This document shows, piece by piece, positions 1-64,000 of a DNA stretch of 64,000 nucleotides; the stretch's first letter is position 1, and each line of letters begins with the position of its first letter. The notes beneath the pieces were generated by a model. It was not told the origin of the DNA and made no database searches. It saw only the letters and a list, made by a program, of their open reading frames with translations. Origin of the DNA: Sugiyamaella lignohabitans. Taxonomy: Eukaryota; Ascomycota; Dipodascomycetes; Dipodascales; Trichomonascaceae. The stretch covers positions 1-64,000 of the forward strand of contig NC_031673.1 in NCBI RefSeq assembly GCF_001640025.1, given 5' to 3'. The position numbers were made by a program, and so were the translations under genes.

Positions 1-57
1 TTCCTTCTGTTACTCTTCTTTTAATTTTCCTTCTGTTACTTTTGATATCCCTACTAC

Positions 58-197
58 AAATTTTAGGCTTCGCCAAAAATTTGTTTTAAGAGCGTTAACG
101 CTAGTAGAGCGAAAATTTCTTCGAAATTTTCTACTTACAATATTTAGGCTTCGCCTAGATATTGTTATATAAGAGCGTCATTTTGCTTCGCAAAATG
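58..197. repeat. Cluster of AT-rich short hairpins with TTC loops
   Basis: Four hairpins and one palindrome lie head to tail. 58-82 has an 11-bp stem with one mismatch and loop TTC at 69-71. 91-102 is the palindrome AGCGTTAACGCT. 111-131 has a perfect 9-bp stem with loop TTC. 138-164 has a 12-bp stem with one mismatch and loop TTC. 179-197 has a perfect 8-bp stem with loop TTC. Three of the four loops are closed by G-C pairs (GC-TTC-GC), the same apex as the second hairpin of the GC-rich elements found after 31 kb. No coding frame covers this stretch. Such hairpins are common in yeast mitochondrial intergenic DNA, so a mitochondrial insertion is one possible origin (inference). Confidence 0.7.
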
Positions 198-1976
198 TTA
201 AGAATGTTAAAGAGCGTTATCGTCCTAACCCTATTCTCCCAACTGCTATACACAACCTATTCTCTCTCTATATATCCTATCCTACATCCACTGTTACACT
301 GCACTGCACTCTAATTCCAACCTAACTATTCCACGAACCCTATCCGAACAACTACACTCATGCAAACATCAAATCAACTTTGAAAACACTGTGAAAACCT
401 ACCTGAATTTCTTGAAAAGAACCCTACCCCACTGTTCATCTGCGCGCGCTATATTGCTCTTCTATACCCCTGACTTCCTATTCAACTACCAAGAAACCAC
501 CAACTCCATTATGTCCCCGACTAAATACCACTTGCTCCTCTAATCACTCCATCAACTACTATCTCTTACGCCGAACACCTACCATAATCTGTAGCTGAAC
601 TCGCGCCTGATGTCCTTAACACGAAATCCGCTAGTCTTACCTCTAATGAAAAAATGCTAATAAACCAAAGCTTTAAATCCAACGCATAATCCAACTGACC
701 GTTCAATCCCTGCCTTCGCATTGCCTCTATGGAACACGACTGTATTTGTGTCTGAAGCCTAATTGTTAGGTGGAAAGGGCAAGTACCAAATCGCAACACA
801 GCGATGGAGACCTGGTAACGTGTAAATAATTATGTATAGTATAGGACTTTATTATTGCCGCGAAGGACGCTGCCCGAGCACCCCAAATTCCATCATCCAC
901 TATTCTGCATTATCGCTCTACATCTATTTAAGATCCTCTGCAAGAAATTGTGATACAAGCCTTGACTCATTGTCTCTATGTCTTGTTCTAATACAACTCT
1001 CTTCGTATATTATTCATTTCTTCTTCTCTGGATCCTCTAGATTAATCGAAAATCCTGATTGTTGCACATAATGAAAGTTGCTTTAGCTTTATTCCATCCA
1101 TCGTTCGTCTGATATGTTATACTATTGTGATCAGCCTGAAAGGGACTACCTCTTATAAGGATTAAACCTATGTTAACTAGTATTCTTTGTCCGGTATATT
1201 TATCAAATACGTATACTTGATGCAATTGACGTAATTTCAAGGAGGGAAAAGTTTGTTGGGACTCTTCAACTACCATGAAAACTAGGCACTCATATGCAAT
1301 TTTACTACTGGACGGTTATTATTATCGGTTTCAAAGATTAGAGCAAACAAGTTTGTATATGTTAGCCCTCATCACCCTATCCAACATAGATCTTACTTCG
1401 ATTTATTCACCTCTCGTGATCCCCTGCCATGTTTTAGATTTCTTGACCTGTTGGCGTAGGAAACGGGAGTGCTAAATCGCCATTCTTTGGACGGCCCTGG
1501 CAGAATATAATGTCACACGGGTTGATGACTCATCAAACGATAATATCAAGCCGTTATCGTATTTTCATTTGATTTATGACTATCATCGTAAACATATCCA
1601 TGGAGCTTACTATACGTAGCAGGCAATTGATACGTTTATCTTCCTGACCTCCTCGGTACCCTATTCTTCACCTTGGCTCAGTGCCACAAAACAATTCGCT
1701 CTGATTCAGCTCATGTCTTAGCTGTGATCACAATTTCTGAAGTCAAGTTCTTCACTCCAAGCACTACATAACGAAGTACCTATTGGAATGTTCACTCATC
1801 TCCATATTTATTGATACACAAACTCAGAAATTAGAAAATCTAGTGGTGTGGATCGACATGTCAGGAGCTAGTCAAAATGCTTTGTTAGCCACAATCCATG
1901 TTAAATGGTAGTAATGAAGCTACAAAAATAGCCTATTTCTAGAAGCTAAATCATCAAACTTTAGTATCCAATCGAT
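198..1976. other. Gene-free stretch
   Basis: Only short open frames (80 codons or fewer) with no recognisable protein features are seen on either strand. I see no tRNA, no GC-rich element and no convincing spliced gene. Confidence 0.6.
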
Positions 1977-2250
1977 GAATAAATAAATCATGTTTAAAGA
2001 CTTACACTATACATAATTAATATAATTCAGATAATTTCAGATCCTCTCATTCATGTATCAATAAGAGGACCACCCTCGTAACTACCTAAGTGCAGGAAGA
2101 TTACTTTGGCTATTATAGACTATAAAATATTCAAATCCACTGGATTCCTCATTAAAATACAAAGAATTCCTCCGCTATTTTTATGAGTACACAGAAAACG
2201 ATGACCAAAACCGGGTAAAATTGCATTTCAACCGGTTTTTGCTTATTTTT
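1977..2250 (-). mobile_element. Decayed 3' fragment of the LINE found at 10593-15741
   Basis: This stretch aligns collinearly with the 3' untranslated region of the full LINE. The 16-mer ACTATACATAATTAAT occurs at 2006-2021 and at 10625-10640. CCACTGGATTCC occurs at 2137-2148 and 10754-10765. TGAGTACAC is followed by an A-rich tract in both. Both copies end on the left in a short A/T tail, (AATA)n here and (AAT)n in the full copy, which is the expected 3' terminus of a minus-strand element. No ORF2 coding remains, so this is a 5'-truncated copy. Substitutions and small indels show it is old. It lies about 180 bp upstream of a tRNA-Lys gene. Confidence 0.75.
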
Positions 2251-2426
2251 GAGTCACTCAAAATGTTTATACCACACAATCGGTATTTTCGATTGACTCT
2301 ATGAGTCTTCAAATTCCAAATGCCTCATTTAGCATTTTTTGACTTGTAACAAGGCCATGGGTGGGATACTTGTACAACTGGAGACAGTGATTGTGAAAGC
2401 ATAGTTGCCAGAAAATTTCAATAATT

Positions 2427-2521
2427 GCCTTGCTAGCTCAATCGGTAGAGCGTGTGACTCTTAATACCAGCAATGGATGAAAGTCATCACAAGGTTGTGG
2501 GTTCGACCCCCACGTAGGGCT
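2427..2521 (+). tRNA. tRNA-Lys(CUU) with a 22-nt intron
   Basis: Exon 1 is 2427-2463 and exon 2 is 2486-2521, giving a 73-nt mature cloverleaf. The acceptor stem pairs GCCTTGC with GTAGGGC. The A-box (TAGCTCAATCGG) and the B-box (GGTTCGACCCC, with a GTGGG/CCCAC T stem) are present. The anticodon arm is TGTGA-CTCTTAA-TCACA after removal of the intron at 2464-2485, which sits at the canonical position one base 3' of the anticodon. A T-rich Pol III terminator follows at about 2521-2529. Confidence 0.95.
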
Positions 2522-2687
2522 TCTTTTTTCTATCGCAAGTAAACAATCCATCGTAGACTAAAATGAGCCGAGTGCTTACTAGTAATATTTATTTTTTATA
2601 TAAGACAATAAAGTACAGTACTTCCAATATTAGGGACAATCTTTGATAACTAACTTGAAGGGAGAGAAACAAAACAAAAAGATGAAA

Positions 2688-3692
2688 TTAGAGCATGAAG
2701 CCAAAGGTAGCCATAACGGCTAGAATCCCAACGAATGCCTTGGAGACATTGAGACCACTTCCAGAACCTGTATCTGGGCTAGACTTAGCACTGCCAGTAC
2801 TAATAGTGGAGTTACTTTTTGTGACGGTAACCGTGACCTGACCATTTCCAGTCCCCGAGGCAGTAGCAGATGCACCCTTTCCTGTCTCTGTTATAGTTAC
2901 AACAGATCCAGCGCTGTTTGTTGTCGTGATGACGTTAGCACCACCCTCTGTAATAGTAACCACCTTTCCAGCACTATTAGTGGTAGTTAACACCTTGTTG
3001 TCTGCTTCAGTGACAGTCACAACCTTCCCATCGCTGTTGGTGCTAGTAACTACAACTAGGCCACCGTTGTTTCCAGCACCTGTTTCGGTTCCAGTGGGCT
3101 GTGCATTAGTTCCTGTAACTGTCATACTAGCACCACTATCAGTTTTGAGTACAGTGTCAGCATGGGTCTCGCTACCAGTTTTCGTAACAGTAGCAACACT
3201 AACAGAATCGCCCTTTGCAGTAGGAGAATTACTGGCATTGTTCTTTGTATTAGTGTCAGCTCCAGTTTGTTGCGATTCTGATCCTGCAGCTGAAGTGGTC
3301 ACAGTGTTGGTCTGAGCATTTGACTGACCATTTTGGTCACTATTTTTAGGAGATTGACTAGCACTTGCGGGAACTGTTACAGAAGTAGGAGAAGTTGTGA
3401 CAGCAGCAGAGGCAGAAGCAGCAGCAGCAGTAGAAGAAGAGGCAGCAGCAGCAGCGGCGGCGGCGGAAGCAGATGAAGCAGAAGCAGCAGCAGCAGAGGC
3501 AGAGGAAGCAGAGGCAGCGGCAGCAGCTGCAACAGAAGCAGCAGAGGCAGAAGCGGCAGAGGCAGCCTCAGCAGCGTCGACAGATGCTACAGCAGCATAT
3601 GAGTTGATAATACCTTGCAAACTGGCAAGATTTGTAGGTGTTTGACCAGCAGGATAAGTGATCGTGTATCCTGGTACAACAACAACAGACAT
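2688..3692 (-). CDS. Ala/Ser/Thr-rich cell-wall-type protein, probable GPI anchor
   Basis: The predicted product of 334 residues starts at the first in-frame ATG (3692). It contains an Ala/Ser low-complexity tract (about residues 40-110) and a long Ser/Thr/Asn-rich part. Toward the end come three imperfect repeats around T-T-x-S-A-G-x-V-V-T-I-T-E. The C-terminus is a Ser/Gly stretch followed by a hydrophobic tail (AFVGILAVMATFGFML), typical of GPI-anchored wall proteins. The reading frame stays open upstream to 3767 and would encode a hydrophobic, signal-peptide-like segment there. It has no ATG and begins next to a TATATAA box (3768-3774, minus strand) and an in-frame stop, so the true N-terminus is unresolved. 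The wall-protein call rests on composition only. Confidence 0.7.
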   Translation of the reverse strand: MSVVVVPGYTITYPAGQTPTNLASLQGIINSYAAVASVDAAEAASAASASAASVAAAAAASASSASAAAASASSASAAAAAAAASSSTAAAASASAAVTTSPTSVTVPASASQSPKNSDQNGQSNAQTNTVTTSAAGSESQQTGADTNTKNNASNSPTAKGDSVSVATVTKTGSETHADTVLKTDSGASMTVTGTNAQPTGTETGAGNNGGLVVVTSTNSDGKVVTVTEADNKVLTTTNSAGKVVTITEGGANVITTTNSAGSVVTITETGKGASATASGTGNGQVTVTVTKSNSTISTGSAKSSPDTGSGSGLNVSKAFVGILAVMATFGFML

Positions 3693-3767
3693 TTTTGCTT
3701 CGCTAGTAGTAATGATTGAAGATACGGTAAATAAAAAAAACCAGACCAGGCAGCAGATACTTGCCAC

Positions 3768-3774
3768 TTATATA
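3768..3774 (-). promoter_or_regulatory. TATA box of the wall-type protein gene
   Basis: TATATAA on the minus strand, 76-82 nt upstream of the ATG at 3692. Its position argues that transcription starts inside the upstream hydrophobic-looking frame and favours the ATG at 3692 as start. Confidence 0.4.
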
Positions 3775-6055
3775 AATTTGCGACAACGCCTCCCATATTC
3801 TAATTATTCAGTTACCATTGTTCAGATTTACTTTTGCCAACCCCACCAACATCAGGTCCACTCTTCATTGATCCTGCAGGCAGAGGCCGCATCTCGGTGA
3901 CTGTTACCAGTCACAACAGGTAGGATCAAAAGTCTAAATTCGGAAAACATCAAAGGAGTATGCTCAATGTACTCAAATGAAACTCTAGGCGCTAAAAGGG
4001 CATATACTCAAGGTCCAGTCATGGGCTCCTTACAATCGTATAGCATATCACGTACGCTTCAATGGTAACGTTTTAAGAAGATAAAAAGATTAAGTTGGAT
4101 GGTAAGCTCGTGTTTACGTTTATCACTTCCTGGATGAAGATTACATTGCGCCTTAATTGAATCAAGCAAGAAGAGCTAATGAAATTGCTTGTGTTGGGGT
4201 GATCTTCTCATTATGCCAAGAAGCTCACCGTAATATCGTGAAAGTGCATAGTATATTCATTTTTGAAAAGAGAAACAGTGTATGATGGGAAAGCTTTCAC
4301 TGATGAGACTCTTCATCACTGCGCATGGAGGCTATGTGGAGATTGGCTGCCGCCCTAATGAATCTGGTAGAATCTGAAAGCCTTACCATCTAGAATACGG
4401 TACCAAGAATCGGAAGTATATGCGGCACCAATAGAAAGTATACGGATAGAGGCGTATGTATGGAGACATAAACATGTGGAACCTGATGCTCTAAATAATA
4501 TCTTGGAGATACACTTCTCAGCGTTCTGCAAGTCAAGGTTTAGAAAATAATCAATCGGTATAGCTGTTGACAATGTTTGTAGATAGTGAAACATGTAGTA
4601 AATTAAAGGGTCCTGGGATATGGTGTTTCATTCGGGCGTTCTGAGATGCAAATGTAACAGTTCAGAAGCGATATAATCTGAGAAGCACCGAACATTGTTT
4701 AATTAGAGATGGTAAGTTCCGCTCATAAAGAAGATGAGCTCGAGAGGGTAAGAGGACGAGTGAAACCGGTGTAGGGATTTACACAAATGGTCTTCATACC
4801 CTTTTGCGTCTTAAAATGAACTAGCATTTCTTTCAGAATGCTCATTTCAGAGTAAAGATTAGGGTATTTGAATAGAATGTATCTCTCTTCTCAACCTTCA
4901 TAGAAGAAAGTTCCAAAGCATTAAGTTTTAGCGTTTCAAATATGTACATATTCCTGTCGCAAATTTATGTTTTAAGTTGAGTTCGTAGTGCATGGTTGCT
5001 TACGAAGCCATTGACGTACGGAAACGGACTAATCGAAAACAATAATGCAAATCATGATTATCATCCAAACAATGGAGATGAACGATATGTTTCGAACGAG
5101 CAGAAAGACCTTTCAACTTGTGATCAGGTAACAGTGACGCATAGTCAACTGATTTGACCCTACATGCTCTAAGGCGGTGTAACCAACTTGCCGAAATATT
5201 GACTTTTAACAGTGGCAAAGCATGATGAAGGCTAGAAGTACTTATCTGGATAGGGGGCTATACACACATAGTGTAGCTCACATCAGTATGTGATATACAT
5301 TATTAGGCATGAACTACGAATATGCGACTGGCGGACAAGCAGAAGGAATCTAGTTAATAATATAACTCTTTGAGCATGCCGTTATTATGAAGAATAGTCT
5401 TCCCCCCTGAATTCAAGCCTTAGCATATCTGGGCCATTTCGGAGAAAAGGATCCTATCATATAATACATTGAAAATAAGGCGTGCCGTGGCTACGTCTTT
5501 ACATGCGACCATAATCAAAATGTAGTCTTTAGCGACTTAATATCTAGATCGTCATAGGACGCTGATTACCGTACCAGGGTGGCGGTACCAGCTCAGTTCT
5601 GAACTGTTATTTGAAAATATTATGACAACTACGAAGGCCGTGCATACGCTCAAATACCGGGACAACTACCCCATAGTGGGAAGCTGGTGTAGCTGGGCAC
5701 GAAATTCATATCCAACCGGGCACAGGCAGAGTCGTTATTATTTTCTACCAAAAAGGTTCCTAGGAGCAGACTGTATAGGGTGATAGTGGTAGCTAGCTAT
5801 CATGATCTGTCACATGACATCCGATGCCTGAACAACCAATCATATCGAGACTAATGAACGATAGTCAGCGCAAGGCCTGGTACGCAAGTCTACAGACAGC
5901 CGCAGAGGGTGCCGCACATGAAAATTGAAAAATTCGGTCTCTCAATAAATCATATCAAGTGCCTGTAGTAAGAAGTTGTTGAACCCCTTTTGACGTCGAT
6001 TGATTCGATTTGATTTGAACAGGTATCTGGATACAACTGCTCAATAGAAATTAAA
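3775..6055. other. Gene-free stretch
   Basis: About 2.3 kb between the wall-type protein gene and RLI1. Open frames are at most about 80 codons and look random. No tRNA, repeat family member or spliced gene was recognised. It must contain the RLI1 promoter at its right end. Confidence 0.55.
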
Positions 6056-7988
6056 ATGAGTAGCGGTGACAAACTTACTAGGTATGATACAACTATCTGA
6101 GTTCTACTGCTTGTTCTTGTGGCACGCGTATTCGATCATAACAATATAGACACATCAAGGCCAATTGACGAAGACTAACCGATTTAGAATTGCTATTGTG
6201 AGCAGTGACAAGTGTAAACCCAAGAAATGTCGTCAAGAATGTAAAAAATCGTGTCCTGTTGTAAGAACCGGTAAACTATGTATCGAGGTATCACCCGAAT
6301 CGAAGATCGCATTTATTTCTGAGACGCTATGTATTGGTTGTGGTATCTGCCCCAAGAAGTGTCCTTTTGGCGCTATCAATATTATCAACTTGCCCACTAA
6401 TTTGGAAAAGGAGGTCACTCATCGTTATTCCGCTAATTCATTTAAGCTTCATCGTCTTCCCACACCACGTCCGGGTCAAGTTCTTGGATTAGTTGGAACG
6501 AACGGTATCGGAAAGTCAACTGCATTGAAGATTCTTGCCGGTAAGCAAAAGCCTAATTTGGGCCGTTTTGATGACCCTCCTGACTGGCAAGATATCTTGA
6601 CATATTTCCGTGGTAGTGAGTTGCAAAACTATTTCACCAAAATTTTAGAGGATAACATCAAGGCTATCATCAAGCCTCAATACGTTGATAACCTTCCAAA
6701 GGCTATTAAGGGTCCTAAGAATCATGTTGGAGAGTTGCTTACTGCTAGAAAAGATAGGACTGAGGAGTTTGAGCGTATTTTAGACATTTTGCAATTACGC
6801 GGAGTCCTGAATCGTGAAGTGGCACAACTATCTGGTGGTGAATTGCAAAGATTTGCCATTGGTATGACTTGTATTCAAGTCGCAGATGTTTATATGTTTG
6901 ACGAGCCTTCATCGTATCTCGATGTTAAGCAACGTTTAAATGCTGCCAATATGATTCGTCAGTTGCTCCATGAGCTCTGCTACGTTATTGTAGTTGAGCA
7001 CGATTTATCTGTGCTGGATTATTTGTCCGATTATGTGTGTATTTTGTACGGTGTTCCTTCTGTCTACGGTGTCGTTACTTTGCCTGCATCTGTGCGTGAA
7101 GGTATCAATATTTTCCTTGACGGTAATATTCCCACTGAGAACTTGAGATTCAGAACTGAATCCTTGCAATTCAAGATGGCTGATGCTACTGAAATTCTTC
7201 CTGCTGATAAGGGTAGAAGTTACTCTTACCCTGGTATGGAGAAAACTATGGGTGATTTCCACTTGAAAATTCATCCTGGTGACTTCACCGACTCTGAAAT
7301 CATTGTTATGATGGGAGAAAATGGTACTGGTAAGACCACCTTCTGTCGTCTTTTAGCTGGTGCTATCACTCCTGATAATGGCAAGAAGGTGCCTGCTCTC
7401 AATATTAGTATGAAGCCCCAAAAGATCGCCCCTAAGTTCACGGGAACTGTGCGTCAATTGTTCTTCAAGAAGATTCGTGCCTCATTCTTGCTGCCTCAGT
7501 TCCAGACTGATGTCTGTAAGCCTCTTCGTATCGACGATATTATCGATCAAGAAGTTCTCACCTTGTCTGGTGGTGAGTTGCAACGTGTGGCTATTGTTCT
7601 TGCCCTTGGTGTCCCCGCTGATATCTATGTTATCGACGAGCCTTCTGCTTATCTTGACTCCGAGCAACGTATTATCTGTTCCAAGGTCATCCGTCGTTTC
7701 ATTCTCCACTCTAAGAAGACAGCTTTCGTTGTCGAGCACGATTTCATCATGGCTACTTACCTTGCTGATAGAGTTATTGTATTTGAAGGACAACCTTCAG
7801 TCAACGCATATGCTAACACTCCAGAGTCATTGTTGACCGGATGTAACAAGTTCCTCAAGAACTTGAATGTCACTTTCCGTCGTGATCCAACCTCGTTCCG
7901 TCCTCGTATTAACAAACTTGATTCACAAATGGACCAAGAACAAAAGTCTTCAGGAAACTACTTCTTCTTGGAGTCTGTTGAAGCATAA
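6056..7988 (+). CDS. RLI1: RLI1/ABCE1, ribosome-recycling Fe-S ATPase
   Basis: Two exons, 6056-6081 and 6188-7988, encode 608 residues, the normal length for ABCE1. The intron (6082-6187) has donor GTATGA, branch CTAAC at 6175-6179 and acceptor TAG. Splicing joins MSSGDKLT-R to IAIVSSDK, matching the family N-terminus; the open frame itself has no ATG, so the exon is needed. Eight cysteines in the first 70 residues ([15 protein letters not shown] and [12 protein letters not shown]) bind two 4Fe-4S clusters. Two ABC cassettes follow, with Walker [10 protein letters not shown] and GENGTGKTT, signature LSGGELQR in both, and Walker B ending FDEPSSYLD and IDEPSAYLD. The protein splits 80S ribosomes after termination and works in ribosome assembly and initiation in cytosol and nucleus. 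Confidence 0.97.
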
Positions 7989-8393
7989 TAGTGCATTGCA
8001 TTGTCCCGTTCCTATTGCATTGGGTCGGCTATGCCTATAAAAAAGTTTTTTGAAGGTGTGATTTTTTGTTTTTTGATAATTTATAATGATTTGATTTGTT
8101 AGTTAGTACTATAATAGACTGCTTAGCTGCTTAGACACATGAACCAAGCCTAGTACTCATCTGCCCCTGAAATTTCAGTTAGCTTTTTATCTCAAGGGTG
8201 CAGATATATATAATTATACCCCGTTTGTAAAATATATATACCCCGTTATATCGATCATATTGTCCCAACCCACCAATCGAGGCCCGCTATTTTTCAACTT
8301 CATCATCATATTGGTGCGCGATTCAATTCGAGCAGGACAGACAGGACTACATTCCAGTGTACTCTCTCTTTCATAGCATATCACAGTAAAAAA

Positions 8394-8874
8394 ATGACGA
8401 GAAGTAAGTAAACAGATACCAGTAGATACATGACTTGAAGGAGTGTTTTTGAGACAACGTAAACTAGAACGGATAAGACGGTCGATAGATGGACAGAGTT
8501 GCTGTGAAATCAGTTTGGTCTCAATAAGAGATATAATCTTAAAAGATGACTTAGAAAGTTTCTGGGCTAGAAGTCAGAAGAACTAACATACAAAAGGTAA
8601 TGTGCACGAAAGACCCGAGCTGGTCTCATTTGACGACATTGACTACAACGACCATAAGCAAGTCCGTGCTGCTCAAGACACTATGCTTCGTGAACAATGG
8701 ATCCGTGTCAAGGCTTTAGGCGTTGTTAGAAAGGCCCTTGAGAAATGCTTTGAGACCCAAGGACCCAACCACTACGAAAACTGCAAGGAGTTGGCTGAAC
8801 GTTACTTAGACCTATTACCAACAAGCGAAGTTAAGGGCTATCTTGGCTACCAACGTAATGACCCCACCAAATAA
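8394..8874 (+). CDS. Complex I accessory subunit, NDUFB10/PDSW-like
   Basis: Exon 1 is 8394-8403 (MTR plus one base) and exon 2 is 8597-8874, giving 95 residues. The intron (8404-8596) has donor GTAAGT, branch AACTAAC and acceptor AAG. The open frame alone begins with GTG, and the spliced model gives a proper ATG. The sequence has a central block REQWIRVKALGV followed by two cysteines in the context KCF-ETQG-NHYENCKELAERYLDLL. This fits the fungal 12-kDa complex I subunit related to mammalian PDSW, a protein of the membrane arm on the intermembrane-space side. The family assignment is from remembered motif similarity and is fairly good. It implies a rotenone-type complex I, absent from Saccharomycetaceae. 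Confidence 0.8.
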
Positions 8875-9062
8875 ACAGTATATATATATTAATGCGATGA
8901 GTGCTTGTATTTTGTTTTAACTCTAGTGTGTTGTAGTTAACCTCACAGACCGAGGAGTTTCTGAATGTCTATTAGGCACACTGGGTTGGGGGCAGAGCCC
9001 TTCCTCCGAAATCAATTTTCATAATAAATATGTATATTAGAACAAGTATCTAAGCCTACAGT

Positions 9063-10362
9063 TCACTCTTTTTGAGACCGAGATTTACGTTGACGGACAG
9101 ATTTTTGTGATGTCTTTCTCTTTATGTTCACTGGTTCATTGGGGTAGTTTGCTTCATCCTCTGATCCGTTACCTTCTCTGTATTCCCTGTAACCATTTTT
9201 AATGTCTATTTCAGCGTCAACTTTCTTGGTAGATTCTTGTTCAGATCTACCCTCATCTGCTTTAACATTTTGGCGGCCTGCCTCTTTAGACTCTTTGGGA
9301 TCATCTTCAGGGTGTTCTTCTTCGCCGTTTTGCATGCCACAATGAGGACAGTAATATACAACAAACTGTGGCTTCTCGCCGAACTGACACAAGCCGTTGT
9401 GCATGCGACAGTTCTGGCAGATGAGTGCATAGCGGGAGTTGGGGCTTTGTTCATCTTCGCCCACAAGAAGGTCCAGTATCCGGTCATACCACTTAGGCTC
9501 ATATGGAGTATATGGAGGTCGAGTTGGGATAAATGTTGAAGGCAAACGCTGGCCTTGAGCTTCCAATCCAGGTTGTGCTGTGCGTTCAAACTTGTTTGCA
9601 GTCACCCCCGGCACCGAGTCCTCTTGGCCCTGATAGCTGTCCTCTTGATTCTCGGGCTGACTCTGACCACTTTGCTTCTGTGGGTGTCTTTTCTTCCCTT
9701 TCTGCTCTTTAGATGCATCCGAGGCCTGATCTTTACTTTTAACATTCTTGGTATCACCGTGGCTTAATCCAAATCTGTCCAGAATGGCTTTTGCCTGATA
9801 AAAACTCATATTTTCTTTGATTTCTTCGCCAATCTTTTCTTTCTCGAAAGTCAGTCTTTTGAAGGCCTCTTCGTTTGACTTACTGACCCAGTTAAATACA
9901 GCCTGGATACAGTATCTGACACACCATATCAGAAATGGAGCAACGACAATAGCAGAAACGTTGATGACAGACCATGGGACTTTGCCAAACAGTAAATAAA
10001 TATTGTAGAAAATATACAATAGGATGGAGTAGAGAGTAACCCACCCTTTGACTCTACGAAGCCGAATACTCCATGACAATTGCGCAGTCTGATATGAAGC
10101 AATTTTCTTGTCAAGAGCAGCTAGCACTTTTTCGTAGCTTTCGGCACTTTTGGGCTGAATTGTTAGTACTTATCAATTGGATTCTTAAGGTTCTGTGTTT
10201 GAAGCCATTTCTTGGATTTGTCTTTTCATCTACTTCGACACGAATCGCGTATTTCAGTCTCAATTATATTAAGTTGCTCTGCGTCCTAACATGAAGAAGA
10301 ACCAGGATATTAATTTTACCGGACTATCAACTCACCCTTGAGAAAGGCCACAATAATGCCAT
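9063..10362 (-). CDS. LNP1: Lunapark homologue, ER three-way junction protein
   Basis: Exon 1 (10336-10362) encodes MALLWPFSR. Exon 2 (9063-10154) starts PKSAESYEKVLAALDKKI. Total 372 residues. The intron (10155-10335) has donor GTGAGT, branch TACTAAC and acceptor CAG, and its phase fits exactly. Two neighbouring hydrophobic segments at about residues 45-67 and 72-93 form the lunapark hairpin in the ER membrane. A coiled, charged stretch follows. The zinc ribbon near residues 255-283 has CQNC and, 19 residues on, CPHC, the defining lunapark finger. The C-terminal tail is acidic then basic. Lunapark stabilises three-way junctions of the tubular ER against Sey1/atlastin fusion. Confidence 0.9.
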
Positions 10363-10536
10363 ATCTATAACCTGTTCAGATTAACCACGAAAACCCTTTT
10401 CCTCAACTACACTCCTTTATGCTTTTAACTTCAGGAATGAGACTATTTGTAAGATCCGTTTGTTTATTTCAGGCGCAATCTAGTAGACACGCACGATCAA
10501 CAAGATCGGCTAAAGCATCCTAACCGCTATCAAATG

Positions 10537-10544
10537 TCACGTGA
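10537..10544. promoter_or_regulatory. TCACGTGA palindrome upstream of LNP1
   Basis: A perfect 8-bp E-box-type palindrome, 175 bp upstream of the LNP1 ATG. CACGTG with a flanking T is the known site of Cbf1-type bHLH factors in yeasts. Function here is inferred. Confidence 0.4.
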
Positions 10545-10577
10545 TGCATTACTCTTTGATACGCTCAAAGCTCAAAA

Positions 10578-10592
10578 AATACTATTTAAATA
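10578..10592. repeat. Left copy of LINE target-site duplication
   Basis: AATACTATTTAAATA, identical to 15742-15756. It directly abuts the (AAT)n tail of the element. Confidence 0.9.
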
Positions 10593-10901
10593 ATAATAAT
10601 AATAAATCTTGTTTAAAGTCCTATACTATACATAATTAATACAATTCAAATAATTTCAAATCCCATCATTTACACATTACCAGGAGGACTGCTCACTTTT
10701 TTACCTGATTACAGGCTGTTTACTTTGGCTTTTTTGAATTCAATATTTTGACGCCACTGGATTCCCCATTAAGATATCAAAATGATTTATAATATTTTAA
10801 TGAGTACACGGGAAAACGGTTCAGCTACCAGGTTTACACCTTTATTAACGCTTACTGGGAAAAAACCGGTACTAGTCATCTCTACCATAAGAGAACAACG
10901 T

Positions 10902-13900
10902 CTAAAGTAATTGCGGAGCTTTGGCCAAAAAAGCCAATACCGCTTTTAAGCCCTTCTTGGAATCAAGTAGGACTTTTAGATCTAGCGTCGCAGAAGCATC
11001 ACGTAAGATCTGACGATGATTTTCAGTGACTGGGCACTCACATAATAGATGTTTAACATCTTCTTCCTCTCCACATTCACATTGATGGGGTCGGTTGTTG
11101 ATTTTAAACCTCTTGAAGAACATTCCAAACGCTCCTTTGGCTGTTCGTAACTGCACCAGTTTACTGAGTTCATTCTTTGAGCATTCATTTAAGAAATATC
11201 TCAAAGGGTTTTTGTGGTCTGCATTATATAACCTTGGAAGAGTATATGACCGGTAAAACTCTCCTTTTGCAGACGTCCGGTATTGTGTTTCCCATATTGT
11301 GTGATGTCTTTGATAAATCTTTTTCTTTAGTTCACTCTTGACCTTCCAGGCTTTACTTTCACATTCCATGTCCTCTTTCTTCCACGGCGGTTTCCGTCGT
11401 CGAATCCGGTCTTGAAAGATTTCCTCTTTGGGTAGAACCTCATAGAGTCGTTGGACCAACTCATTGTGTTCCATATGCTTTCTCCACCATGTAGACTCAG
11501 CATTAACTGGGTTCTCAGGATCCACATTACGATGTAGTCGCACGATATAATTATCCTGTAAGGTATCATATCGTTGCTCTAAAGGCATGATGTCAGTATC
11601 TCTATGGAGGCAATCGATGGGTGTTTGATGATAACCACCCAATATGGCTCGTAATCCCGTATTTTGAATGCGTTGAAGCTGCTCCCGTTCTTGTTTGGTT
11701 ATCTTAGGATACCACACTGGACTTGCATACTCCAATATGGGTCTTACACAGCCTTGGTATAGGTTGCGCATCGAAGCCCCTGTGACACCCCAGGTTATTC
11801 CCCCCAATCGGCGTATAATTCCTAAGACCATTTTCCCCTTTATCGCTATCGCGTCAACATGTTTGGAGAACTTCCACTGACTATCTAACGTCACTCCCAA
11901 TAATTTGAGCGTGGGTGAAGCCTGTCGTCGCTCCCCAGAAGGTAAAACCAACCTTAACTGTCGTTTCTTTGAGGTTCTTTGATTGTCTACATGCATGAAG
12001 CCCAGCTTTTCTCCGTAGTCGATAGCGGTATGTGCTGACGTTGCCCATTCATGACACTTCTGTAAGATGTTACTAAGTCGCTTGGTGTTCTCATCTCTGC
12101 TTTTGCCTGTAACGTAAATTGTAATGTCATCTACGAAACCGATAACTTTGCCGCCATTCTCCTGTACTATAGAGTAGAGAGGACTCGAGTAGATTAGAAA
12201 TAGCAAGGGTGAGATCGGTGATCCCTGAGGTATCCCAGTGTTTATCTTTCTCTCCCTTGTTACCTTCCCATCAACCATGAGACTTGTACGTCTCCCACAC
12301 ATAAAGTGATAGACCCAATTCTGTACAGGTACAGGAAGGTTCATCTGTTCCATGGTGGAGAGTAGACTATCTCTATGCACGTTATCAAAAGCTCCTTTTA
12401 TGTCTATCGCCAAGATAGACGTCACTTTCGACCTGCTCAAGTTATACTGAATGTCTTCCGACAATTTCGTAAGGGCGTCAACAGCTGAAAAACCATGACG
12501 TCCTCCAAATTGCTGGCGTGGTATGCACGTAGCCGTGAGTGCTGTTAGTCGTCTTTGGAATATTTTCTCTAATACTTTACCAAGGGTACTTAGTAGAGTG
12601 ATTGGTCGATATGAACGAGCCAACGTTGGGTCTCTCTTCGGCTTAGGCAACACAACCGTGAGACCTTTACGAAAGATCTTTGGATGATAGCCCACGCGAA
12701 GACAGTAAGAAAATAGTCCTTTGACCAATTTTCGAAAGGATTTTTGTTTCCATGCTTCTTTAATGGCCTTGGTTTTGACTCCGTCAGGTCCAGGTGCCTT
12801 GTAGGACGCCTGGTCTTGTAACGCAGACTGCACTTCCTTTTTGCGCAATTTTGGCCAATTCGCACTGGCTTCGACTGGCTTGACCCCCTTAGTGGAAGGC
12901 GGCACCGAAGGAAAGAGGCTGTTAAATAACTCACTAATCTGTTCCCCATACGTCTGCGTATGTTTATCGTCATCAATACGCAGAGCGGGCAGGAGGGATA
13001 CTTGGTTTTCTGTTGGTTTCACCAGCTTGAGAGCCAGCCAAACATTTTGAGTAGTCACCTGTGACAAAAAACCATTCCAGTTCTTCGCCTTAGCTATCAT
13101 GAGTTCTCTTTTGTAGCGTGCATTAGCCTCCTGGCGCTCTTTTATGTGAGCTTCAGTAGGATAACGCTTCGCCCGCCTCCTCAAACGTTGGACTCTGAGC
13201 TTGAGTTGTTTGAGTTCTGGCGTCCACCATCTCTTGCTTCTAAATGTGATGTTAAGCTTAGGCGTACTGATCTTCAACGCTTCCTGGAGTATTGCTACTA
13301 TCCTCTCAGCGAATTTATCAGCCGACTTTAGACAATTCTCGGTTGTCTTACTCGTCGTGAGACTGCTTGGGACATCCATTTGCTTCGAGAGTCGATTGAC
13401 TTCCTCAGCAAAGACCTCCCAATCGGCCTTTTTATAATTGAAGCCTTGAGTTGGTGTACACACTAGCTCGGCTTGCACTAATTCAGTGTGTAGGTTCCAC
13501 TTGAGCATGAAGTGGTCAGACCCCACATCCAAGCTTTCCCTCATAGTGGTATTGATTCTGCTGTCTGTAAACACCAAGTCAATGGTGTTCCCTGCCATGT
13601 GTGTCGCCTCATCTGCCCTAGAGGCTAACATCAAGTCATGATCAGAAGCCCAATCAACCCACATTTTCGAGTCCCTGCTAGCCAAAGCATTAGTTTGCCA
13701 CAATGGGTGGTGAAGGTTGAAATCGCCAGCAATAACCCTAAGGTTCCCACTGTCGTCCCCTTCGACCCTATGGCACCACTGCTTAAGCGGGTGTAGTTCC
13801 TCGCTTTGCCTGTTGTAAATGTTGGTGATCGTTAGATTACCTAAAGTGATACTCACCATGTTTTCATTTGTCAGGCCACGATCCATGATAACCGGGAGTC

Positions 13901-14204
13901 GCCCACGGAGCTTGGCGCTGATATATGTTATTGCATTCGTCCTCTGCTTACCTTCCCCAGAATGGACTGCTACCCAACTAGAGTGTTGGATTACAGTACC
14001 CCCTTTGTTAAGGCCTGGCTCTTGGACCAGGATAATATCCAATTCACTCATGTCAAGGATGTTATGAATGATGTCTTTTTGCTTTTGGCAATTCACCTGG
14101 CCAATTCGGATGGTCCGAATTGGCAAGCTATTGATCCTCGGTCGTGATTCCAGCATCATTGGATTCAGTTGGCAACTCAGGTCGCCGAGAGGGGGTTTTC
14201 GCAT
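10902..14204 (-). CDS. LINE ORF2: APE endonuclease and reverse transcriptase
   Basis: 1100 residues. The N-terminal exonuclease-endonuclease-phosphatase domain (about residues 30-240) shows VQEPG, GDFNLHHPLW near residue 160 and GSDH near 229. The reverse transcriptase shows SYRPITLLST, the block AIDIKGAFDN near residue 600, GIPQGSPISPLL near 658 and the catalytic FVDD box near 688, then the thumb motif LLGVTLD. The C-terminus has a cysteine/histidine finger (CECGEEEDVKHLLCEC near residue 1042) typical of these elements. No RNase H signature was seen. It nicks target DNA and copies the element RNA at the nick. The start at 14204 overlaps the end of ORF1; Mets at 14159 and 14156 are alternatives. 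Confidence 0.95.
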   Translation of the reverse strand: MRKPPLGDLSCQLNPMMLESRPRINSLPIRTIRIGQVNCQKQKDIIHNILDMSELDIILVQEPGLNKGGTVIQHSSWVAVHSGEGKQRTNAITYISAKLRGRLPVIMDRGLTNENMVSITLGNLTITNIYNRQSEELHPLKQWCHRVEGDDSGNLRVIAGDFNLHHPLWQTNALASRDSKMWVDWASDHDLMLASRADEATHMAGNTIDLVFTDSRINTTMRESLDVGSDHFMLKWNLHTELVQAELVCTPTQGFNYKKADWEVFAEEVNRLSKQMDVPSSLTTSKTTENCLKSADKFAERIVAILQEALKISTPKLNITFRSKRWWTPELKQLKLRVQRLRRRAKRYPTEAHIKERQEANARYKRELMIAKAKNWNGFLSQVTTQNVWLALKLVKPTENQVSLLPALRIDDDKHTQTYGEQISELFNSLFPSVPPSTKGVKPVEASANWPKLRKKEVQSALQDQASYKAPGPDGVKTKAIKEAWKQKSFRKLVKGLFSYCLRVGYHPKIFRKGLTVVLPKPKRDPTLARSYRPITLLSTLGKVLEKIFQRRLTALTATCIPRQQFGGRHGFSAVDALTKLSEDIQYNLSRSKVTSILAIDIKGAFDNVHRDSLLSTMEQMNLPVPVQNWVYHFMCGRRTSLMVDGKVTRERKINTGIPQGSPISPLLFLIYSSPLYSIVQENGGKVIGFVDDITIYVTGKSRDENTKRLSNILQKCHEWATSAHTAIDYGEKLGFMHVDNQRTSKKRQLRLVLPSGERRQASPTLKLLGVTLDSQWKFSKHVDAIAIKGKMVLGIIRRLGGITWGVTGASMRNLYQGCVRPILEYASPVWYPKITKQEREQLQRIQNTGLRAILGGYHQTPIDCLHRDTDIMPLEQRYDTLQDNYIVRLHRNVDPENPVNAESTWWRKHMEHNELVQRLYEVLPKEEIFQDRIRRRKPPWKKEDMECESKAWKVKSELKKKIYQRHHTIWETQYRTSAKGEFYRSYTLPRLYNADHKNPLRYFLNECSKNELSKLVQLRTAKGAFGMFFKRFKINNRPHQCECGEEEDVKHLLCECPVTENHRQILRDASATLDLKVLLDSKKGLKAVLAFLAKAPQLL

Positions 14205-15678
14205 TTTGTTTTCTGAGGATTACAGGTTTCCAGGGGACTGCTTCGCGCCGTTGATCTAAGCATAAGACGCGTCTTTTCCTAAGATAGGAATAGTCATCGC
14301 GGGCGACCACGCTCAAGACGCACGAAAGTGCCTTCTTAGTCGGGTCGTCCGGTCTGTTAGGTGTGAGGAGCTGCGGGTTGCAGGCTAACTTCACACCATT
14401 GGCTTCTTCGATCTCAGTTCGAAGCTCCTCCATATCTGTCTCCTTAGGGATACCATGAACAACCAGTTTGTGCCACGGAGTAGTGTCGATAATTTCGCCA
14501 ATGGGCTTGATTATCTCCTCAAACTCCCTCGGGATATCCCGCTTGAAATGGACGCGTAGGTTGTTCTTTTGAGTCAAAGTAATCGCGACGACTTCCTTCG
14601 ACTGCATCTTATCATTTAGGTCTTTCACCAAGTCTCTCCGAGAAGGAATCTCTCCTTGAGTTTTGATGATTTTGACCATACTAGGTCGGTTAGTAGTATT
14701 GGCTGCTGCCTGTTGTGCTAACTGGTCTAATTGGATGTCCTGAAGGCCAGTGACCTGTTGGCCCACCCATTTTCTAGTTTTTGCATTGTCGCGGCGTACG
14801 ACATCAGCGTACGTTTGCATTTGTTGCTTGGTGGATTGTTCAGAAGCATTTACGGACATTATATGCCGTTGCACCTGACTAGCGACCCTCTCGTGACGCT
14901 GCTCCCACATTGAATCGCGTTTCTGAGTTTCAGACTTGGCCTGGGCATCGAAATCGTCCAACCTCTTTGTCTGTTTGTCGACACGACTAGTGACTTTCGA
15001 TAATTGGCCTTCCAGCTGTTGTTGTTTTTTCTTTAATTCAGCCTGAGCTTGAATTGCCTTAGCTACATCTTTGGTGGCAACGGCGTTGCCTGTAGTACCC
15101 CCGTTATTCTGTTCTTTCAGCTCTTTCAGCTCTTTCTCCATGGACTTCATTTGGCCTTGCATGAGGTACTTCTCACTGCTGAGCCGGGCCACTTGCATTT
15201 CTAGGTTCGTCGCCTTCCGCTGTACCTGTTCATAGTCTTCGACCTTTCTTACTAATATCTGTACTTGTGTCATCATCCACGATACGACATCGCTCTCATC
15301 TTTTTCAACTCCATCGACATCAATTTGACGTCGTGCGCGTTTGTTGGGCGATGGGCTACGTGATACCCCTTCCCAACGCCCCTTGCTTCCATTTTCACTT
15401 CGCCAGTCCGGCAAATTGAACTGGATTCTTGCTGGCTTAGGTTGTCCTATGCCAGGCCCAACCTCTTCCTCAGACTCGTTGACTTCTTTATCCTTTGTTT
15501 TTTCACTTGTGGTTGTTGTCGCTTTTTTTGACGCATGTACACTTTCGATGGCAGAATTTTCATTTTGGCCCAAAATCATCAAATCTTGGTCGTTTTCTCC
15601 CGGACTTGGCTCTACAGAGTCACCAGGCGGGCCTGGATCATGCTGAGAGTAATCAATCGAGGAATCGTCGTCTTCCAT
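14128..15678 (-). CDS. LINE ORF1: RNA-binding structural protein
   Basis: 516 residues from the ATG at 15678 (the frame is open a little further, but only to a GTG). An acidic N-terminus (to about residue 115) is followed by a long heptad-rich coiled coil (about 125-300). The C-terminal globular part (about 330-500) has the block WHKLVVHGIP, typical of ORF1 proteins of fungal Tad/CgT1-like LINEs. No CCHC zinc knuckles were found after this block, where many relatives carry them. The protein would coat element RNA to form the transposition particle. ORF2 begins inside its last 26 codons, so ORF2 is probably made by reinitiation or coupled translation. Confidence 0.85.
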   Translation of the reverse strand: MEDDDSSIDYSQHDPGPPGDSVEPSPGENDQDLMILGQNENSAIESVHASKKATTTTSEKTKDKEVNESEEEVGPGIGQPKPARIQFNLPDWRSENGSKGRWEGVSRSPSPNKRARRQIDVDGVEKDESDVVSWMMTQVQILVRKVEDYEQVQRKATNLEMQVARLSSEKYLMQGQMKSMEKELKELKEQNNGGTTGNAVATKDVAKAIQAQAELKKKQQQLEGQLSKVTSRVDKQTKRLDDFDAQAKSETQKRDSMWEQRHERVASQVQRHIMSVNASEQSTKQQMQTYADVVRRDNAKTRKWVGQQVTGLQDIQLDQLAQQAAANTTNRPSMVKIIKTQGEIPSRRDLVKDLNDKMQSKEVVAITLTQKNNLRVHFKRDIPREFEEIIKPIGEIIDTTPWHKLVVHGIPKETDMEELRTEIEEANGVKLACNPQLLTPNRPDDPTKKALSCVLSVVARDDYSYLRKRRVLCLDQRREAVPWKPVILRKQNAKTPSRRPELPTESNDAGITTEDQ

Positions 15679-15741
15679 CAACAGTTTTAGCACTTTTCAC
15701 TTTTTACGATTTACCCTACTTTCGCAGATCGAAAAAGTTTT

Positions 15742-15756
15742 AATACTATTTAAATA
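15742..15756. repeat. Right copy of LINE target-site duplication
   Basis: AATACTATTTAAATA, a perfect match to 10578-10592. It marks the 5' end of the element. Confidence 0.9.
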
Positions 15757-16059
15757 TTCCCTAGAAGTATATGAGATTCTGTAGAGAGAGGGTACCCAAC
15801 GATTGCTTTTGGAGATCGGTATAGCATCTTCCTGCCTGGTTATGTATTCTGAAAGATCTGCACTCATATTATTGATTCGAATCATTGATACTGAGCCCAC
15901 AAAATAGGTAAAAATGTATTTATTCTTTCCTAAACGAACCCTAGTAAGATAGAGAGAAAATATATGTTAATAATTGCTTTATACCAGTTATTAATCCGAT
16001 GACAATATCATGGATATTTAGCTTTGTATATTTCTAGGAAATAAAATTTTCAACAAATC

Positions 16060-16131
16060 GGTTGCATGGTGTAGCGGTTATCACATCAGATTTTGATTCT
16101 GGGAATCCCGGTTCGACTCCGGGTGCGACCT
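16060..16131 (+). tRNA. tRNA-Gln(UUG)
   Basis: 72 nt without an intron. The acceptor stem pairs GGTTGCA with TGCGACC. The anticodon arm is CAGA-TTTTGAT-TCTG with anticodon TTG. The T arm is CCCGG-TTCGACT-CCGGG. A TTTTTT Pol III terminator follows at 16131-16136. The LINE insertion lies about 300 bp upstream. Confidence 0.95.
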
Positions 16132-16136
16132 TTTTT

Positions 16137-16658
16137 AGCTTCTAACTTCGCTGAATGGCATATTTTTTTGTACTGCTTGGATCAGCTTAGCTTTGAACTA
16201 TATCCAGATAGCTATACGTATGTAATTAGATTATATCAGAACGTTAGGTGCTGAAATACTGCTGTCAAATTTGACAATGCTGTGGTGTCCGTGCTCACGG
16301 TTAATGCTGTTCCCTGATGACTATCTGAAAGGAAACAGAAAAAAAGATGACTTCACTGTAAACCTAAAATACCAACGAAAGGAAAAGTTACAAGTAAAAA
16401 GAGTCTACTTATTTTGTTACACCTACATTACCTTATTTCGCACGTCTTTTAGCTGACCCTGCATACGGCATTGATAGACGGTGGGGTTAGGAGTCAATGA
16501 CTATGAGTCTTATTGATCCCGCCAAAATGTACAACCATATTGGCTACAGATCATCGGCATTACGGTTGAGCAGTAGTTGATATAGAAAGTGGGGAGAAAC
16601 CTAGAGTCAACCTTACTTCTTGCTCATACACTTTTCATTTTGGGTTTCATTTCTTATC
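16137..16658. other. Intergenic: tRNA-Gln to STR2
   Basis: About 520 bp containing the STR2 promoter. No further gene or repeat was recognised. Confidence 0.5.
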
Positions 16659-18428
16659 ATGCCTTCTATAGATTCTCCACCAACTGCAGTTGGATGTCCA
16701 ATCCCTTCCAACACTCCACATGCTGTCAGTGTAACACTTCCTTCATGGGCGGCCAATGTGGCTTATGAAGAAGGAGAGAACTGGGTAGCATCCAAAATGA
16801 GCTCTGGATATCCTCGTTTTTTTGTTCATCACAGGATTCAAGCCTTGAGTGACGAAATTGAGAGTTCATATGGACGAGAAGGTGAAAAGAGTCTGATTTT
16901 CCCCAGTTATGCCACTGCGTGTAGATGCCGAGACTTTATCAAAAGATATTCAACCTTACAACCATGCCCTGTTCGTATTGTTCAGTTATCCACACCAAAA
17001 CCATCTGAGGGTCAAGATGACGGATCTTCTATACAAGCCCATATCGCTGTGGTGTTTTTCCCTCAGTCAGAATACTCAGTAGCTAGAAAGTACTGGCAGC
17101 ATACTGGAGAAGGTGTTTCCTCTAGGCTTGGAGAATACTTCTTAGAGCACTGGGGCGACAATAATCCTCATAATGGTGGTGGTAATGGGGCGAATACTAG
17201 TTCAGGTAAAGGCTCATACAAAGATTTTCATCGCCGTAGCTCACAGAGTCCAGTTCTAGAAGGACTATCTGAAAATTCAAACAGTAATGCTGATTCTAAT
17301 AAAGAACAGTCTACATTTGTTGAAGAAAGATTCGGTCGTAACCTGGACTTGTCATTTGCCCCAGCTGCCAAACTGGCCCTTCGTCGTAGAATCGCTGGTA
17401 AGATCACTGAAAGTGGTACAAGTGCTTCTCGGCATGGAAATTTCGAAGAACTGAGTGAAGATGATGTGTATTTATATGCAACTGGTATGACGAGTATTTA
17501 CAGTGCTCACCGGGCGGTTTTAGAGGCTTTAGGAGACGGGAAAAAGAAGTCTGTGTGTTTTGGCTTTCCTTACACTGACACCTTAAAAATCCTAGAAAAG
17601 TGGGGACCAGGCGTTCACTTTTATGGAAACGGTGAACAGCCAGATCTGGCCGCGCTAGAAAAGCTGCTAGAGGATGGTGAACAAATTGTTGCATTATTCT
17701 GTGAGTTCCCTTCAAACCCATTGTTGAAATCTCCCGACTTGGTTAATATCCGTCGACTGGCCGACAAGTACAATTTCGCCGTAGTAGTTGATGAGACTGT
17801 AGGAAACTTCGTTAACATCCATGTCTTGCCGTATTCCGATATCGTTGTTTCCAGTCTGACAAAGGTGTTCAGTGGTGAAAGTAATGTTATGGGTGGTAGC
17901 CTTGTGTTAAATCCTCGAGGAAAGCATTTCAAAGCTCTAAAGGATACTCTTGGCCGCCAGTATGAGGATAATTTCTGGGCAGAGGATGCTATCTATCTTG
18001 AGCGTAATAGTAGAGACTTTGCCAAGCGTAACGAAAAGATTAACATAAATACCGAAGCTGTTACTGAATTACTTCGTCAATCTCCAATTATCAAAGACCT
18101 TTTCTATCCTAAATATGTTTCTACCAAGGAGTACTACGATACGTGTAGAGTTGATGGCGGAGGATATGGTGGTCTCTTCTCGATTGTGTTTCACAATCCC
18201 CAACACGCTAAGAACTTTTTCGACAGAATGGTCATGGCCAAGGGCCCTAGTTTGGGAACAAATTTCACTCTCTCGTGTCCATATACCATCATTGCGCATT
18301 ACTTGGAACTAGACTTTGTAGAAAAATTTGGTGTTGACCGCCACCTTGTGAGGATTAGTGTCGGTCTTGAAGAAACCGAGGAACTTCTCGAGCGATTCAG
18401 AAAAGGTTTGGAAGCATGTGTAGAATAA
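16659..18428 (+). CDS. STR2: Cystathionine gamma-synthase, STR2 type
   Basis: 589 residues from the first ATG (16659); the frame extends upstream only to a TTG. The N-terminal part with GYPRFFVHHRIQALS and the C-terminal PLP domain match the fungal STR2/YLL058W family, longer than bacterial MetB. The PLP lysine lies in SSLTKVFSG near residue 400, after VVVDETVGN (cofactor-binding Asp). The C-terminal part includes DRHLVRISVGLEE, the conserved substrate-binding Arg and Ser. The enzyme joins cysteine to an activated homoserine (O-succinyl- or O-acetyl-) to form cystathionine in the cysteine-to-methionine route. A Ser/Asn/Gly-rich insertion (about residues 165-220) separates the two parts. Confidence 0.9.
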   Translation: MPSIDSPPTAVGCPIPSNTPHAVSVTLPSWAANVAYEEGENWVASKMSSGYPRFFVHHRIQALSDEIESSYGREGEKSLIFPSYATACRCRDFIKRYSTLQPCPVRIVQLSTPKPSEGQDDGSSIQAHIAVVFFPQSEYSVARKYWQHTGEGVSSRLGEYFLEHWGDNNPHNGGGNGANTSSGKGSYKDFHRRSSQSPVLEGLSENSNSNADSNKEQSTFVEERFGRNLDLSFAPAAKLALRRRIAGKITESGTSASRHGNFEELSEDDVYLYATGMTSIYSAHRAVLEALGDGKKKSVCFGFPYTDTLKILEKWGPGVHFYGNGEQPDLAALEKLLEDGEQIVALFCEFPSNPLLKSPDLVNIRRLADKYNFAVVVDETVGNFVNIHVLPYSDIVVSSLTKVFSGESNVMGGSLVLNPRGKHFKALKDTLGRQYEDNFWAEDAIYLERNSRDFAKRNEKININTEAVTELLRQSPIIKDLFYPKYVSTKEYYDTCRVDGGGYGGLFSIVFHNPQHAKNFFDRMVMAKGPSLGTNFTLSCPYTIIAHYLELDFVEKFGVDRHLVRISVGLEETEELLERFRKGLEACVE

Positions 18429-19190
18429 GCAATAGATCGATAGATAATCTACTATGTAGATCATGTGTCAGTAGCCTCCGGCGTCTCAGTAGGATCTGAG
18501 AGAATGTCAACGGAACAAATATACTGCCAGCCCACAATAGGCTAATCTCGCAGATACACAATTGATCTTAGGTTTTGTTCTAGCGCAGATATATTATTTT
18601 TATAGAATATGTTCACTCATTCTATATCGGTCTGCCTATGGAGAAGACAGGCGACTCAAACAGAGGGACCTGTAAGGGATCGTTCTAGCCGCCAGAAAGC
18701 AACACATATCCAGATAAATATGTGCTATAGCTAAAAACTAGCTGATTTCCGGCTGCAACAGATGAAGAGTCAAAAACTAACTTGGAGACATTCAACTGGT
18801 AACTAAATCAACAAATAATTTCGCTTCTAGCGTCCAGTTGAGAATCTCCAAGCTAGCCATTGACACAATAGAACTACTATCAATCAGTCAATTGGAAAAA
18901 ACCCGATTCTTAACGAGAACAAAATTTTTCGTTAAATACTTTAGCAGTTGAAAAGCGTGCTAAAGGGTTGATGGCGAGAGCCAAATTTTCCGTAACGCAT
19001 GGAATAATCGGATCACGTGATAGTTTCTAAGGATTGAAAATCTAGCCGTGCGCTCCTCAGCCAATGAAATTCTGCAAGCGCTCTTCCCAAAAGACTGTGA
19101 AATATTGACAGGTTTGTGAAGCACACTTTGGAGGAGACTCGAGACTCAGTTTTTCAATCCATTTAAAACAAAAGAACATAGACAATCAAA
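18429..19190. other. Intergenic: STR2 to ATP18
   Basis: 762 bp holding the STR2 terminator region and the ATP18 promoter with its TCACGTGA site. No other gene was seen. Confidence 0.5.
19013..19020. promoter_or_regulatory. TCACGTGA palindrome upstream of ATP18
   Basis: The site sits within the longer palindrome ATCACGTGAT, 171 bp upstream of the ATP18 start. Confidence 0.45.
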
Positions 19191-20045
19191 ATGGCTCTCA
19201 AGACTTACGCCACTCCTATCTGTAAGTACTCAATCATGTTGAAATATAAAAAAAAGCTAGCCGGTCTGAATGGTTTGAGGATATGTAACAGTGAAGTTGA
19301 ACTACACGACTCCATGTTCCAATCCAAACTAATATGAGTCAATGATTCCTGGGAATAGCAGTTTAAGGAAAGATTTTCGATATCGAGCCTACGATTCATG
19401 AGTCGTTACGTGACGAACTGGCAAAAAATTAAGACATCAGCGTTCGACCGGTTTGTAGGGTGGATAATTCAACGACATCAGTTTTCTAGTCTCAAATACT
19501 AACGTATGGCAGTGCGTCCTCTCTGGCCCTTTTTTATTGGTGGTATGTATTTAATGAAGATTTCAACTGCTTAGTTGAAGGACGGAACTAAGGAACGGCC
19601 TTAAAGCCGAAGAGCAGCTACAGACATTGCTGAAGGGAATGGTTGATGTTGTATGCGTAGTCATACTAGAACGAGAAGGAGTAAACCCAAAAACAGAGTG
19701 TATTGAGGAGTTTCAATTCTCTATTTTATGGATATCTAGTTGATTATAATGAGGCAGAGTATATCAGAGTATATCATAGGCAGGCGACAGTTAAAATCTC
19801 ATGTTCGAATTTATAGAGCTCTATGCTCGAAGTGTATGAGTGAATGGAGTCGACCTGAACTTCCTCGTCTATAACACACTTTCCTTCAATTTTATTATTG
19901 TGGATTTTACTAACTTTTTATAGGCGCTGTCGTTACCTACCTTATCTCAAAGGGAGCTGATGCTTCTATGAACTCTGATGAGTTCATAAACGATCCCCGT
20001 AATCCTCGTTTCATCAAGCACGGTGTCAAGAAGGAGGACCACTAA
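19191..20045 (+). CDS. ATP18: ATP synthase subunit i/j, three exons
   Basis: Exons 19191-19221, 19513-19542 and 19924-20045 give a 60-residue protein. It begins MALKTYATPILRPLWPFFIG and has EFINDPRNPRF near the end, both matching Atp18 of the mitochondrial F1Fo ATP synthase. The middle exon is only 30 nt and encodes the Trp-Pro-Phe-Phe part of the single membrane helix. Donors are GTAAGT and GTATGT. Both introns have TACTAAC branch boxes 9-13 nt before the acceptor. Intron lengths are 291 and 381 nt, long compared with the exons. The subunit sits in the membrane stator and supports dimerisation of the enzyme. Confidence 0.95.
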
Positions 20046-20296
20046 ACAGTAAATAGCCATTTTCTATATTAAATTAAAATCTCGTGAACTGTGTACAAGG
20101 TGAAGGATGTTTCTTTGGCGATTGAGGGTGTCCAAGATCAGGAAGGGCGAGATTCTATGGCACTTACGGTCTGGTGATGCGAAATATTGCTAAGATATAC
20201 AAAAAAACGAATAGGAAGGTAATATATAATAAATACATGTAGCCTAAAGCTCTCTATCAATTATACGGCTGCTGTGTGCTTCTCGAGAGAGTGCAC

Positions 20297-20980
20297 TCAA
20301 TCTATGAACTCCAGTTTTGGTTTTTCGCCCACAAGCAGTTCCAGAAAATGCCTTGCTTTAATTGCTTTTGACTCACTAGGTGCCACAGGCTGTGGGGGTT
20401 CCTGGGTCTTAGATTTTGGCTTCGAGTTCTCTGAGGTTTCACTTTTCGATGATTCGGCATTTGACTCTTCAATTTTTTCCTCTTTTTCAGCGACTTCCTT
20501 TGAAGTTGACTCTTCCTTCTCTTTCTCCTCTTCGTCCTCTTTCGTCATGAATTCATTCCACTCAGATATTACTTTTCTGGCTTCCTCAACAACACGATCT
20601 CTGGCTCCACCAACTAATCCGTCTACATATGAATCCAAAGCTTCAGCATAGGATTCTTCAATTGTGTACAAGTTTTTCAAAATCCAGTTTTGTTTCTGTT
20701 TCGAAAACTTCCAATTTTCTTTATCCTCGTGATACTGGCGTAAATAAGCTAGTTGATCTGCCTCTGGAGGAGGTGGTCGCTCATTCTTTGGCAATTTAAC
20801 CCTCTTTGGCGGCTTCTTGGGGCCCTTTTCAGCATTAGCATCCGTTTCTTGTTTTGGCTCCTTTCTTTTTCGCTTGACGTTTTCGTTTTGTTCAGTACCA
20901 ACTATTCCAACGGCGAGTGGATCAGTCTGTTTGACTTTAAGTCCGAGCTTTTTCCACGCGGGCACAAATTCCTCTGGCAT
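20297..20980 (-). CDS. WKF-domain nucleolar protein, RBP95 (YCR016W)-like
   Basis: 227 residues. The N-terminus is MPEEFVPAWKKLGLKVK, followed by a Lys/Pro-rich basic stretch with likely nuclear targeting signals. The WKF domain (about residues 78-145) shows the name motif in ENWKFSKQKQNWILKNLY. The C-terminus is acidic then polar. The family includes human C7orf50 and yeast YCR016W, linked to 60S ribosome assembly. Its gene neighbourhood (CTO1 and POL4 about 9-13 kb away) agrees with orthology to YCR016W. Confidence 0.75.
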   Translation of the reverse strand: MPEEFVPAWKKLGLKVKQTDPLAVGIVGTEQNENVKRKRKEPKQETDANAEKGPKKPPKRVKLPKNERPPPPEADQLAYLRQYHEDKENWKFSKQKQNWILKNLYTIEESYAEALDSYVDGLVGGARDRVVEEARKVISEWNEFMTKEDEEEKEKEESTSKEVAEKEEKIEESNAESSKSETSENSKPKSKTQEPPQPVAPSESKAIKARHFLELLVGEKPKLEFID

Positions 20981-21170
20981 CCTTAGTAGAAAATAAATAA
21001 ATATGAATTGTTCAGGAACAAAATACCAGTTTGTTGGTCCTGGTTAATAATCAAAAATTAATCAACAGAGCTGAAAAATTATATATCAAGGGCTCTATTC
21101 ACAATCCTACTTCACCGACTTCCCTTCATTTGAAGCTTGGAAAATATATTTTCATGCAAGTCACGTGCTG

Positions 21171-21177
21171 ATCAAGT
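21171..21177. promoter_or_regulatory. TCACGTG upstream of the WKF gene
   Basis: 191 bp upstream of the WKF-protein ATG (20980), in the divergent region toward 21296. Confidence 0.35.
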
Positions 21178-21295
21178 AATTTACACTGGGCAGCCGATGG
21201 TGAAAAAGGGGTACCTGCAAAGCTAACTGCACAAAGTGAGGACAAAATGAGGGGTATTAATGCTAGAACTATAATCTCAAGTTCATAAGCTCATC

Positions 21296-21574
21296 ATGCC
21301 ATCGTAAGTTAGTCATAAATCGTCATCTTACATCCTTGTTCCTATTTCCTTCATCATGTGTAATAGAAAGGTTACTGGTTTAGTGGGGGTATTGGAAAAT
21401 GGGTTCAATTGGGTGGGTCCCCTTGGCAGTAATATACCCGAGTCGCAAGAGGATCGTCTTAAAAGTTGCAACTGCGTGAAATCAGAAGAACTCTCTTGGG
21501 AATTCAAGATAGCCAGGGCCAGAGATTTTATCTCTGTAGTACAATTTATGACTGAACAATTGAGCGAGACATAA
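21296..21574 (+). CDS. Possible small two-exon gene, unknown product
   Basis: Candidate exons 21296-21303 (ATGCCATC) and 21367-21574 would encode 71 residues starting MPSKVTGLVGVLENGF and ending MTEQLSET. The donor is a perfect GTAAGT at 21304, the acceptor is TAG at 21364-21366, and the phase joins exactly. It would be divergent from the WKF gene. Against it, the 63-nt intron lacks the CTAAC branch box seen in nearly all other introns here. The alternative is an unspliced frame from the ATG at 21356 (72 residues). I do not recognise the protein. Confidence 0.3.
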
Positions 21575-22085
21575 AGTATTCAGCTGAATGAACGAAATTA
21601 CCCACTCAACAAAATATCTCGTAACTCGTACTATTTTAAGAACAGTTTCTTAACACTGGGCTCTAGGTTAGTCCTATGACTACAATCAAGAACCTGCGGG
21701 ACTCCCGCGGCCACAAGTGTTATCTCCTCCTATCGCACCGTGCCGCTATCGCGCGATGTACCCGGGACTTGCACAATCATTATCGATTGGGATGTTTTAG
21801 GGAATACCCCTCGCCGATCTGTCATCTTAGAACAGCCAATGGCCCGAGTACAAAAAGAGAGCGGCTTCCCCTGGGATCAGAGACATATACTCCATTATTA
21901 CATATTATCACTCCAATCTCTTTGGATTCTTACATTATTTATAGAAATATAAGGTATTGTGACTGTGCTTCTGGTTAGTTAGAATTTTGATTCATAGGAT
22001 TCCATTGGCTTTATTCGTATTTTTCATGCTTTTTACTAACTGAAGTTGTTAAGTCATATTCTTATTTTGTATATTCATTTTCATC
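21575..22085. promoter_or_regulatory. DAL2 upstream region
   Basis: Holds the perfect palindrome GCGGGACTCCCGC at 21696-21708, that is CGG-N5-CCG, a spacing used by Zn2Cys6 activators. Several TTATC/GATAA-type cores (for example near 21780 and 21907) could bind GATA factors of nitrogen catabolite control. Use of these sites is inferred. Confidence 0.35.
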
Positions 22086-23129
22086 ATGTCTGTTTCTCAG
22101 GTCTCCCTCGAGGAATTTGAAAAAAGAACTGCGGCCTACGTTAATGTCATCAACACCCATTTAGAAACTGAAATTATTGCATTTAGTGATGAGTTTTTTG
22201 CAGAGGCTACCAATCTGATAACGTCTACCCCGCCAGTTCGTGAAGCAGGCAGATATACTGAAAAAGGTGCTTGGTATGATGGATGGGAAACGAGAAGGCA
22301 CAATACTGAGGAGGCCGATTGGGTAATTATCAAAGTTGGTGTAAATAGCGCTCGTATTGCCGCCGTTGAGGTAGACACTGCATTTTTCAATGGCAATCAT
22401 GCCCCAGCTATTTCAGTTGAAGGTGTCTATCTTGAGGGAAAGGTAAACCAGTCAAGTTTTGATACAGTACAATGGCAGCCTATTATCTCTCATGTGGAAT
22501 GTGGACCCAGTCAGAGACATTTTTTCGCTCGGGATGATGGTTTAACAAAGCAGTCATTCAATTACTTGAGATTAAGAATGTACCCAGATGGTGGTATTGC
22601 CAGGTTCCGAGCATATGGATCTCCTGTTCCAGTCTTCCCCGATGATAAGTCCGTTGTACTAGATTTAGCAAGTATTTCCAACGGTGGTTCTGCTGTTGCA
22701 TGGTCAGACAAGCGGTTCTCTGGTCCCGATAATTTGCTATTGCCAGGCAGAGGTCACGACATGAGTGATGGATGGGAAACGGCTCGATCTAGAACCAAGG
22801 GTCACGTTGATTGGGCAATTATTAAATTAGGTGCCCCTGCCCGTATTTCAAAGGTGGTGGTTGACACTGCCTATTTTCTGGGTAACTTCCCTGCTGCTGT
22901 AAAGGTCGAAGCTATCAACCTCGACCCCTCAAGTGAGATATCAGCTACAGATTCCGCATGGAAAGACATTGTGGGTGAAACTCCTGCTGGACCAGGTAAA
23001 GAACACGAGTTCTCTCTTGCTAATGGATTGGCTACGATTACAAAAGATGAACTTTTCACCCATGTTAAACTTGTAATGATTCCTGATGGAGGTGTTAAAA
23101 GACTCAGGATTTTTGGTACTAGAGTATAA
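22086..23129 (+). CDS. DAL2: Allantoicase
   Basis: 347 residues, the usual length. Two tandem allantoicase repeats are clear. The first (about 30-185) contains WYDGWETRRHN, then WVIIKVG and VDTAFFNGNHAPAISVE. The second (about 205-345) repeats this as MSDGWETARSR, WAIIKLG and VDTAYFLGNFPAAVKVE. Each ends in a jelly-roll strand with PDGG (MYPDGGIARFRAYG and MIPDGGVKRLRIFG). The enzyme hydrolyses allantoate to ureidoglycolate and urea in purine degradation, in the cytosol. No other DAL gene lies next to it, unlike the clustered arrangement in S. cerevisiae. Confidence 0.95.
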   Translation: MSVSQVSLEEFEKRTAAYVNVINTHLETEIIAFSDEFFAEATNLITSTPPVREAGRYTEKGAWYDGWETRRHNTEEADWVIIKVGVNSARIAAVEVDTAFFNGNHAPAISVEGVYLEGKVNQSSFDTVQWQPIISHVECGPSQRHFFARDDGLTKQSFNYLRLRMYPDGGIARFRAYGSPVPVFPDDKSVVLDLASISNGGSAVAWSDKRFSGPDNLLLPGRGHDMSDGWETARSRTKGHVDWAIIKLGAPARISKVVVDTAYFLGNFPAAVKVEAINLDPSSEISATDSAWKDIVGETPAGPGKEHEFSLANGLATITKDELFTHVKLVMIPDGGVKRLRIFGTRV

Positions 23130-23334
23130 TATTATCTAATTTGTTATCAATAATATTTTTTTAATGAAAAACATACCATTGTATATATCACTGGATTCAA
23201 TATGACAACAAGTTTATAAGGGCACATCAGCCTTCAGTTGTCTTTTGGTTCAGTTTCGCAAGCAATTGGATATATTATAAAATACTAACTATAAGGATAA
23301 AAGAAGAGAATGATATGATCGGTAAAAAGCTGAC

Positions 23335-24287
23335 CTAGTAAAGGGGTTCACCAATCTTAGGAGGGACAACACGTCTGGCTTCAAGCTCCTCCTCACGCTT
23401 ATAAAGGGGCTCACCAATCTTGGGAGGAACAACACGTCTAGCCTCGAGCTCCTCGACCTCACGCTTGTAAAGAGGCTCACCAATCTTGGGAGGAACCACT
23501 CGTCTAGCCTCGAGCTCTTCCTCCCCACGTTTGTAGAGAGGCTCGCCAATCTTGGGGGGAACAACACGTCTAGCCTCAAGCTCCTCTTCCTCACGCTTGT
23601 AGAGAGGCTCGCCAATCTTGGGAGGGACAACACGTCTAGCCTCGAGCTCCTCTTCCTCACGCTTGTAAAGAGGCTCGCCAATCTTGGGAGGGACAACACG
23701 TCTAGCCTCAAGCTCCTCTTCCTCACGTTTGTAGAGAGGCTCACCAATCTTGGGAGGAACAACACGTCTAGCTTCAAGCTCTTCCTCACGCTTGTAGAGA
23801 GGCTCACCGATCTTGGGAGGGACAACACGTCTCTTGTACAAAGGTTCACCAATCTTGGGGGAACCACACGTCTGGCCTCGAGCTCCTCTTCCTCACGCTT
23901 GTAAAGAGGCTCGCCAATCTTGGGAGGAACAACACGTCTAGCCTCAAGCTCCTCTACATCACGCTTGTAAAGAGGCTCACCAATCTTGGGAGGGACAACA
24001 CGTCTGGCTTCGAGCTCATCTTCTCTTCTGTAGAGAGGCTCACCAATCTTAGGGGGGACAACCCTCCGTGCCTCAAGCTCCTCTACATCACGCTTGTAAA
24101 GAGGCTCACCAATCTTGGGAGGGACAACACGTCTGGCTTCGAGCTCATCTTCTCTTCTGTAGAGAGGCTCACCAATCTTAGGGGGGACAACCCTCCGTGC
24201 CTCAAGACTCTCAGCAGGAATAGGAGAGGCTGCGACAGCAGCAATGACTGCAGTCAAAAAGAGAAGAGTGGATGGAGAAAGTTGCAT
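23335..24287 (-). CDS. Kex2-processed repeat precursor, candidate alpha-type pheromone, frameshifted
   Basis: A signal peptide (MQLSPSTLLFLTAVIAAVAA) and short leader precede 14 tandem copies of VVPPKIGEPLY. Each copy is preceded by Arg-Arg and followed by Lys-Arg or Arg-Arg, with acidic spacers ending LEA (EDELEA, DVEELEA, EEEELEA). Dibasic sites fit Kex2 cleavage and Kex1 trimming, as for alpha-factor. The peptide tail KIGEPLY resembles the S. cerevisiae alpha-factor tail KPGQPMY (identical K, G, P, Y) and the GEP of the Yarrowia pheromone. Copy 6 has five instead of six G at 23857-23861 (plus strand). This shifts the frame, so the intact frame from the ATG covers copies 1-5 and the frame from about 23841 covers copies 7-14. 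Copies 6 and 7 are joined without a spacer. Unlike classic alpha-factor there is no long glycosylated pro-region. A non-pheromone Kex2 repeat protein is the alternative. Confidence 0.6.
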
Positions 24288-25249
24288 CGTGGATCAATTT
24301 AGGAAGAGAAAGAAGATTCTTTGATTGATTTGAATTGATATTGAATGTCTGGCTGAAGAAAAATAAGAACAATCCGCTGGCAAATAGTGCCAATTTATAT
24401 TTTTCTTCTGAAATCCAGTCGACAATATATTAGGGAGTAAACGTGCTCTATCTGTATTATTATTAGTGTATTAACACTCTCCATTTCTTTTTTGGACATA
24501 AACTAGTGAGTGCTTTTTTATTTATTTTGATATTCTACCATATAAGACATTGAATTGATCGACTCAAACTGCAGGTTTACCGTGCATATAGAGGTAGATC
24601 AGTGCCTTAAGAGCAGTTAGCTTACTGTTCTCCAACTGATGATATCCCAATTAGGAAATTTTTTTCTCCCAAATTTCTTTTTACCCACTGATAACAAATG
24701 TCAGTTCTGGAGCTTAAAAACAGAATGTAATCGTGCAAAAACACTCGTAAGTAGGCGAAAAAAATATATTCTCACTTCATTTTAAAGCAAGGACTTTGAA
24801 AAAAAATGAAATTAATAGCGTCAATCTCATTTTTATAAAATATACATTCCAGATAAGTTGGTAGTTGAAAAGAGCTAAGATTTATTCTATCTTCCCCGCC
24901 GAGATGCAGGCTGTCACTTCTTAGCGTACTAAGCAAACCATAAAACTTTTTCTCGAATAATAGCTTTTACCAAAGAGGTTAGTCAGTTTTAGACCCTGAC
25001 CAATAATCACCTTCCTGGGGTAACATTAACCGGCTAAATACATTTCGTTTGTTTCATAAATGTCAATCAGTAGTTCTATTAGATATTTAGCCGAATTGCT
25101 TGTCAGCTTCTTTATACAAGTGCTTAAACAGGCATACTTTCAAATTTTGATAATAGTATATTTACAATTTTATTTTATTGTTTCGGCCACCTCTCAAAGA
25201 TACTTTGATTATTAACAATCAGCGTTGAGTCTTTATCTCGGTAGAGAGT
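24288..25249. other. Intergenic: repeat precursor to MNS1
   Basis: AT-rich, about 960 bp. The left end is the promoter of the repeat precursor (minus strand); the right end is the MNS1 terminator. No gene or repeat was recognised. Confidence 0.5.
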
Positions 25250-27241
25250 TTACTCTGAGATAGAGGGAGCTGTGTCTGCTGCACCCACCTGACGCACAGG
25301 GATATCCTCTGCACGAGCTTCAGCATTGGATGCCTCCTTTCGATCATCTTTACTGATAGGCTTTGGTTTTTTATCTGTTTGATCAATAGGCTTCTGCAAA
25401 GGTTCGTCAGCAGCTGCATTCCCAGGGGTTGGTGCCGTGGCCTTCTTGGATCTGCTCCAACCAGTTTTGAATAAGGGGTCCATGCTGAATTTGGGGAAAG
25501 GATGGGCTTCCGTGTTAAATACGACATCAGTTAAAGGTAAGAGCTCGTCGCTATCATCAAAAAGCAAATACAAATATTTTAGTGTTTCAGATAACCAAAA
25601 GGATTCCATGTTATTGCGGAACGCAGGTGGCGTATTGCGGACATCATTGATACTTGCATAACCCGCATCTCCTTGTAACTTTGTCCAGTGCTCAAATGAC
25701 TTGAAGATGTTCCATCCCCACTCGCGGTAAATCGGGTTTTTTGTAAGTCTCCATAAGATAAACAGAGACTCAACCGTCTCCGGTCTCTGAAGGTTATGGC
25801 CATCATTACGTTTAATAGTAAAGTCACTGGTGCTATCTTTATCTGTGTTGAAATAAACAATTTCTGGAGCAAGGCCGGTTTGAGTTTGGCTATACATTTC
25901 ATAACAGGTATGAGTTAGCTCCATTGCAAGTTGGATATCAGCCTCCCTAACTGTAGACCAGAAACCTTTGCGTCTTGCATCATCAAGGGGCAATCCATTT
26001 GTAGCTCCAATAGCCAGCATACCTCCTGCAAAACACACTAAATGATCCATTTTAGTACTTAACTTGCCACCCACCCCAGTATTCAATTCACCAATAAAAG
26101 TAAGTTTATTGGGAGTAGACTGCTTTATTAAATGATCCTTAATGCCTTGGACAGACTCATCATACATTTCTTTGTAGATTGGTTCCTCCTCATTTGTCTG
26201 TAGATATTGTTTAATAAGATATTCATAATAAGAATCGCCTCTTGATCCCAAGCGAATGACTCTAGAACTAAATTGACCAGTATCAGGTTGGATGTAAATA
26301 GGGACCAGGCCAGAACGAACTTTGTTCGCATCCATTATGCTAAGAATCTTTTCAACTTTTTCCCAATATAAAGATTCTCCAGTGAGTTTAGCTAAATATT
26401 TGAATTCAAGTTGTAATGTTGCAGCTTCAGCTGTGGAAGCGGCACCCAAGTCAGTATGAGATTTTTTACCCTTTGAGGAATGTAAATTTACACTCGAGTA
26501 TGGAATACCACTAATCGAATCAAAAGCTCCAAGCAATCTGTTGCCAAGATCAGCAGCTTTGTCAAGGTACATATCATCTTTTGTAAGATAGTGGGCTGAG
26601 AGCATCCCTCCCAGCATGCGAATAGTTGTCTCGAATGTATTAACTTCATAATCCATGTTATAATCCAAATCTTTATGAACCCAAGTTCTGGCCTCCTTCA
26701 GTTGATCCTTGAGACCCATTATGTGCAGAGTATCCAAAGAATCAACTATGATCCAACCTAATGGCTTGGGGCCCATATTTACACCAGTCTTGCTTACTGG
26801 ACGGTAAACATCTTTACCCCACGCATACTTCTTATATCCATTCCACGAATCGATAAATGCATTTTTGACAGCTTGTTGCTTCTCAGGCCAAGTTTCAGGC
26901 TCTTTTGGCTTAGATCCCCACGATAAGATATCTTTATAAGTTCTTCCTCGACCAGGAAGGGGTGCCGTGGCCTTGCCAATATTGTACACCAAGTATAAGA
27001 TTCCTGTAAAAAATACAATGAATCCGACAGTTTTCCTGATTTTTCTTACTGACGGACTTTCTCTTCTAGTTGTCTTTTCTGGTTTATCTTTGTACATAGG
27101 CAATGGTCGACGCTCGGTATTAGGTCTCCACATTGCACTAGTTATGTTCGGTGATGCAGATGAAGATGTCGAAGCAAGTCCTGGCTCAGTTTTTTCACAG
27201 TCTTCAAAAATGTTCTCGTCTTCACTTGAACTCGACGTCAT
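25250..27241 (-). CDS. MNS1: ER-type alpha-1,2-mannosidase, GH47
   Basis: 663 residues from the ATG at 27241; the frame runs on upstream only to a TTG. This is a type II membrane protein: a cytosolic tail of about 70 residues, a single membrane helix (about 72-92, VGFIVFFTGILYLVYNIG), then the GH47 barrel. Family blocks in order are GYKKYAWGKDVYRPVS, DSLDTLHIMGL, FETTIRMLGGMLSAHYL, HLVCFAGGMLAIG, LRPE-TVESLFILWRLT and VFNTEAHPF (the Thr binds calcium). The enzyme trims one mannose from Man9 glycans in the ER. The catalytic domain is followed by a charged C-terminal extension of about 90 residues that S. cerevisiae Mns1 lacks. Confidence 0.92.
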   Translation of the reverse strand: MTSSSSEDENIFEDCEKTEPGLASTSSSASPNITSAMWRPNTERRPLPMYKDKPEKTTRRESPSVRKIRKTVGFIVFFTGILYLVYNIGKATAPLPGRGRTYKDILSWGSKPKEPETWPEKQQAVKNAFIDSWNGYKKYAWGKDVYRPVSKTGVNMGPKPLGWIIVDSLDTLHIMGLKDQLKEARTWVHKDLDYNMDYEVNTFETTIRMLGGMLSAHYLTKDDMYLDKAADLGNRLLGAFDSISGIPYSSVNLHSSKGKKSHTDLGAASTAEAATLQLEFKYLAKLTGESLYWEKVEKILSIMDANKVRSGLVPIYIQPDTGQFSSRVIRLGSRGDSYYEYLIKQYLQTNEEEPIYKEMYDESVQGIKDHLIKQSTPNKLTFIGELNTGVGGKLSTKMDHLVCFAGGMLAIGATNGLPLDDARRKGFWSTVREADIQLAMELTHTCYEMYSQTQTGLAPEIVYFNTDKDSTSDFTIKRNDGHNLQRPETVESLFILWRLTKNPIYREWGWNIFKSFEHWTKLQGDAGYASINDVRNTPPAFRNNMESFWLSETLKYLYLLFDDSDELLPLTDVVFNTEAHPFPKFSMDPLFKTGWSRSKKATAPTPGNAAADEPLQKPIDQTDKKPKPISKDDRKEASNAEARAEDIPVRQVGAADTAPSISE

Positions 27242-27838
27242 ACGAATATATAAACAGTAGCCAGAAAACTTTAAAATGTACGAGCCAGCAAAGATGAAGA
27301 CAAGTATCAGGTACCCTATTTCAAGGCGGCCCGATTTATACGCCTGTTGGATCGCTATCAGTGGTAAGACACGCAACTATGTAGCAGATAGCCCCTGCGA
27401 TTAGGGTTCACCTTCGATTTTTGTAACGAGGTTTTTCAGAAGTCTGCGATAAACTTTCCTAATCGACTCAACTCCCACTTAATTCAAATTATCTCAGGGC
27501 TATCCCAATGAACGAAGACGTCATAGGGGTTACTTAAAATTTTCAATTCTTCAAAGGAGGACCACACTAAAACGCGCTAAGAGTGCAGATTTATATGTGC
27601 CTGTCATGTTGATCAGGGGTACATTGGGAGGAACCCTGGTTATTATAGTGAAAAATATTTAGCAACCTCTTATGAGTAATTGTCCAGAGATATGTTCGAC
27701 AATGGCGAGGTCAGAAAAAAAATAACTTTGAATTTTCATTTATGTTAAGTTTTGATATGACATATTTTAGATAATTATCGAAATATTACAGTGGATAAAG
27801 TATATGCTATCTATGTACAATGTAGTGAACACAAACAG
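27242..27838. other. Intergenic: M20 peptidase 3' end to MNS1 5' end
   Basis: About 600 bp between two minus-strand genes. It contains the MNS1 promoter. No other gene was seen. Confidence 0.5.
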
Positions 27839-29183
27839 CTAAATTGCTGGCTCAGTAGAACCAGTAAGAGAGTATCGAACAAGTTTCTTATATCCGTCAA
27901 CACTCTCGTGCAAGTCCTCGATAGTAATATACTCGTTGGCAGAATGAGCAACAAAGATACTTCCCGGTCCGTACAAGTATTTCGAGGTAAAATTACCTGC
28001 CAAATTAGCGACATCGGTTCCATAGGCCAAGATGATGCTTTCGAACCCAGGTACTTTATAGTCCAGGTGTTGAGGAGGACGATGATATAAATCTGTAAGT
28101 TCAAGATGCTCATTGCTCGCAGCAATCTCATTAAAGATAGAAACGACCTTATCTTCGTCCTCAGCAATTCGTACGAGAATAGAAGCCTCAGCTTCAGCAG
28201 GCACAACATTATCTGATAAGTTAGAATCTTAGCCCTTGATTCATCTATGATACCAGTATAAACAATACCCGAATCACTTAAACGCTCGATACTTACTAGC
28301 AACACCTCCACTGAGCTTTCCAATGTTAAGTGTGGAAGGACCCAGTAAGTCCGATTCAGGAAGATCTGTCTTCATGAGTTTGGAGAGGGCCTCGATGAGA
28401 ATCTCAGTTGCACTTATTCCCAGATGAGGATATCCAGAATGGCTGTTAATTGTCAGTTAGATTTAGTTCACAAGGAAGTTGAATTAGTTTCTTGAACTTA
28501 GACATGTTCCGAGGAAATCACCAGCCAGAGTGGCTTTCTACTTACGCAGCCTTTCCATGAGCTTTCAATTGAGCAGATGCCATACCCTTGTGGCCGACTC
28601 CAAGACGGTTCTCAGTTGGCTCTCCAAAGATGACATGTTCCCAACTATCAACGCCTAAGTTGTCACTTGCATATACCATTCCTCTGCCTTGGACTTCTTC
28701 ATCGACAACGAAGAGAAGGGCGACATCACCCTCCTCAACTTCGCCATCTTTGAAAAGTTGACTCAAAGCAACAATTTGTGATGAGACACAACTTTTAGCA
28801 TCAACGCTACCTCTTCCATAAATGCGATTGTCAACCACGCTATAATTGAAGTAAGGAGGAACAGTGTCGATGTGTGATGTCAGTAAAGCTTTGGTGTTTC
28901 TCTCCTTGCCATAATAAGCATAAACGTTTTTGCGATTCGAGTCGCCATAGACAGTTTCAAGTTCCACAGTAAAATTGTTTGATTCAAGATAGTTTTGAAG
29001 ATATACTGCCGCATCAATCTCATAACCACTTACTGATTTCAATTGAATGAGATCTCGATGTAGGTCCAAAAGCTCTTGGTTTACTTTTAATGTCGAAGCC
29101 GAAAAAGTGCTTTGTTTCTCAGCCACAACATTGGAAAAGACACTGGCCAAAGCTACAGCGTAGGTGATCGAGTTAAACATCAT
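27839..29183 (-). CDS. Secreted M20-family carboxypeptidase, three exons
   Basis: Exons 28546-29183, 28297-28442 and 27839-28212 join in phase to 385 residues. Introns are 103 and 84 nt, with GTAAGT donors, CTAAC branch boxes and CAG acceptors. A signal peptide (MMFNSITYAVALASVFSNVVA) opens the protein. Zinc-site blocks are SHIDTVPPY, GRGSVDAK, VDEEVQGRGM with the catalytic Glu, and EPTENRLGVGHKGM; then HGKAAHSGYPHLGISA across the first intron and GGVANNVVPAEAEA across the second. A late His lies in FVAHSANEYI. This is the fungal probable-carboxypeptidase branch of M20A, secreted or vacuolar, removing C-terminal residues from peptides. The exact substrate is unknown. N-glycosylation sequons are present (NFT, NYS). 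Confidence 0.9.
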
Positions 29184-30079
29184 CCTATAACCTTCTTGTA
29201 GTCTTTTTTGAATCTTAGTTCTTGGTCTCGTTTATTTTCGAGGTATCGGAGAACTGAAGCCGTGCTGGTACAATTTAAGCGACATGACATGTTGGATCGA
29301 GAGGTTATGCATGAGTTCCTGCATACACAAGATCTTGTATATTCGCGCTAACTTGTTAAGTGTTTTTCTGGGGTTGCCTGATGAGATCAAACGAGAACCA
29401 GATCTGAAGAGTGTCTTCTGTGTCAAGTTAATTTGGATAAGTAAGTACTGTTAAGTAGTTGGGCTGGCTCCATACTCTCTGGTTCGTTCCATTTTGAGGA
29501 ATGCGAGCAATAAACTGAAATAATATGATATACTGATGTAAATACAAAATCATTGGGAGAAATAATAATATATCTAGAATGTATCATGGCCTCATGTGAA
29601 GGAACTGCTTCGAATGCAATATTCGCTTTTTCCGAAATTACAAAACTACTTCTACTGTACAGATCCAATGGCTTGGATTCTTAGCATCAGTTTATCTCTA
29701 CAGTTAACCAGTCAGGCAATTAGCAGTAAATTAAAGGAGAGAAGCTGATAGCAGTCTTGGGGTCAAAATTATATATTCTATTCTAAATCATTCCTAAGTT
29801 GTTATTTCCAAGTACCAATTATTGCATATTGGAAATCAATTCCATTCTAGAGCAATTATTCAACAATAATTTGCTCTATCGAGTTGCTCTACATGTCCAC
29901 TCATTTATATCATGCACATATAGTCTGTTAGATCGTGATCTCGTTGCTGCATATGAGAAGCATGCAAATTAACGTCCATTATAGGGTTATCTCGCTGATG
30001 CTTAAACTATCATTGTTATGATCCAAACCATATCGCCTGTGTCTTTTACCATATAAGACCAGGGTAGCCGTTAGTAGAT
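29184..30079. other. Divergent intergenic region: M20 peptidase and CTO1-like gene
   Basis: About 900 bp that must hold both promoters. Open frames are short and random looking. No repeats were seen. Confidence 0.5.
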
Positions 30080-30913
30080 ATGCCTCTTGAGCTGAGTGCA
30101 ATTGATGTTCTGGTCACAGATTGGGATGAGACTGTGACCTCAGAAGATACCATGGCAGTCCTCTCGCAAGCTGCTTATGATCACAAGACCAACTTCCATC
30201 CACCATGGGAGTATTTCGGAGATATGTACTACAAAGATTACGAGAAATATGCCTGTAATTACAACGAACGACGAGGATCATTGCAAGAAGAGGCAGAATT
30301 TTTGAGTGGTTTGAAACAAGTGGAGCTGGAAAGCGTTACAAGAGTAGAGAACAGCGGTCTCTTCAAGGATGTACCTGAATCTATGGTTCGATCTCAAGCT
30401 AGTAAAGTAAAGATCCGACAGGGCTGGTGGGATGTGCTGTCTCTAGCAACGAAAAATAAGGTGCCCATTGTGATTCTCAGTGTCAATTGGAGTGATGTGC
30501 TTATCGAGGAAGTGCTTTCACTGCACGGGTTCGATACTACAAACAGCAGTATCAGAATCTACGCCAACAAGATTCAAGTCGACGATGAAACAGGATTGGC
30601 AACAGGAAAACTGGGCGGGCATCCCATCCTCGGCTCGGCAGGAATTCGTACAGCCCAGGATAAGCTCGACATACTCAAGAAGATTCGCAGTCAAAAGCTG
30701 AGCGGGAAAGCGACTGAATCAATTGCATATTTTGGAGACAGTAGTACCGATACACTGGCATTACTAGAAGCAGATCTCGGGGTTGTCATTCACAAAAACT
30801 CGCTAGCCAGTCGTCTGGAGGGACTAGGAGTAGCCATTCTACGCAAAGAGCACGACAAGACTGACAACAATCAGGTCTACTACCTTTGCGAATGGTCAGA
30901 TCTGCTGACCTGA
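30080..30913 (+). CDS. CTO1: HAD-superfamily phosphatase, CTO1 (YCR015C)-like
   Basis: 277 residues. The HAD nucleophile motif is DWDET (Asp14, Asp16, Thr18). A cap region with YFGDMYYKDYEKYA follows. Motif II is VILSVNWSD (Ser/Asn in place of the more usual Ser/Thr-x), and motif IV is YFGDSSTD near residue 219. The fold suggests a small-molecule phosphatase of the phosphoserine phosphatase-like group; the substrate is unknown. Neighbouring POL4 and the nearby WKF gene reproduce the YCR014C-YCR015C-YCR016W neighbourhood of S. cerevisiae, which supports the assignment. Confidence 0.75.
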   Translation: MPLELSAIDVLVTDWDETVTSEDTMAVLSQAAYDHKTNFHPPWEYFGDMYYKDYEKYACNYNERRGSLQEEAEFLSGLKQVELESVTRVENSGLFKDVPESMVRSQASKVKIRQGWWDVLSLATKNKVPIVILSVNWSDVLIEEVLSLHGFDTTNSSIRIYANKIQVDDETGLATGKLGGHPILGSAGIRTAQDKLDILKKIRSQKLSGKATESIAYFGDSSTDTLALLEADLGVVIHKNSLASRLEGLGVAILRKEHDKTDNNQVYYLCEWSDLLT

Positions 30914-31041
30914 CCAGCCGAGGTTACTGCACGCGGCAAAATGGAGCTCTCTGCTGAGCTCAAACTCCACTGTCTCACTACACCGTATTTCTGACCGACT
31001 GTCTTGTAACTTAATTTATTGCTTCTTCTAACCGGGGACAT

Positions 31042-31176
31042 GCCTCCGGCGGCTGGGGCTGCGCCCCAGACCCCGTGGCTCCTCTCGCTACGCTCGAGTC
31101 GGCTTCCAGGACCCTCACGTAATCTCGCGAAGGGAGTACAACGGGGTCTGGGGCGTAGCCCCACTCGCCGGAGGCA
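31042..31176. repeat. GC element pair E1 (first copy of the family)
   Basis: First member of a family of GC-rich double-hairpin elements. A monomer reads TGCCTCCGGCGG, then hairpin A (CTGGGGC-NNN-GCCCCAG), a linker ACCCCGTGG or ACCCTGGTTG, and hairpin B with a TTC loop (several stem versions). This pair is inverted with the CCTCC ends outward; the loops of A are TGC and TAC. It lies 128 bp after the CTO1-like stop codon. Confidence 0.9.
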
Positions 31177-31414
31177 GTCCGTCCAGGGTCCAGATTGCTT
31201 GCTGTTGGTGAGGCTGCATGGATTGGCAGGAGCTTAATTAGGAGCTGCATATGATCTTATCAGCAATCATGAACTTTCACTCGGACATGGTCATCAGCTA
31301 CGATAGAAGTTATTAGTAGTAGATTGAGTTTCTAGTATGGAGAAGATCATATTTGGCAGTAGAACCGGAAGTTCATTTCAACGGTACATGTGCAAGTGAA
31401 GTATCGCATAAAGA

Positions 31415-33749
31415 ATGCCGCAAAATAAGCGTCGCATCCATGGCAATACGCAGGAGGACCGTGACAGGTTCTTTTCGTCGCAGGACGCGTTGGACCTAAT
31501 CATGTCGCCGGAAAATGAGCAGACTGCTAATACCGCAGAGAGGAGTGCCTCATATGACAGGTCACAGAAGGAGAAGCTACGGTCGTTTGGGCCTGCAGTT
31601 CGCTTCTCTCCTCCCGCGACCAGTCCGCCACGAAAAGTTCGGAGGACCAAACATTCCACACCTTCGCTCTCTGATTCAACCTCTAAAGTCGACAATTCAG
31701 ATTCAGATCACAAGGAATCACAGTCATCAATTGCAATTGATTCTGAATCGAAGGTTAGAGAACCGATAAGTTCCTCACGTTCCTCAGCAAGACAGGTCTC
31801 AGAAGAGCTTGGATCATCTCCACCACCGCAAACAATTGAGAAAACTCAAACTAAACTGGATATGAGTGTCAAACCTCAGTCCTTCAAAAAGAAGCTGTTC
31901 GAAAACTTGAAGTTCTGTAAGTTGCTGCTGTCTCCTTTTGATACTATGCATATGCTAGTATGGAAACACATGTTTTATATGGTATACTAACTCAAGTCAA
32001 TCAGGTATGGTCCCTAGTAGACCATCGTCCAAGCTCTATCAGATTAAATCCAAGAAATATGACGAATACGGCGCCAGGGTCACGTCCAGTTTTGATAAGT
32101 CTGTATCACATGTGTTGATTGATCCTGAGTGGGATGGATCGCGTACTTTGAAATATTTACATATTTCAGCTGGGGACATAAGACCAGAGATAGACAAAGG
32201 TACTATTCACTTTGTTCGTGATAGTTGGCCGTCTGCATGTATTGAAAACAAGCAATTGATTCCTGAAAGTCCTGATTATACTGTTCAATTGTACTCACCT
32301 GCCCCATCTCCAGAAACCACTCCGGAACCAGAGGTCTCACAAAAGCTAGTTCAAACTGTTATCAGTCCTGAGAAACCTCCTAAGCTTAAGAAGCGTGATA
32401 TTTCGACATCTTCGAACACTTCACTTTCCCCTGAACCAGATACCCCGAAGCAGACTGCAATTGACGATCTTAATCCTGTAGAAGCTAGTGGAGCCAATAC
32501 CAGTATTGAAAACAAGGCTGAAAAGAAGGCTCAGGATGGCTCTGGTAACGATGAACTGGACTCGGTTATTCAGGAAGCAGAACTTCAAGAGCACGCGGCG
32601 AGATTTCTCTCGGATGATGAGATTGAGCATGCGCTGCAGACTCAAAGGAAGAAGTACTCAGCGCCATACTCGCGTCCCAAGAGGACCAGTGACGGAAGAG
32701 TGTTAAAAGGTAACTGGGACACATTTCTGTGCATGAAAGCTGGAGAAGACAACATTGCTAAACCTGATGGACCAAATGCCTTGGTTATCAACATTTTGAG
32801 CTTGATGCTTCACCATTATGAAGCAGAGGGCGATCAATGGCGCACTTTGGCATATCGAAAAGCAATAGCGACTTTGAAAAAGCAGACAGTTCCAGTGAGA
32901 ACGGCTGCGCAGGCAGTTAAACTTCCTGGTATAGGCAGTCGATTGGCTGACAAGATTGAGGAAATTAACAAGACCGGTGACTTAAAACGACTCAAGTATA
33001 CTCAGGGAGAGGGCAAATTCGAAGTTTTGGAGCTGTTAAAGCGTATTTATGGCGTTGGCAATAAGACCGCTAATAAATGGTACAGTGAGGGAATTAGAAC
33101 TTTGGATGACGTAAGAGAACGTAAAGATTTGACTGCCAACCAACAGACTTCTCTGGACCATTATGAGGACTTTGCTGAACGAATTCCTCGAGATAATGTG
33201 ACAAAACACTTCGAACGAGTGAGAGATGCAGTCCATGAAATAGATCCAGAGATCGAGGCAACTGCTATGGGATCATATCGTCGTCTACAGCCGGATTGTG
33301 GTGACATTGATATTATCCTAACCAAACGAAACGCCAGTAGACACGACCTGACGGTAACATTGGCCAAGTTGCTGGATGTGTTGTTTGAACAAGGGTTTGC
33401 CAAGTATACATTTGGCGGGATCGAGGCAAATAGTATGCGATGGCTGGGGGCATCAGCCCACCCAGATGACGGCAATAAATGGCGTCGAATGGACATTTTG
33501 CTTGTACCATGGGAAGAACGAGGTGCAGCATTTATTTATTATACAGGAAACGATATATTTAATCGTAGCATGAGGTTATTAGCACAGAAAAAGGGATACC
33601 GGCTTAACGAAAAAGGACTATTTCTGGCACCTCATGACAGAAAGAGTGCTGGTGCAGTGGGACCACTTGTATGTGGAGAGGACGAGGAAAAAATATTTGA
33701 GACTTTGGGAGTCCCTAACCGGCCACCACATAAACGGATTATTGGTTGA
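31415..33749 (+). CDS. POL4: Family X DNA polymerase with BRCT domain
   Basis: Exons 31415-31916 and 32005-33749 give 748 residues. The intron (31917-32004) has GTAAGT, branch TACTAAC and acceptor CAG, and joins FENLKFC to MVPSRPSSKLYQI inside the BRCT domain (about residues 160-255). A Ser/Thr/Pro-rich linker follows, then the polymerase: helix-hairpin-helix LPGIGSRLADKIEEI, a second HhH GVGNKTANKWY, catalytic GDIDIIL near residue 599 and the third Asp in MDILLVPWEE near 662, then YYTGNDIFNRSMR. Pol4 fills gaps during non-homologous end joining and base excision repair. It is longer than S. cerevisiae Pol4 (582) because of the N-terminal and linker regions. Confidence 0.95.
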
Positions 33750-34587
33750 TGACAGATAATACCAGGTAGTTTGATTAGATGTAATTGTATGGTAATAGTA
33801 TTTAACAAAGGCAAGCTAATAACTGACTGATCTAACAAGCTGCGAGAAAATTCTACCCGCGCTTCTCTTGTTGATGTTGGGAAATTGCCCATTTGGATGT
33901 TATATTGAATGTCTTGACGATAATATATCCAGAAGCCCCCATAAGACAGTCATGACGTGACGCTATACCAGGGAATTTAGCTGCGTATTCCAGAGTGAGA
34001 CATCATTTTGAGTTGGATGACCATTGCTTTCATCGCTGTTTCACATTTCAATATTAAGCAACTAATATAAGCCCGATACTGCTACCGAAGTGCATAAAGA
34101 AACTTGGCTCTCAGCAGGAATCTTAGCCTCAAGTTAAGCTTTGGCCCAGAATACTCCAATGGGCTTACAAAGATAGTGAGTTACATGGATAAGAATCTTA
34201 GCACCGAGTTAGGTTTGTTTCTATATGTGCCAAGAGATCTATGTTTCGTTCTGATACAGGCTCGCACGATGAATACAATAGTAAACAGATCTTCAAGGAC
34301 GGATCCAAAGGTCCAGGTCTACTGATCAGCAACAATTACATATCCATGAAATTACCTAACGGACCGAGGGGAGTGTAGAATACGGACGGACACATCTGTC
34401 AACCTGACCACGACAAAATGGATATATAAATGGACCAATTCCAGGATGTATTTTGTTCTTAGTTCTATCTTCAGCTTATAGATTCTCTTCTTATTAGCAC
34501 AAGAACAAAGCCAGCTCCAATCAGAAGCCTCTGAAACCAGACCAACCAACCCGAACAACCAAGCCCAAGAAACAGACTAAAAAAAAA
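33750..34587. other. Intergenic: POL4 to secreted Ala/Pro protein
   Basis: No gene recognised. A TATA box (TATATAAA, 34423-34430) lies 158 nt before the next ATG. CA/AC-rich leader sequence precedes the ATG, as in highly expressed yeast genes. Confidence 0.5.
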
Positions 34588-35592
34588 ATGATTTCCAAGA
34601 GCATTGTCACTTACGCTACTGTACTTTTGGCAGCTTATTCACAAGCCGCTCCTCTTGCTGGAACCGCTGCTTCTGCTCCTGGTGCTGCTGTTTTCCAACC
34701 CTCGCAGTCGGCTCCTGCTGCTCCTGCTGCTGCTCAATCAGCTCCTGCTCCAGTTGCTGCTAATACCGCTGCTGCTGCTGCTCCTCCAGCTGTGTCTGCT
34801 CCTGCCGGAGCCCCAGTCCCTGCTGCTCAGCCATCTGCCGCAGCTGCTCAACCCAGTGGTTCAAGTTCTCCTACTGACCCTTCAGTCATCAACGCCCTCA
34901 AGTCGGCCAGTCCTTCCGACCTTAATGCCCTTGCCGCTATCTTGAGCGCTGGAATTTCTGGAATCATTGGCCTCGCCAAGCAATCTGGCCAAGACCAGAC
35001 TCAGACCCTGAAGAACTATGTTTCTTCTGTTGGCAGCAGCATCAGCGCTATCCAACAAGCTCAAGGAGCCTCTGCCGTTCCATCTCAACTTACCAGTTCT
35101 TACCAACAATTGGAGAATTATGTCGCCAGCTACAAGCCTCCTACTGCTTATGTCAAGCGTCAAGCTGGTTCTCCTACCGACGAGTACGACGGAAATCCCA
35201 GTATGTTGCCCACTGACCAAACCGGTCTCATGGGTCAATCCGAGGGAGCTGCCATGCTTGCTCCTTTAGCCAACAACATCAACGGTCTCTTGCAAGGCGA
35301 CAGTGCTGCTGGAGACGTTTACAAGATCATTGACAGTCTTGACCACGCCAACGACGCCAACGTGGCTGCTGTGGGCTCGGCTCTTTCTCCCGTCACTGGC
35401 GGTATGTCCGAAGACGTTGCCAACTTCTTGGGTGGTCCCGTCGTCCAGACTCTTGCTCACGGTACCTGGGACACCATTGCCCACATTATCGGCACTCCAA
35501 TAGACACTCTGACCGGCACCTCTGAGTCTGCTCCTGCCTCTGACTCGTCCACCTCGTCCGACTCCTCTGGCAGCAGCTCGGGCTCCAACTAA
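34588..35592 (+). CDS. Secreted Ala/Pro-rich protein, unknown function
   Basis: 334 residues with a signal peptide (MISKSIVTYATVLLAAYSQA). An Ala/Pro/Ser low-complexity region (about 20-105) precedes a mostly helical middle (about 110-190). A Kex2-type Lys-Arg lies at YVKRQAG near residue 191. The second domain (about 205-315) has no recognised motif, and the tail is Ser/Asp-rich. No GPI signal is seen. Strong codon bias toward GCT, TCT and CTC/CTT and a TATA box with an A-rich leader suggest high expression. I do not recognise the family. It could be a secreted or wall-associated protein cut into two parts by Kex2. Confidence 0.75.
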   Translation: MISKSIVTYATVLLAAYSQAAPLAGTAASAPGAAVFQPSQSAPAAPAAAQSAPAPVAANTAAAAAPPAVSAPAGAPVPAAQPSAAAAQPSGSSSPTDPSVINALKSASPSDLNALAAILSAGISGIIGLAKQSGQDQTQTLKNYVSSVGSSISAIQQAQGASAVPSQLTSSYQQLENYVASYKPPTAYVKRQAGSPTDEYDGNPSMLPTDQTGLMGQSEGAAMLAPLANNINGLLQGDSAAGDVYKIIDSLDHANDANVAAVGSALSPVTGGMSEDVANFLGGPVVQTLAHGTWDTIAHIIGTPIDTLTGTSESAPASDSSTSSDSSGSSSGSN

Positions 35593-35701
35593 ACCTCGCA
35601 CCCCGTTCCAGCACACACTTTTTTTTCTTCCCACGGCACCTTTCGCTTGCCGCAATTCAGTCTCTTAAAATAAATCCAAATCTACTTTTCTCCTCACGCC
35701 A

Positions 35702-35836
35702 GACTCGAGCGTAGCGAGAGGAGCCACGGGGTCTGGGGCGGAGCCCCAGCCGCCAGAGGCAACATCTCCCCGGGCCCACACTGCCTCCGGCGGCTGGGGC
35801 TCCGCCCCAGACCCCGTGGCTCCTGCTTCGCAGGAG
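35702..35836. repeat. GC element pair E2, outward orientation
   Basis: Reverse monomer 35702-35760, then forward monomer 35782-35836. The CCTCC ends face each other in the middle, the opposite of E1. Loops are TCC and TCC. Hairpin B is of the CTCGAG type on the left and CCTGC-TTC-GCAGG on the right. It lies 110 bp after a stop codon. Confidence 0.9.
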
Positions 35837-36259
35837 TTGCGTTGGGGGACTGGACCCTGCATGATTCGAACTGTATCAACTGGATCTGGTTCAGAGTGTA
35901 ATGCAAGCAAGTGAGTTGGGGGCCTGGTTTGACCATAGTTTTTAGGGGCATGAAACTGACTGGAGGGTCGAAACAGGAAAGTATTTTTTTACCATAGGGA
36001 TGAGTGTGAAATTTCAGATCCCCCTCGCAGATGATAATGCACTGATCGGCCGGGGTCTGCATATCGAACCCCCCCTGAGCCACATTGATTCGGAGAAAAA
36101 CAGTTCCGAAAAAACTCAATTCTGCCAATCGCTCCACAGCCCATTCATTGCTTTCACTGCTCAACCGCATGTGCCCTGTGACCAAACCATAACAGACCTG
36201 AGCCACTTTTTCCACTTTCTGGTATCACATGCAACGGGGCTCGGTGGGTCGCCCGACTT
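35837..36259. other. Gene-free stretch
   Basis: No element or gene was recognised here; the frames that read through it are extensions of the GC elements. Confidence 0.5.
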
Positions 36260-36434
36260 GCCTCCGGCGGCTGGGGCTGCGCCTCAGACCCTCTGGCTCC
36301 TCTCGCTGCCCTCGAGTCGATGTGTGTGAAGGCCATCAGAATAAAAAACCGCCCAAAATACCATCCCGACACCCCCCAAAAGCTCGCGAAGCGAGCACAA
36401 CGGGGTCTGGGGCAGCGCCCCAGCCGCTGGAGGC
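36260..36434. repeat. GC element pair E3, inverted
   Basis: Forward monomer 36260-36319 with loop TGC and a somewhat decayed hairpin A (GCCTCAG). Reverse monomer 36381-36434 with loop GCT and hairpin B GCTCGC-GAA-GCGAGC. Confidence 0.85.
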
Positions 36435-37365
36435 GGGCCCGATACCGGCCGAGCCCCCAGCTAGGCCGCGCGGCCCCCAGACGCCTTGGGACACCAGCCT
36501 GGATCTCAGGGTTGGGTGATTCTAATCGGGTCGGCAGCGCAACGCCCCGCAAGATTAGCATATTAGCATGGCTGGAGCTGGCGTTCGGCTGGAAAGATGC
36601 TTGGGTGCCTGCGTGCCGTGTTCATGCCTGTAGACGCTGACGCTCATATTAGGTAGACAGACTCCACTTCATCACCATCATCGCAATCACACGCCTTGCT
36701 AATTACTTGAGCAGCATTTTCCGCGACTTCTGATTTTCGTCTCTTGTACTTGAACTTGCACCTGCACTTGAATTTTTTTTTCAACTTGCAATTGCTGTAT
36801 AACATCCAATAAAACCTTTGCAATTTGCATTTGTTGTTTTCCATTGTTTGTATTTACCTCTCTATCTACATACAGCTGACGATACTGCATTCTTTCGGTT
36901 CAAATATCCCATCTACTGATAACCGGGCTGAGCAAGTCAAAAAAAAAGTATCTGAACACGAATTTTTTCTTGTCAGCATTCTTTTCTGTTTTTATCCAGC
37001 AAGTCTACTATCGATTGAAAAATTGAGCTGCAATTTCATTGCCTGATTTCCCGATACATTCTAACTGGCAATCAACTGGCGAAGTACGTTAGTCGTGGCG
37101 CAGGTATACGTGTGTGTTGTTGATGTCGTGATTCTGAGTTACACTTGCAATTACATTTACATTTTTGCACTTCATTTTTGAATCGCGAGTACTTATCAAC
37201 CGGGTCACACTGTACACTTATCAAGTGCACTTTGAAAACTAACCTTCCCATCAGACCTAAACCGATCCGTGTATTATTTAAGTCGGACTCAGTCAATCCA
37301 ATTCCGATCAATTCGATTCCTCCATTCAATTCAATTCAGCTGAGACTTTATTCACAACAGCTACA
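36435..37365. other. Intergenic: upstream of SCS2
   Basis: Starts GC-rich next to E3 and becomes AT-rich toward SCS2. Short low-complexity C/T/A runs lie near 36740-36800. No gene was recognised. Confidence 0.5.
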
Positions 37366-38799
37366 ATGGATATTTCACCCGAAGTTCTTGTTTTTCATGG
37401 TACGTATTAGCTGTGCAGCGCGGCCGAGATGCGATTGCATGTTCTCGGTTCAGACTTCGAACCCCGATCACTGGGGATTTCCAGCTTGTTGCCACTGTTT
37501 ATTGTTTAAAGAGTAGGGCTTCAAGCTGAAATCTAGCTCTGATAGCGCTCCTGTCACTCTTCTGTCGTCTTCAACACTTCCCAGTGACTGGTGAATGTGG
37601 CAGTGTCAGTGTTGTAGTGCAATGTTGGCAGTCATCGAGCTTGTCGTTATCTCAGATTGTGTCATTCGTGACATCTCGGTCCCAGAAGCTCGCGAAGCGA
37701 GCACAACGGGGTCTGGGGCAGCGCCCCAGCCGCCGGAGGCAAGATCCCTCCACCATACTAACCCTGAACAGCCCCCTTTTCCGAGCAGGCTACCAAGCCA
37801 TTGGTGTTGAAAAACACATCGGATCGCAAACTGGCTTATAAGATCAAGACCACGGCCCCGAAACTGTACTGTGTGCGACCCAATGCGTCGGTTATTGAGG
37901 CCGGTCAGACGATTGAGGTGTCGATTATCCGTCAAGCCAAGGACCAGCCCAAGCCTACTGAAAAGTCCAAGGACAAGTTTCTTGTTCTGACAGCACCTGT
38001 TTCGGACGAGATTCTCGAGAATTCCGACATTTCAAAGCTGTGGGCTACTTTAGAGGAGACCAGCAAGGACACCATTGTTAACAAGAAAATCAAGGTCAAC
38101 TACGAGTTCGGTACCGACTCTACAGGTTCTTCAGGATCGCACCATGGTGAAACCGGTGCTGCAACCAGTGGATCCGTTGGATCAGGCTCGTTGTCATCTG
38201 CTGCTACTGGCACTTCGGAGTCTGGTGATAGCAGCAGATCGTCTGGTTTGCCCGTCAACTCACATGCTTCTGCTTTGGCTGCTGCCACATCGCAAAGTGA
38301 GGGTGCCGGTAACACCAGCATCATCGACCCCTCGCAATACGGTACTCCACTTCGAGGAGGTCACAGCGATAATGCCGGTGCCGGATCTGTTCTAGGAGGT
38401 GGTTCTTCTGGTGACGGTGCTGGATCGAGTCCTGTGAATGCTACTGCTGCTGGTATTGTTGCTGCTGCTGCTGGCGGAGCTGCCACTGGCTCGTCATTGT
38501 CTAATGGTTCCAGTGGTGAATCGACTCTCAAGTCGCGAAACATCCCTAGTTCTGCCGATACAGACCGAGCCTCTCAACGAGCCCAGGAACAAATCTCGTC
38601 TCAATCCAAGGAATTGAAGGCTGCTGCTGCTGCTAACAGCTCGTCATCCACCAGCGGATCTGCCAATGAGCCTGGATTCAAGTCGTCACAACCCGGCTCG
38701 TCCACCGCTGTCCGCCAGCAACCATCTTCGGGCGTCCCCCTCCACCTGGTCCTCGCTCTCGCCCTCGTTGCCTTTTTCATCGGCTGGAAGCTATTCTAG
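37366..38799 (+). CDS. SCS2: VAP-family ER contact-site protein
   Basis: Exons 37366-37399 and 37772-38799 give 353 residues. The 372-nt intron has donor GTACGT, branch TACTAAC and acceptor CAG, and contains GC element E4. Splicing gives MDISPEVLVFHAPFSEQA, and the MSP domain continues with VLKNTSDRKLAYKIKTTAPK and YCVRPNASVIEAGQ, which binds FFAT motifs. A long Ser/Gly/Ala linker (about 130-325) ends in a C-terminal tail anchor (about 332-352, LHLVLALALVAFFIGWKLF). VAPs tether ER to plasma membrane and recruit lipid-transfer proteins and Opi1. The open frame alone begins with TTG, so exon 1 is required. Confidence 0.95.
37687..37740 (-). repeat. GC element E4, inside the SCS2 intron
   Basis: A single reverse monomer with loop GCT and hairpin B GCTCGC-GAA-GCGAGC. 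It ends 31 bp before the intron acceptor and leaves the TACTAAC branch box intact. Confidence 0.9.
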
Positions 38800-38915
38800 A
38801 TGCAAAACCCCCTACCTCAAAACCATCATCCGGATCCTCCCTAGCACCTTCCACAGCGTGTCTCCTTAATACTTTTTATTTGTTATTGTTTTAACCTTAC
38901 ACTACCGGGGTGTTT

Positions 38916-39070
38916 GCCTCCGGCGGCTGGGGCTCCGCCCCAGACCCCGCTGCTCCTCTCGCTTCGCTCGAGTCGTTTTCTTGGGGGTCCCCTGAACTCT
39001 GGAAAAACCAGATCAACTCCTGCGAAGCAGGAGCTACGGGGTCTGGGGCAGCGCCCCAGCCGCCGGAGGC
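38916..39070. repeat. GC element pair E5 between convergent genes
   Basis: Inverted pair in the 307-bp gap between the SCS2 and MAP2 stop codons. Loops are TCC and GCT. Hairpin B is CTCGAG type on the left and CCTGC-TTC-GCAGG on the right. The long inverted repeat could act as a shared terminator. Confidence 0.9.
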
Positions 39071-39106
39071 AGCAACCCCCCCTAGTCGATAAAGATACAC
39101 GTATAT

Positions 39107-40477
<1,371 letters not shown>

Positions 40478-40927
40478 TCAACCGCACTTGCAAAAATATC
40501 ATCAGATTGCGGGTTGCCGGAATATACGGCTGCGATAGATCTCCGCCAATATCCGCCATGCTTCTAATCGTACAGTTAGATCCCTTGCTGCTGGTACTGC
40601 AATTATTGATCTTGGGCATATAAAGCTTTCCTTTGGAGACAACTAAAATCGAAAAGCCCACTTTCATTTCTCCTTCTTTTTTTTTTTTTTAGTCTTCTGT
40701 CGAAACGAAATTCAATATTACTCTAGAAATTGCGAGCACAAATCTGAAATTTTCACCTCTAAAATCTAATGCTGTTAGTGATATTTCACTGATCTCGACC
40801 CCGTTAACGCGATATCTCATTGACAGCACACGCGTCTGATCAACATCGAGACCTGGCAGGTAGTGATCCTTCTTCAATCGACTGTCGTCAATAGATTCAT
40901 TCAGTTGTCGGGCAAACCACATTAAAA

Positions 40928-41404
40928 ATGACCAAAGCAACTCAAACCCTCAGCATTCTCTTATCACTTGTGGGTACTTACGTCCTCCTTCTCAATGGCA
41001 CCATCCCCGTCAGCACCAAGATCCACGACGAGGTCCTGCCCCTGGTCCCTTTCTGGTTCCTCTTCGCCTTTGGATCCTACGCTCTGGGTACCCTTGGCTG
41101 GGACGTCATGACTTTCAACGACAAGCCAGAAAAGCATAAGGAGCTGCTCCAGGTAAGTCAACGATAGGGGGTACATGCCTCCGGCGGCTGGGGCTCCGCC
41201 CCAGACCCTGGTTGCTCCTCTCGCTCCGCTCGAGTCGTTCTCTCGGCTGTCCAGTAACTCCTGCGAAGCACGAGCAACCAGGGTCTGGGGCGGAGCCCCA
41301 GCCGCCGGAGGCATTGCCAACTCAGGACCCATGTACTAACGATAATCCAGCAAATTGAAGCGGCCAAGGCTGACCTCCGCTTGAAGGGTGTCGATGTCGA
41401 CTAA
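40928..41404 (+). CDS. DPM3: Dolichol-phosphate mannosyltransferase subunit 3
   Basis: Exons 40928-41152 and 41351-41404 give 92 residues. The 198-nt intron has GTAAGT, branch TACTAAC and acceptor CAG, and about two thirds of it is the GC element pair E6. Two membrane helices (about 8-27 and 40-60, LVPFWFLFAFGSYALGTLGW) precede a cytosolic tail with the block EKHKELLQQIEAAKADLRLKGVDVD, the conserved C-terminal coiled coil of DPM3. It anchors the catalytic subunit Dpm1 to the ER membrane. S. cerevisiae lacks DPM3, another sign of a non-Saccharomycetaceae yeast. Confidence 0.95.
41177..41312. repeat. GC element pair E6, inside the DPM3 intron
   Basis: Inverted pair, loops TCC and TCC. It starts 24 bp after the donor and ends 38 bp before the acceptor. 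Flanks extend the symmetry (AT-GCCTCC and GGAGGC-AT). Hairpin B in the right arm has one substitution (CTGCGAAGCACG). Confidence 0.92.
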
Positions 41405-41484
41405 ATTATACATTATTAATTTATATAATAAAACTCATAGCTATTACAGATAACATAAAACAAATAATTGGCGACATATGCTGG

Positions 41485-43146
41485 TTAGTGGCTGAAGGCG
41501 TCGTACTTGGCGAAGTCGCGAGTGGGCACTTGTTTCTCGAACATGATGTCGAGCTCTTCAAAGGTACGTTTGCGAGTCTCAGGGAGTCGGAAGTAGCACC
41601 ATACCAATGACATGAGAGATAAAGCACCAAACACAAAACCGATCTTGCCTCTCATATTACCGTTCTGAGGATTGAACATGTAGGGAACTGCAACAGTAGT
41701 CACAATGGTACAGAGAGCTTGAGCAGCTGTAGCCACTGCATAAGTTCTACTTCTCTAAATTAAATGTTAGTCTTCCGAGGGGTCCTGTTCTATTGCCAAT
41801 CACTACAGGATACTTACTAGTTTAGTTGAAGAAATTTCACCAATGATAACGAATGTCAAGGGACCAACTGTGAGTTGATACAGAAAAGTCCACACATCGA
41901 GCAAACTAGCTTGGGCCCAAGAGAATCCAAGGTTACTGGAATATGAGGGTGCACAGTCAAGAATGGCAATGATAAATAAAAGCAGAGTCATAACAGAAAG
42001 CCCGTAGTTGAAAATAGTACGACGTCCTGCGTAACTAAGTACTACCCAGGTAAGAGCAGTTCCAACAAAACCAATGGCTGTAGTTCCTACACCCATATAA
42101 AATGCCTTCTGGTTATCTAGACCTGCCTGGATAAAGAAATAGTTGCAGTATCCCATCAATGGATTACCACAAATGACTTGGATAAGATAGACCATGCAGC
42201 AGATTTCAGTTCTTCTCAAGTTGCTGCCCTTGAAACAGTCCATATAGGTCGAAGAAGTGTGCAGTTCTCTTTCAAGAAGATCTGTTTGCTCAATGACATT
42301 AAGAGTCTTCTCCAAACTAACCCCATCACCGGCCTTGTCCCATGCCAATCTTTGAAGAGCTTTCTTTGCTTCGTCTCGTCTCCCCTTACGAACCAAGTAC
42401 CAAGGAGACTCTGGAGCAAACGGTAGACCAACAAACAAGATCAAACACCAGATCCATTGAATTGCAAATGGTGCCTTATAAGCCCATTTATCAGTTCGGC
42501 TCTCTAAACCAGCGGCTACACCTTGAGCCACAAATTGGCCAATAACAAATGCCATATTAATGAATGCAGTCAAAATACCACGAAGTGCCAAAGGACTGAC
42601 TTCAGATGCATAACTGGGTGCAATAACTACAAAGCATCCCCACAATAATCCAGCAAGAATCTCTCCAACACATAGAACCTGGATGTTATTGGCAAAAAAT
42701 TGCATAAAGATCAAGGCAGCAATAAGCAAATTGCAAACAATCAATACCCTTTTTCTACCCCATTTTTCACTAGGCCAAGCAACTACAAGAGATCCCAGTA
42801 ACTGTCCAATAGGGTTGCCCATTCCAAGACCACTCTGCCAGGCAGCTGAAATCTCCTTATTACCATTATAATACTGCCCGTACTTTGCGATAAAAGAAGG
42901 CATAGCATAAAACGATGTCACTAACTGAGCATCGTAACCAGTCATAATAACTGCCACACTGAAGAAGACAGACCAGAACATAGCCTTTGGATACTGCTTC
43001 ATAGCATCAATAACGCCCAACTGGCGCTCTTCCTCAAGCAACTCTTTAGTGTTTTCCAGAATCACGTTGACTGCCTTGATGGAAGAAATAGACCCCACAT
43101 CCTGTTCATCCACAACATGGTGGGTTTTCTCAGTATCAGGACTCAT
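41485..43146 (-). CDS. MFS sugar transporter, maltose/alpha-glucoside permease type
   Basis: Exons 41818-43146 and 41485-41754 give 532 residues. The 63-nt intron has GTAAGT and acceptor TAG, with CTAAC 16 nt before it, and joins EISSTKL to RSRTYAV. Twelve membrane segments are apparent. Sugar-porter signatures are GRKRVL in loop 2-3, PESPWYLVRKGR after helix 6 (with PES as in MAL permeases), GRRTIF in loop 8-9 and PETRKRTFEELDIMF at the end. The hydrophilic N-terminus of about 60 residues is usual for MAL11/MAL31-type proton symporters. The exact sugar cannot be told. Confidence 0.9.
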
Positions 43147-43652
43147 TTTGAAGATTTATCACTCGCAGATAGAGAAATTAAGTCCACATGGTGATTTGCA
43201 CTGGTATCGATATATATGTGCCGAGTATGACAATACAGTAGGTAAAATAGCCCCCGCCGCTTATCATGCCCACTACTATTGGTGCCTATCAAGGTTCTCT
43301 CCACATATCTAAAGTTGCAATTTTAAAGTCTGACTGGTGCTGATGTTACAATGAGTGTACAGGAAGTTTCCTGATACAGATAAAGGTCAGACTGGGTTTT
43401 ATCAGGGGTAACTGCATATGCATGCATAATGGCTGCTTCTGCATAAAGCGGCATTAGAAATAACCGCGTTTAAGCAGCCATGCTGATTGACGGGGGTCTG
43501 AGGAAACGAGATAGATACTGATAAGAAGGGCATTATCGTTTCAATCTCAAGACTACCAATAGATAAAACCGCGAACACCGCAGTATTCAACCGTTTACAC
43601 GTGCTAAAATGTCTTGGCAAAGAACTTGATAGCAGATATCGACTCACTAATG
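43147..43652. other. Intergenic: upstream of the sugar transporter
   Basis: Contains the transporter promoter (minus strand) and a CACGTG at 43597-43602. A 43609 ATG opens only a seven-codon frame. Confidence 0.4.
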
Positions 43653-43940
43653 AACTCAGATGCCGCTGACGATGAACTGGAAAATAAGAATAGTGGGGGT
43701 ATGTTACATGAGCAAGCCCCGCTCTGTGCTGAATGGATGGTCCAAGATGTGCTCAGCATCTCCCGAGTACCGCTGTCAGCAGCACACAAACTTATTTCTG
43801 CTTTTCTCTCGCATGGCCAGTGGACAGATGACACCCGATGTCGCTCACTCAATTCCGCCCCGATCAGGCAGTCATACCCGCCAGAAAACAATCCATCCCT
43901 TCTCCGAAACACCTGCCACCCACCACACGGAACTCCTTGA
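43653..43940 (+). CDS. Possible small protein, unknown
   Basis: 95 codons from an in-frame ATG; the frame is open further upstream without another ATG. The first two thirds look protein-like (acidic start DAADDELENKN, then a helical stretch WMVQDVLSISRVPLSAAHKLISAFLSH), and the end is Pro-rich. No family recognised. An unrecognised splice or a chance frame are equally possible. Confidence 0.28.
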   Translation, partial: NSDAADDELENKNSGGMLHEQAPLCAEWMVQDVLSISRVPLSAAHKLISAFLSHGQWTDDTRCRSLNSAPIRQSYPPENNPSLLRNTCHPPHGTP

Positions 43941-44065
43941 CTCTTCAAACCTCCGCCCGTACACACAGACCGTTATCTTATCTCGCCAGATAAGCTACCC
44001 CCTTAGCCCTGCAGCGGACATGGATCTCCGACAAAACCCGGGATAACACCCCATCCCCCACGCCC

Positions 44066-44184
44066 TAGCGAAGCGAGCCACGGGGTCTGGGGCGGAGCCC
44101 CAGCCGCCGGAGGCAGCGAGTCAACCCCCCTTTTGCCTCCGGCGGCTGGGGCTCCGCCCCAGACCCCGTGGCTCGCTTCGCTCG
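44066..44184. repeat. GC element pair E7, outward orientation
   Basis: Reverse monomer 44066-44114 and forward monomer 44135-44184, with the CCTCC ends facing each other over about 20 bp. Both loops are TCC. Hairpin B is shortened to a GCGAAGCGAGC / GCTCGCTTCGCTC form in both. Confidence 0.9.
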
Positions 44185-44454
44185 GCAGCGGGCCCGAGTC
44201 ACAGCGCGTGAATCAGGTGACGTGGGGCTGGAGCTGGCTCGTGGGTGGCATGTGGGCTTACGAGGCAGTGAAAAATCGAAAGGTGATCCGAGGGGTGCTA
44301 TCAGGTTCCGTGATTTTTTTTTTAGATTGTGGAGAGTGATTTCCTTGTTTTATTGACAGTCTTTTAGGAGAGACGAGGAGTTTTTGCGAAGAACCGAAAA
44401 GCAGATTGAGAGAATTGGTTTCTTAGTCGAATACATACCCGTGTACCTATCCAG

Positions 44455-45597
44455 ATGACAATGTCCGAGGTCAAGGTCCAGGCAAGTGGGACCGCCGGTC
44501 ACAGCAGTGATGGCGGACTGAGTAATAAGTCTCGGGTCAAGGAAACGAGTGAGGATGTCGAGAATATCAAAATTAGAAGAGAAAATGAATTCTTGTTCAC
44601 GTACCAGGAAGAACCACACCGTTCGCGCCGTATGGAAATCATTAAAGCTCACCCTGAGGTCACTAAATTAGTGGGCCACGAACCTCTGACTAAATGGATA
44701 GTCGTAGGTGTGGTAGCGCTGCAATTTTCCACTGCTTGGTTCATGAGAGGTGCTTCGTTCTCGTCATGGTATTTCTGGGCAGCTGCCTATTTCATTGGTG
44801 CTACTTGTAACTCTAACATCTTTTTGGCAATCCATGAATTATCTCACAACTTGGCATTTAAGAAGCCTCTTCATAATAAACTGTTTGCTATTTTTGCAAA
44901 TATTCCTATCGGTATCCCATACAGTGCCGGTTTTGGACCATATCATCAACTTCATCATAAACACATGGGAGAACCTGACTACGATACTGATCTGCCCACA
45001 TCACTTGAAGCTATGTTTCTGTCGTCTGTGGCTGGAAAGGCCTTTTTTGCTACTTTTCAACTGCTTTTCTATGCTATTAGACCTATGTGCGTCATCAAAG
45101 TGAATATGACCTGGGTTCATTATCTTAATATCGCTGTCCAACTGGCAGTCGATGCGCTATTTATTAAATTGGTCTGTCATGACTCGTCTGGATCACTGGA
45201 TTTGATGCCTTTCTATTATCTTCTTCTCAGTGCTTTCCTAGCTGGGTCTCTACACCCAATTGCTGGTCATTTCATTGCCGAGCATTACGTGCTCGATGCT
45301 CCGAAAGAATACGACTTAAAGAAAACTGCTCTTCCTGAGACATATTCGTATTATGGCTGGTTGAATGTCTTTGTATACAATGCTGGTTACCACAACGAGC
45401 ACCACGACTTCCCATACATTCCGTGGTCCCGTATCAAGACTTTACATACCATTGCAAGTGAGTTCTACGACCCGCTTCCCTCTTACACATCTTGGATCTA
45501 TGTCATCTATAGATTTGTCTTTGATGAAAACGTTTCTCTGTGGTGTCGTGTGAAGCGTTCTAACATCAAAGCAAATAAGGGAGACGACCAGCCTTAG
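44455..45597 (+). CDS. DES1: Sphingolipid delta-4 desaturase
   Basis: 380 residues (a second ATG two codons later is equally likely). A soluble N-terminus carries FLFTYQEEPHRSRRMEIIKAHPEV, typical of dihydroceramide desaturases. Three histidine boxes bind the di-iron site: HELSH near residue 127, HQLHHKH near 164 and HNEHHDFP near 313. At least four membrane segments are visible. The enzyme inserts the 4,5-trans double bond in the sphingoid base of ceramide in the ER, needed for glucosylceramide. Saccharomyces lacks it; Dipodascales and CUG-clade yeasts have it. Confidence 0.95.
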   Translation: MTMSEVKVQASGTAGHSSDGGLSNKSRVKETSEDVENIKIRRENEFLFTYQEEPHRSRRMEIIKAHPEVTKLVGHEPLTKWIVVGVVALQFSTAWFMRGASFSSWYFWAAAYFIGATCNSNIFLAIHELSHNLAFKKPLHNKLFAIFANIPIGIPYSAGFGPYHQLHHKHMGEPDYDTDLPTSLEAMFLSSVAGKAFFATFQLLFYAIRPMCVIKVNMTWVHYLNIAVQLAVDALFIKLVCHDSSGSLDLMPFYYLLLSAFLAGSLHPIAGHFIAEHYVLDAPKEYDLKKTALPETYSYYGWLNVFVYNAGYHNEHHDFPYIPWSRIKTLHTIASEFYDPLPSYTSWIYVIYRFVFDENVSLWCRVKRSNIKANKGDDQP

Positions 45598-45892
45598 ACG
45601 AGCTATTTCCTTTCCTTCATTCAATTGTATATAACTGGATCATATATGAGTATAGACATTTTTTCGTAAATTTTGACCCGGACAGTTTTCGGCAGGTAGG
45701 ACTTGCCAGATTGAATGACCGTGTCAGAACCTTCTGTGACATCTGTGTGAAAGCACAATCAGAAGAGAGTGAGTCCACTTTCTGAGCATTTTAAGATGCT
45801 ACTATACTCGGCTAGAGCCCGAGTCACTGGGTATATGGTCGCGTCCAATTAAAAAAAAATCAACTATGTACAAATATTTTATAGATATCAGA
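45598..45892. other. Convergent intergenic region
   Basis: 3' regions of DES1 and the RCF-like gene; AT-rich, nothing else recognised. Confidence 0.4.
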
Positions 45893-46327
45893 CTATTTTT
45901 TAATGCTGCGATCGAAACCAGCATACTCGCCACGATCGATGGCAGCCTCAATTCGCCGCTCTTGATCCAGCAGCGCTTCATATTGTAAGCGACGCTCGTA
46001 CTTGAGTAAGGCTCGGTCCGTCTTGAAACTACCTCCTGCTAAGATAAATGACAGCTGGATATAGGTTTTGAATTGCGTAGTAAGAGTGTTTCTATAGACG
46101 GGCCAGAAACGGTGTGCCAGTACCCCGAACACAATGCCAACCACACCACCTTGGAGTCCTCCTATAAGCGAGCTGCGGATAATCTACGGATATCCCATGT
46201 TAGCAAGTGACAATTGCTCTGTTAATGAATGATTGAATACACTCAGTCGTAGTCAAATGTTGACTGCTGCACTTACGACATCGACCGCACCTTCGACCTT
46301 GGAAGGCTCATGGTGCGCCGGCCTCAT
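45893..46327 (-). CDS. Small inner-membrane protein, RCF3/HIG1-like (tentative)
   Basis: Exon 1 (46277-46327) encodes MRPAHHEPSKVEGAVDV. Exon 2 (45893-46183) starts IIRSSLIGGLQGGVVG. Total 113 residues. The 93-nt intron has GTAAGT, branch GCTAAC and acceptor TAG in phase. Two hydrophobic segments, GGLQGGVVGIVFGVLAH and IQLSFILAGGSF, flank the short basic loop HRFWPVYR, followed by a charged helical tail with ERRLQYEALLDQERR. The Gly-rich first helix and the loop recall Rcf2/Rcf3-type HIG1 proteins of cytochrome oxidase supercomplexes. The similarity is weak and the function is a guess; the gene model itself is good. Confidence 0.7.
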
Positions 46328-46720
46328 TTTGTAGAAATATTAGATCAGATTCGCATCTCATGCCACTGCATAAGAAATCAGGATCCATAAATGAGTCTGC
46401 AGCTGCCGCAAGGCTGTAAATTGCCGACCCACCAGTTCGATATTTCCTGTCCTCTTATCCAGACTGACTTTTCATATGAAATTCGACAGGGCTTCGGGCT
46501 ATAGACATGAGTTCTGGTCTGCGACTGAGGTAATTCAGACTCCGAAGAGCTTTGGCCGCAATATGTGCTGCATAGGTTCAGGAAAATAATTACAAGGGAA
46601 AGGAAAAATATCTACATAAAACCCATTCTTTCAGTAACACCAAAATACGTAGGTTTCGATGAGTTGTGTTGACTTATAACCAGTTGTCCGACCCCCAATT
46701 CCAGAGCGGCGGCGACGTAA
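46328..46720. other. Gene-free stretch
   Basis: Promoter side of the RCF-like gene; no gene recognised up to element E8. Confidence 0.4.
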
Positions 46721-46780
46721 CGACTCGAGCGCAGCGAGAGGAGCCACGGGGTCTGGAGCGAAGCCCCAGCTGCCGGAGGC
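46721..46780 (-). repeat. GC element E8, single
   Basis: Reverse monomer. Hairpin A reads CTGGAGC-GAA-GCCCCAG on the plus strand, with one mismatch, so its loop (TTC in element sense) equals that of hairpin B. Confidence 0.85.
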
Positions 46781-48198
46781 ATACCCACCGGTAACACTGG
46801 AGGAATAAGTCGGCCAAACCTGTAATGGTGTTGGTAGATAATTTGGTACTATTTCTTGTGGTGTCGTAAACATAAAGTTGGAGAGTCGTTTAGAGGTGGA
46901 AGTGTTTGTTCTTGTCAATTGTACGGATACTAGATTGTCAGAGATAGATTGGTCGGTGTATAGTGTTCAGATATTTTATTTGTGATAAAGTTGTCATTTA
47001 CGGTTTCGATAGACTGGCTCTCCCTCTAGTTTCAATGCAAGTATCCATACGTCTCAGGACGTTAAATTGATCTGGAATATGTGCAGCTGTCTGCAAGATA
47101 AGGTTGGTTCCTTGCATATCATGTACGAAGAGATCGACTACTGCAACAGTCTTGAGCTACTGGTATTGAGATCGTGAATGGCAACGATATAAATCATGCG
47201 TGCTTAGTTGCTGAGTGGGCTGAGTTCAAGATTATGGGGTCTTCGCGGTTAAACTAGCAACGATTGATGAGTGAGATTTTTATTTCAGTGGAAAAAATTT
47301 CCAGATCTCGTATTTAGACTGTACATCCATTGCTTCTTGAAAAATTATTTAATCCATTAGTAAAGGCATCTTTCCCGCTTTTCTCTCGTTTTGTAATGTC
47401 CAGTCTTCGTCGATGATGTTCATATCATATGCCAGTGAACCGAGGTTACCTGGACTCAAGTAATACAAAATCCAGATTAATATCTTGCCAATTGCCCAAT
47501 TGCTGTGTCCGCTAATGTCAGTCAGTTCAACGGCTCGATGCACACAATGAAAATGCTTTGGTTTTGAAATAAGTGTTTCCTTTTTAGAATTAGATAATAA
47601 CCGTTGAGCCGTTGAGTTTGCATGGGCTTATGCGCACGACAGGAGATAGCTGGCTTGCATTGGTCAACCTCCTGCCAACATCCACAAATATATTAGAACG
47701 AAATTGGCTGGAAAAATTCGTTGAAAATTTCTATCTGAATCTTTCGTTACAAGGGTGAGATCTAAGGCAAGGTCAGGAATAATCGAAGAGAAAGATTAGG
47801 AAACCTCGCACGGCTGTGCCGTTATATTGTTCCCGTCTTGGAAGAATAATTAGTAAGATATCCTAGGATTTCTCTGAATATTTGCTCTTAGCCGAATCTT
47901 ACATGGTAGACATTCTCTAATTAGAGCACTGGCTTAGAGTATCCTTAGAATTTTTAAATTTGCTGCTGTAAAGCTAGTATTCGAAATCTGTCATACCCTG
48001 GTCTATAAGCGGTAGGTTTTGAGACACTGTAGAATAAAGGCCCCGTTCGACACTTGCTTTAGAGAAGAATTATAGAACTTAGCTGTGACCGACCAGCTAG
48101 TGATCTAATAAATTCAGTTCTCCTCACGGATTTTTATCCCAAAATAGGCAAATCGGTTGTTTTGATGAAATAGGACTTGTGCGAAAACCGTGTCGATT
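46781..48198. other. Gene-poor stretch upstream of the cyclin gene
   Basis: About 1.4 kb. A protein-like minus-strand frame near 47349-47640 has no ATG (see rejected items). Nothing else was recognised. Confidence 0.45.
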
Positions 48199-49290
48199 AT
48201 GTCGAGTTCAATCAGTAGCGATTCTAATGCGACAACGGGGTCGCCCGTGTCCTCAAATGGTTCAAGCACTACCCTAGTCAATGATAGCTCCTCAGCAAAC
48301 ACAACTAGTAACTCGACACATGACACAAAAGATGTGGATGCTCTTGACTCGTCCAAGAAACCCGAAAGAACTACCAAGGAAAGAGTTGATTCTGGAAAAC
48401 CAAATCATAAGCCAGAAACTTTAGTTCCAGGTCAGAATGTTTGGATTTTCTCTATGGCTCAAGTCGCCAAATCCCCTAGCGCTAAAGACGGCATTCCCAC
48501 GAAACATGAGTTTATTCAGCGTGCCAAAGGCGTTAATTTCATAATTGTGACTGGCACACAGCTGCGACTGCCTCCAATGACAATTTACGCAGCAGCTTTG
48601 TTTCTTCATAGATTCTATCTTCGACATTCATTAAAAAAGTTCCATATATACGAAGTTGGAGCAGCGTGTTTATTTTTAGCGACCAAGGTCGAGGAGTCTA
48701 ATCGTCGTCTGAAAGATGTGGCCATCGCATGTACAAGAGTGGCATCTAAAGATATGAATAAAGTAGTTGACGAGCAGTCCAAAGACTACTGGAAATGGCG
48801 GGACACGATTATTTATAACGAAGAATTAGCTCTGGAAGCGTTATGTTTTGATTTGACACTAAAATCTCCTTACGAAATCTGCACTGAATTGATGATCAAG
48901 CATGAAATGGAGCTAGTAGAACCTGTACGAAAGGCCGGTCAGCATTTTATACACGATTCGTGTAAAACGGTGCTGGGACTTATTTACAGTGCCGAAGTTA
49001 TCGCTGCCGCTGCATTCTACTGGGCAGTAAGGTCTACAGGAACCAAGATTGATCTAAAGCCAAAGAATGGCGAAGAGAATAAACTGCTTGGTGTTAAAAA
49101 GCAGCATGTATATGATGCTGTCAATATGATGGCTGATTTTTACAGCACATTACAAGAAACGGTATTGTCCAGTGAGAGGAAAAACAAGTACACAAGGATG
49201 ACCCCCAGTAACAAGCGAAAAGCTTCTGACAGTTCTAGCAGCACCTCGAAAAAGAACAAACCCGACGAGGCTCAGACTGTGCCTGTGTAG
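48199..49290 (+). CDS. Cyclin T/K-type cyclin of a transcription kinase
   Basis: 363 residues from the ATG at 48199; the upstream frame only has a GTG. A Ser/Thr/Asn-rich N-terminus (about 1-75) precedes the cyclin fold. This starts WIFSMAQVAKSPSAKDGI and continues with RAKGVNFIIVTGTQLRLP, HRFYLRHSLKKFHIYEVGAACLFLATKVEE and a helix with CFDLTLKSPYEIC. The HRFY and FLA-KVEE blocks are the signature of cyclins C/H/K/L/T. The arrangement best fits partners of the CTD kinases Cdk9/Bur1 or Ctk1 (S. pombe Pch1, yeast Bur2 or Ctk2). The C-terminus is short, Lys/Ser-rich and likely nuclear. Which kinase it serves is not decided by sequence. Confidence 0.85.
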   Translation: MSSSISSDSNATTGSPVSSNGSSTTLVNDSSSANTTSNSTHDTKDVDALDSSKKPERTTKERVDSGKPNHKPETLVPGQNVWIFSMAQVAKSPSAKDGIPTKHEFIQRAKGVNFIIVTGTQLRLPPMTIYAAALFLHRFYLRHSLKKFHIYEVGAACLFLATKVEESNRRLKDVAIACTRVASKDMNKVVDEQSKDYWKWRDTIIYNEELALEALCFDLTLKSPYEICTELMIKHEMELVEPVRKAGQHFIHDSCKTVLGLIYSAEVIAAAAFYWAVRSTGTKIDLKPKNGEENKLLGVKKQHVYDAVNMMADFYSTLQETVLSSERKNKYTRMTPSNKRKASDSSSSTSKKNKPDEAQTVPV

Positions 49291-49409
49291 GCTCTGTAAT
49301 TATACTATATTTATTAATGCATCTTGACTGTACATATCTCACAATCTACTAAACCTGTGACCAACACTCTTCTATACGGCGACAACTGCTCACCAATTGA
49401 CTGGGTTCT

Positions 49410-49469
49410 GCCTCCGGCAGCTGGGGCAAAGCCCCAGACCCCACTGCTCCTCTCGCTTCGCTCGAGTCG
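49410..49469 (+). repeat. GC element E9, single, after the cyclin gene
   Basis: Forward monomer 119 bp after the stop codon. Loop of hairpin A is AAA, and CCGGCAGC replaces CCGGCGGC. Hairpin B is CTCGAG type. Confidence 0.88.
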
Positions 49470-50473
49470 TTACGTCTACGGGGTTGGTCGACATTTTACT
49501 CGTCAGGTCGTGAAATAGGATTATGGCATGCCAAGCCGAGTAGATTCGAGGAGCAGCTGAGTAAACGTCCTCCAGCGAATGATGTTTTTAATATAAAATA
49601 TACTCGCTACAGCAAATCCAATTAGTAACAGTTTCTGAAATTTATACTTGTAGAAAATTTCATGTTACACAATCGGTGTCAAAAGGTGTTCTATCATGCT
49701 GGCAATGTGTGTACTATCTATGAAGCATAAGAGGTAGTCAACTATAAGGTACGCAATTATCAGAACGGATAGCTTTTTAGAGCAGCTTGGAACTTATACT
49801 ACCCACTATGACAGTATTAATAATTACTTAGAATAGAATATACTCTTCGAAGCGTAGCTGGACTTGTATAGCAAGTACGAATCGACAGGGTTCAACATCA
49901 TGCATGCATATTCTGATCTAGATTCAGTTTTAAAAAACAAATTACAAAACAAATTGAAGGCCAAAACAACAGAATAATTGAAAATTGAAAGGATCCTCTT
50001 TGCTCTCTCTTTGCTCTTATGAAATTTGAGCGTACTTAATTTAGAACCGAATAAAACGTGAAAGGGTTAGCAACCCACAGACATCAGACATTGCTCCATC
50101 GAAATAGGCAATGTTAAGTTCAGTATTAGTACACTGTCGTAATAGCAGAATAAATAAATAAATAGAGAACATATACTTTTTGAAAGAATACTTTTAATGA
50201 GTCTTAGATGGATGGTGTTCATACTGAGGGAGGTCTGTGTGATATGCTTATAAAGGTGAGACGATTATTTACTTATATGCTTCTCCACAATACCGCTTTT
50301 TGATGTTCTTCCAGCTTTGTGATGTTTAGTAGTGAAAGGACTATAATAGTCTTAGAGTAGCGAGACTAAAAAGTTCAATACATGCCGCATAATTGAGTAG
50401 GTTAAGACTGAATATTGGAGTTTATTAAAAGTGTACTTCGAATAGCACGACTAACTCTTAAACTTAGCTTGAA
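49470..50473. other. Gene-free stretch
   Basis: About 1 kb of AT-rich DNA upstream of RAD9. No gene or repeat recognised. Confidence 0.5.
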
Positions 50474-53400
50474 ATGTCAATCTCTGGTGGATCATGGTTC
50501 ACAGACGATTTGGAAATTGAACGAGACCACGACGACAAAACCCAGCCTGTTGGTGGCAGAGGAGATATTGACCAACAGACACAAATAGTCAATAACCAGA
50601 TTCCAAATGTTTTATTAGGACCATTCCCATCATTTGGAATCGGAGAGACAAAACCACGCGACTCAGACTCTACGCATTCTAATTTGTCCAATTCATCTAA
50701 ATCATCAGCTAGAACTCAAAAAGATGAACCAATCGATTTACCATCGGGCGAAACAGACGTCGTTTCCGACCCAGATCCTGTCGCTGTTCAACCAGGACCT
50801 GAATCTAATGTAACACAAAAGCTCAGCTCAATGGGTCCCAGTTCTGACGAACCAGTGGGATCTCCCTCTCCAATAGCATTAAAGGAGGGTATTGATGGCG
50901 TTAGTCGGTATCGCCGTTATAGTGGACCCGTTTCTCCTATTCGAGGTGAAGCTGCTAATGCTATTGCGAGGTTCAACTCGAGCCCTGGTGGATTTGAGTC
51001 TGATCATGAAGAAACTATGAACGACCGAGATATAGGCGGTAACTTTGTTGCCACTGGTTTGGGAGCATCACAAGCTACTCAATTAATTGACACAGCTAAC
51101 TACGAGTCTTCTCCTCTTTTCAAAGGCCATAAATCTAGCCAAGGAGTGGTGCTCAATTTTGAGGAACTCGCATCTTCACCACTCAAAGTCAGGAATGCTA
51201 GTGTTACCTCAACTCAGAATGACGTCAATGTCGTGAATAATGGTGTGGGGAATGGTATTGGCAATTTTGGAGCTATTGGCGAAGGGTCGAAGCAATCCAA
51301 CGCTAGCAGTGCTGAAGATGATAGTATTCATATCCATACTGCGTTCTTTGCGGCAGAGGATTCTCAACTTCAAAAACGGCGCAAAGCTATAAACAAACTG
51401 AAAAACCAAGAGGATACGGCAATCCAAATAGACGATGAAGATGTAGTTCATCTGAATATTGACAAAGCAAAGTCTACAAGAGATTCACAGGACAAGCCTG
51501 GTACTGTTAAAGCAGATAAACCTGATATACTCAGTTTGGACGTTGATCCATCTCCGTCTCACATTAGTGACTCTATTCAAGGAAGCCAGGGTGCTAGCAG
51601 CGCTACACAAATAATCACTGGGGTGAAGTACTCACAAATAACACGAAACACAGCGACTGCCAATAGTCAATTTCAGGAAACACAGAGAGTACGGCTTCCA
51701 AACGCCATACCAAATGCTCTACTGATCAGTAGAGATCAGTGGATGAGTACTGTCGATGACAGTGATAATAACGACAGCCAGGAACGTGGGTTCACACATC
51801 CCGCAAGTTTGAATACACAGGGAAGTGGTAGAAACTCGCAACCTGTTATCACTCAAGTTTTGGGCACACCGCGTCAGGAGATGAGAGATCGAGAAAGAGA
51901 AAAATCTTTTAAAGCCGCGTCCAGCTCTAGCAAAGAAGAAGATATTGATATGGAAGAGGCGATTACTAGCGATCATGAGGAAAAAAATGTGGATAAAGAA
52001 GACGAAGAGGAGGAAAAAGGGCCTGAAGAGATTATTACATCATCTCCAGAAAAATATGACGATGAGACTCCAGTGAGAAGGGGAAGAGGCAGATCAAAAA
52101 GAAAAATCGAGGTCGAAACACCAGTGGTGTCGAGGTTTAAGAAACCGAGAACTGGTAATGCAGAACTACAACCAATGTTAGGCGAAATGCATACCGATAT
52201 TCAAGGAGGGGTCTCTGCCAGTAATGATAGAATGGCACAAAATGATTCAACTCCTGACGGTGATAATGAGGCCGAGTGGGAATCCGAGCAACAAAAGGAC
52301 ACAGATGTTCAATCGGATGCTGTATACACCAACGAGTCAGACCAGATCGTGACATCGAAGCGGACATATGCAAAACATATCGTACCATCTCCCACAACAG
52401 GCAGCACAGAGAAATCAGTGGAAAATGTTGTATGGGGAGTTTGGGGAACTAAAACGTGGTATGCTGTCAAGCTAGTTGACACCACAGCAAACGGTTTATT
52501 TGAACAAGGTGGTGCAAACACTGGAACACTGAGTGTGAGATTTGGTAATGGCGATGTCACAGACTTGACAACAGATAAAATCCGCCGGTTTGATATTCAA
52601 GTTGGTGACAAAGTAAAGCTGGATAATGACCGAAGACCGAATTTCGAAGTAGTGGAACTTTTACAAAGGCCACCTGTAGATGGAAGTGTCGACGAGACAG
52701 TGGTAACAACAACCACCAGTCCTGACGGAGCATGGGTTGGTTACGAGGGAGTGTGTTTTGTCAAGGTTCAACATACCAAAACCAACAAACAGACGACAGT
52801 GCCTATTAGACTTTTATACATGAGTGGGACACAAATCAGCAGCTATCTTAGTCGGCGACAACTGCATAAAAACGCATTCCAAGACGGATCCAATACATTA
52901 GCAGCATCATTACGGCAACAGAGTAAAGCGCTTGAACGACTAACATTAACAAACAACACCAGCCAATCGTCAAACCAGTTTAATCAGTTTACAGCTATAG
53001 ACTCAGGCGGGGCCAAAACACAACCTACAGACCATGGTGTAGCTCAAAGAGGAATACTTTCAGACTGTGTATTCACAATATCTGCTATCGATAATACAAA
53101 AGAACTTGAAGCACTAACCAAGACGATAATTCGGAATGGCGGAGTTGTGCTCAACGGAGGACTACAAGAACTGTTCAGCGTGGACTACTCAACACTGGAA
53201 ATCAAGTATAATCACACGCGCAATAACTTTACATTTGGCGGTGTATTAGCGAAATTCGCAGTACGAACACCAAAGTACCTTGAAGGACTGGCACTGGGAT
53301 GGCCATGTCTATCGTTCAAGTTTATTATTGATAGCATTGCTGAGGGAGAGATGATTCAAGACTGGGAACCGTATCTCCTCTCAGCCGGAGTCAGCAGTGC

Positions 53401-53815
53401 TCTAGACCAGGCTTATTGTAGCTATAACGTGCGGCATTTCCATCAGAACTGGCTTGAAGGAGCCACTCTGGCCGACCAGTTTATCAACCGACGACTGATT
53501 CTCGGTCGCAACTCGATCCTTGCCGACCGCATCTACCTCCACAACCCAGACTCTAAAGACACAGCCATCCTATTCCTACTCGTAGCCATGGCACCACAAG
53601 ACAAACTGGAGCTCGTAAACTCGCGAGCAGAAGTTCCGAGTGGATCAGTTCTCATTGACATGGGTCGCAAGCCGTCAACGACATCACAAGCTTCGACCTC
53701 CCGCCCTCAACTGACCCAACTGCGATCTGGCACATCAACCACCAACCACCCTAAAACCATCATCTATAACCGCGAATGGATCATCCAGTGTCTAATCAAC
53801 CAGCGCATCGTCTAA
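50474..53815 (+). CDS. RAD9: DNA-damage checkpoint adaptor, RAD9/Crb2 type
   Basis: 1113 residues. The long disordered N-terminal half carries many SQ/TQ sites for Mec1/Tel1-type kinases (for example ATQLID, SSQGV, STQND, EDSQL, DSQE, ISQ-type repeats). A Tudor-like domain near residues 650-730 (VWGVWGTKTWYAVKL, then VRFGNGDVTDL and IQVGDKVKLD) would read methylated histone H3. The C-terminal tandem BRCT region (about 859-1110) starts GILSDCVFTISAID and ends with EWIIQCLINQRIV. The Tudor-plus-BRCT order defines the Rad9/Crb2/53BP1 group, which binds damaged chromatin and activates Rad53. Assigned to the family by domain order; S/TQ content supports it. Confidence 0.88.
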   Translation: MSISGGSWFTDDLEIERDHDDKTQPVGGRGDIDQQTQIVNNQIPNVLLGPFPSFGIGETKPRDSDSTHSNLSNSSKSSARTQKDEPIDLPSGETDVVSDPDPVAVQPGPESNVTQKLSSMGPSSDEPVGSPSPIALKEGIDGVSRYRRYSGPVSPIRGEAANAIARFNSSPGGFESDHEETMNDRDIGGNFVATGLGASQATQLIDTANYESSPLFKGHKSSQGVVLNFEELASSPLKVRNASVTSTQNDVNVVNNGVGNGIGNFGAIGEGSKQSNASSAEDDSIHIHTAFFAAEDSQLQKRRKAINKLKNQEDTAIQIDDEDVVHLNIDKAKSTRDSQDKPGTVKADKPDILSLDVDPSPSHISDSIQGSQGASSATQIITGVKYSQITRNTATANSQFQETQRVRLPNAIPNALLISRDQWMSTVDDSDNNDSQERGFTHPASLNTQGSGRNSQPVITQVLGTPRQEMRDREREKSFKAASSSSKEEDIDMEEAITSDHEEKNVDKEDEEEEKGPEEIITSSPEKYDDETPVRRGRGRSKRKIEVETPVVSRFKKPRTGNAELQPMLGEMHTDIQGGVSASNDRMAQNDSTPDGDNEAEWESEQQKDTDVQSDAVYTNESDQIVTSKRTYAKHIVPSPTTGSTEKSVENVVWGVWGTKTWYAVKLVDTTANGLFEQGGANTGTLSVRFGNGDVTDLTTDKIRRFDIQVGDKVKLDNDRRPNFEVVELLQRPPVDGSVDETVVTTTTSPDGAWVGYEGVCFVKVQHTKTNKQTTVPIRLLYMSGTQISSYLSRRQLHKNAFQDGSNTLAASLRQQSKALERLTLTNNTSQSSNQFNQFTAIDSGGAKTQPTDHGVAQRGILSDCVFTISAIDNTKELEALTKTIIRNGGVVLNGGLQELFSVDYSTLEIKYNHTRNNFTFGGVLAKFAVRTPKYLEGLALGWPCLSFKFIIDSIAEGEMIQDWEPYLLSAGVSSALDQAYCSYNVRHFHQNWLEGATLADQFINRRLILGRNSILADRIYLHNPDSKDTAILFLLVAMAPQDKLELVNSRAEVPSGSVLIDMGRKPSTTSQASTSRPQLTQLRSGTSTTNHPKTIIYNREWIIQCLINQRIV

Positions 53816-53869
53816 CAACCATAATTTATTTATTTATTTATTCTATCATCACCAACAAGGGGGGCATCT

Positions 53870-54008
53870 GCCTCCGGCGGCTGGGGCGCTGCCCCAGACC
53901 CCGAAGCTCCTGCTTCGCAGGAGACCGCGAGCTCCGTCCGTCGACGCTCGACTCGAGCGCAGCGAGAGGAGCAGCGGGGTCTGGGGCGCAGCCCCAGCCG
54001 CCGGAGGC
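53870..54008. repeat. GC element pair E10, after RAD9
   Basis: Inverted pair starting 55 bp after the RAD9 stop. Loops are GCT and TGC. Hairpin B is CCTGC-TTC-GCAGG on the left and CTCGAG type on the right. Confidence 0.92.
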
Positions 54009-54335
54009 ACGACCCCCGACCCAGAAACAGGTGTACAAAAAAAATTACATGTCGGACTCCTCTGACACCCATCGATCACGCCCACCGGAAAATCCGATGA
54101 TCCCAACGAGTTCTTAAAAAGCCCAGTCCTTCTTGGCTATCCTGAATCACTGTTTTATATTGGGAGCAGGGTCAAAACGACCCCAAAATATATAAGAACA
54201 GTTTGTCTAAAAGGATGCCTGAATAATGTTGAAGCACGAAAAATTATCTCCTTCGCACCCTTTATATAGCCTTCAATGCACGGCTGAAAATAATATTTTT
54301 TCAGGGGGGACGCCGGTTGGGGACCAGGGTGCTCT
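54009..54335. other. Gene-free stretch
   Basis: No gene recognised between elements E10 and E11. Confidence 0.4.
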
Positions 54336-54395
54336 GCCTCCGGCGGCTGGGGCTCCGCCCCAGACCCCGTGGCTCCTCTCGCTTCGCTCGAGTCG
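54336..54395 (+). repeat. GC element E11, single
   Basis: Canonical forward monomer, loop TCC, hairpin B CTCGAG type. A good reference copy for the family. Confidence 0.92.
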
Positions 54396-54534
54396 GGCGT
54401 TGGGGAGTAGTGGGTTTGGGAATTGCGGGGAGTGCGGAGTGGTCCGCGAGGGGTGACAAAAATCACAGGACTGATTTCAACAGACGAAGTCATTGAGTCC
54501 AACAGCTCAAGGGGGGACTTGGGGGACGGGGACT

Positions 54535-54671
54535 GCCTCCGGCGGCTGGGGCTCCGCCCCAGACCCTGGTTGCTCCTGCTTCGCAGGAGATTGCGAGGAC
54601 CGTCGACGCCCCGACTCGAGCGTAGCGAGAGGAGCCGCGGGGTCTGGGGCGCAGCCCCAGCCGCCGGAGGC
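54535..54671. repeat. GC element pair E12, inverted
   Basis: Loops TCC and TGC. The left linker is ACCCTGGTTG, the right one is the ACCCCGCGG type. Hairpin B is CCTGC-TTC-GCAGG left and CTCGAG type right. Confidence 0.92.
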
Positions 54672-54752
54672 ACACGCCCTAGGAAAATGACACCCGTTTT
54701 TCGAAAGTCGTGAACCACCTACCCCAAAACAGCCAACGACCACCCTCCGTCC

Positions 54753-54812
54753 CGACTCGAGCGAAGCGAGAGGAGCCGCGGGGTCTGGGGCGGAGCCCCA
54801 GCCGCCGGAGGC
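54753..54812 (-). repeat. GC element E13, single
   Basis: Reverse monomer, loop TCC, hairpin B CTCGAG type; flank GGAGGC-ATGATGC. Confidence 0.9.
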
Positions 54813-55209
54813 ATGATGCCCTCGCCCGGCCACAAGTGATAATTACTTTTGGCCGGTTTGACAGAGAATCGGCGGCGGCGAGCGAGACGGAGATCCTGCA
54901 AGACGCAGCCTTATTTGTCTAGGCAAACTAGCAAGCCGGGGTGCAGGTGCAGACGGCCGGCGAGCTAACCTTGTTCGGGCAGGCGCAAAGCGCACTGGAA
55001 TGGACTGACAGACCTACTAGCACCACCGATCGGCCAACGACCGTTGATCCTAGGTCACAAGCCCACAATAATGACTTCACCGACCGGCCCAAACAGGAAA
55101 ATATCCTCTCTCCTGTACGCTCGCAGGGTTAGGCCGCTACGCTAGCTAAGATCTGTGCCATGGACGTTTAACTCCACGAACTCCAGGCCCCAGGGGGGTG
55201 ACTGGTTGC
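54813..55209. other. GC-rich gene-free stretch
   Basis: Clearly more GC-rich than the rest of the window even outside the elements, and without a protein-like frame of its own. Confidence 0.4.
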
Positions 55210-55347
55210 GCCTCCGGCGGCTGGGGCTCCGCCCCAGACCCTGGTTGTGCTCCGCTTCGCGGAGCGGGCGGGGGTTCCCAAATGAAACGACTCGAGCGAA
55301 GCGAGAGGAGCCACGGGGTCTGGGGCAGGGCCCCAGCCGCCGGAGGC
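55210..55347. repeat. GC element pair E14, inverted
   Basis: Loops TCC and CCT. Left hairpin B is GCTCCGC-TTC-GCGGAGC (perfect 7-bp stem), right is CTCGAG type. Confidence 0.92.
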
Positions 55348-55641
55348 AGGCCCCCACACCGGACTCCGGACACAGTTCGATCTGTCTCACCGGGCCTTGG
55401 CACCGTCTCAGGGGCCCAAGGCCCGTCTCGCTTGGGTTGAAGGCAGTCGAGGTTGCGGCGGTCAGGGGTGTAAAGGACCCAATCAGTGCACCCCAGATGC
55501 CGGTGTTGGGCTGGGGATGCGCCAGAAGCAGGGGAAAGCCTGCCTGTTCCGACCGATCAGGAAGGCAATGACGCCGGGGTCGAAGAAAGCCAAGACGGCA
55601 CCGCCAGAGCCCGCTGCACAAGCCACTGGGGACTGGGTCGT
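55348..55641. other. GC-rich gene-free stretch
   Basis: Open frames exist on several strands, as expected in GC-rich DNA, but none resembles a protein. Confidence 0.4.
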
Positions 55642-55779
55642 GCCTCCGGCGGCTGGGGCTCCGCCCCAGACCCTGGGTGTGCTCCGCTTCGCGGAGCGGC
55701 TTGGGGGACCCCAGTGAAACGACTCGAGCGAAGCGAGAGGAGCCACGGGGTCTGGGGCAGAGCCCCAGCCGCCGGAGGC
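55642..55779. repeat. GC element pair E15, inverted
   Basis: Same design as E14: left hairpin B GCTCCGC-TTC-GCGGAGC, right CTCGAG type. Loops TCC and TCT. The spacer between monomers also matches E14 in its last bases (GAAACGACTCGAG), so E14 and E15 are recent duplicates as units. Confidence 0.92.
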
Positions 55780-56211
55780 ACACTCCCCACCCGTGTACCG
55801 AGGTCGGTGGGGACGAGCCGACTGCCGATTGGTAAGGGAGACCAGTCGGAGGGCGACAGCGAGCGGTTTCGGTGGGTCTGAGACAGCAGGACCGGTGTGT
55901 TTGGCGTGGATGCGTTGCATCACGAACTGGCTGGGACGCACCTGGCCAGCAGATACTGCCGGTGCCGCGACGCAATGTGGGGGAGGAGGGGGCAGGACTA
56001 GCAAACGCTAGCCAACAAGTGACAGGCCCCCGAGGGAGACCACTCGATTTCAACATTCAGGCCGCCGACGTGGCTATTGTCTGAAAAAAAAAGAGATCGG
56101 TCGCTCGGCATACCCTGACATGCATAAGCGTATCCTAAAAAAATAGGATATGCCACCGGTGCAGATGTTACAGATCTGATCAGATACAAAATTTAATTTC
56201 CAGCGGCCACC
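55780..56211. other. GC-rich gene-free stretch
   Basis: Continues the GC-rich segment, ending abruptly in AT-rich DNA at about 56080. No gene recognised. Confidence 0.4.
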
Positions 56212-56262
56212 GCTCGCGAAGCGAGCACAACCCGGTCTGGGCGGAGCCCAGCCGCCGGAGGC
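56212..56262 (-). repeat. GC element E16, shortened single copy
   Basis: Hairpin A here is CTGGGC-GGA-GCCCAG (plus strand): each arm has lost one base, keeping a perfect stem. Hairpin B is GCTCGC-GAA-GCGAGC. Confidence 0.9.
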
Positions 56263-56593
56263 ATGCCCACTCCCTCCTCTCCCCTCCTCCATCACCTCAA
56301 CCCACTCATTTCGCCGTCAAAACCACCACACATCAAAACCAACGACCCCTGAGCTGCTACCCCCCCAAAAAACAGCGGCCCTAACCCCGGTCATTTTATT
56401 CAATTCATTTGGGCCGATCGGCAGTTTTGCTTCTTGACGTGCAGTGGCTATCCCGGAGATCCCGGTTAGGGCAAACTGCCCAAAACCGCAGCCACCCAAC
56501 TCTCACACAAATTAGACTCGATGCAGAAGCACACAGCAGCGACGTGACCTCTGGGCCGCCTGGAGGTCACTGGGGGGAGAGGGTCTGCTGGGT
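56263..56593. other. Gene-free stretch
   Basis: No gene recognised between elements E16 and E17. Confidence 0.4.
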
Positions 56594-56653
56594 CTGCCCC
56601 CGGCGGCTGGGGCTCTGCCTCCGACCCGGTGGTTGGTTGCTTCGCAAGCAATT
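56594..56653 (+). repeat. GC element E17, degenerate single copy
   Basis: TGCCCCCGGCGGCTGGGGC is recognisable, but the right arm of hairpin A is changed (GCCTCCG). Hairpin B is TTGC-TTC-GCAA with flanking pairs. This is the most decayed copy. Confidence 0.7.
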
Positions 56654-56746
56654 GCTAGGGGGGGGGGGGAGAACGGAGGTTTTCGAGCTGGGGTGGTGGT
56701 CCAATGACAGCTGACACAGACCTTGTTTGACCAGCGACCCGAAGTC

Positions 56747-56800
56747 GCTCGCGAAGCGAGCACAACCAGGGTCTGGGGCGGAGCCCCAGCCGCCGGAGGC
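56747..56800 (-). repeat. GC element E18, single
   Basis: Loop TCC, linker CAACCAGGGT (plus strand), hairpin B GCTCGC-GAA-GCGAGC. Confidence 0.92.
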
Positions 56801-56846
56801 AGGTCACACACCCCTCAGTCCCAGTCCCGGTCCAGTTCCCCCCACC

Positions 56847-56900
56847 GCTCGCGAAGCGAGCACAGCCAGGGTCTGGGGCGGAGCCCCAGCCGCCGGAGGC
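56847..56900 (-). repeat. GC element E19, single
   Basis: Nearly identical to E18 (one difference, CAGCCAGGGT in the linker) and 46 bp from it in the same orientation, so a local duplication is likely. Confidence 0.92.
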
Positions 56901-58233
56901 ACGAGGGCCAACTCCCCCAGCCAAGACTCCCAGCCCCAGGCCACGGCCAAGCCCCCCAAGCCCCAAGCCCCAAGCCACATCAGGAGGAGCAGGGCGGTGG
57001 TGAGTTGGGTGAGTTGGGTGTATGGTACCCTTACATCGCACATGCCTCGCAGAAAGAAGTGCTGCACCTGTCGACAGCTGGTACAGGCTAGTACAGGCCG
57101 GAGGTACAGGCAAGGTAGTACAGGGAGCAGGGAGCTACAGCCTGTTAAAAATAAAGTTATACTTTTCTCGTGTGGTCCAAAACCCCAATCCTATAACTAA
57201 CTCATCTTCCCCAGAATTCACTTTAACGAGAAGTAAGAACAACAGAACGCTTGACTGCACCTACGCCGCCAGCCTGCCCCGGTGCTTGTATTATTAACCA
57301 CATTCCATATACGCCAAAGTTTGTTCGACACCAGCCAAACAAGCGGAAAAAAATATTAATTTAATTAATTAAATCTTTTTCCCGCTGGCTATCACGGGTC
57401 GGTATTTGCACAAACCCGTTACTGATTTGCAGGGAAATAGGTCTGGAGAAACCAGTACTGAGGGAACAAAACGTAAAAGACGCACGATCCGTTGCTACCT
57501 AAACTCGACCCTCCAGTCGTTGAATTAACAACATACTTTTTTACAGGTTCCAGTGCTGTCAAGAGGATCTCGTTGGGTTTTTTTATAATACCTTTTTGGC
57601 GACATTTTTTGAATACCTTTTTTGGATAGCTTTTGGAGATTCATTGGTGACCAAAGCGCCCGTTGAAGACCATTTTTGGCGGTTCACAGGATACCTTTTG
57701 AGATTCATTGGTTAGTCATTGAATATTCAGTGTTTAATCTGAGAATATTGGTTATTCATAGGTTAATCTGTTGATATTCATTGGCTGTTTGGTAACTCTG
57801 AGATTGGGTCTGGTATTTCGGGTGACTGACCATCAGATTGACCTAGCCAATACCAGTTCACCGCACTTTTTTGGCACCACTGACCAGTTCCTCGCAGCTG
57901 TTGTCTGTGGATTGCTTTTTGAGATACTTTTCTTTTGATTTTGTTCTGGCGTTGTATCAGACTGACTAACATCTCTGATATCCAAGTGGAACAAACCAGC
58001 CAGATCCACTCGCTGGCCACTAACTGGCTACAGAGCCGATAATCGATCGAATCGTGCGACAGTCTAGTTCTACAGGTTTTTGTAGGGTACAGGGATTTTT
58101 GTTTGCGAATCTCAAACCGTGTACTCGAACGAACTGCCTAGACCATTAACAGTCGCCCGTTGTCCACCGTCATCCCGGACCGCACCGGAAGAATCACCAC
58201 GATCACGACACCATTGCCACTGGCGACTGATTT
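56901..58233. other. Intergenic and 5' leader of the zinc-finger gene
   Basis: No gene recognised. From about 57560 to 57790 the DNA carries loose repeats of GGATACCTTTT and GATTCATTGGT type. The exon before the intron at 58234 has no ATG from about 58080 on and is taken as 5' untranslated leader. Confidence 0.45.
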
Positions 58234-58257
58234 GTAAGTACGCGCTGGAGGGGGCAT

Positions 58258-58394
58258 GCCTCCGGCGGCTGGGGCTGCGCCCCAGACCCCACTGCTCCTC
58301 TCGCTGCGCTCGAGTCGTTACGTCTCGGGCCCCCAGCAGCTCCGCGAAGCGGAGCACAACCAGGGTCTGGGGCGGAGCCCCAGCCGCCGGAGGC
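58258..58394. repeat. GC element pair E20, in the 5'-UTR intron
   Basis: Inverted pair, loops TGC and TCC. Left hairpin B is CTCGAG type; right is GCTCCGC-GAA-GCGGAGC type. It begins 24 bp after the donor, the same distance as E6 in DPM3. Confidence 0.92.
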
Positions 58395-58423
58395 AGAACC
58401 CACCTCCCCCACAAATTTCACCC

Positions 58424-58475
58424 GCTCGCGAAGCGAGCACCCGGGGTCTGGGGCAGCGCCCCAGCTGCCGGAGGC
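58424..58475 (-). repeat. GC element E21, in the same intron
   Basis: Single reverse monomer, loop GCT, hairpin B GCTCGC-GAA-GCGAGC; CCAGCTGCCGG replaces CCAGCCGCCGG. It ends 35 bp before the acceptor. Confidence 0.9.
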
Positions 58476-58517
58476 ACGCTTGACACCAGTACTAACAGCA
58501 GCAACTACAGGTTTCTT

Positions 58518-58541
58518 ATGGATTTAGACAGCCTGGTTTAA
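58518..58541 (+). promoter_or_regulatory. Upstream ORF of seven codons
   Basis: ATG GAT TTA GAC AGC CTG GTT TAA lies in the spliced leader, seven bases into exon 2, and ends 35 bp before the main ATG. It could reduce or regulate translation of the transcription factor. Confidence 0.5.
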
Positions 58542-58576
58542 CACAGTTTGTGCTCCACGGACCCTTGTCTCATTCC

Positions 58577-61500
58577 ATGGATATGTCAGTAGATGTTGGA
58601 GTTGGGCGTTCCGACCCAGCGACTGCGGCAGCGGCAGCGGCTTCGGTCTCGGCAACGGCAGCCTCGACAGCCGGTGCCAGTAGCGGGTCGCGCAGGCCGA
58701 CTGAACCTATTCCGGCCAAATCGGCCCAGGTAAAGACCGATAAACCTCGTCCTCACGTGTGTGCCACCTGTACTAGGTCGTTTGCCCGGCTCGAGCATCT
58801 GAAACGCCATGAACGGTCTCATACGAAGGAAAAACCTTTTCAGTGCCCGGTTTGCGAGCGGTGTTTTGCCCGTCGTGACCTGCTGTTAAGGCATAAACAA
58901 AAACTGCATGCATCTTTTGAACCAGGGAGGTCGAATAGTACCGGTGGAACTTCGACGGTAGGTGGTGGAATCGGCGTTGGTGGCCCTCGTGGAGGCACCA
59001 AACGCAAATCTTCTTCCGTCAGTTCTGCTTCGGCAGCGGCAGCAGCTGTATCAGCAGCAACTGCTCGTGGCTTAGGTGGTATTAATTCCATGGTCGTTAA
59101 TTCGTCTCCTTCTTCAGCACCTCGTTCGGCTAGTCTGGGGTTTGATGCTAACAGCAATGGCCATGTTTCTACAGCTCCTTATTCGAATTTACTGAAAAGT
59201 CAGCTGGGTGGGATTAATGGGGGCCGTCCACATGATACTTCAGCTTCTGGTAATGGTACTAGTACGAACAGTAGCAGTAGCGGCTCTGGTAGTGCTGTTA
59301 GTAGCACGTCTCCATTTTCAGCATTCAATGGACGACCACGGCCAGCATCGTTTTCTGCTGCTTCTGCATCCTCTTATTCAAAGTATAAAGACATTGAAGT
59401 GCTCAACAGTCAAATGTACCCTTCAGCACCTCCAGAAGTTGGGTTTTCGACTCCACAGCTCCTTCCTGCATCGCTAGGGAACCTCGACATCCCTCTCGAA
59501 GACTTGTTTGATTCTGATCCATTATTTATTAACCCCCAGTTGCTGGGCCAAGAGGACAAGAACGACGGTGGTTCTGGCCAACCCGGCCAGTCTGGTCAAG
59601 CGCATGGTCAGACTACTGGCCAGTCTTCTGGTCAGCAATCTGGCCAATACGACCCACAACAGCAGCAACAACAACAGCAGCATCAGCAGCAACAGCAACA
59701 GCAGCAACAGCATACTCCATCAATGGGACCATTAGATTCGGCGACTGGAGCCATGTCACAAACACCACAGCAGCAGCAGCAACAGCAGGGACAGATGCAA
59801 CTGTCTACACCAACGCAGTCTCATGGACAAGATGCTGGATCTAACCATCAACCACAGCAAGGACAGGGTCAAATTCACAACTTTTTACAACAGCATGCAG
59901 CCAACCAAGCATTCAATGAGTCTTTATACACGGCAGATACGAGGAGCTCGATTTCGTCAAATTATAAACTGGAAGAAGATCTGAGTCCAAACAGTGTACT
60001 GGCCATGGAACATGACGATTTTTCGTGGATGCCACCTTCATCGGACAATTACGGCCGTCCTACACCACAAAGCATTCTCAATTCCAGTTCGTTTTCCCCA
60101 CCTCCAAATTCGAGCAATAATAACTATCATTTATCTGGCATGAACGTGGCGAATTCCGAGTCTCCACTTTCATTAGTAGGTGGTAATGGACAGGTGAATC
60201 TAAGTCCTAATGAAGGTAGTGGTCATATGAATAGTGACTTCGACCATCACATGTCTCCAGGTATTCATGAAGATATGCGAGATCACAAGGCATTTTCACT
60301 TCACATTGATGGCATGGACTTCTGGAACAATAACAACGGCATTAATAACAGTCAATCCAGTTTCGACGAGAATACTCTTAATCTCAATGGAGGCAACATT
60401 ACTGGAATGGGTATGCGAGTCAATCGAGGCCAAGTCATCACTCCTCAACTGAGACTGCATATTCTCGCTACCCTTTCCACACCTACCCCATTTTCCTCGT
60501 CACAATCGCCACAGTTACCGTCGACTCTCGAACTGCAGAGATACATTAATTCATACACGGAAAACTTTGGCAAGCATATGCCATTTTTGCATCACTCTTT
60601 AGAGTTTACCCCTGACAATGTTCCTCTAGCTTTGGGCATGGCTGCCATTGGTGCGTTGTATACCTTCGAGCATGCCAGCTCGAGCAACATTTTTGAAATA
60701 TCTAGAAGCTGCATTCATGTTTATTTGGAGAGCAGGAGAGAGAAACGAGGGTCTGGCGATTCCGATGGGTTCAATTCCAACAAATCTACTCCAATATGGC
60801 TGGTCCAGGCTCTTGTATTGGGAATTATTTATGGTCTGTTTAGTGGTGAACCATTGGCAAATGAAATTGCCGTAGCCCAGGCCAACGCTGTTATTTCGCT
60901 TGCAAAGTCTGCTGGTCTTCATCTTCCACCATCAAAATATATTCAACAACCGTCACCAGATTTGGAAAATGCTCATATCGAGGAGAAGTGGAGATATTTC
61001 ATTGCTGCCCAAGAACGAATTCGTACCATGCACGTCGTTCACATGATCTCTTGTCTATTGGCAACATCGTACAATGTAGTATCATCGTTGAAAAATGAGG
61101 ATATGAAATGCGGTTCTCCATGCGACGAGTCACTATGGACATCTACTTCTTCCTCGGAATGGTGGGAAACGATATCCAAAAAGGGCTTGGAAGATATCAA
61201 TCCTCAGCAATACTTTGAAGGCCCCAACTTCAACGACTACCTCCAACAATTACTGCAGAAAAATACCCTGGTAGGAAAAATCCCTCAGTTCACCCTGCTA
61301 TCATTATTATACGCCGTTCATTATGAAATCTACCAGAGACGACATACCCATGACAGCTATATCCTTAATAACCGAGTAACGCCTAGTCAGCATGAGATCA
61401 CATGGCTGGAATCTCAAAAGCTCAATATAGAGTCCATATTACGTGCTTGGGAAACCACTTGGTCTTTATCGCCATTAGCATCGTTAAGTCCTAGCAGCCA

Positions 61501-62152
61501 ATATGGTCCTTTAATGTCGGACGCCATTCCTCTATCATCTCTAGCCCATGTACGGGTTTATGTTAATCTTTCCAAAGTCAAGGAAGCTTTTTGGAAACGC
61601 GACTTTAATGCCATGAACCATGAGCTCGATAATCTTGCTGTACCGACTTATTACGAGTCTGTCACTAACGGCTCACCAAGTAGTCCTCATAAGTTTGATG
61701 GTTTGCTAGAAGCTGCGTCATATGCCGCAGATGCTATTTCGTTATGGGAGAAGCATTCAATTAAATGGACTCTCGAAACAACTGCCAGTCAGACCTTTAT
61801 TCACACGCTTGTATCTCTTTTCGACTGTGGTCTGGCGGTTTCCGAGTTTATTCACCGCCTAGAAATTAAGCCTCAGCATGAATGGAGTGAAGATGAGACT
61901 ATGCTTGTCAATCGAATAGGTAAAATCTTTTATCGAGTGTTGGATGTTGTGGGTCATGATTCACTAGATCCCAATGATACATGGGCTCGTCCATTAAATG
62001 AAGATGGAACTCTCACCCGTCCTGGCAAACTCAGTGTTCTCACCTTATTAATAGTTGCCAAAATGCTTTGTAAAGCATACATCTGGCCTTTTGCCTTGGT
62101 AATGGGCGATGCTCTTCAATTCCGAAGCCGTCACTTGAGTGCATTTGCCTAA
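58577..62152 (+). CDS. C2H2 zinc-finger transcription factor, RSF2/ADR1/Klf1 type
   Basis: 1191 residues from ATG 58577; the frame is open further upstream but without an ATG. Two adjacent C2H2 fingers (about residues 61-113: [23 protein letters not shown] and [24 protein letters not shown], each shown here as one finger) match Adr1/Rsf2/Tda9 fingers. Ser/Gly/Asn-rich and poly-Gln tracts follow (about 357-382 and 396-405). A fungal-specific transcription factor middle domain lies at about 640-1000, which Rsf2-type proteins have. This family controls growth on glycerol, ethanol and other non-fermentable carbon or stationary-phase functions. The specific paralogue is not resolved. Confidence 0.85.
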
Positions 62153-62321
62153 AAAAACATCCCTCACGTCTTATTTAAACCCACCGCTATGTTCTATATA
62201 CATTTATTGCCATGTGATACTTTAATTATGTTTGCTATTTCTAGCTATGTTGTGATGTCTGAACAATATATTATATTTAAGTTAAGAGTTTTACTGTATA
62301 TTGTATAATTTTTAATCGTCA

Positions 62322-64000
62322 TTAGACAGATTTCTTCAATACTTTAGTCCTATAAAAGGATTCCCATTCTCCAAGTTCCAAATCGCTGGGAAGGTTTGAT
62401 GCATCTCCCTTGGAAATGGCTTGGCTGATAGCATCGTTGATCTGAGTTGATGAGCGTTCAATATTACGAACAATCTCATTGTGTTTTTCGAATTCTTGCT
62501 TAATGGCGTTCTCTTTAACAACAACTCCCAAAAGTGTCGTATATCGAGTGGTGATTTGGTGTAGTCGACCGGCAGCAATAACCTTTGAAAGACACGTCGA
62601 TGCCAATCTTCCAATAATAACACAGCTCAAAACTTTGATGTCGTGCTCATCAGACAAACCACTACCAAGAACAACTTGGTCAAGTAACTCATCAATCATA
62701 CCAACTGATTGTAGACGTTCTGCATTCAGAGTGCTAACCAGAGTATAAATAGTTTCATAGGCAGTCTTTCTCAGCTCAAGTCCATTATCAACCTTGTGTT
62801 TAAATGGTCCCATTTGAACAGTATGAATAAGGCTAGTGTTGATTCTAGTCTCTCTGTATAACAAAGGCAGAAGACGGGCCAGATGAGGTAGTAGTAGGTG
62901 GGATTTGTTATGAATAGCAGATACAAGTGCACTGAGAGCAACTTGTCGAATTCCAGTATCGTCATCATCAACCAAGGCTAGGAAATCAGCAATAATTGGA
63001 CGTAACAAGTCATCATAGGTATCATGAGATTGACCAAAAGTGAATTTCACAGCCGATAATACAGTGACTCTAACCGAAGGTTTTTCTGATGCCAATTGAA
63101 CCTGAAGTTGAGGAAGGAATACTCTTGGATTAAGAATACTGAGTCTGCCTAAACACTCCGCCAGGATCAAGTCTCCACCACTTACCACACTAGCCTCAGC
63201 ATTTGGAACTATTCCCGCTGCTGCGGTTGACGCAGCAAGAGCGACCTTTCCGATACCAGACGACGAGACAGCATCGAGACTTGTGAACAAACTGTTCCAG
63301 ATATCATCTGAATAAGCTTCAACATCGGCAGTCTTGGCACCACTTACGATTTCACGAATAATCAATAAATGTAGATGAATGGTATTTGACCCAGCAGCCT
63401 TGAGCCTATTAAGCAAATCAGGCAGATAATTGTTAACATTGTTACTGATAATCAGGCCCAATGAGTTTGCAATGACAGTTTTAGTGATTTCATCACGCGC
63501 GTTATTATTGAGTTCGTCATAGAGTACTTCAAGAGATGTGGTGTATGGTAAAAGCTTACCAACATAACCGAGAACAAGAAGGGACCACTTAAGATCTTCA
63601 CCGTTTTGTGCAACAACAGTCTCAAAACTGGGGATCTTGTCAACCATCTGCCCTTCAGTAATAACCACTGCCAAAGCCTTTGCAGCAAGTTCGACATTCT
63701 GGTTCGTACCAATACTAGAACCAGCCGATGCAGAGGCCACATGTCGAGGTCTACAAAGCTCTTCATAAACAGCATTTAAAGCAGCAGCATCAGTACTGTG
63801 TTGAACAACGGCTGCTAATAATCCGAGAATCGAATCTGAAATTTGAACTGCAGTTTGAGAGCTTGTCTGGTTTATCGTTTGAATAGTGAATTCAGATGCC
63901 TCACTGACAGAGATAAATGGCACCAAGTTAGTCAATATCTTGCTAACTAAGTCTAAAGCTACTGCATCAGGACTAGATGTCAGAATAGACTTCCCATGAT
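62322..64000 (-). CDS. CAND1/TIP120-like HEAT-repeat protein, 5' part missing
   Basis: The frame is open from the stop at 62322 to the window end; only the last about 559 residues are present. Repeated HEAT helices are visible, and the C-terminal TIP120 block VQMGPFKHKVDNGLELRKTAYE is diagnostic of CAND1. A typical helical tail follows. CAND1 exchanges F-box substrate receptors on cullin-RING ubiquitin ligases. S. cerevisiae has only the divergent Lag2; this copy is closer to the canonical type. It is convergent with the zinc-finger gene over a 169-bp gap. Confidence 0.85.
   Translation of the reverse strand, partial: HGKSILTSSPDAVALDLVSKILTNLVPFISVSEASEFTIQTINQTSSQTAVQISDSILGLLAAVVQHSTDAAALNAVYEELCRPRHVASASAGSSIGTNQNVELAAKALAVVITEGQMVDKIPSFETVVAQNGEDLKWSLLVLGYVGKLLPYTTSLEVLYDELNNNARDEITKTVIANSLGLIISNNVNNYLPDLLNRLKAAGSNTIHLHLLIIREIVSGAKTADVEAYSDDIWNSLFTSLDAVSSSGIGKVALAASTAAAGIVPNAEASVVSGGDLILAECLGRLSILNPRVFLPQLQVQLASEKPSVRVTVLSAVKFTFGQSHDTYDDLLRPIIADFLALVDDDDTGIRQVALSALVSAIHNKSHLLLPHLARLLPLLYRETRINTSLIHTVQMGPFKHKVDNGLELRKTAYETIYTLVSTLNAERLQSVGMIDELLDQVVLGSGLSDEHDIKVLSCVIIGRLASTCLSKVIAAGRLHQITTRYTTLLGVVVKENAIKQEFEKHNEIVRNIERSSTQINDAISQAISKGDASNLPSDLELGEWESFYRTKVLKKSV

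Follow-up and report, generated by a model that had tools for sequence, protein, structure and literature searches.

A stretch of Sugiyamaella lignohabitans DNA (the window: 64,000 nucleotides, positions 1 to 64,000 of contig NC_031673.1) is crowded from 31 kb onwards with short GC-rich palindromes, which raises the question of what kind of element they are and how they became so numerous. An earlier note had described 32 copies with a nearly constant hairpin stem and a variable loop. Indeed, a covariance model gave 32 copies in the window (32.6-62.9 bits, spanning 31041-58476), an agreement that is partly by construction since 16 of the 60 arms used to make the model came from the window itself; among the matches listed, 28 further ones scored at most 19 bits and came from the reverse strand of these palindromes. 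Allowing up to four mismatches, the 19-mer TGCCTCCGGCGGCTGGGGC also gave 32 matches, and TGCCTCCGGCGG at up to two mismatches occurred 36 times against 2.16 expected, a count reached by none of 100 shuffles. All the loops claimed for hairpin A (TCC, TGC, TAC, GCT, CCT, TCT, TTC and AAA) were present, and the copy said to have lost one base from each arm together was recovered at 56263 on the minus strand with the stem CTGGGC/GCCCAG. In an Rfam search of the window, tRNAs alone exceeded the cut-off, and the low-threshold matches on the elements were to microRNA models, as expected for long GC-rich hairpins. Literature searches with strings of the element sequence returned no match, and the titles and abstract openings retrieved on Sugiyamaella genome repeats and on transposable elements of Sugiyamaella or the Trichomonascaceae contained no recognised description of it.

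The element is spread genome-wide. TGCCTCCGGCGG has 5,858 exact copies in 15.9 Mb (about one per 2.7 kb), against 2 when the motif is reversed as a control. Across twenty other stretches of 10 kb the number of units ranges from 0 to 23, so the lack of copies before 31 kb, which was correctly reported for the window, is of local meaning only. As had been claimed, all copies studied lie in nuclear contigs, among genes and introns; COX1 was not found in the assembly, and the mitochondrial DNA of the species is therefore not part of it. For S. novakii, a close relative, 4 chromosomes are reported (PMC12232646).

Two arms in inverted orientation make up the unit, which is 137-141 bp long in 29 of 47 parsed pairs. 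Genome-wide, exact pairs at the same spacing were inverted in 1,153 cases and direct in 22, and neighbours 120-215 bp apart in the 264-kb sample were converging in 57 cases, direct in 4 and diverging in 2. Arms are thus over-represented as inverted doublets, as in REPIN/REP systems. Within the window, 20 of the 32 copies make up ten converging pairs, that is, whole elements with terminal inverted repeats, which are listed here with the single arms and two candidate introns:

31041..31176, plus strand: doublet, full element, 136 bp, L arm first, second arm with an altered hairpin B
35702..35761, minus strand: single L arm, 60 bases shown
35782..35841, plus strand: single R arm, diverging from the L arm at 35761
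36259..36435, plus strand: doublet, 177 bp
37682..37741, minus strand: single R arm
38915..39071, plus strand: doublet, 157 bp
41153..41350, plus strand: candidate intron (GTAAGT...TACTAAC...CAG), 198 bp, of which 138 bp are the doublet 41176-41313
41176..41313, plus strand: doublet, 138 bp, within the candidate intron 41153..41350
44056..44115, minus strand: single R-like arm, very short hairpin B
44134..44193, plus strand: single R-like arm, very short hairpin B, diverging from the arm at 44115
46722..46781, minus strand: single L arm
49409..49468, plus strand: single L arm, loop AAA
53869..54009, minus strand: doublet, 141 bp, z -10.24 folded as single-stranded DNA
54335..54394, plus strand: single L arm
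54534..54672, minus strand: doublet, 139 bp
54754..54813, minus strand: single L arm
55209..55348, minus strand: doublet, 140 bp
55641..55780, minus strand: doublet, 140 bp, z -9.64 folded as DNA
56204..56263, minus strand: single R arm with the 6-bp stem CTGGGC/GCCCAG (E16 of the earlier note)
56595..56801, minus strand: R-R pair, 207 bp, one arm degenerate
56842..56901, minus strand: single R arm
58234..58501, plus strand: candidate intron, 268 bp, upstream of the C2H2 zinc-finger ORF 58577-62152, with one doublet and one single arm inside
58257..58395, plus strand: doublet, 139 bp, z -9.25 folded as DNA
58417..58476, minus strand: single R arm

The two arms are unlike. The L arm reads TGCCTCCGGCGG, hairpin A, ACCCn and a conserved CTCCTCTCGCTnCGCTCGAGTCG, and the R arm consists of the L-arm core followed by a covarying hairpin B around GCTTCGC. 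The 204 sampled units included 93 R arms and 105 L arms, the latter with CTCTCGCTnCGCTCGAG. Strong self-complementarity of hairpin B, claimed for most copies, is confined to the R arms, 5 to 10 of which have a stem of only 2-3 bp; the one L arm folded alone formed a 4-bp stem. Some pairs first labelled LL, at least three of them in the sampled stretch L024, are R-L, since the CTCTTGCTTCGCAAGAG arm satisfies the loose L motif too. The doublet centre is variable, GACGGTCCCAGC-like in part of the copies, and contains CGTC in part of the doublets. Doublet arm cores were identical to the consensus in 92 of 111 cases, and the post-hairpin type (ACCCC, ACCCT or ACCCG) matched between the two arms in 32 of 47 doublets (22.1 +/- 3.1 expected; 7/5,000 permutations). 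Hairpin A loops showed no agreement between arms (27/47 vs 25.2), which speaks against the doublet as the mobile unit.

That constraint acts on a folded nucleic acid, as had been proposed, is supported by covariation. In 88 R arms, 78 cells with a double change that still pairs were found against 23.1 +/- 3.4 in shuffles (0/500), a control that takes no account of relatedness, and only a few stem types supply the double changes. Pairing was far worse when the structure was slid along the arms. Two other measures were not clearly raised (pairs with a double change, 36/500; further pair types, 414/500). A smaller set of 57 distinct R arms out of the 88, from which mainly the commonest type was left out, gave the same outcome. 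The R arms were selected by the word GCTTCGC, which makes the two innermost pairs of hairpin B invariant by choice, and a strong, covarying hairpin B occurs in the R arm only. All three whole doublets folded as DNA were far more stable than shuffles (z -9.3 to -10.2). Single arms folded modestly better than shuffles (z -2.82 and -1.66), a result that counts against a mobile doublet.

Taken together, we consider that the element is probably, though far from certainly, a very abundant short non-autonomous nuclear mobile DNA that propagates as an inverted doublet, mostly of 137-141 bp, and works like a bacterial REPIN. One strand would be extruded as a long hairpin during replication, and the hairpin would then be copied or cut out and joined beside G-tracts, either by a trans-acting enzyme or by host replication and repair through template switching. 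Single arms may be partial copies or halves left from doublet breakage. Mobility itself is what we infer from these patterns. Single-arm cores tended to differ more from the consensus than doublet-arm cores (1.37 vs 0.35 differences; 111 doublet and 84 single units among 195; p 0.0014), but the difference lost significance without the short-stem variants (p 0.089), a point against this reading. Proximity raises the likeness between copies slightly at most, which also goes against the mobile-doublet reading: hairpin B type was not more alike nearby (710 to 1,408 of 5,000 permutations), and loop type (32/5,000 within 5 kb, 562 within 10 kb) and post-hairpin type (88 of 5,000 within 5 kb, 23 within 10 kb) were slightly so. 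Local hopping was rejected, as centres from one stretch resembled each other no more than centres from different stretches did (1,818/5,000 permutations); near-identical centres were seen in two close pairs, in L021 and L024. No empty site was seen in the 60 of 281 listed matches among duplicated stretches of the sample, which weighs against mobility as well.

The surroundings of the elements bear first on the possibility that they are a passive repeat, multiplied without a dedicated enzyme through replication slippage and template switching where G-tracts occur. G-tracts adjoin the arm ends, G being found in 27 to 43 of 59 full elements at each of positions 4-7 beyond both ends. L singles have a GGG of their own downstream at offset 4-8 in 27 of 44 cases (doublets, 22/52 at 5-9), and singles show some direct-repeat similarity at both ends; on both grounds they are not simply broken doublets. 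Tandem copies also occur (11 direct neighbours at 60-120 bp). All of this would suit passive spread, but slippage alone explains neither near-identical arms beside varying centres and flanks nor the recurring length of 137-141 bp, and we regard it as an unlikely account, albeit a serious one.

MITEs have terminal inverted repeats and are small and abundant. The present element shares these traits, and its size of about 140 bp, high copy number and location in introns and intergenic spaces would fit an ordinary MITE, derived by deletion from a cut-and-paste DNA transposon that has terminal inverted repeats and dependent for its movement on a DDE transposase encoded elsewhere in the genome. However, the 59 full elements showed no excess of direct repeats as target-site duplications at lengths 2 to 15, perfect flank matches being seen in 4/59 at length 2, 3/59 at length 4 and 0 at the other lengths. 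Moreover, the arms themselves contain hairpins, the R arm being a hairpin pair with covarying stems, and single arms outnumber pairs in the sample (91 vs 59). A MITE origin is therefore somewhat more doubtful still. The idea that the flanks form a palindromic target was also rejected: full elements tend to have a G-tract outside their left end and a C-tract outside their right end, but the complementarity specific to each pair of flanks is weak (z 2.1 for 14 bases at register 0; 0 to 16 of 2,000 permutations at fixed register, 13 to 125 allowing shifts).

Could the copies instead be kept at their sites by selection, as cis-acting signals for an RNA 3' end, a terminator or a boundary? Sampled units are most crowded between convergent ORFs (28 in 12.8 kb) and sparsest in divergent spaces (32 in 31.7 kb), co-directional spaces being intermediate (61 in 42.1 kb), and some copies of the bacterial repeats described below lie, by eye, closely after apparent stop codons or next to A/T-runs. 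A cis-acting role is nevertheless improbable for elements that occur in both orientations, in introns, singly and paired, at 0 to 23 units per 10 kb and with about one exact motif per 2.7 kb of genome. With regard to introns, four candidates with one doublet each measure 53-80 bp after the doublet is subtracted, an ordinary length for a short intron and a point in favour of the mobile doublet. An introner (intron-making) role was rejected, because the strict candidate introns (25 in all, defined by splice motifs alone) contain only 8 of the 150 elements sampled and the splice motifs are outside the element.

Double-hairpin elements of fungal mitochondria have two hairpins in a row; the likeness to the present element is one of description, and their organelle location differs. 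The earlier note had also pointed to mitochondrial GC clusters, and the layout bears this out: S. cerevisiae GC38 reversed reads TCCGG, hairpin, ACCCCG (PMC4478555, Table 1), in the same order as the yeast nuclear arms, and as far as the clusters are set out there they too are GC-rich hairpins whose loops vary more than their stems and whose units merge. In the same account, however, Saccharomyces clusters are in the organelle and have AG/ACT direct repeats, without counterpart in the 59 full elements (lengths 2-15), and other stem and 3' sequences. That GC clusters moved to the nucleus and multiplied there is very improbable, since their shared 5' block (ACTCCTTCGGGGT, sought as CTCCTTCGGGGT) has no exact match in the window and a single 1-mismatch match outside the elements, and bacterial repeats align with the nuclear core along the whole 35-position model. 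Overall, the interpretation given in the earlier note is partly supported, and genome-wide spread, the inverted doublet as unit and the closer match to bacterial repeats go beyond it.

The likeness to bacterial REPINs and REPs, as portrayed in parts of two reports (PMC3116915, PMC3733652), lies in short palindromic arms, an inverted doublet as unit, a variable spacer, a mostly extragenic position and, perhaps, a tendency of singles to be more diverged. In contrast, the yeast element resides in a eukaryotic nucleus, has two unlike arms and forms at least 1,153 doublets, whereas those reports give 430-560 REPINs in one Pseudomonas genome. When 60 distinct arm cores were aligned, no GTAG tag, a REP feature, was present next to the hairpin, and arms begin with TGCCTCCGGCGG; the Y1 transposase family (PF01797) had 0 matches in the yeast genome, with the control positive in 6 of 14 genomes. 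For these two reasons, we do not class the element as a REPIN. CGTC-type REPs are likewise reported there without a dedicated transposase.

Bacterial counterparts of the core were found. A model made from yeast arms only (R1; 60 of 65 distinct cores, after removal of a chance match at 18473 and four degenerate or odd cores) had 26 to at least 150 matches in seven of the eight bacterial genomes that had been chosen beforehand for a related motif, and 1 in the eighth (G007). The best match scored 58 bits over the full length (positions 1-35). The controls, 12 relatives matched to the lineage of one carrier (G002) only, gave no match in 11 and one match in G073. These repeats, CCTCCGGCGG-hairpin-ACCCC, occur patchily in records titled Acetobacteraceae, Roseococcus, Polymorphobacter, Desulfovibrio, Desulfobacteraceae, Myxococcota and others, found with a pattern that requires a 4-base loop and so selects bacterial variants and would not match yeast; some of the doublets are on predicted viral contigs. 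With duplicates removed, 58 loci were converging, 1 diverging and 1 direct, and 57 of the 58 inverted doublets measured 75-138 bp end to end. The yeast element shares their core, the identical order and inverted doublets; the bacterial repeats differ in a hairpin stem that varies by lineage and in flanks that are often A-rich, then GGG. A bacterial Y1 transposase was rejected as mobiliser, being present in one of six repeat-carrying genomes with a repeat copy at 2 of its 19 loci.

The close match between the yeast core and hairpin repeats scattered in unrelated bacteria is suggestive of a type of mobile DNA so far undescribed in the nucleus. More tentatively, and in our view with the chances against it, the yeast element and the patchy bacterial doublets may be one enzyme-poor mobile DNA family that crossed between bacteria and the eukaryotic nucleus. 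It would spread in the form of a folded strand that host replication and repair copy, the 35-base core serving as the replicative signal.

Small hairpin repeats are known from bacterial chromosomes (REPs and REPINs) and from mitochondria (GC clusters), and how they spread is unsettled, above all where a transposase is lacking. Thousands of nuclear copies in a culturable yeast offer an experimental system for watching such repeats move. That a model made from yeast arms detects a bacterial core poses a testable question, namely shared mobile ancestry versus a hairpin code that can arise anywhere and is then copied by the replication machinery. If the second answer is true, there exists a self-spreading DNA shape that needs no gene of its own.

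The window forms the start of a 2.28-Mb contig in an assembly of 15.93 Mb and four contigs, in which mitochondrial COX1 was not found, and contains 32 copies of the repeat spanning 31041-58476. Genome-wide, the end motif TGCCTCCGGCGG was present in 2,942 + 2,916 exact copies, compared with 0 + 2 for a reversed control. Arm statistics were drawn from a 264-kb sample consisting of the window and twenty 10-kb stretches, which holds 224 end motifs at two mismatches or fewer. A hairpin (hairpin A) directly follows the end motif in 204 of these 224, one of which (18473) is a chance match; its stem is CTGGGGC/GCCCCAG in 176/204 and a shorter CCGGGC/GCCCGG in 6/204, and its loop is TCC (135), TCT (20), GCT (16), TGC (11) or, more rarely, another sequence (n = 204). 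The sequence behind the subsequent ACCCn divides the arms into two types, L with the block CTCCTCTCGCTnCGCTCGAGTCG (105/204) and R with a second hairpin around GCTTCGC (93/204), and 6/204 belong to neither. Local rearrangements were also seen: three short-stem R arms lie in tandem at a spacing of 87-88 bp in one sampled stretch of contig 1 (L018, 207-382), each preceded by a G-rich leader, resembling tandem duplication of leader plus arm, and part of hairpin A with ACCCCG is duplicated internally in the copies at positions 376054 and 706530 of contig 1, which looks like replication slippage.

The unit of the repeat is the inverted doublet. The sample contains 59 converging pairs no more than 230 bp apart, 48 of them typed L-R, as well as 91 single arms, and 29 of the 47 parsed L-R doublets fall within a length peak of 137-141 bp. 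Exact pairs across the whole genome were inverted in 1,153 cases versus 22 direct ones at equal spacing. The doublet centre is variable, being GCTGGGACCG-like from the R side in 25 of 40 doublets whose R arm is of the most frequent type, and unlike it in the remaining 15. The arm core equals the consensus in 92/111 doublet arms and 55/84 singles. Within doublets, the post-hairpin letters of the two arms match more often than expected (32/47; 7/5,000 permutations), and those of their loops do not (27/47 vs 25.2). Folded as single-stranded DNA, three whole doublets gave z values of -9.3 to -10.2 and two single arms -2.8 and -1.7.

The R-type stems vary and yet remain mostly complementary (CTCCT/AGGAG, TGCTC/GAGCG, GCTCC/GGAGC, GCAC/GTGC and GTTCCC/GGGAAT), with a stem of only 2-3 bp in 10/93 arms. 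Among 88 distinct R arms, double-sided changes that keep pairing occupied 78 cells vs 23.1 +/- 3.4 after shuffling (0/500), a subset of 57 of these arms gave 74 cells vs 29.9 +/- 4.7, and the covariation score of the 88 arms dropped from 0.195 to at most 0.111 once the partners were slid. In the same 88 arms, neither the number of pairs with a double change (6 vs 4.3, 36/500 shuffles) nor that of further pair types (11 vs 11.4, 414/500 shuffles) was clearly raised, and the effective number of covariation events is small because the changes stem from few stem types. RNAalifold proposed an additional small stem, GCC-TCC-GGC, within the end motif, none of whose pairs carries a two-sided change.

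No direct target duplication of 2-15 bases was seen at the full elements (n = 59). Beyond both ends, a G-tract lies about 4-7 bases out, reading inward, with G in 27-43/59 per position; GGG occurs 4-8 bases past the conserved block in 27/44 L singles and at 5-9 bases in 22/52 L arms within doublets. Single arms showed some direct-repeat similarity at their two ends when the repeat abuts the arm (0-378/2,000 permutations by length for R, 13-325 for L), which was not clear with the repeat at any position (96 to 587 permutations). On a crude ORF map, 121/204 units are intergenic, 36/204 lie within ORFs of at least 110 codons, many of which are short, GC-rich reading frames across the repeat, and 47/204 were left unplaced with one flank lacking an ORF; unit density is highest in convergent-ORF spaces and lowest in divergent ones. 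Strict candidate introns contain 8/150 elements. Taking the doublet out of the four candidate introns that hold just one leaves 60, 80, 68 and 53 bp, similar in length to the shorter of the listed candidates. One candidate reads as follows.

41153-41350: candidate intron, with open, coding-like sequence at both flanks

The first doublet adjoins a DNA polymerase lambda/POL4-like gene (31415-33749; Pol beta palm, thumb and fingers) with an apparent intron ending near 32005, and a sub-threshold match to snoRNA snR3 (54047-54184, minus strand; 32.4 bits vs a cut-off of 40) lies between repeat copies. Elsewhere in the window, a 66-bp coding tandem repeat in two blocks of about 7.6 and 5.6 copies (23338-24206) belongs to an ORF of 332 aa that matches no Pfam family at E 1e-4. 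The first kilobase of the window (27-1037) is 88-90% identical over most of its length to the start of contig 1 (stretch L015, 29-1117), and this shared terminal block is repeat-free.

Judged by layout, the element is closest to REPINs, second to the unnamed bacterial repeats and third to mitochondrial GC clusters; in reverse, S. cerevisiae GC38 reads TCCGG, hairpin, ACCCCG (PMC4478555). We assign the element to neither REPINs nor GC clusters, because two tested features of each fail. A search of the literature for its exact strings returned no paper, and among the papers listed by topic none was recognized as a description of it; the species' genome paper may contain an earlier mention.

Across species genomes of bacteria and archaea, a related pattern has at least 120 matches, and the loci among the matches listed carry GCCTCCGGCGG-hairpin-ACCCC repeats. 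Of 242 occurrences of the 11-mer GCCTCCGGCGG in the listed loci, 207 precede a fully paired stem 5 bp or more in length, and ACCCC directly follows the stem in 171/207; among the stems listed, the sequence varies by lineage. The 195 units in these loci form 58 converging, 1 diverging and 1 direct neighbouring pairs within 250 bp, and 57 of the 58 converging pairs measure 75-138 bp end to end, with no duplicates among them. A second subfamily, CCTCCGGCGG-hairpin-AAAGC or AACGC, occurs alongside the ACCCC type in some records (L050, L081, L118, L136), and in Desulfovibrio records (L092, L102) one CCTCCGGCGG leader precedes two or three hairpins in a row, every one of them with ACCC behind it, a plan close to that of the yeast R arm. 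The main text of a 2025 REP survey (PMC12306157) does not mention the carrier groups Desulfovibrio, Roseococcus, Acetobacteraceae or Myxococc-.

The bacterial loci had been picked by pattern, and a covariance model (R1) was therefore made from yeast arm cores only (60 cores) and run on 20 bacterial genomes, 8 of them preselected by pattern match. R1, whose E-values are rough, found 26 to at least 150 matches in seven of the eight and a single match in the eighth, an actinobacterium-titled record (G007). A Desulfovibrio MAG gave 76 matches. The best of them covers all 35 positions and reaches 58 bits, compared with 62.9 bits for a perfect yeast copy. Of 12 relatives of one carrier, controls representing one lineage, 11 had no match and one a single match. 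The distribution is patchy: with the exact-stem pattern, the carrier G002 alone matched among 150 genomes of its family. In the phylum of the Desulfovibrio genome 4/79 genomes matched, only two of them in multiple copies (30 and 29 matches, a tally that includes one place twice). The exact yeast core was not found on viral contigs, where a looser pattern gave at least 128 matches; among those listed, 21/128 have a hairpin, three of these (L171, L190, L274) sharing one unrelated sequence, and five converging pairs occur (L216, L259, L279, L280, L284).

The yeast and bacterial cores may be alike by convergence, since the core is short and GC-rich and is found across many distant phyla with differing stems. 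Shared descent from a mobile ancestor, which we consider unlikely though not negligible, is favoured by how many positions outside the stem are fixed and by the doublet plan common to yeast and bacteria. The Y1 transposase family had no match in the yeast, a likeness to CGTC-type REPs, which are reported to lack a dedicated transposase (PMC3733652); five of six bacterial carriers, most of them possibly incomplete MAGs, likewise gave no Y1 match. For REPINs, the doublet has been argued to be the replicating entity (PMC3116915). By analogy, the inverted doublet, with its variable spacer, is probably the entity that replicates in S. lignohabitans: one of its strands would fold back on itself, copying may proceed via host replication and repair at the G-tracts, our favoured guess for this step, and single arms would be remnants of doublets.
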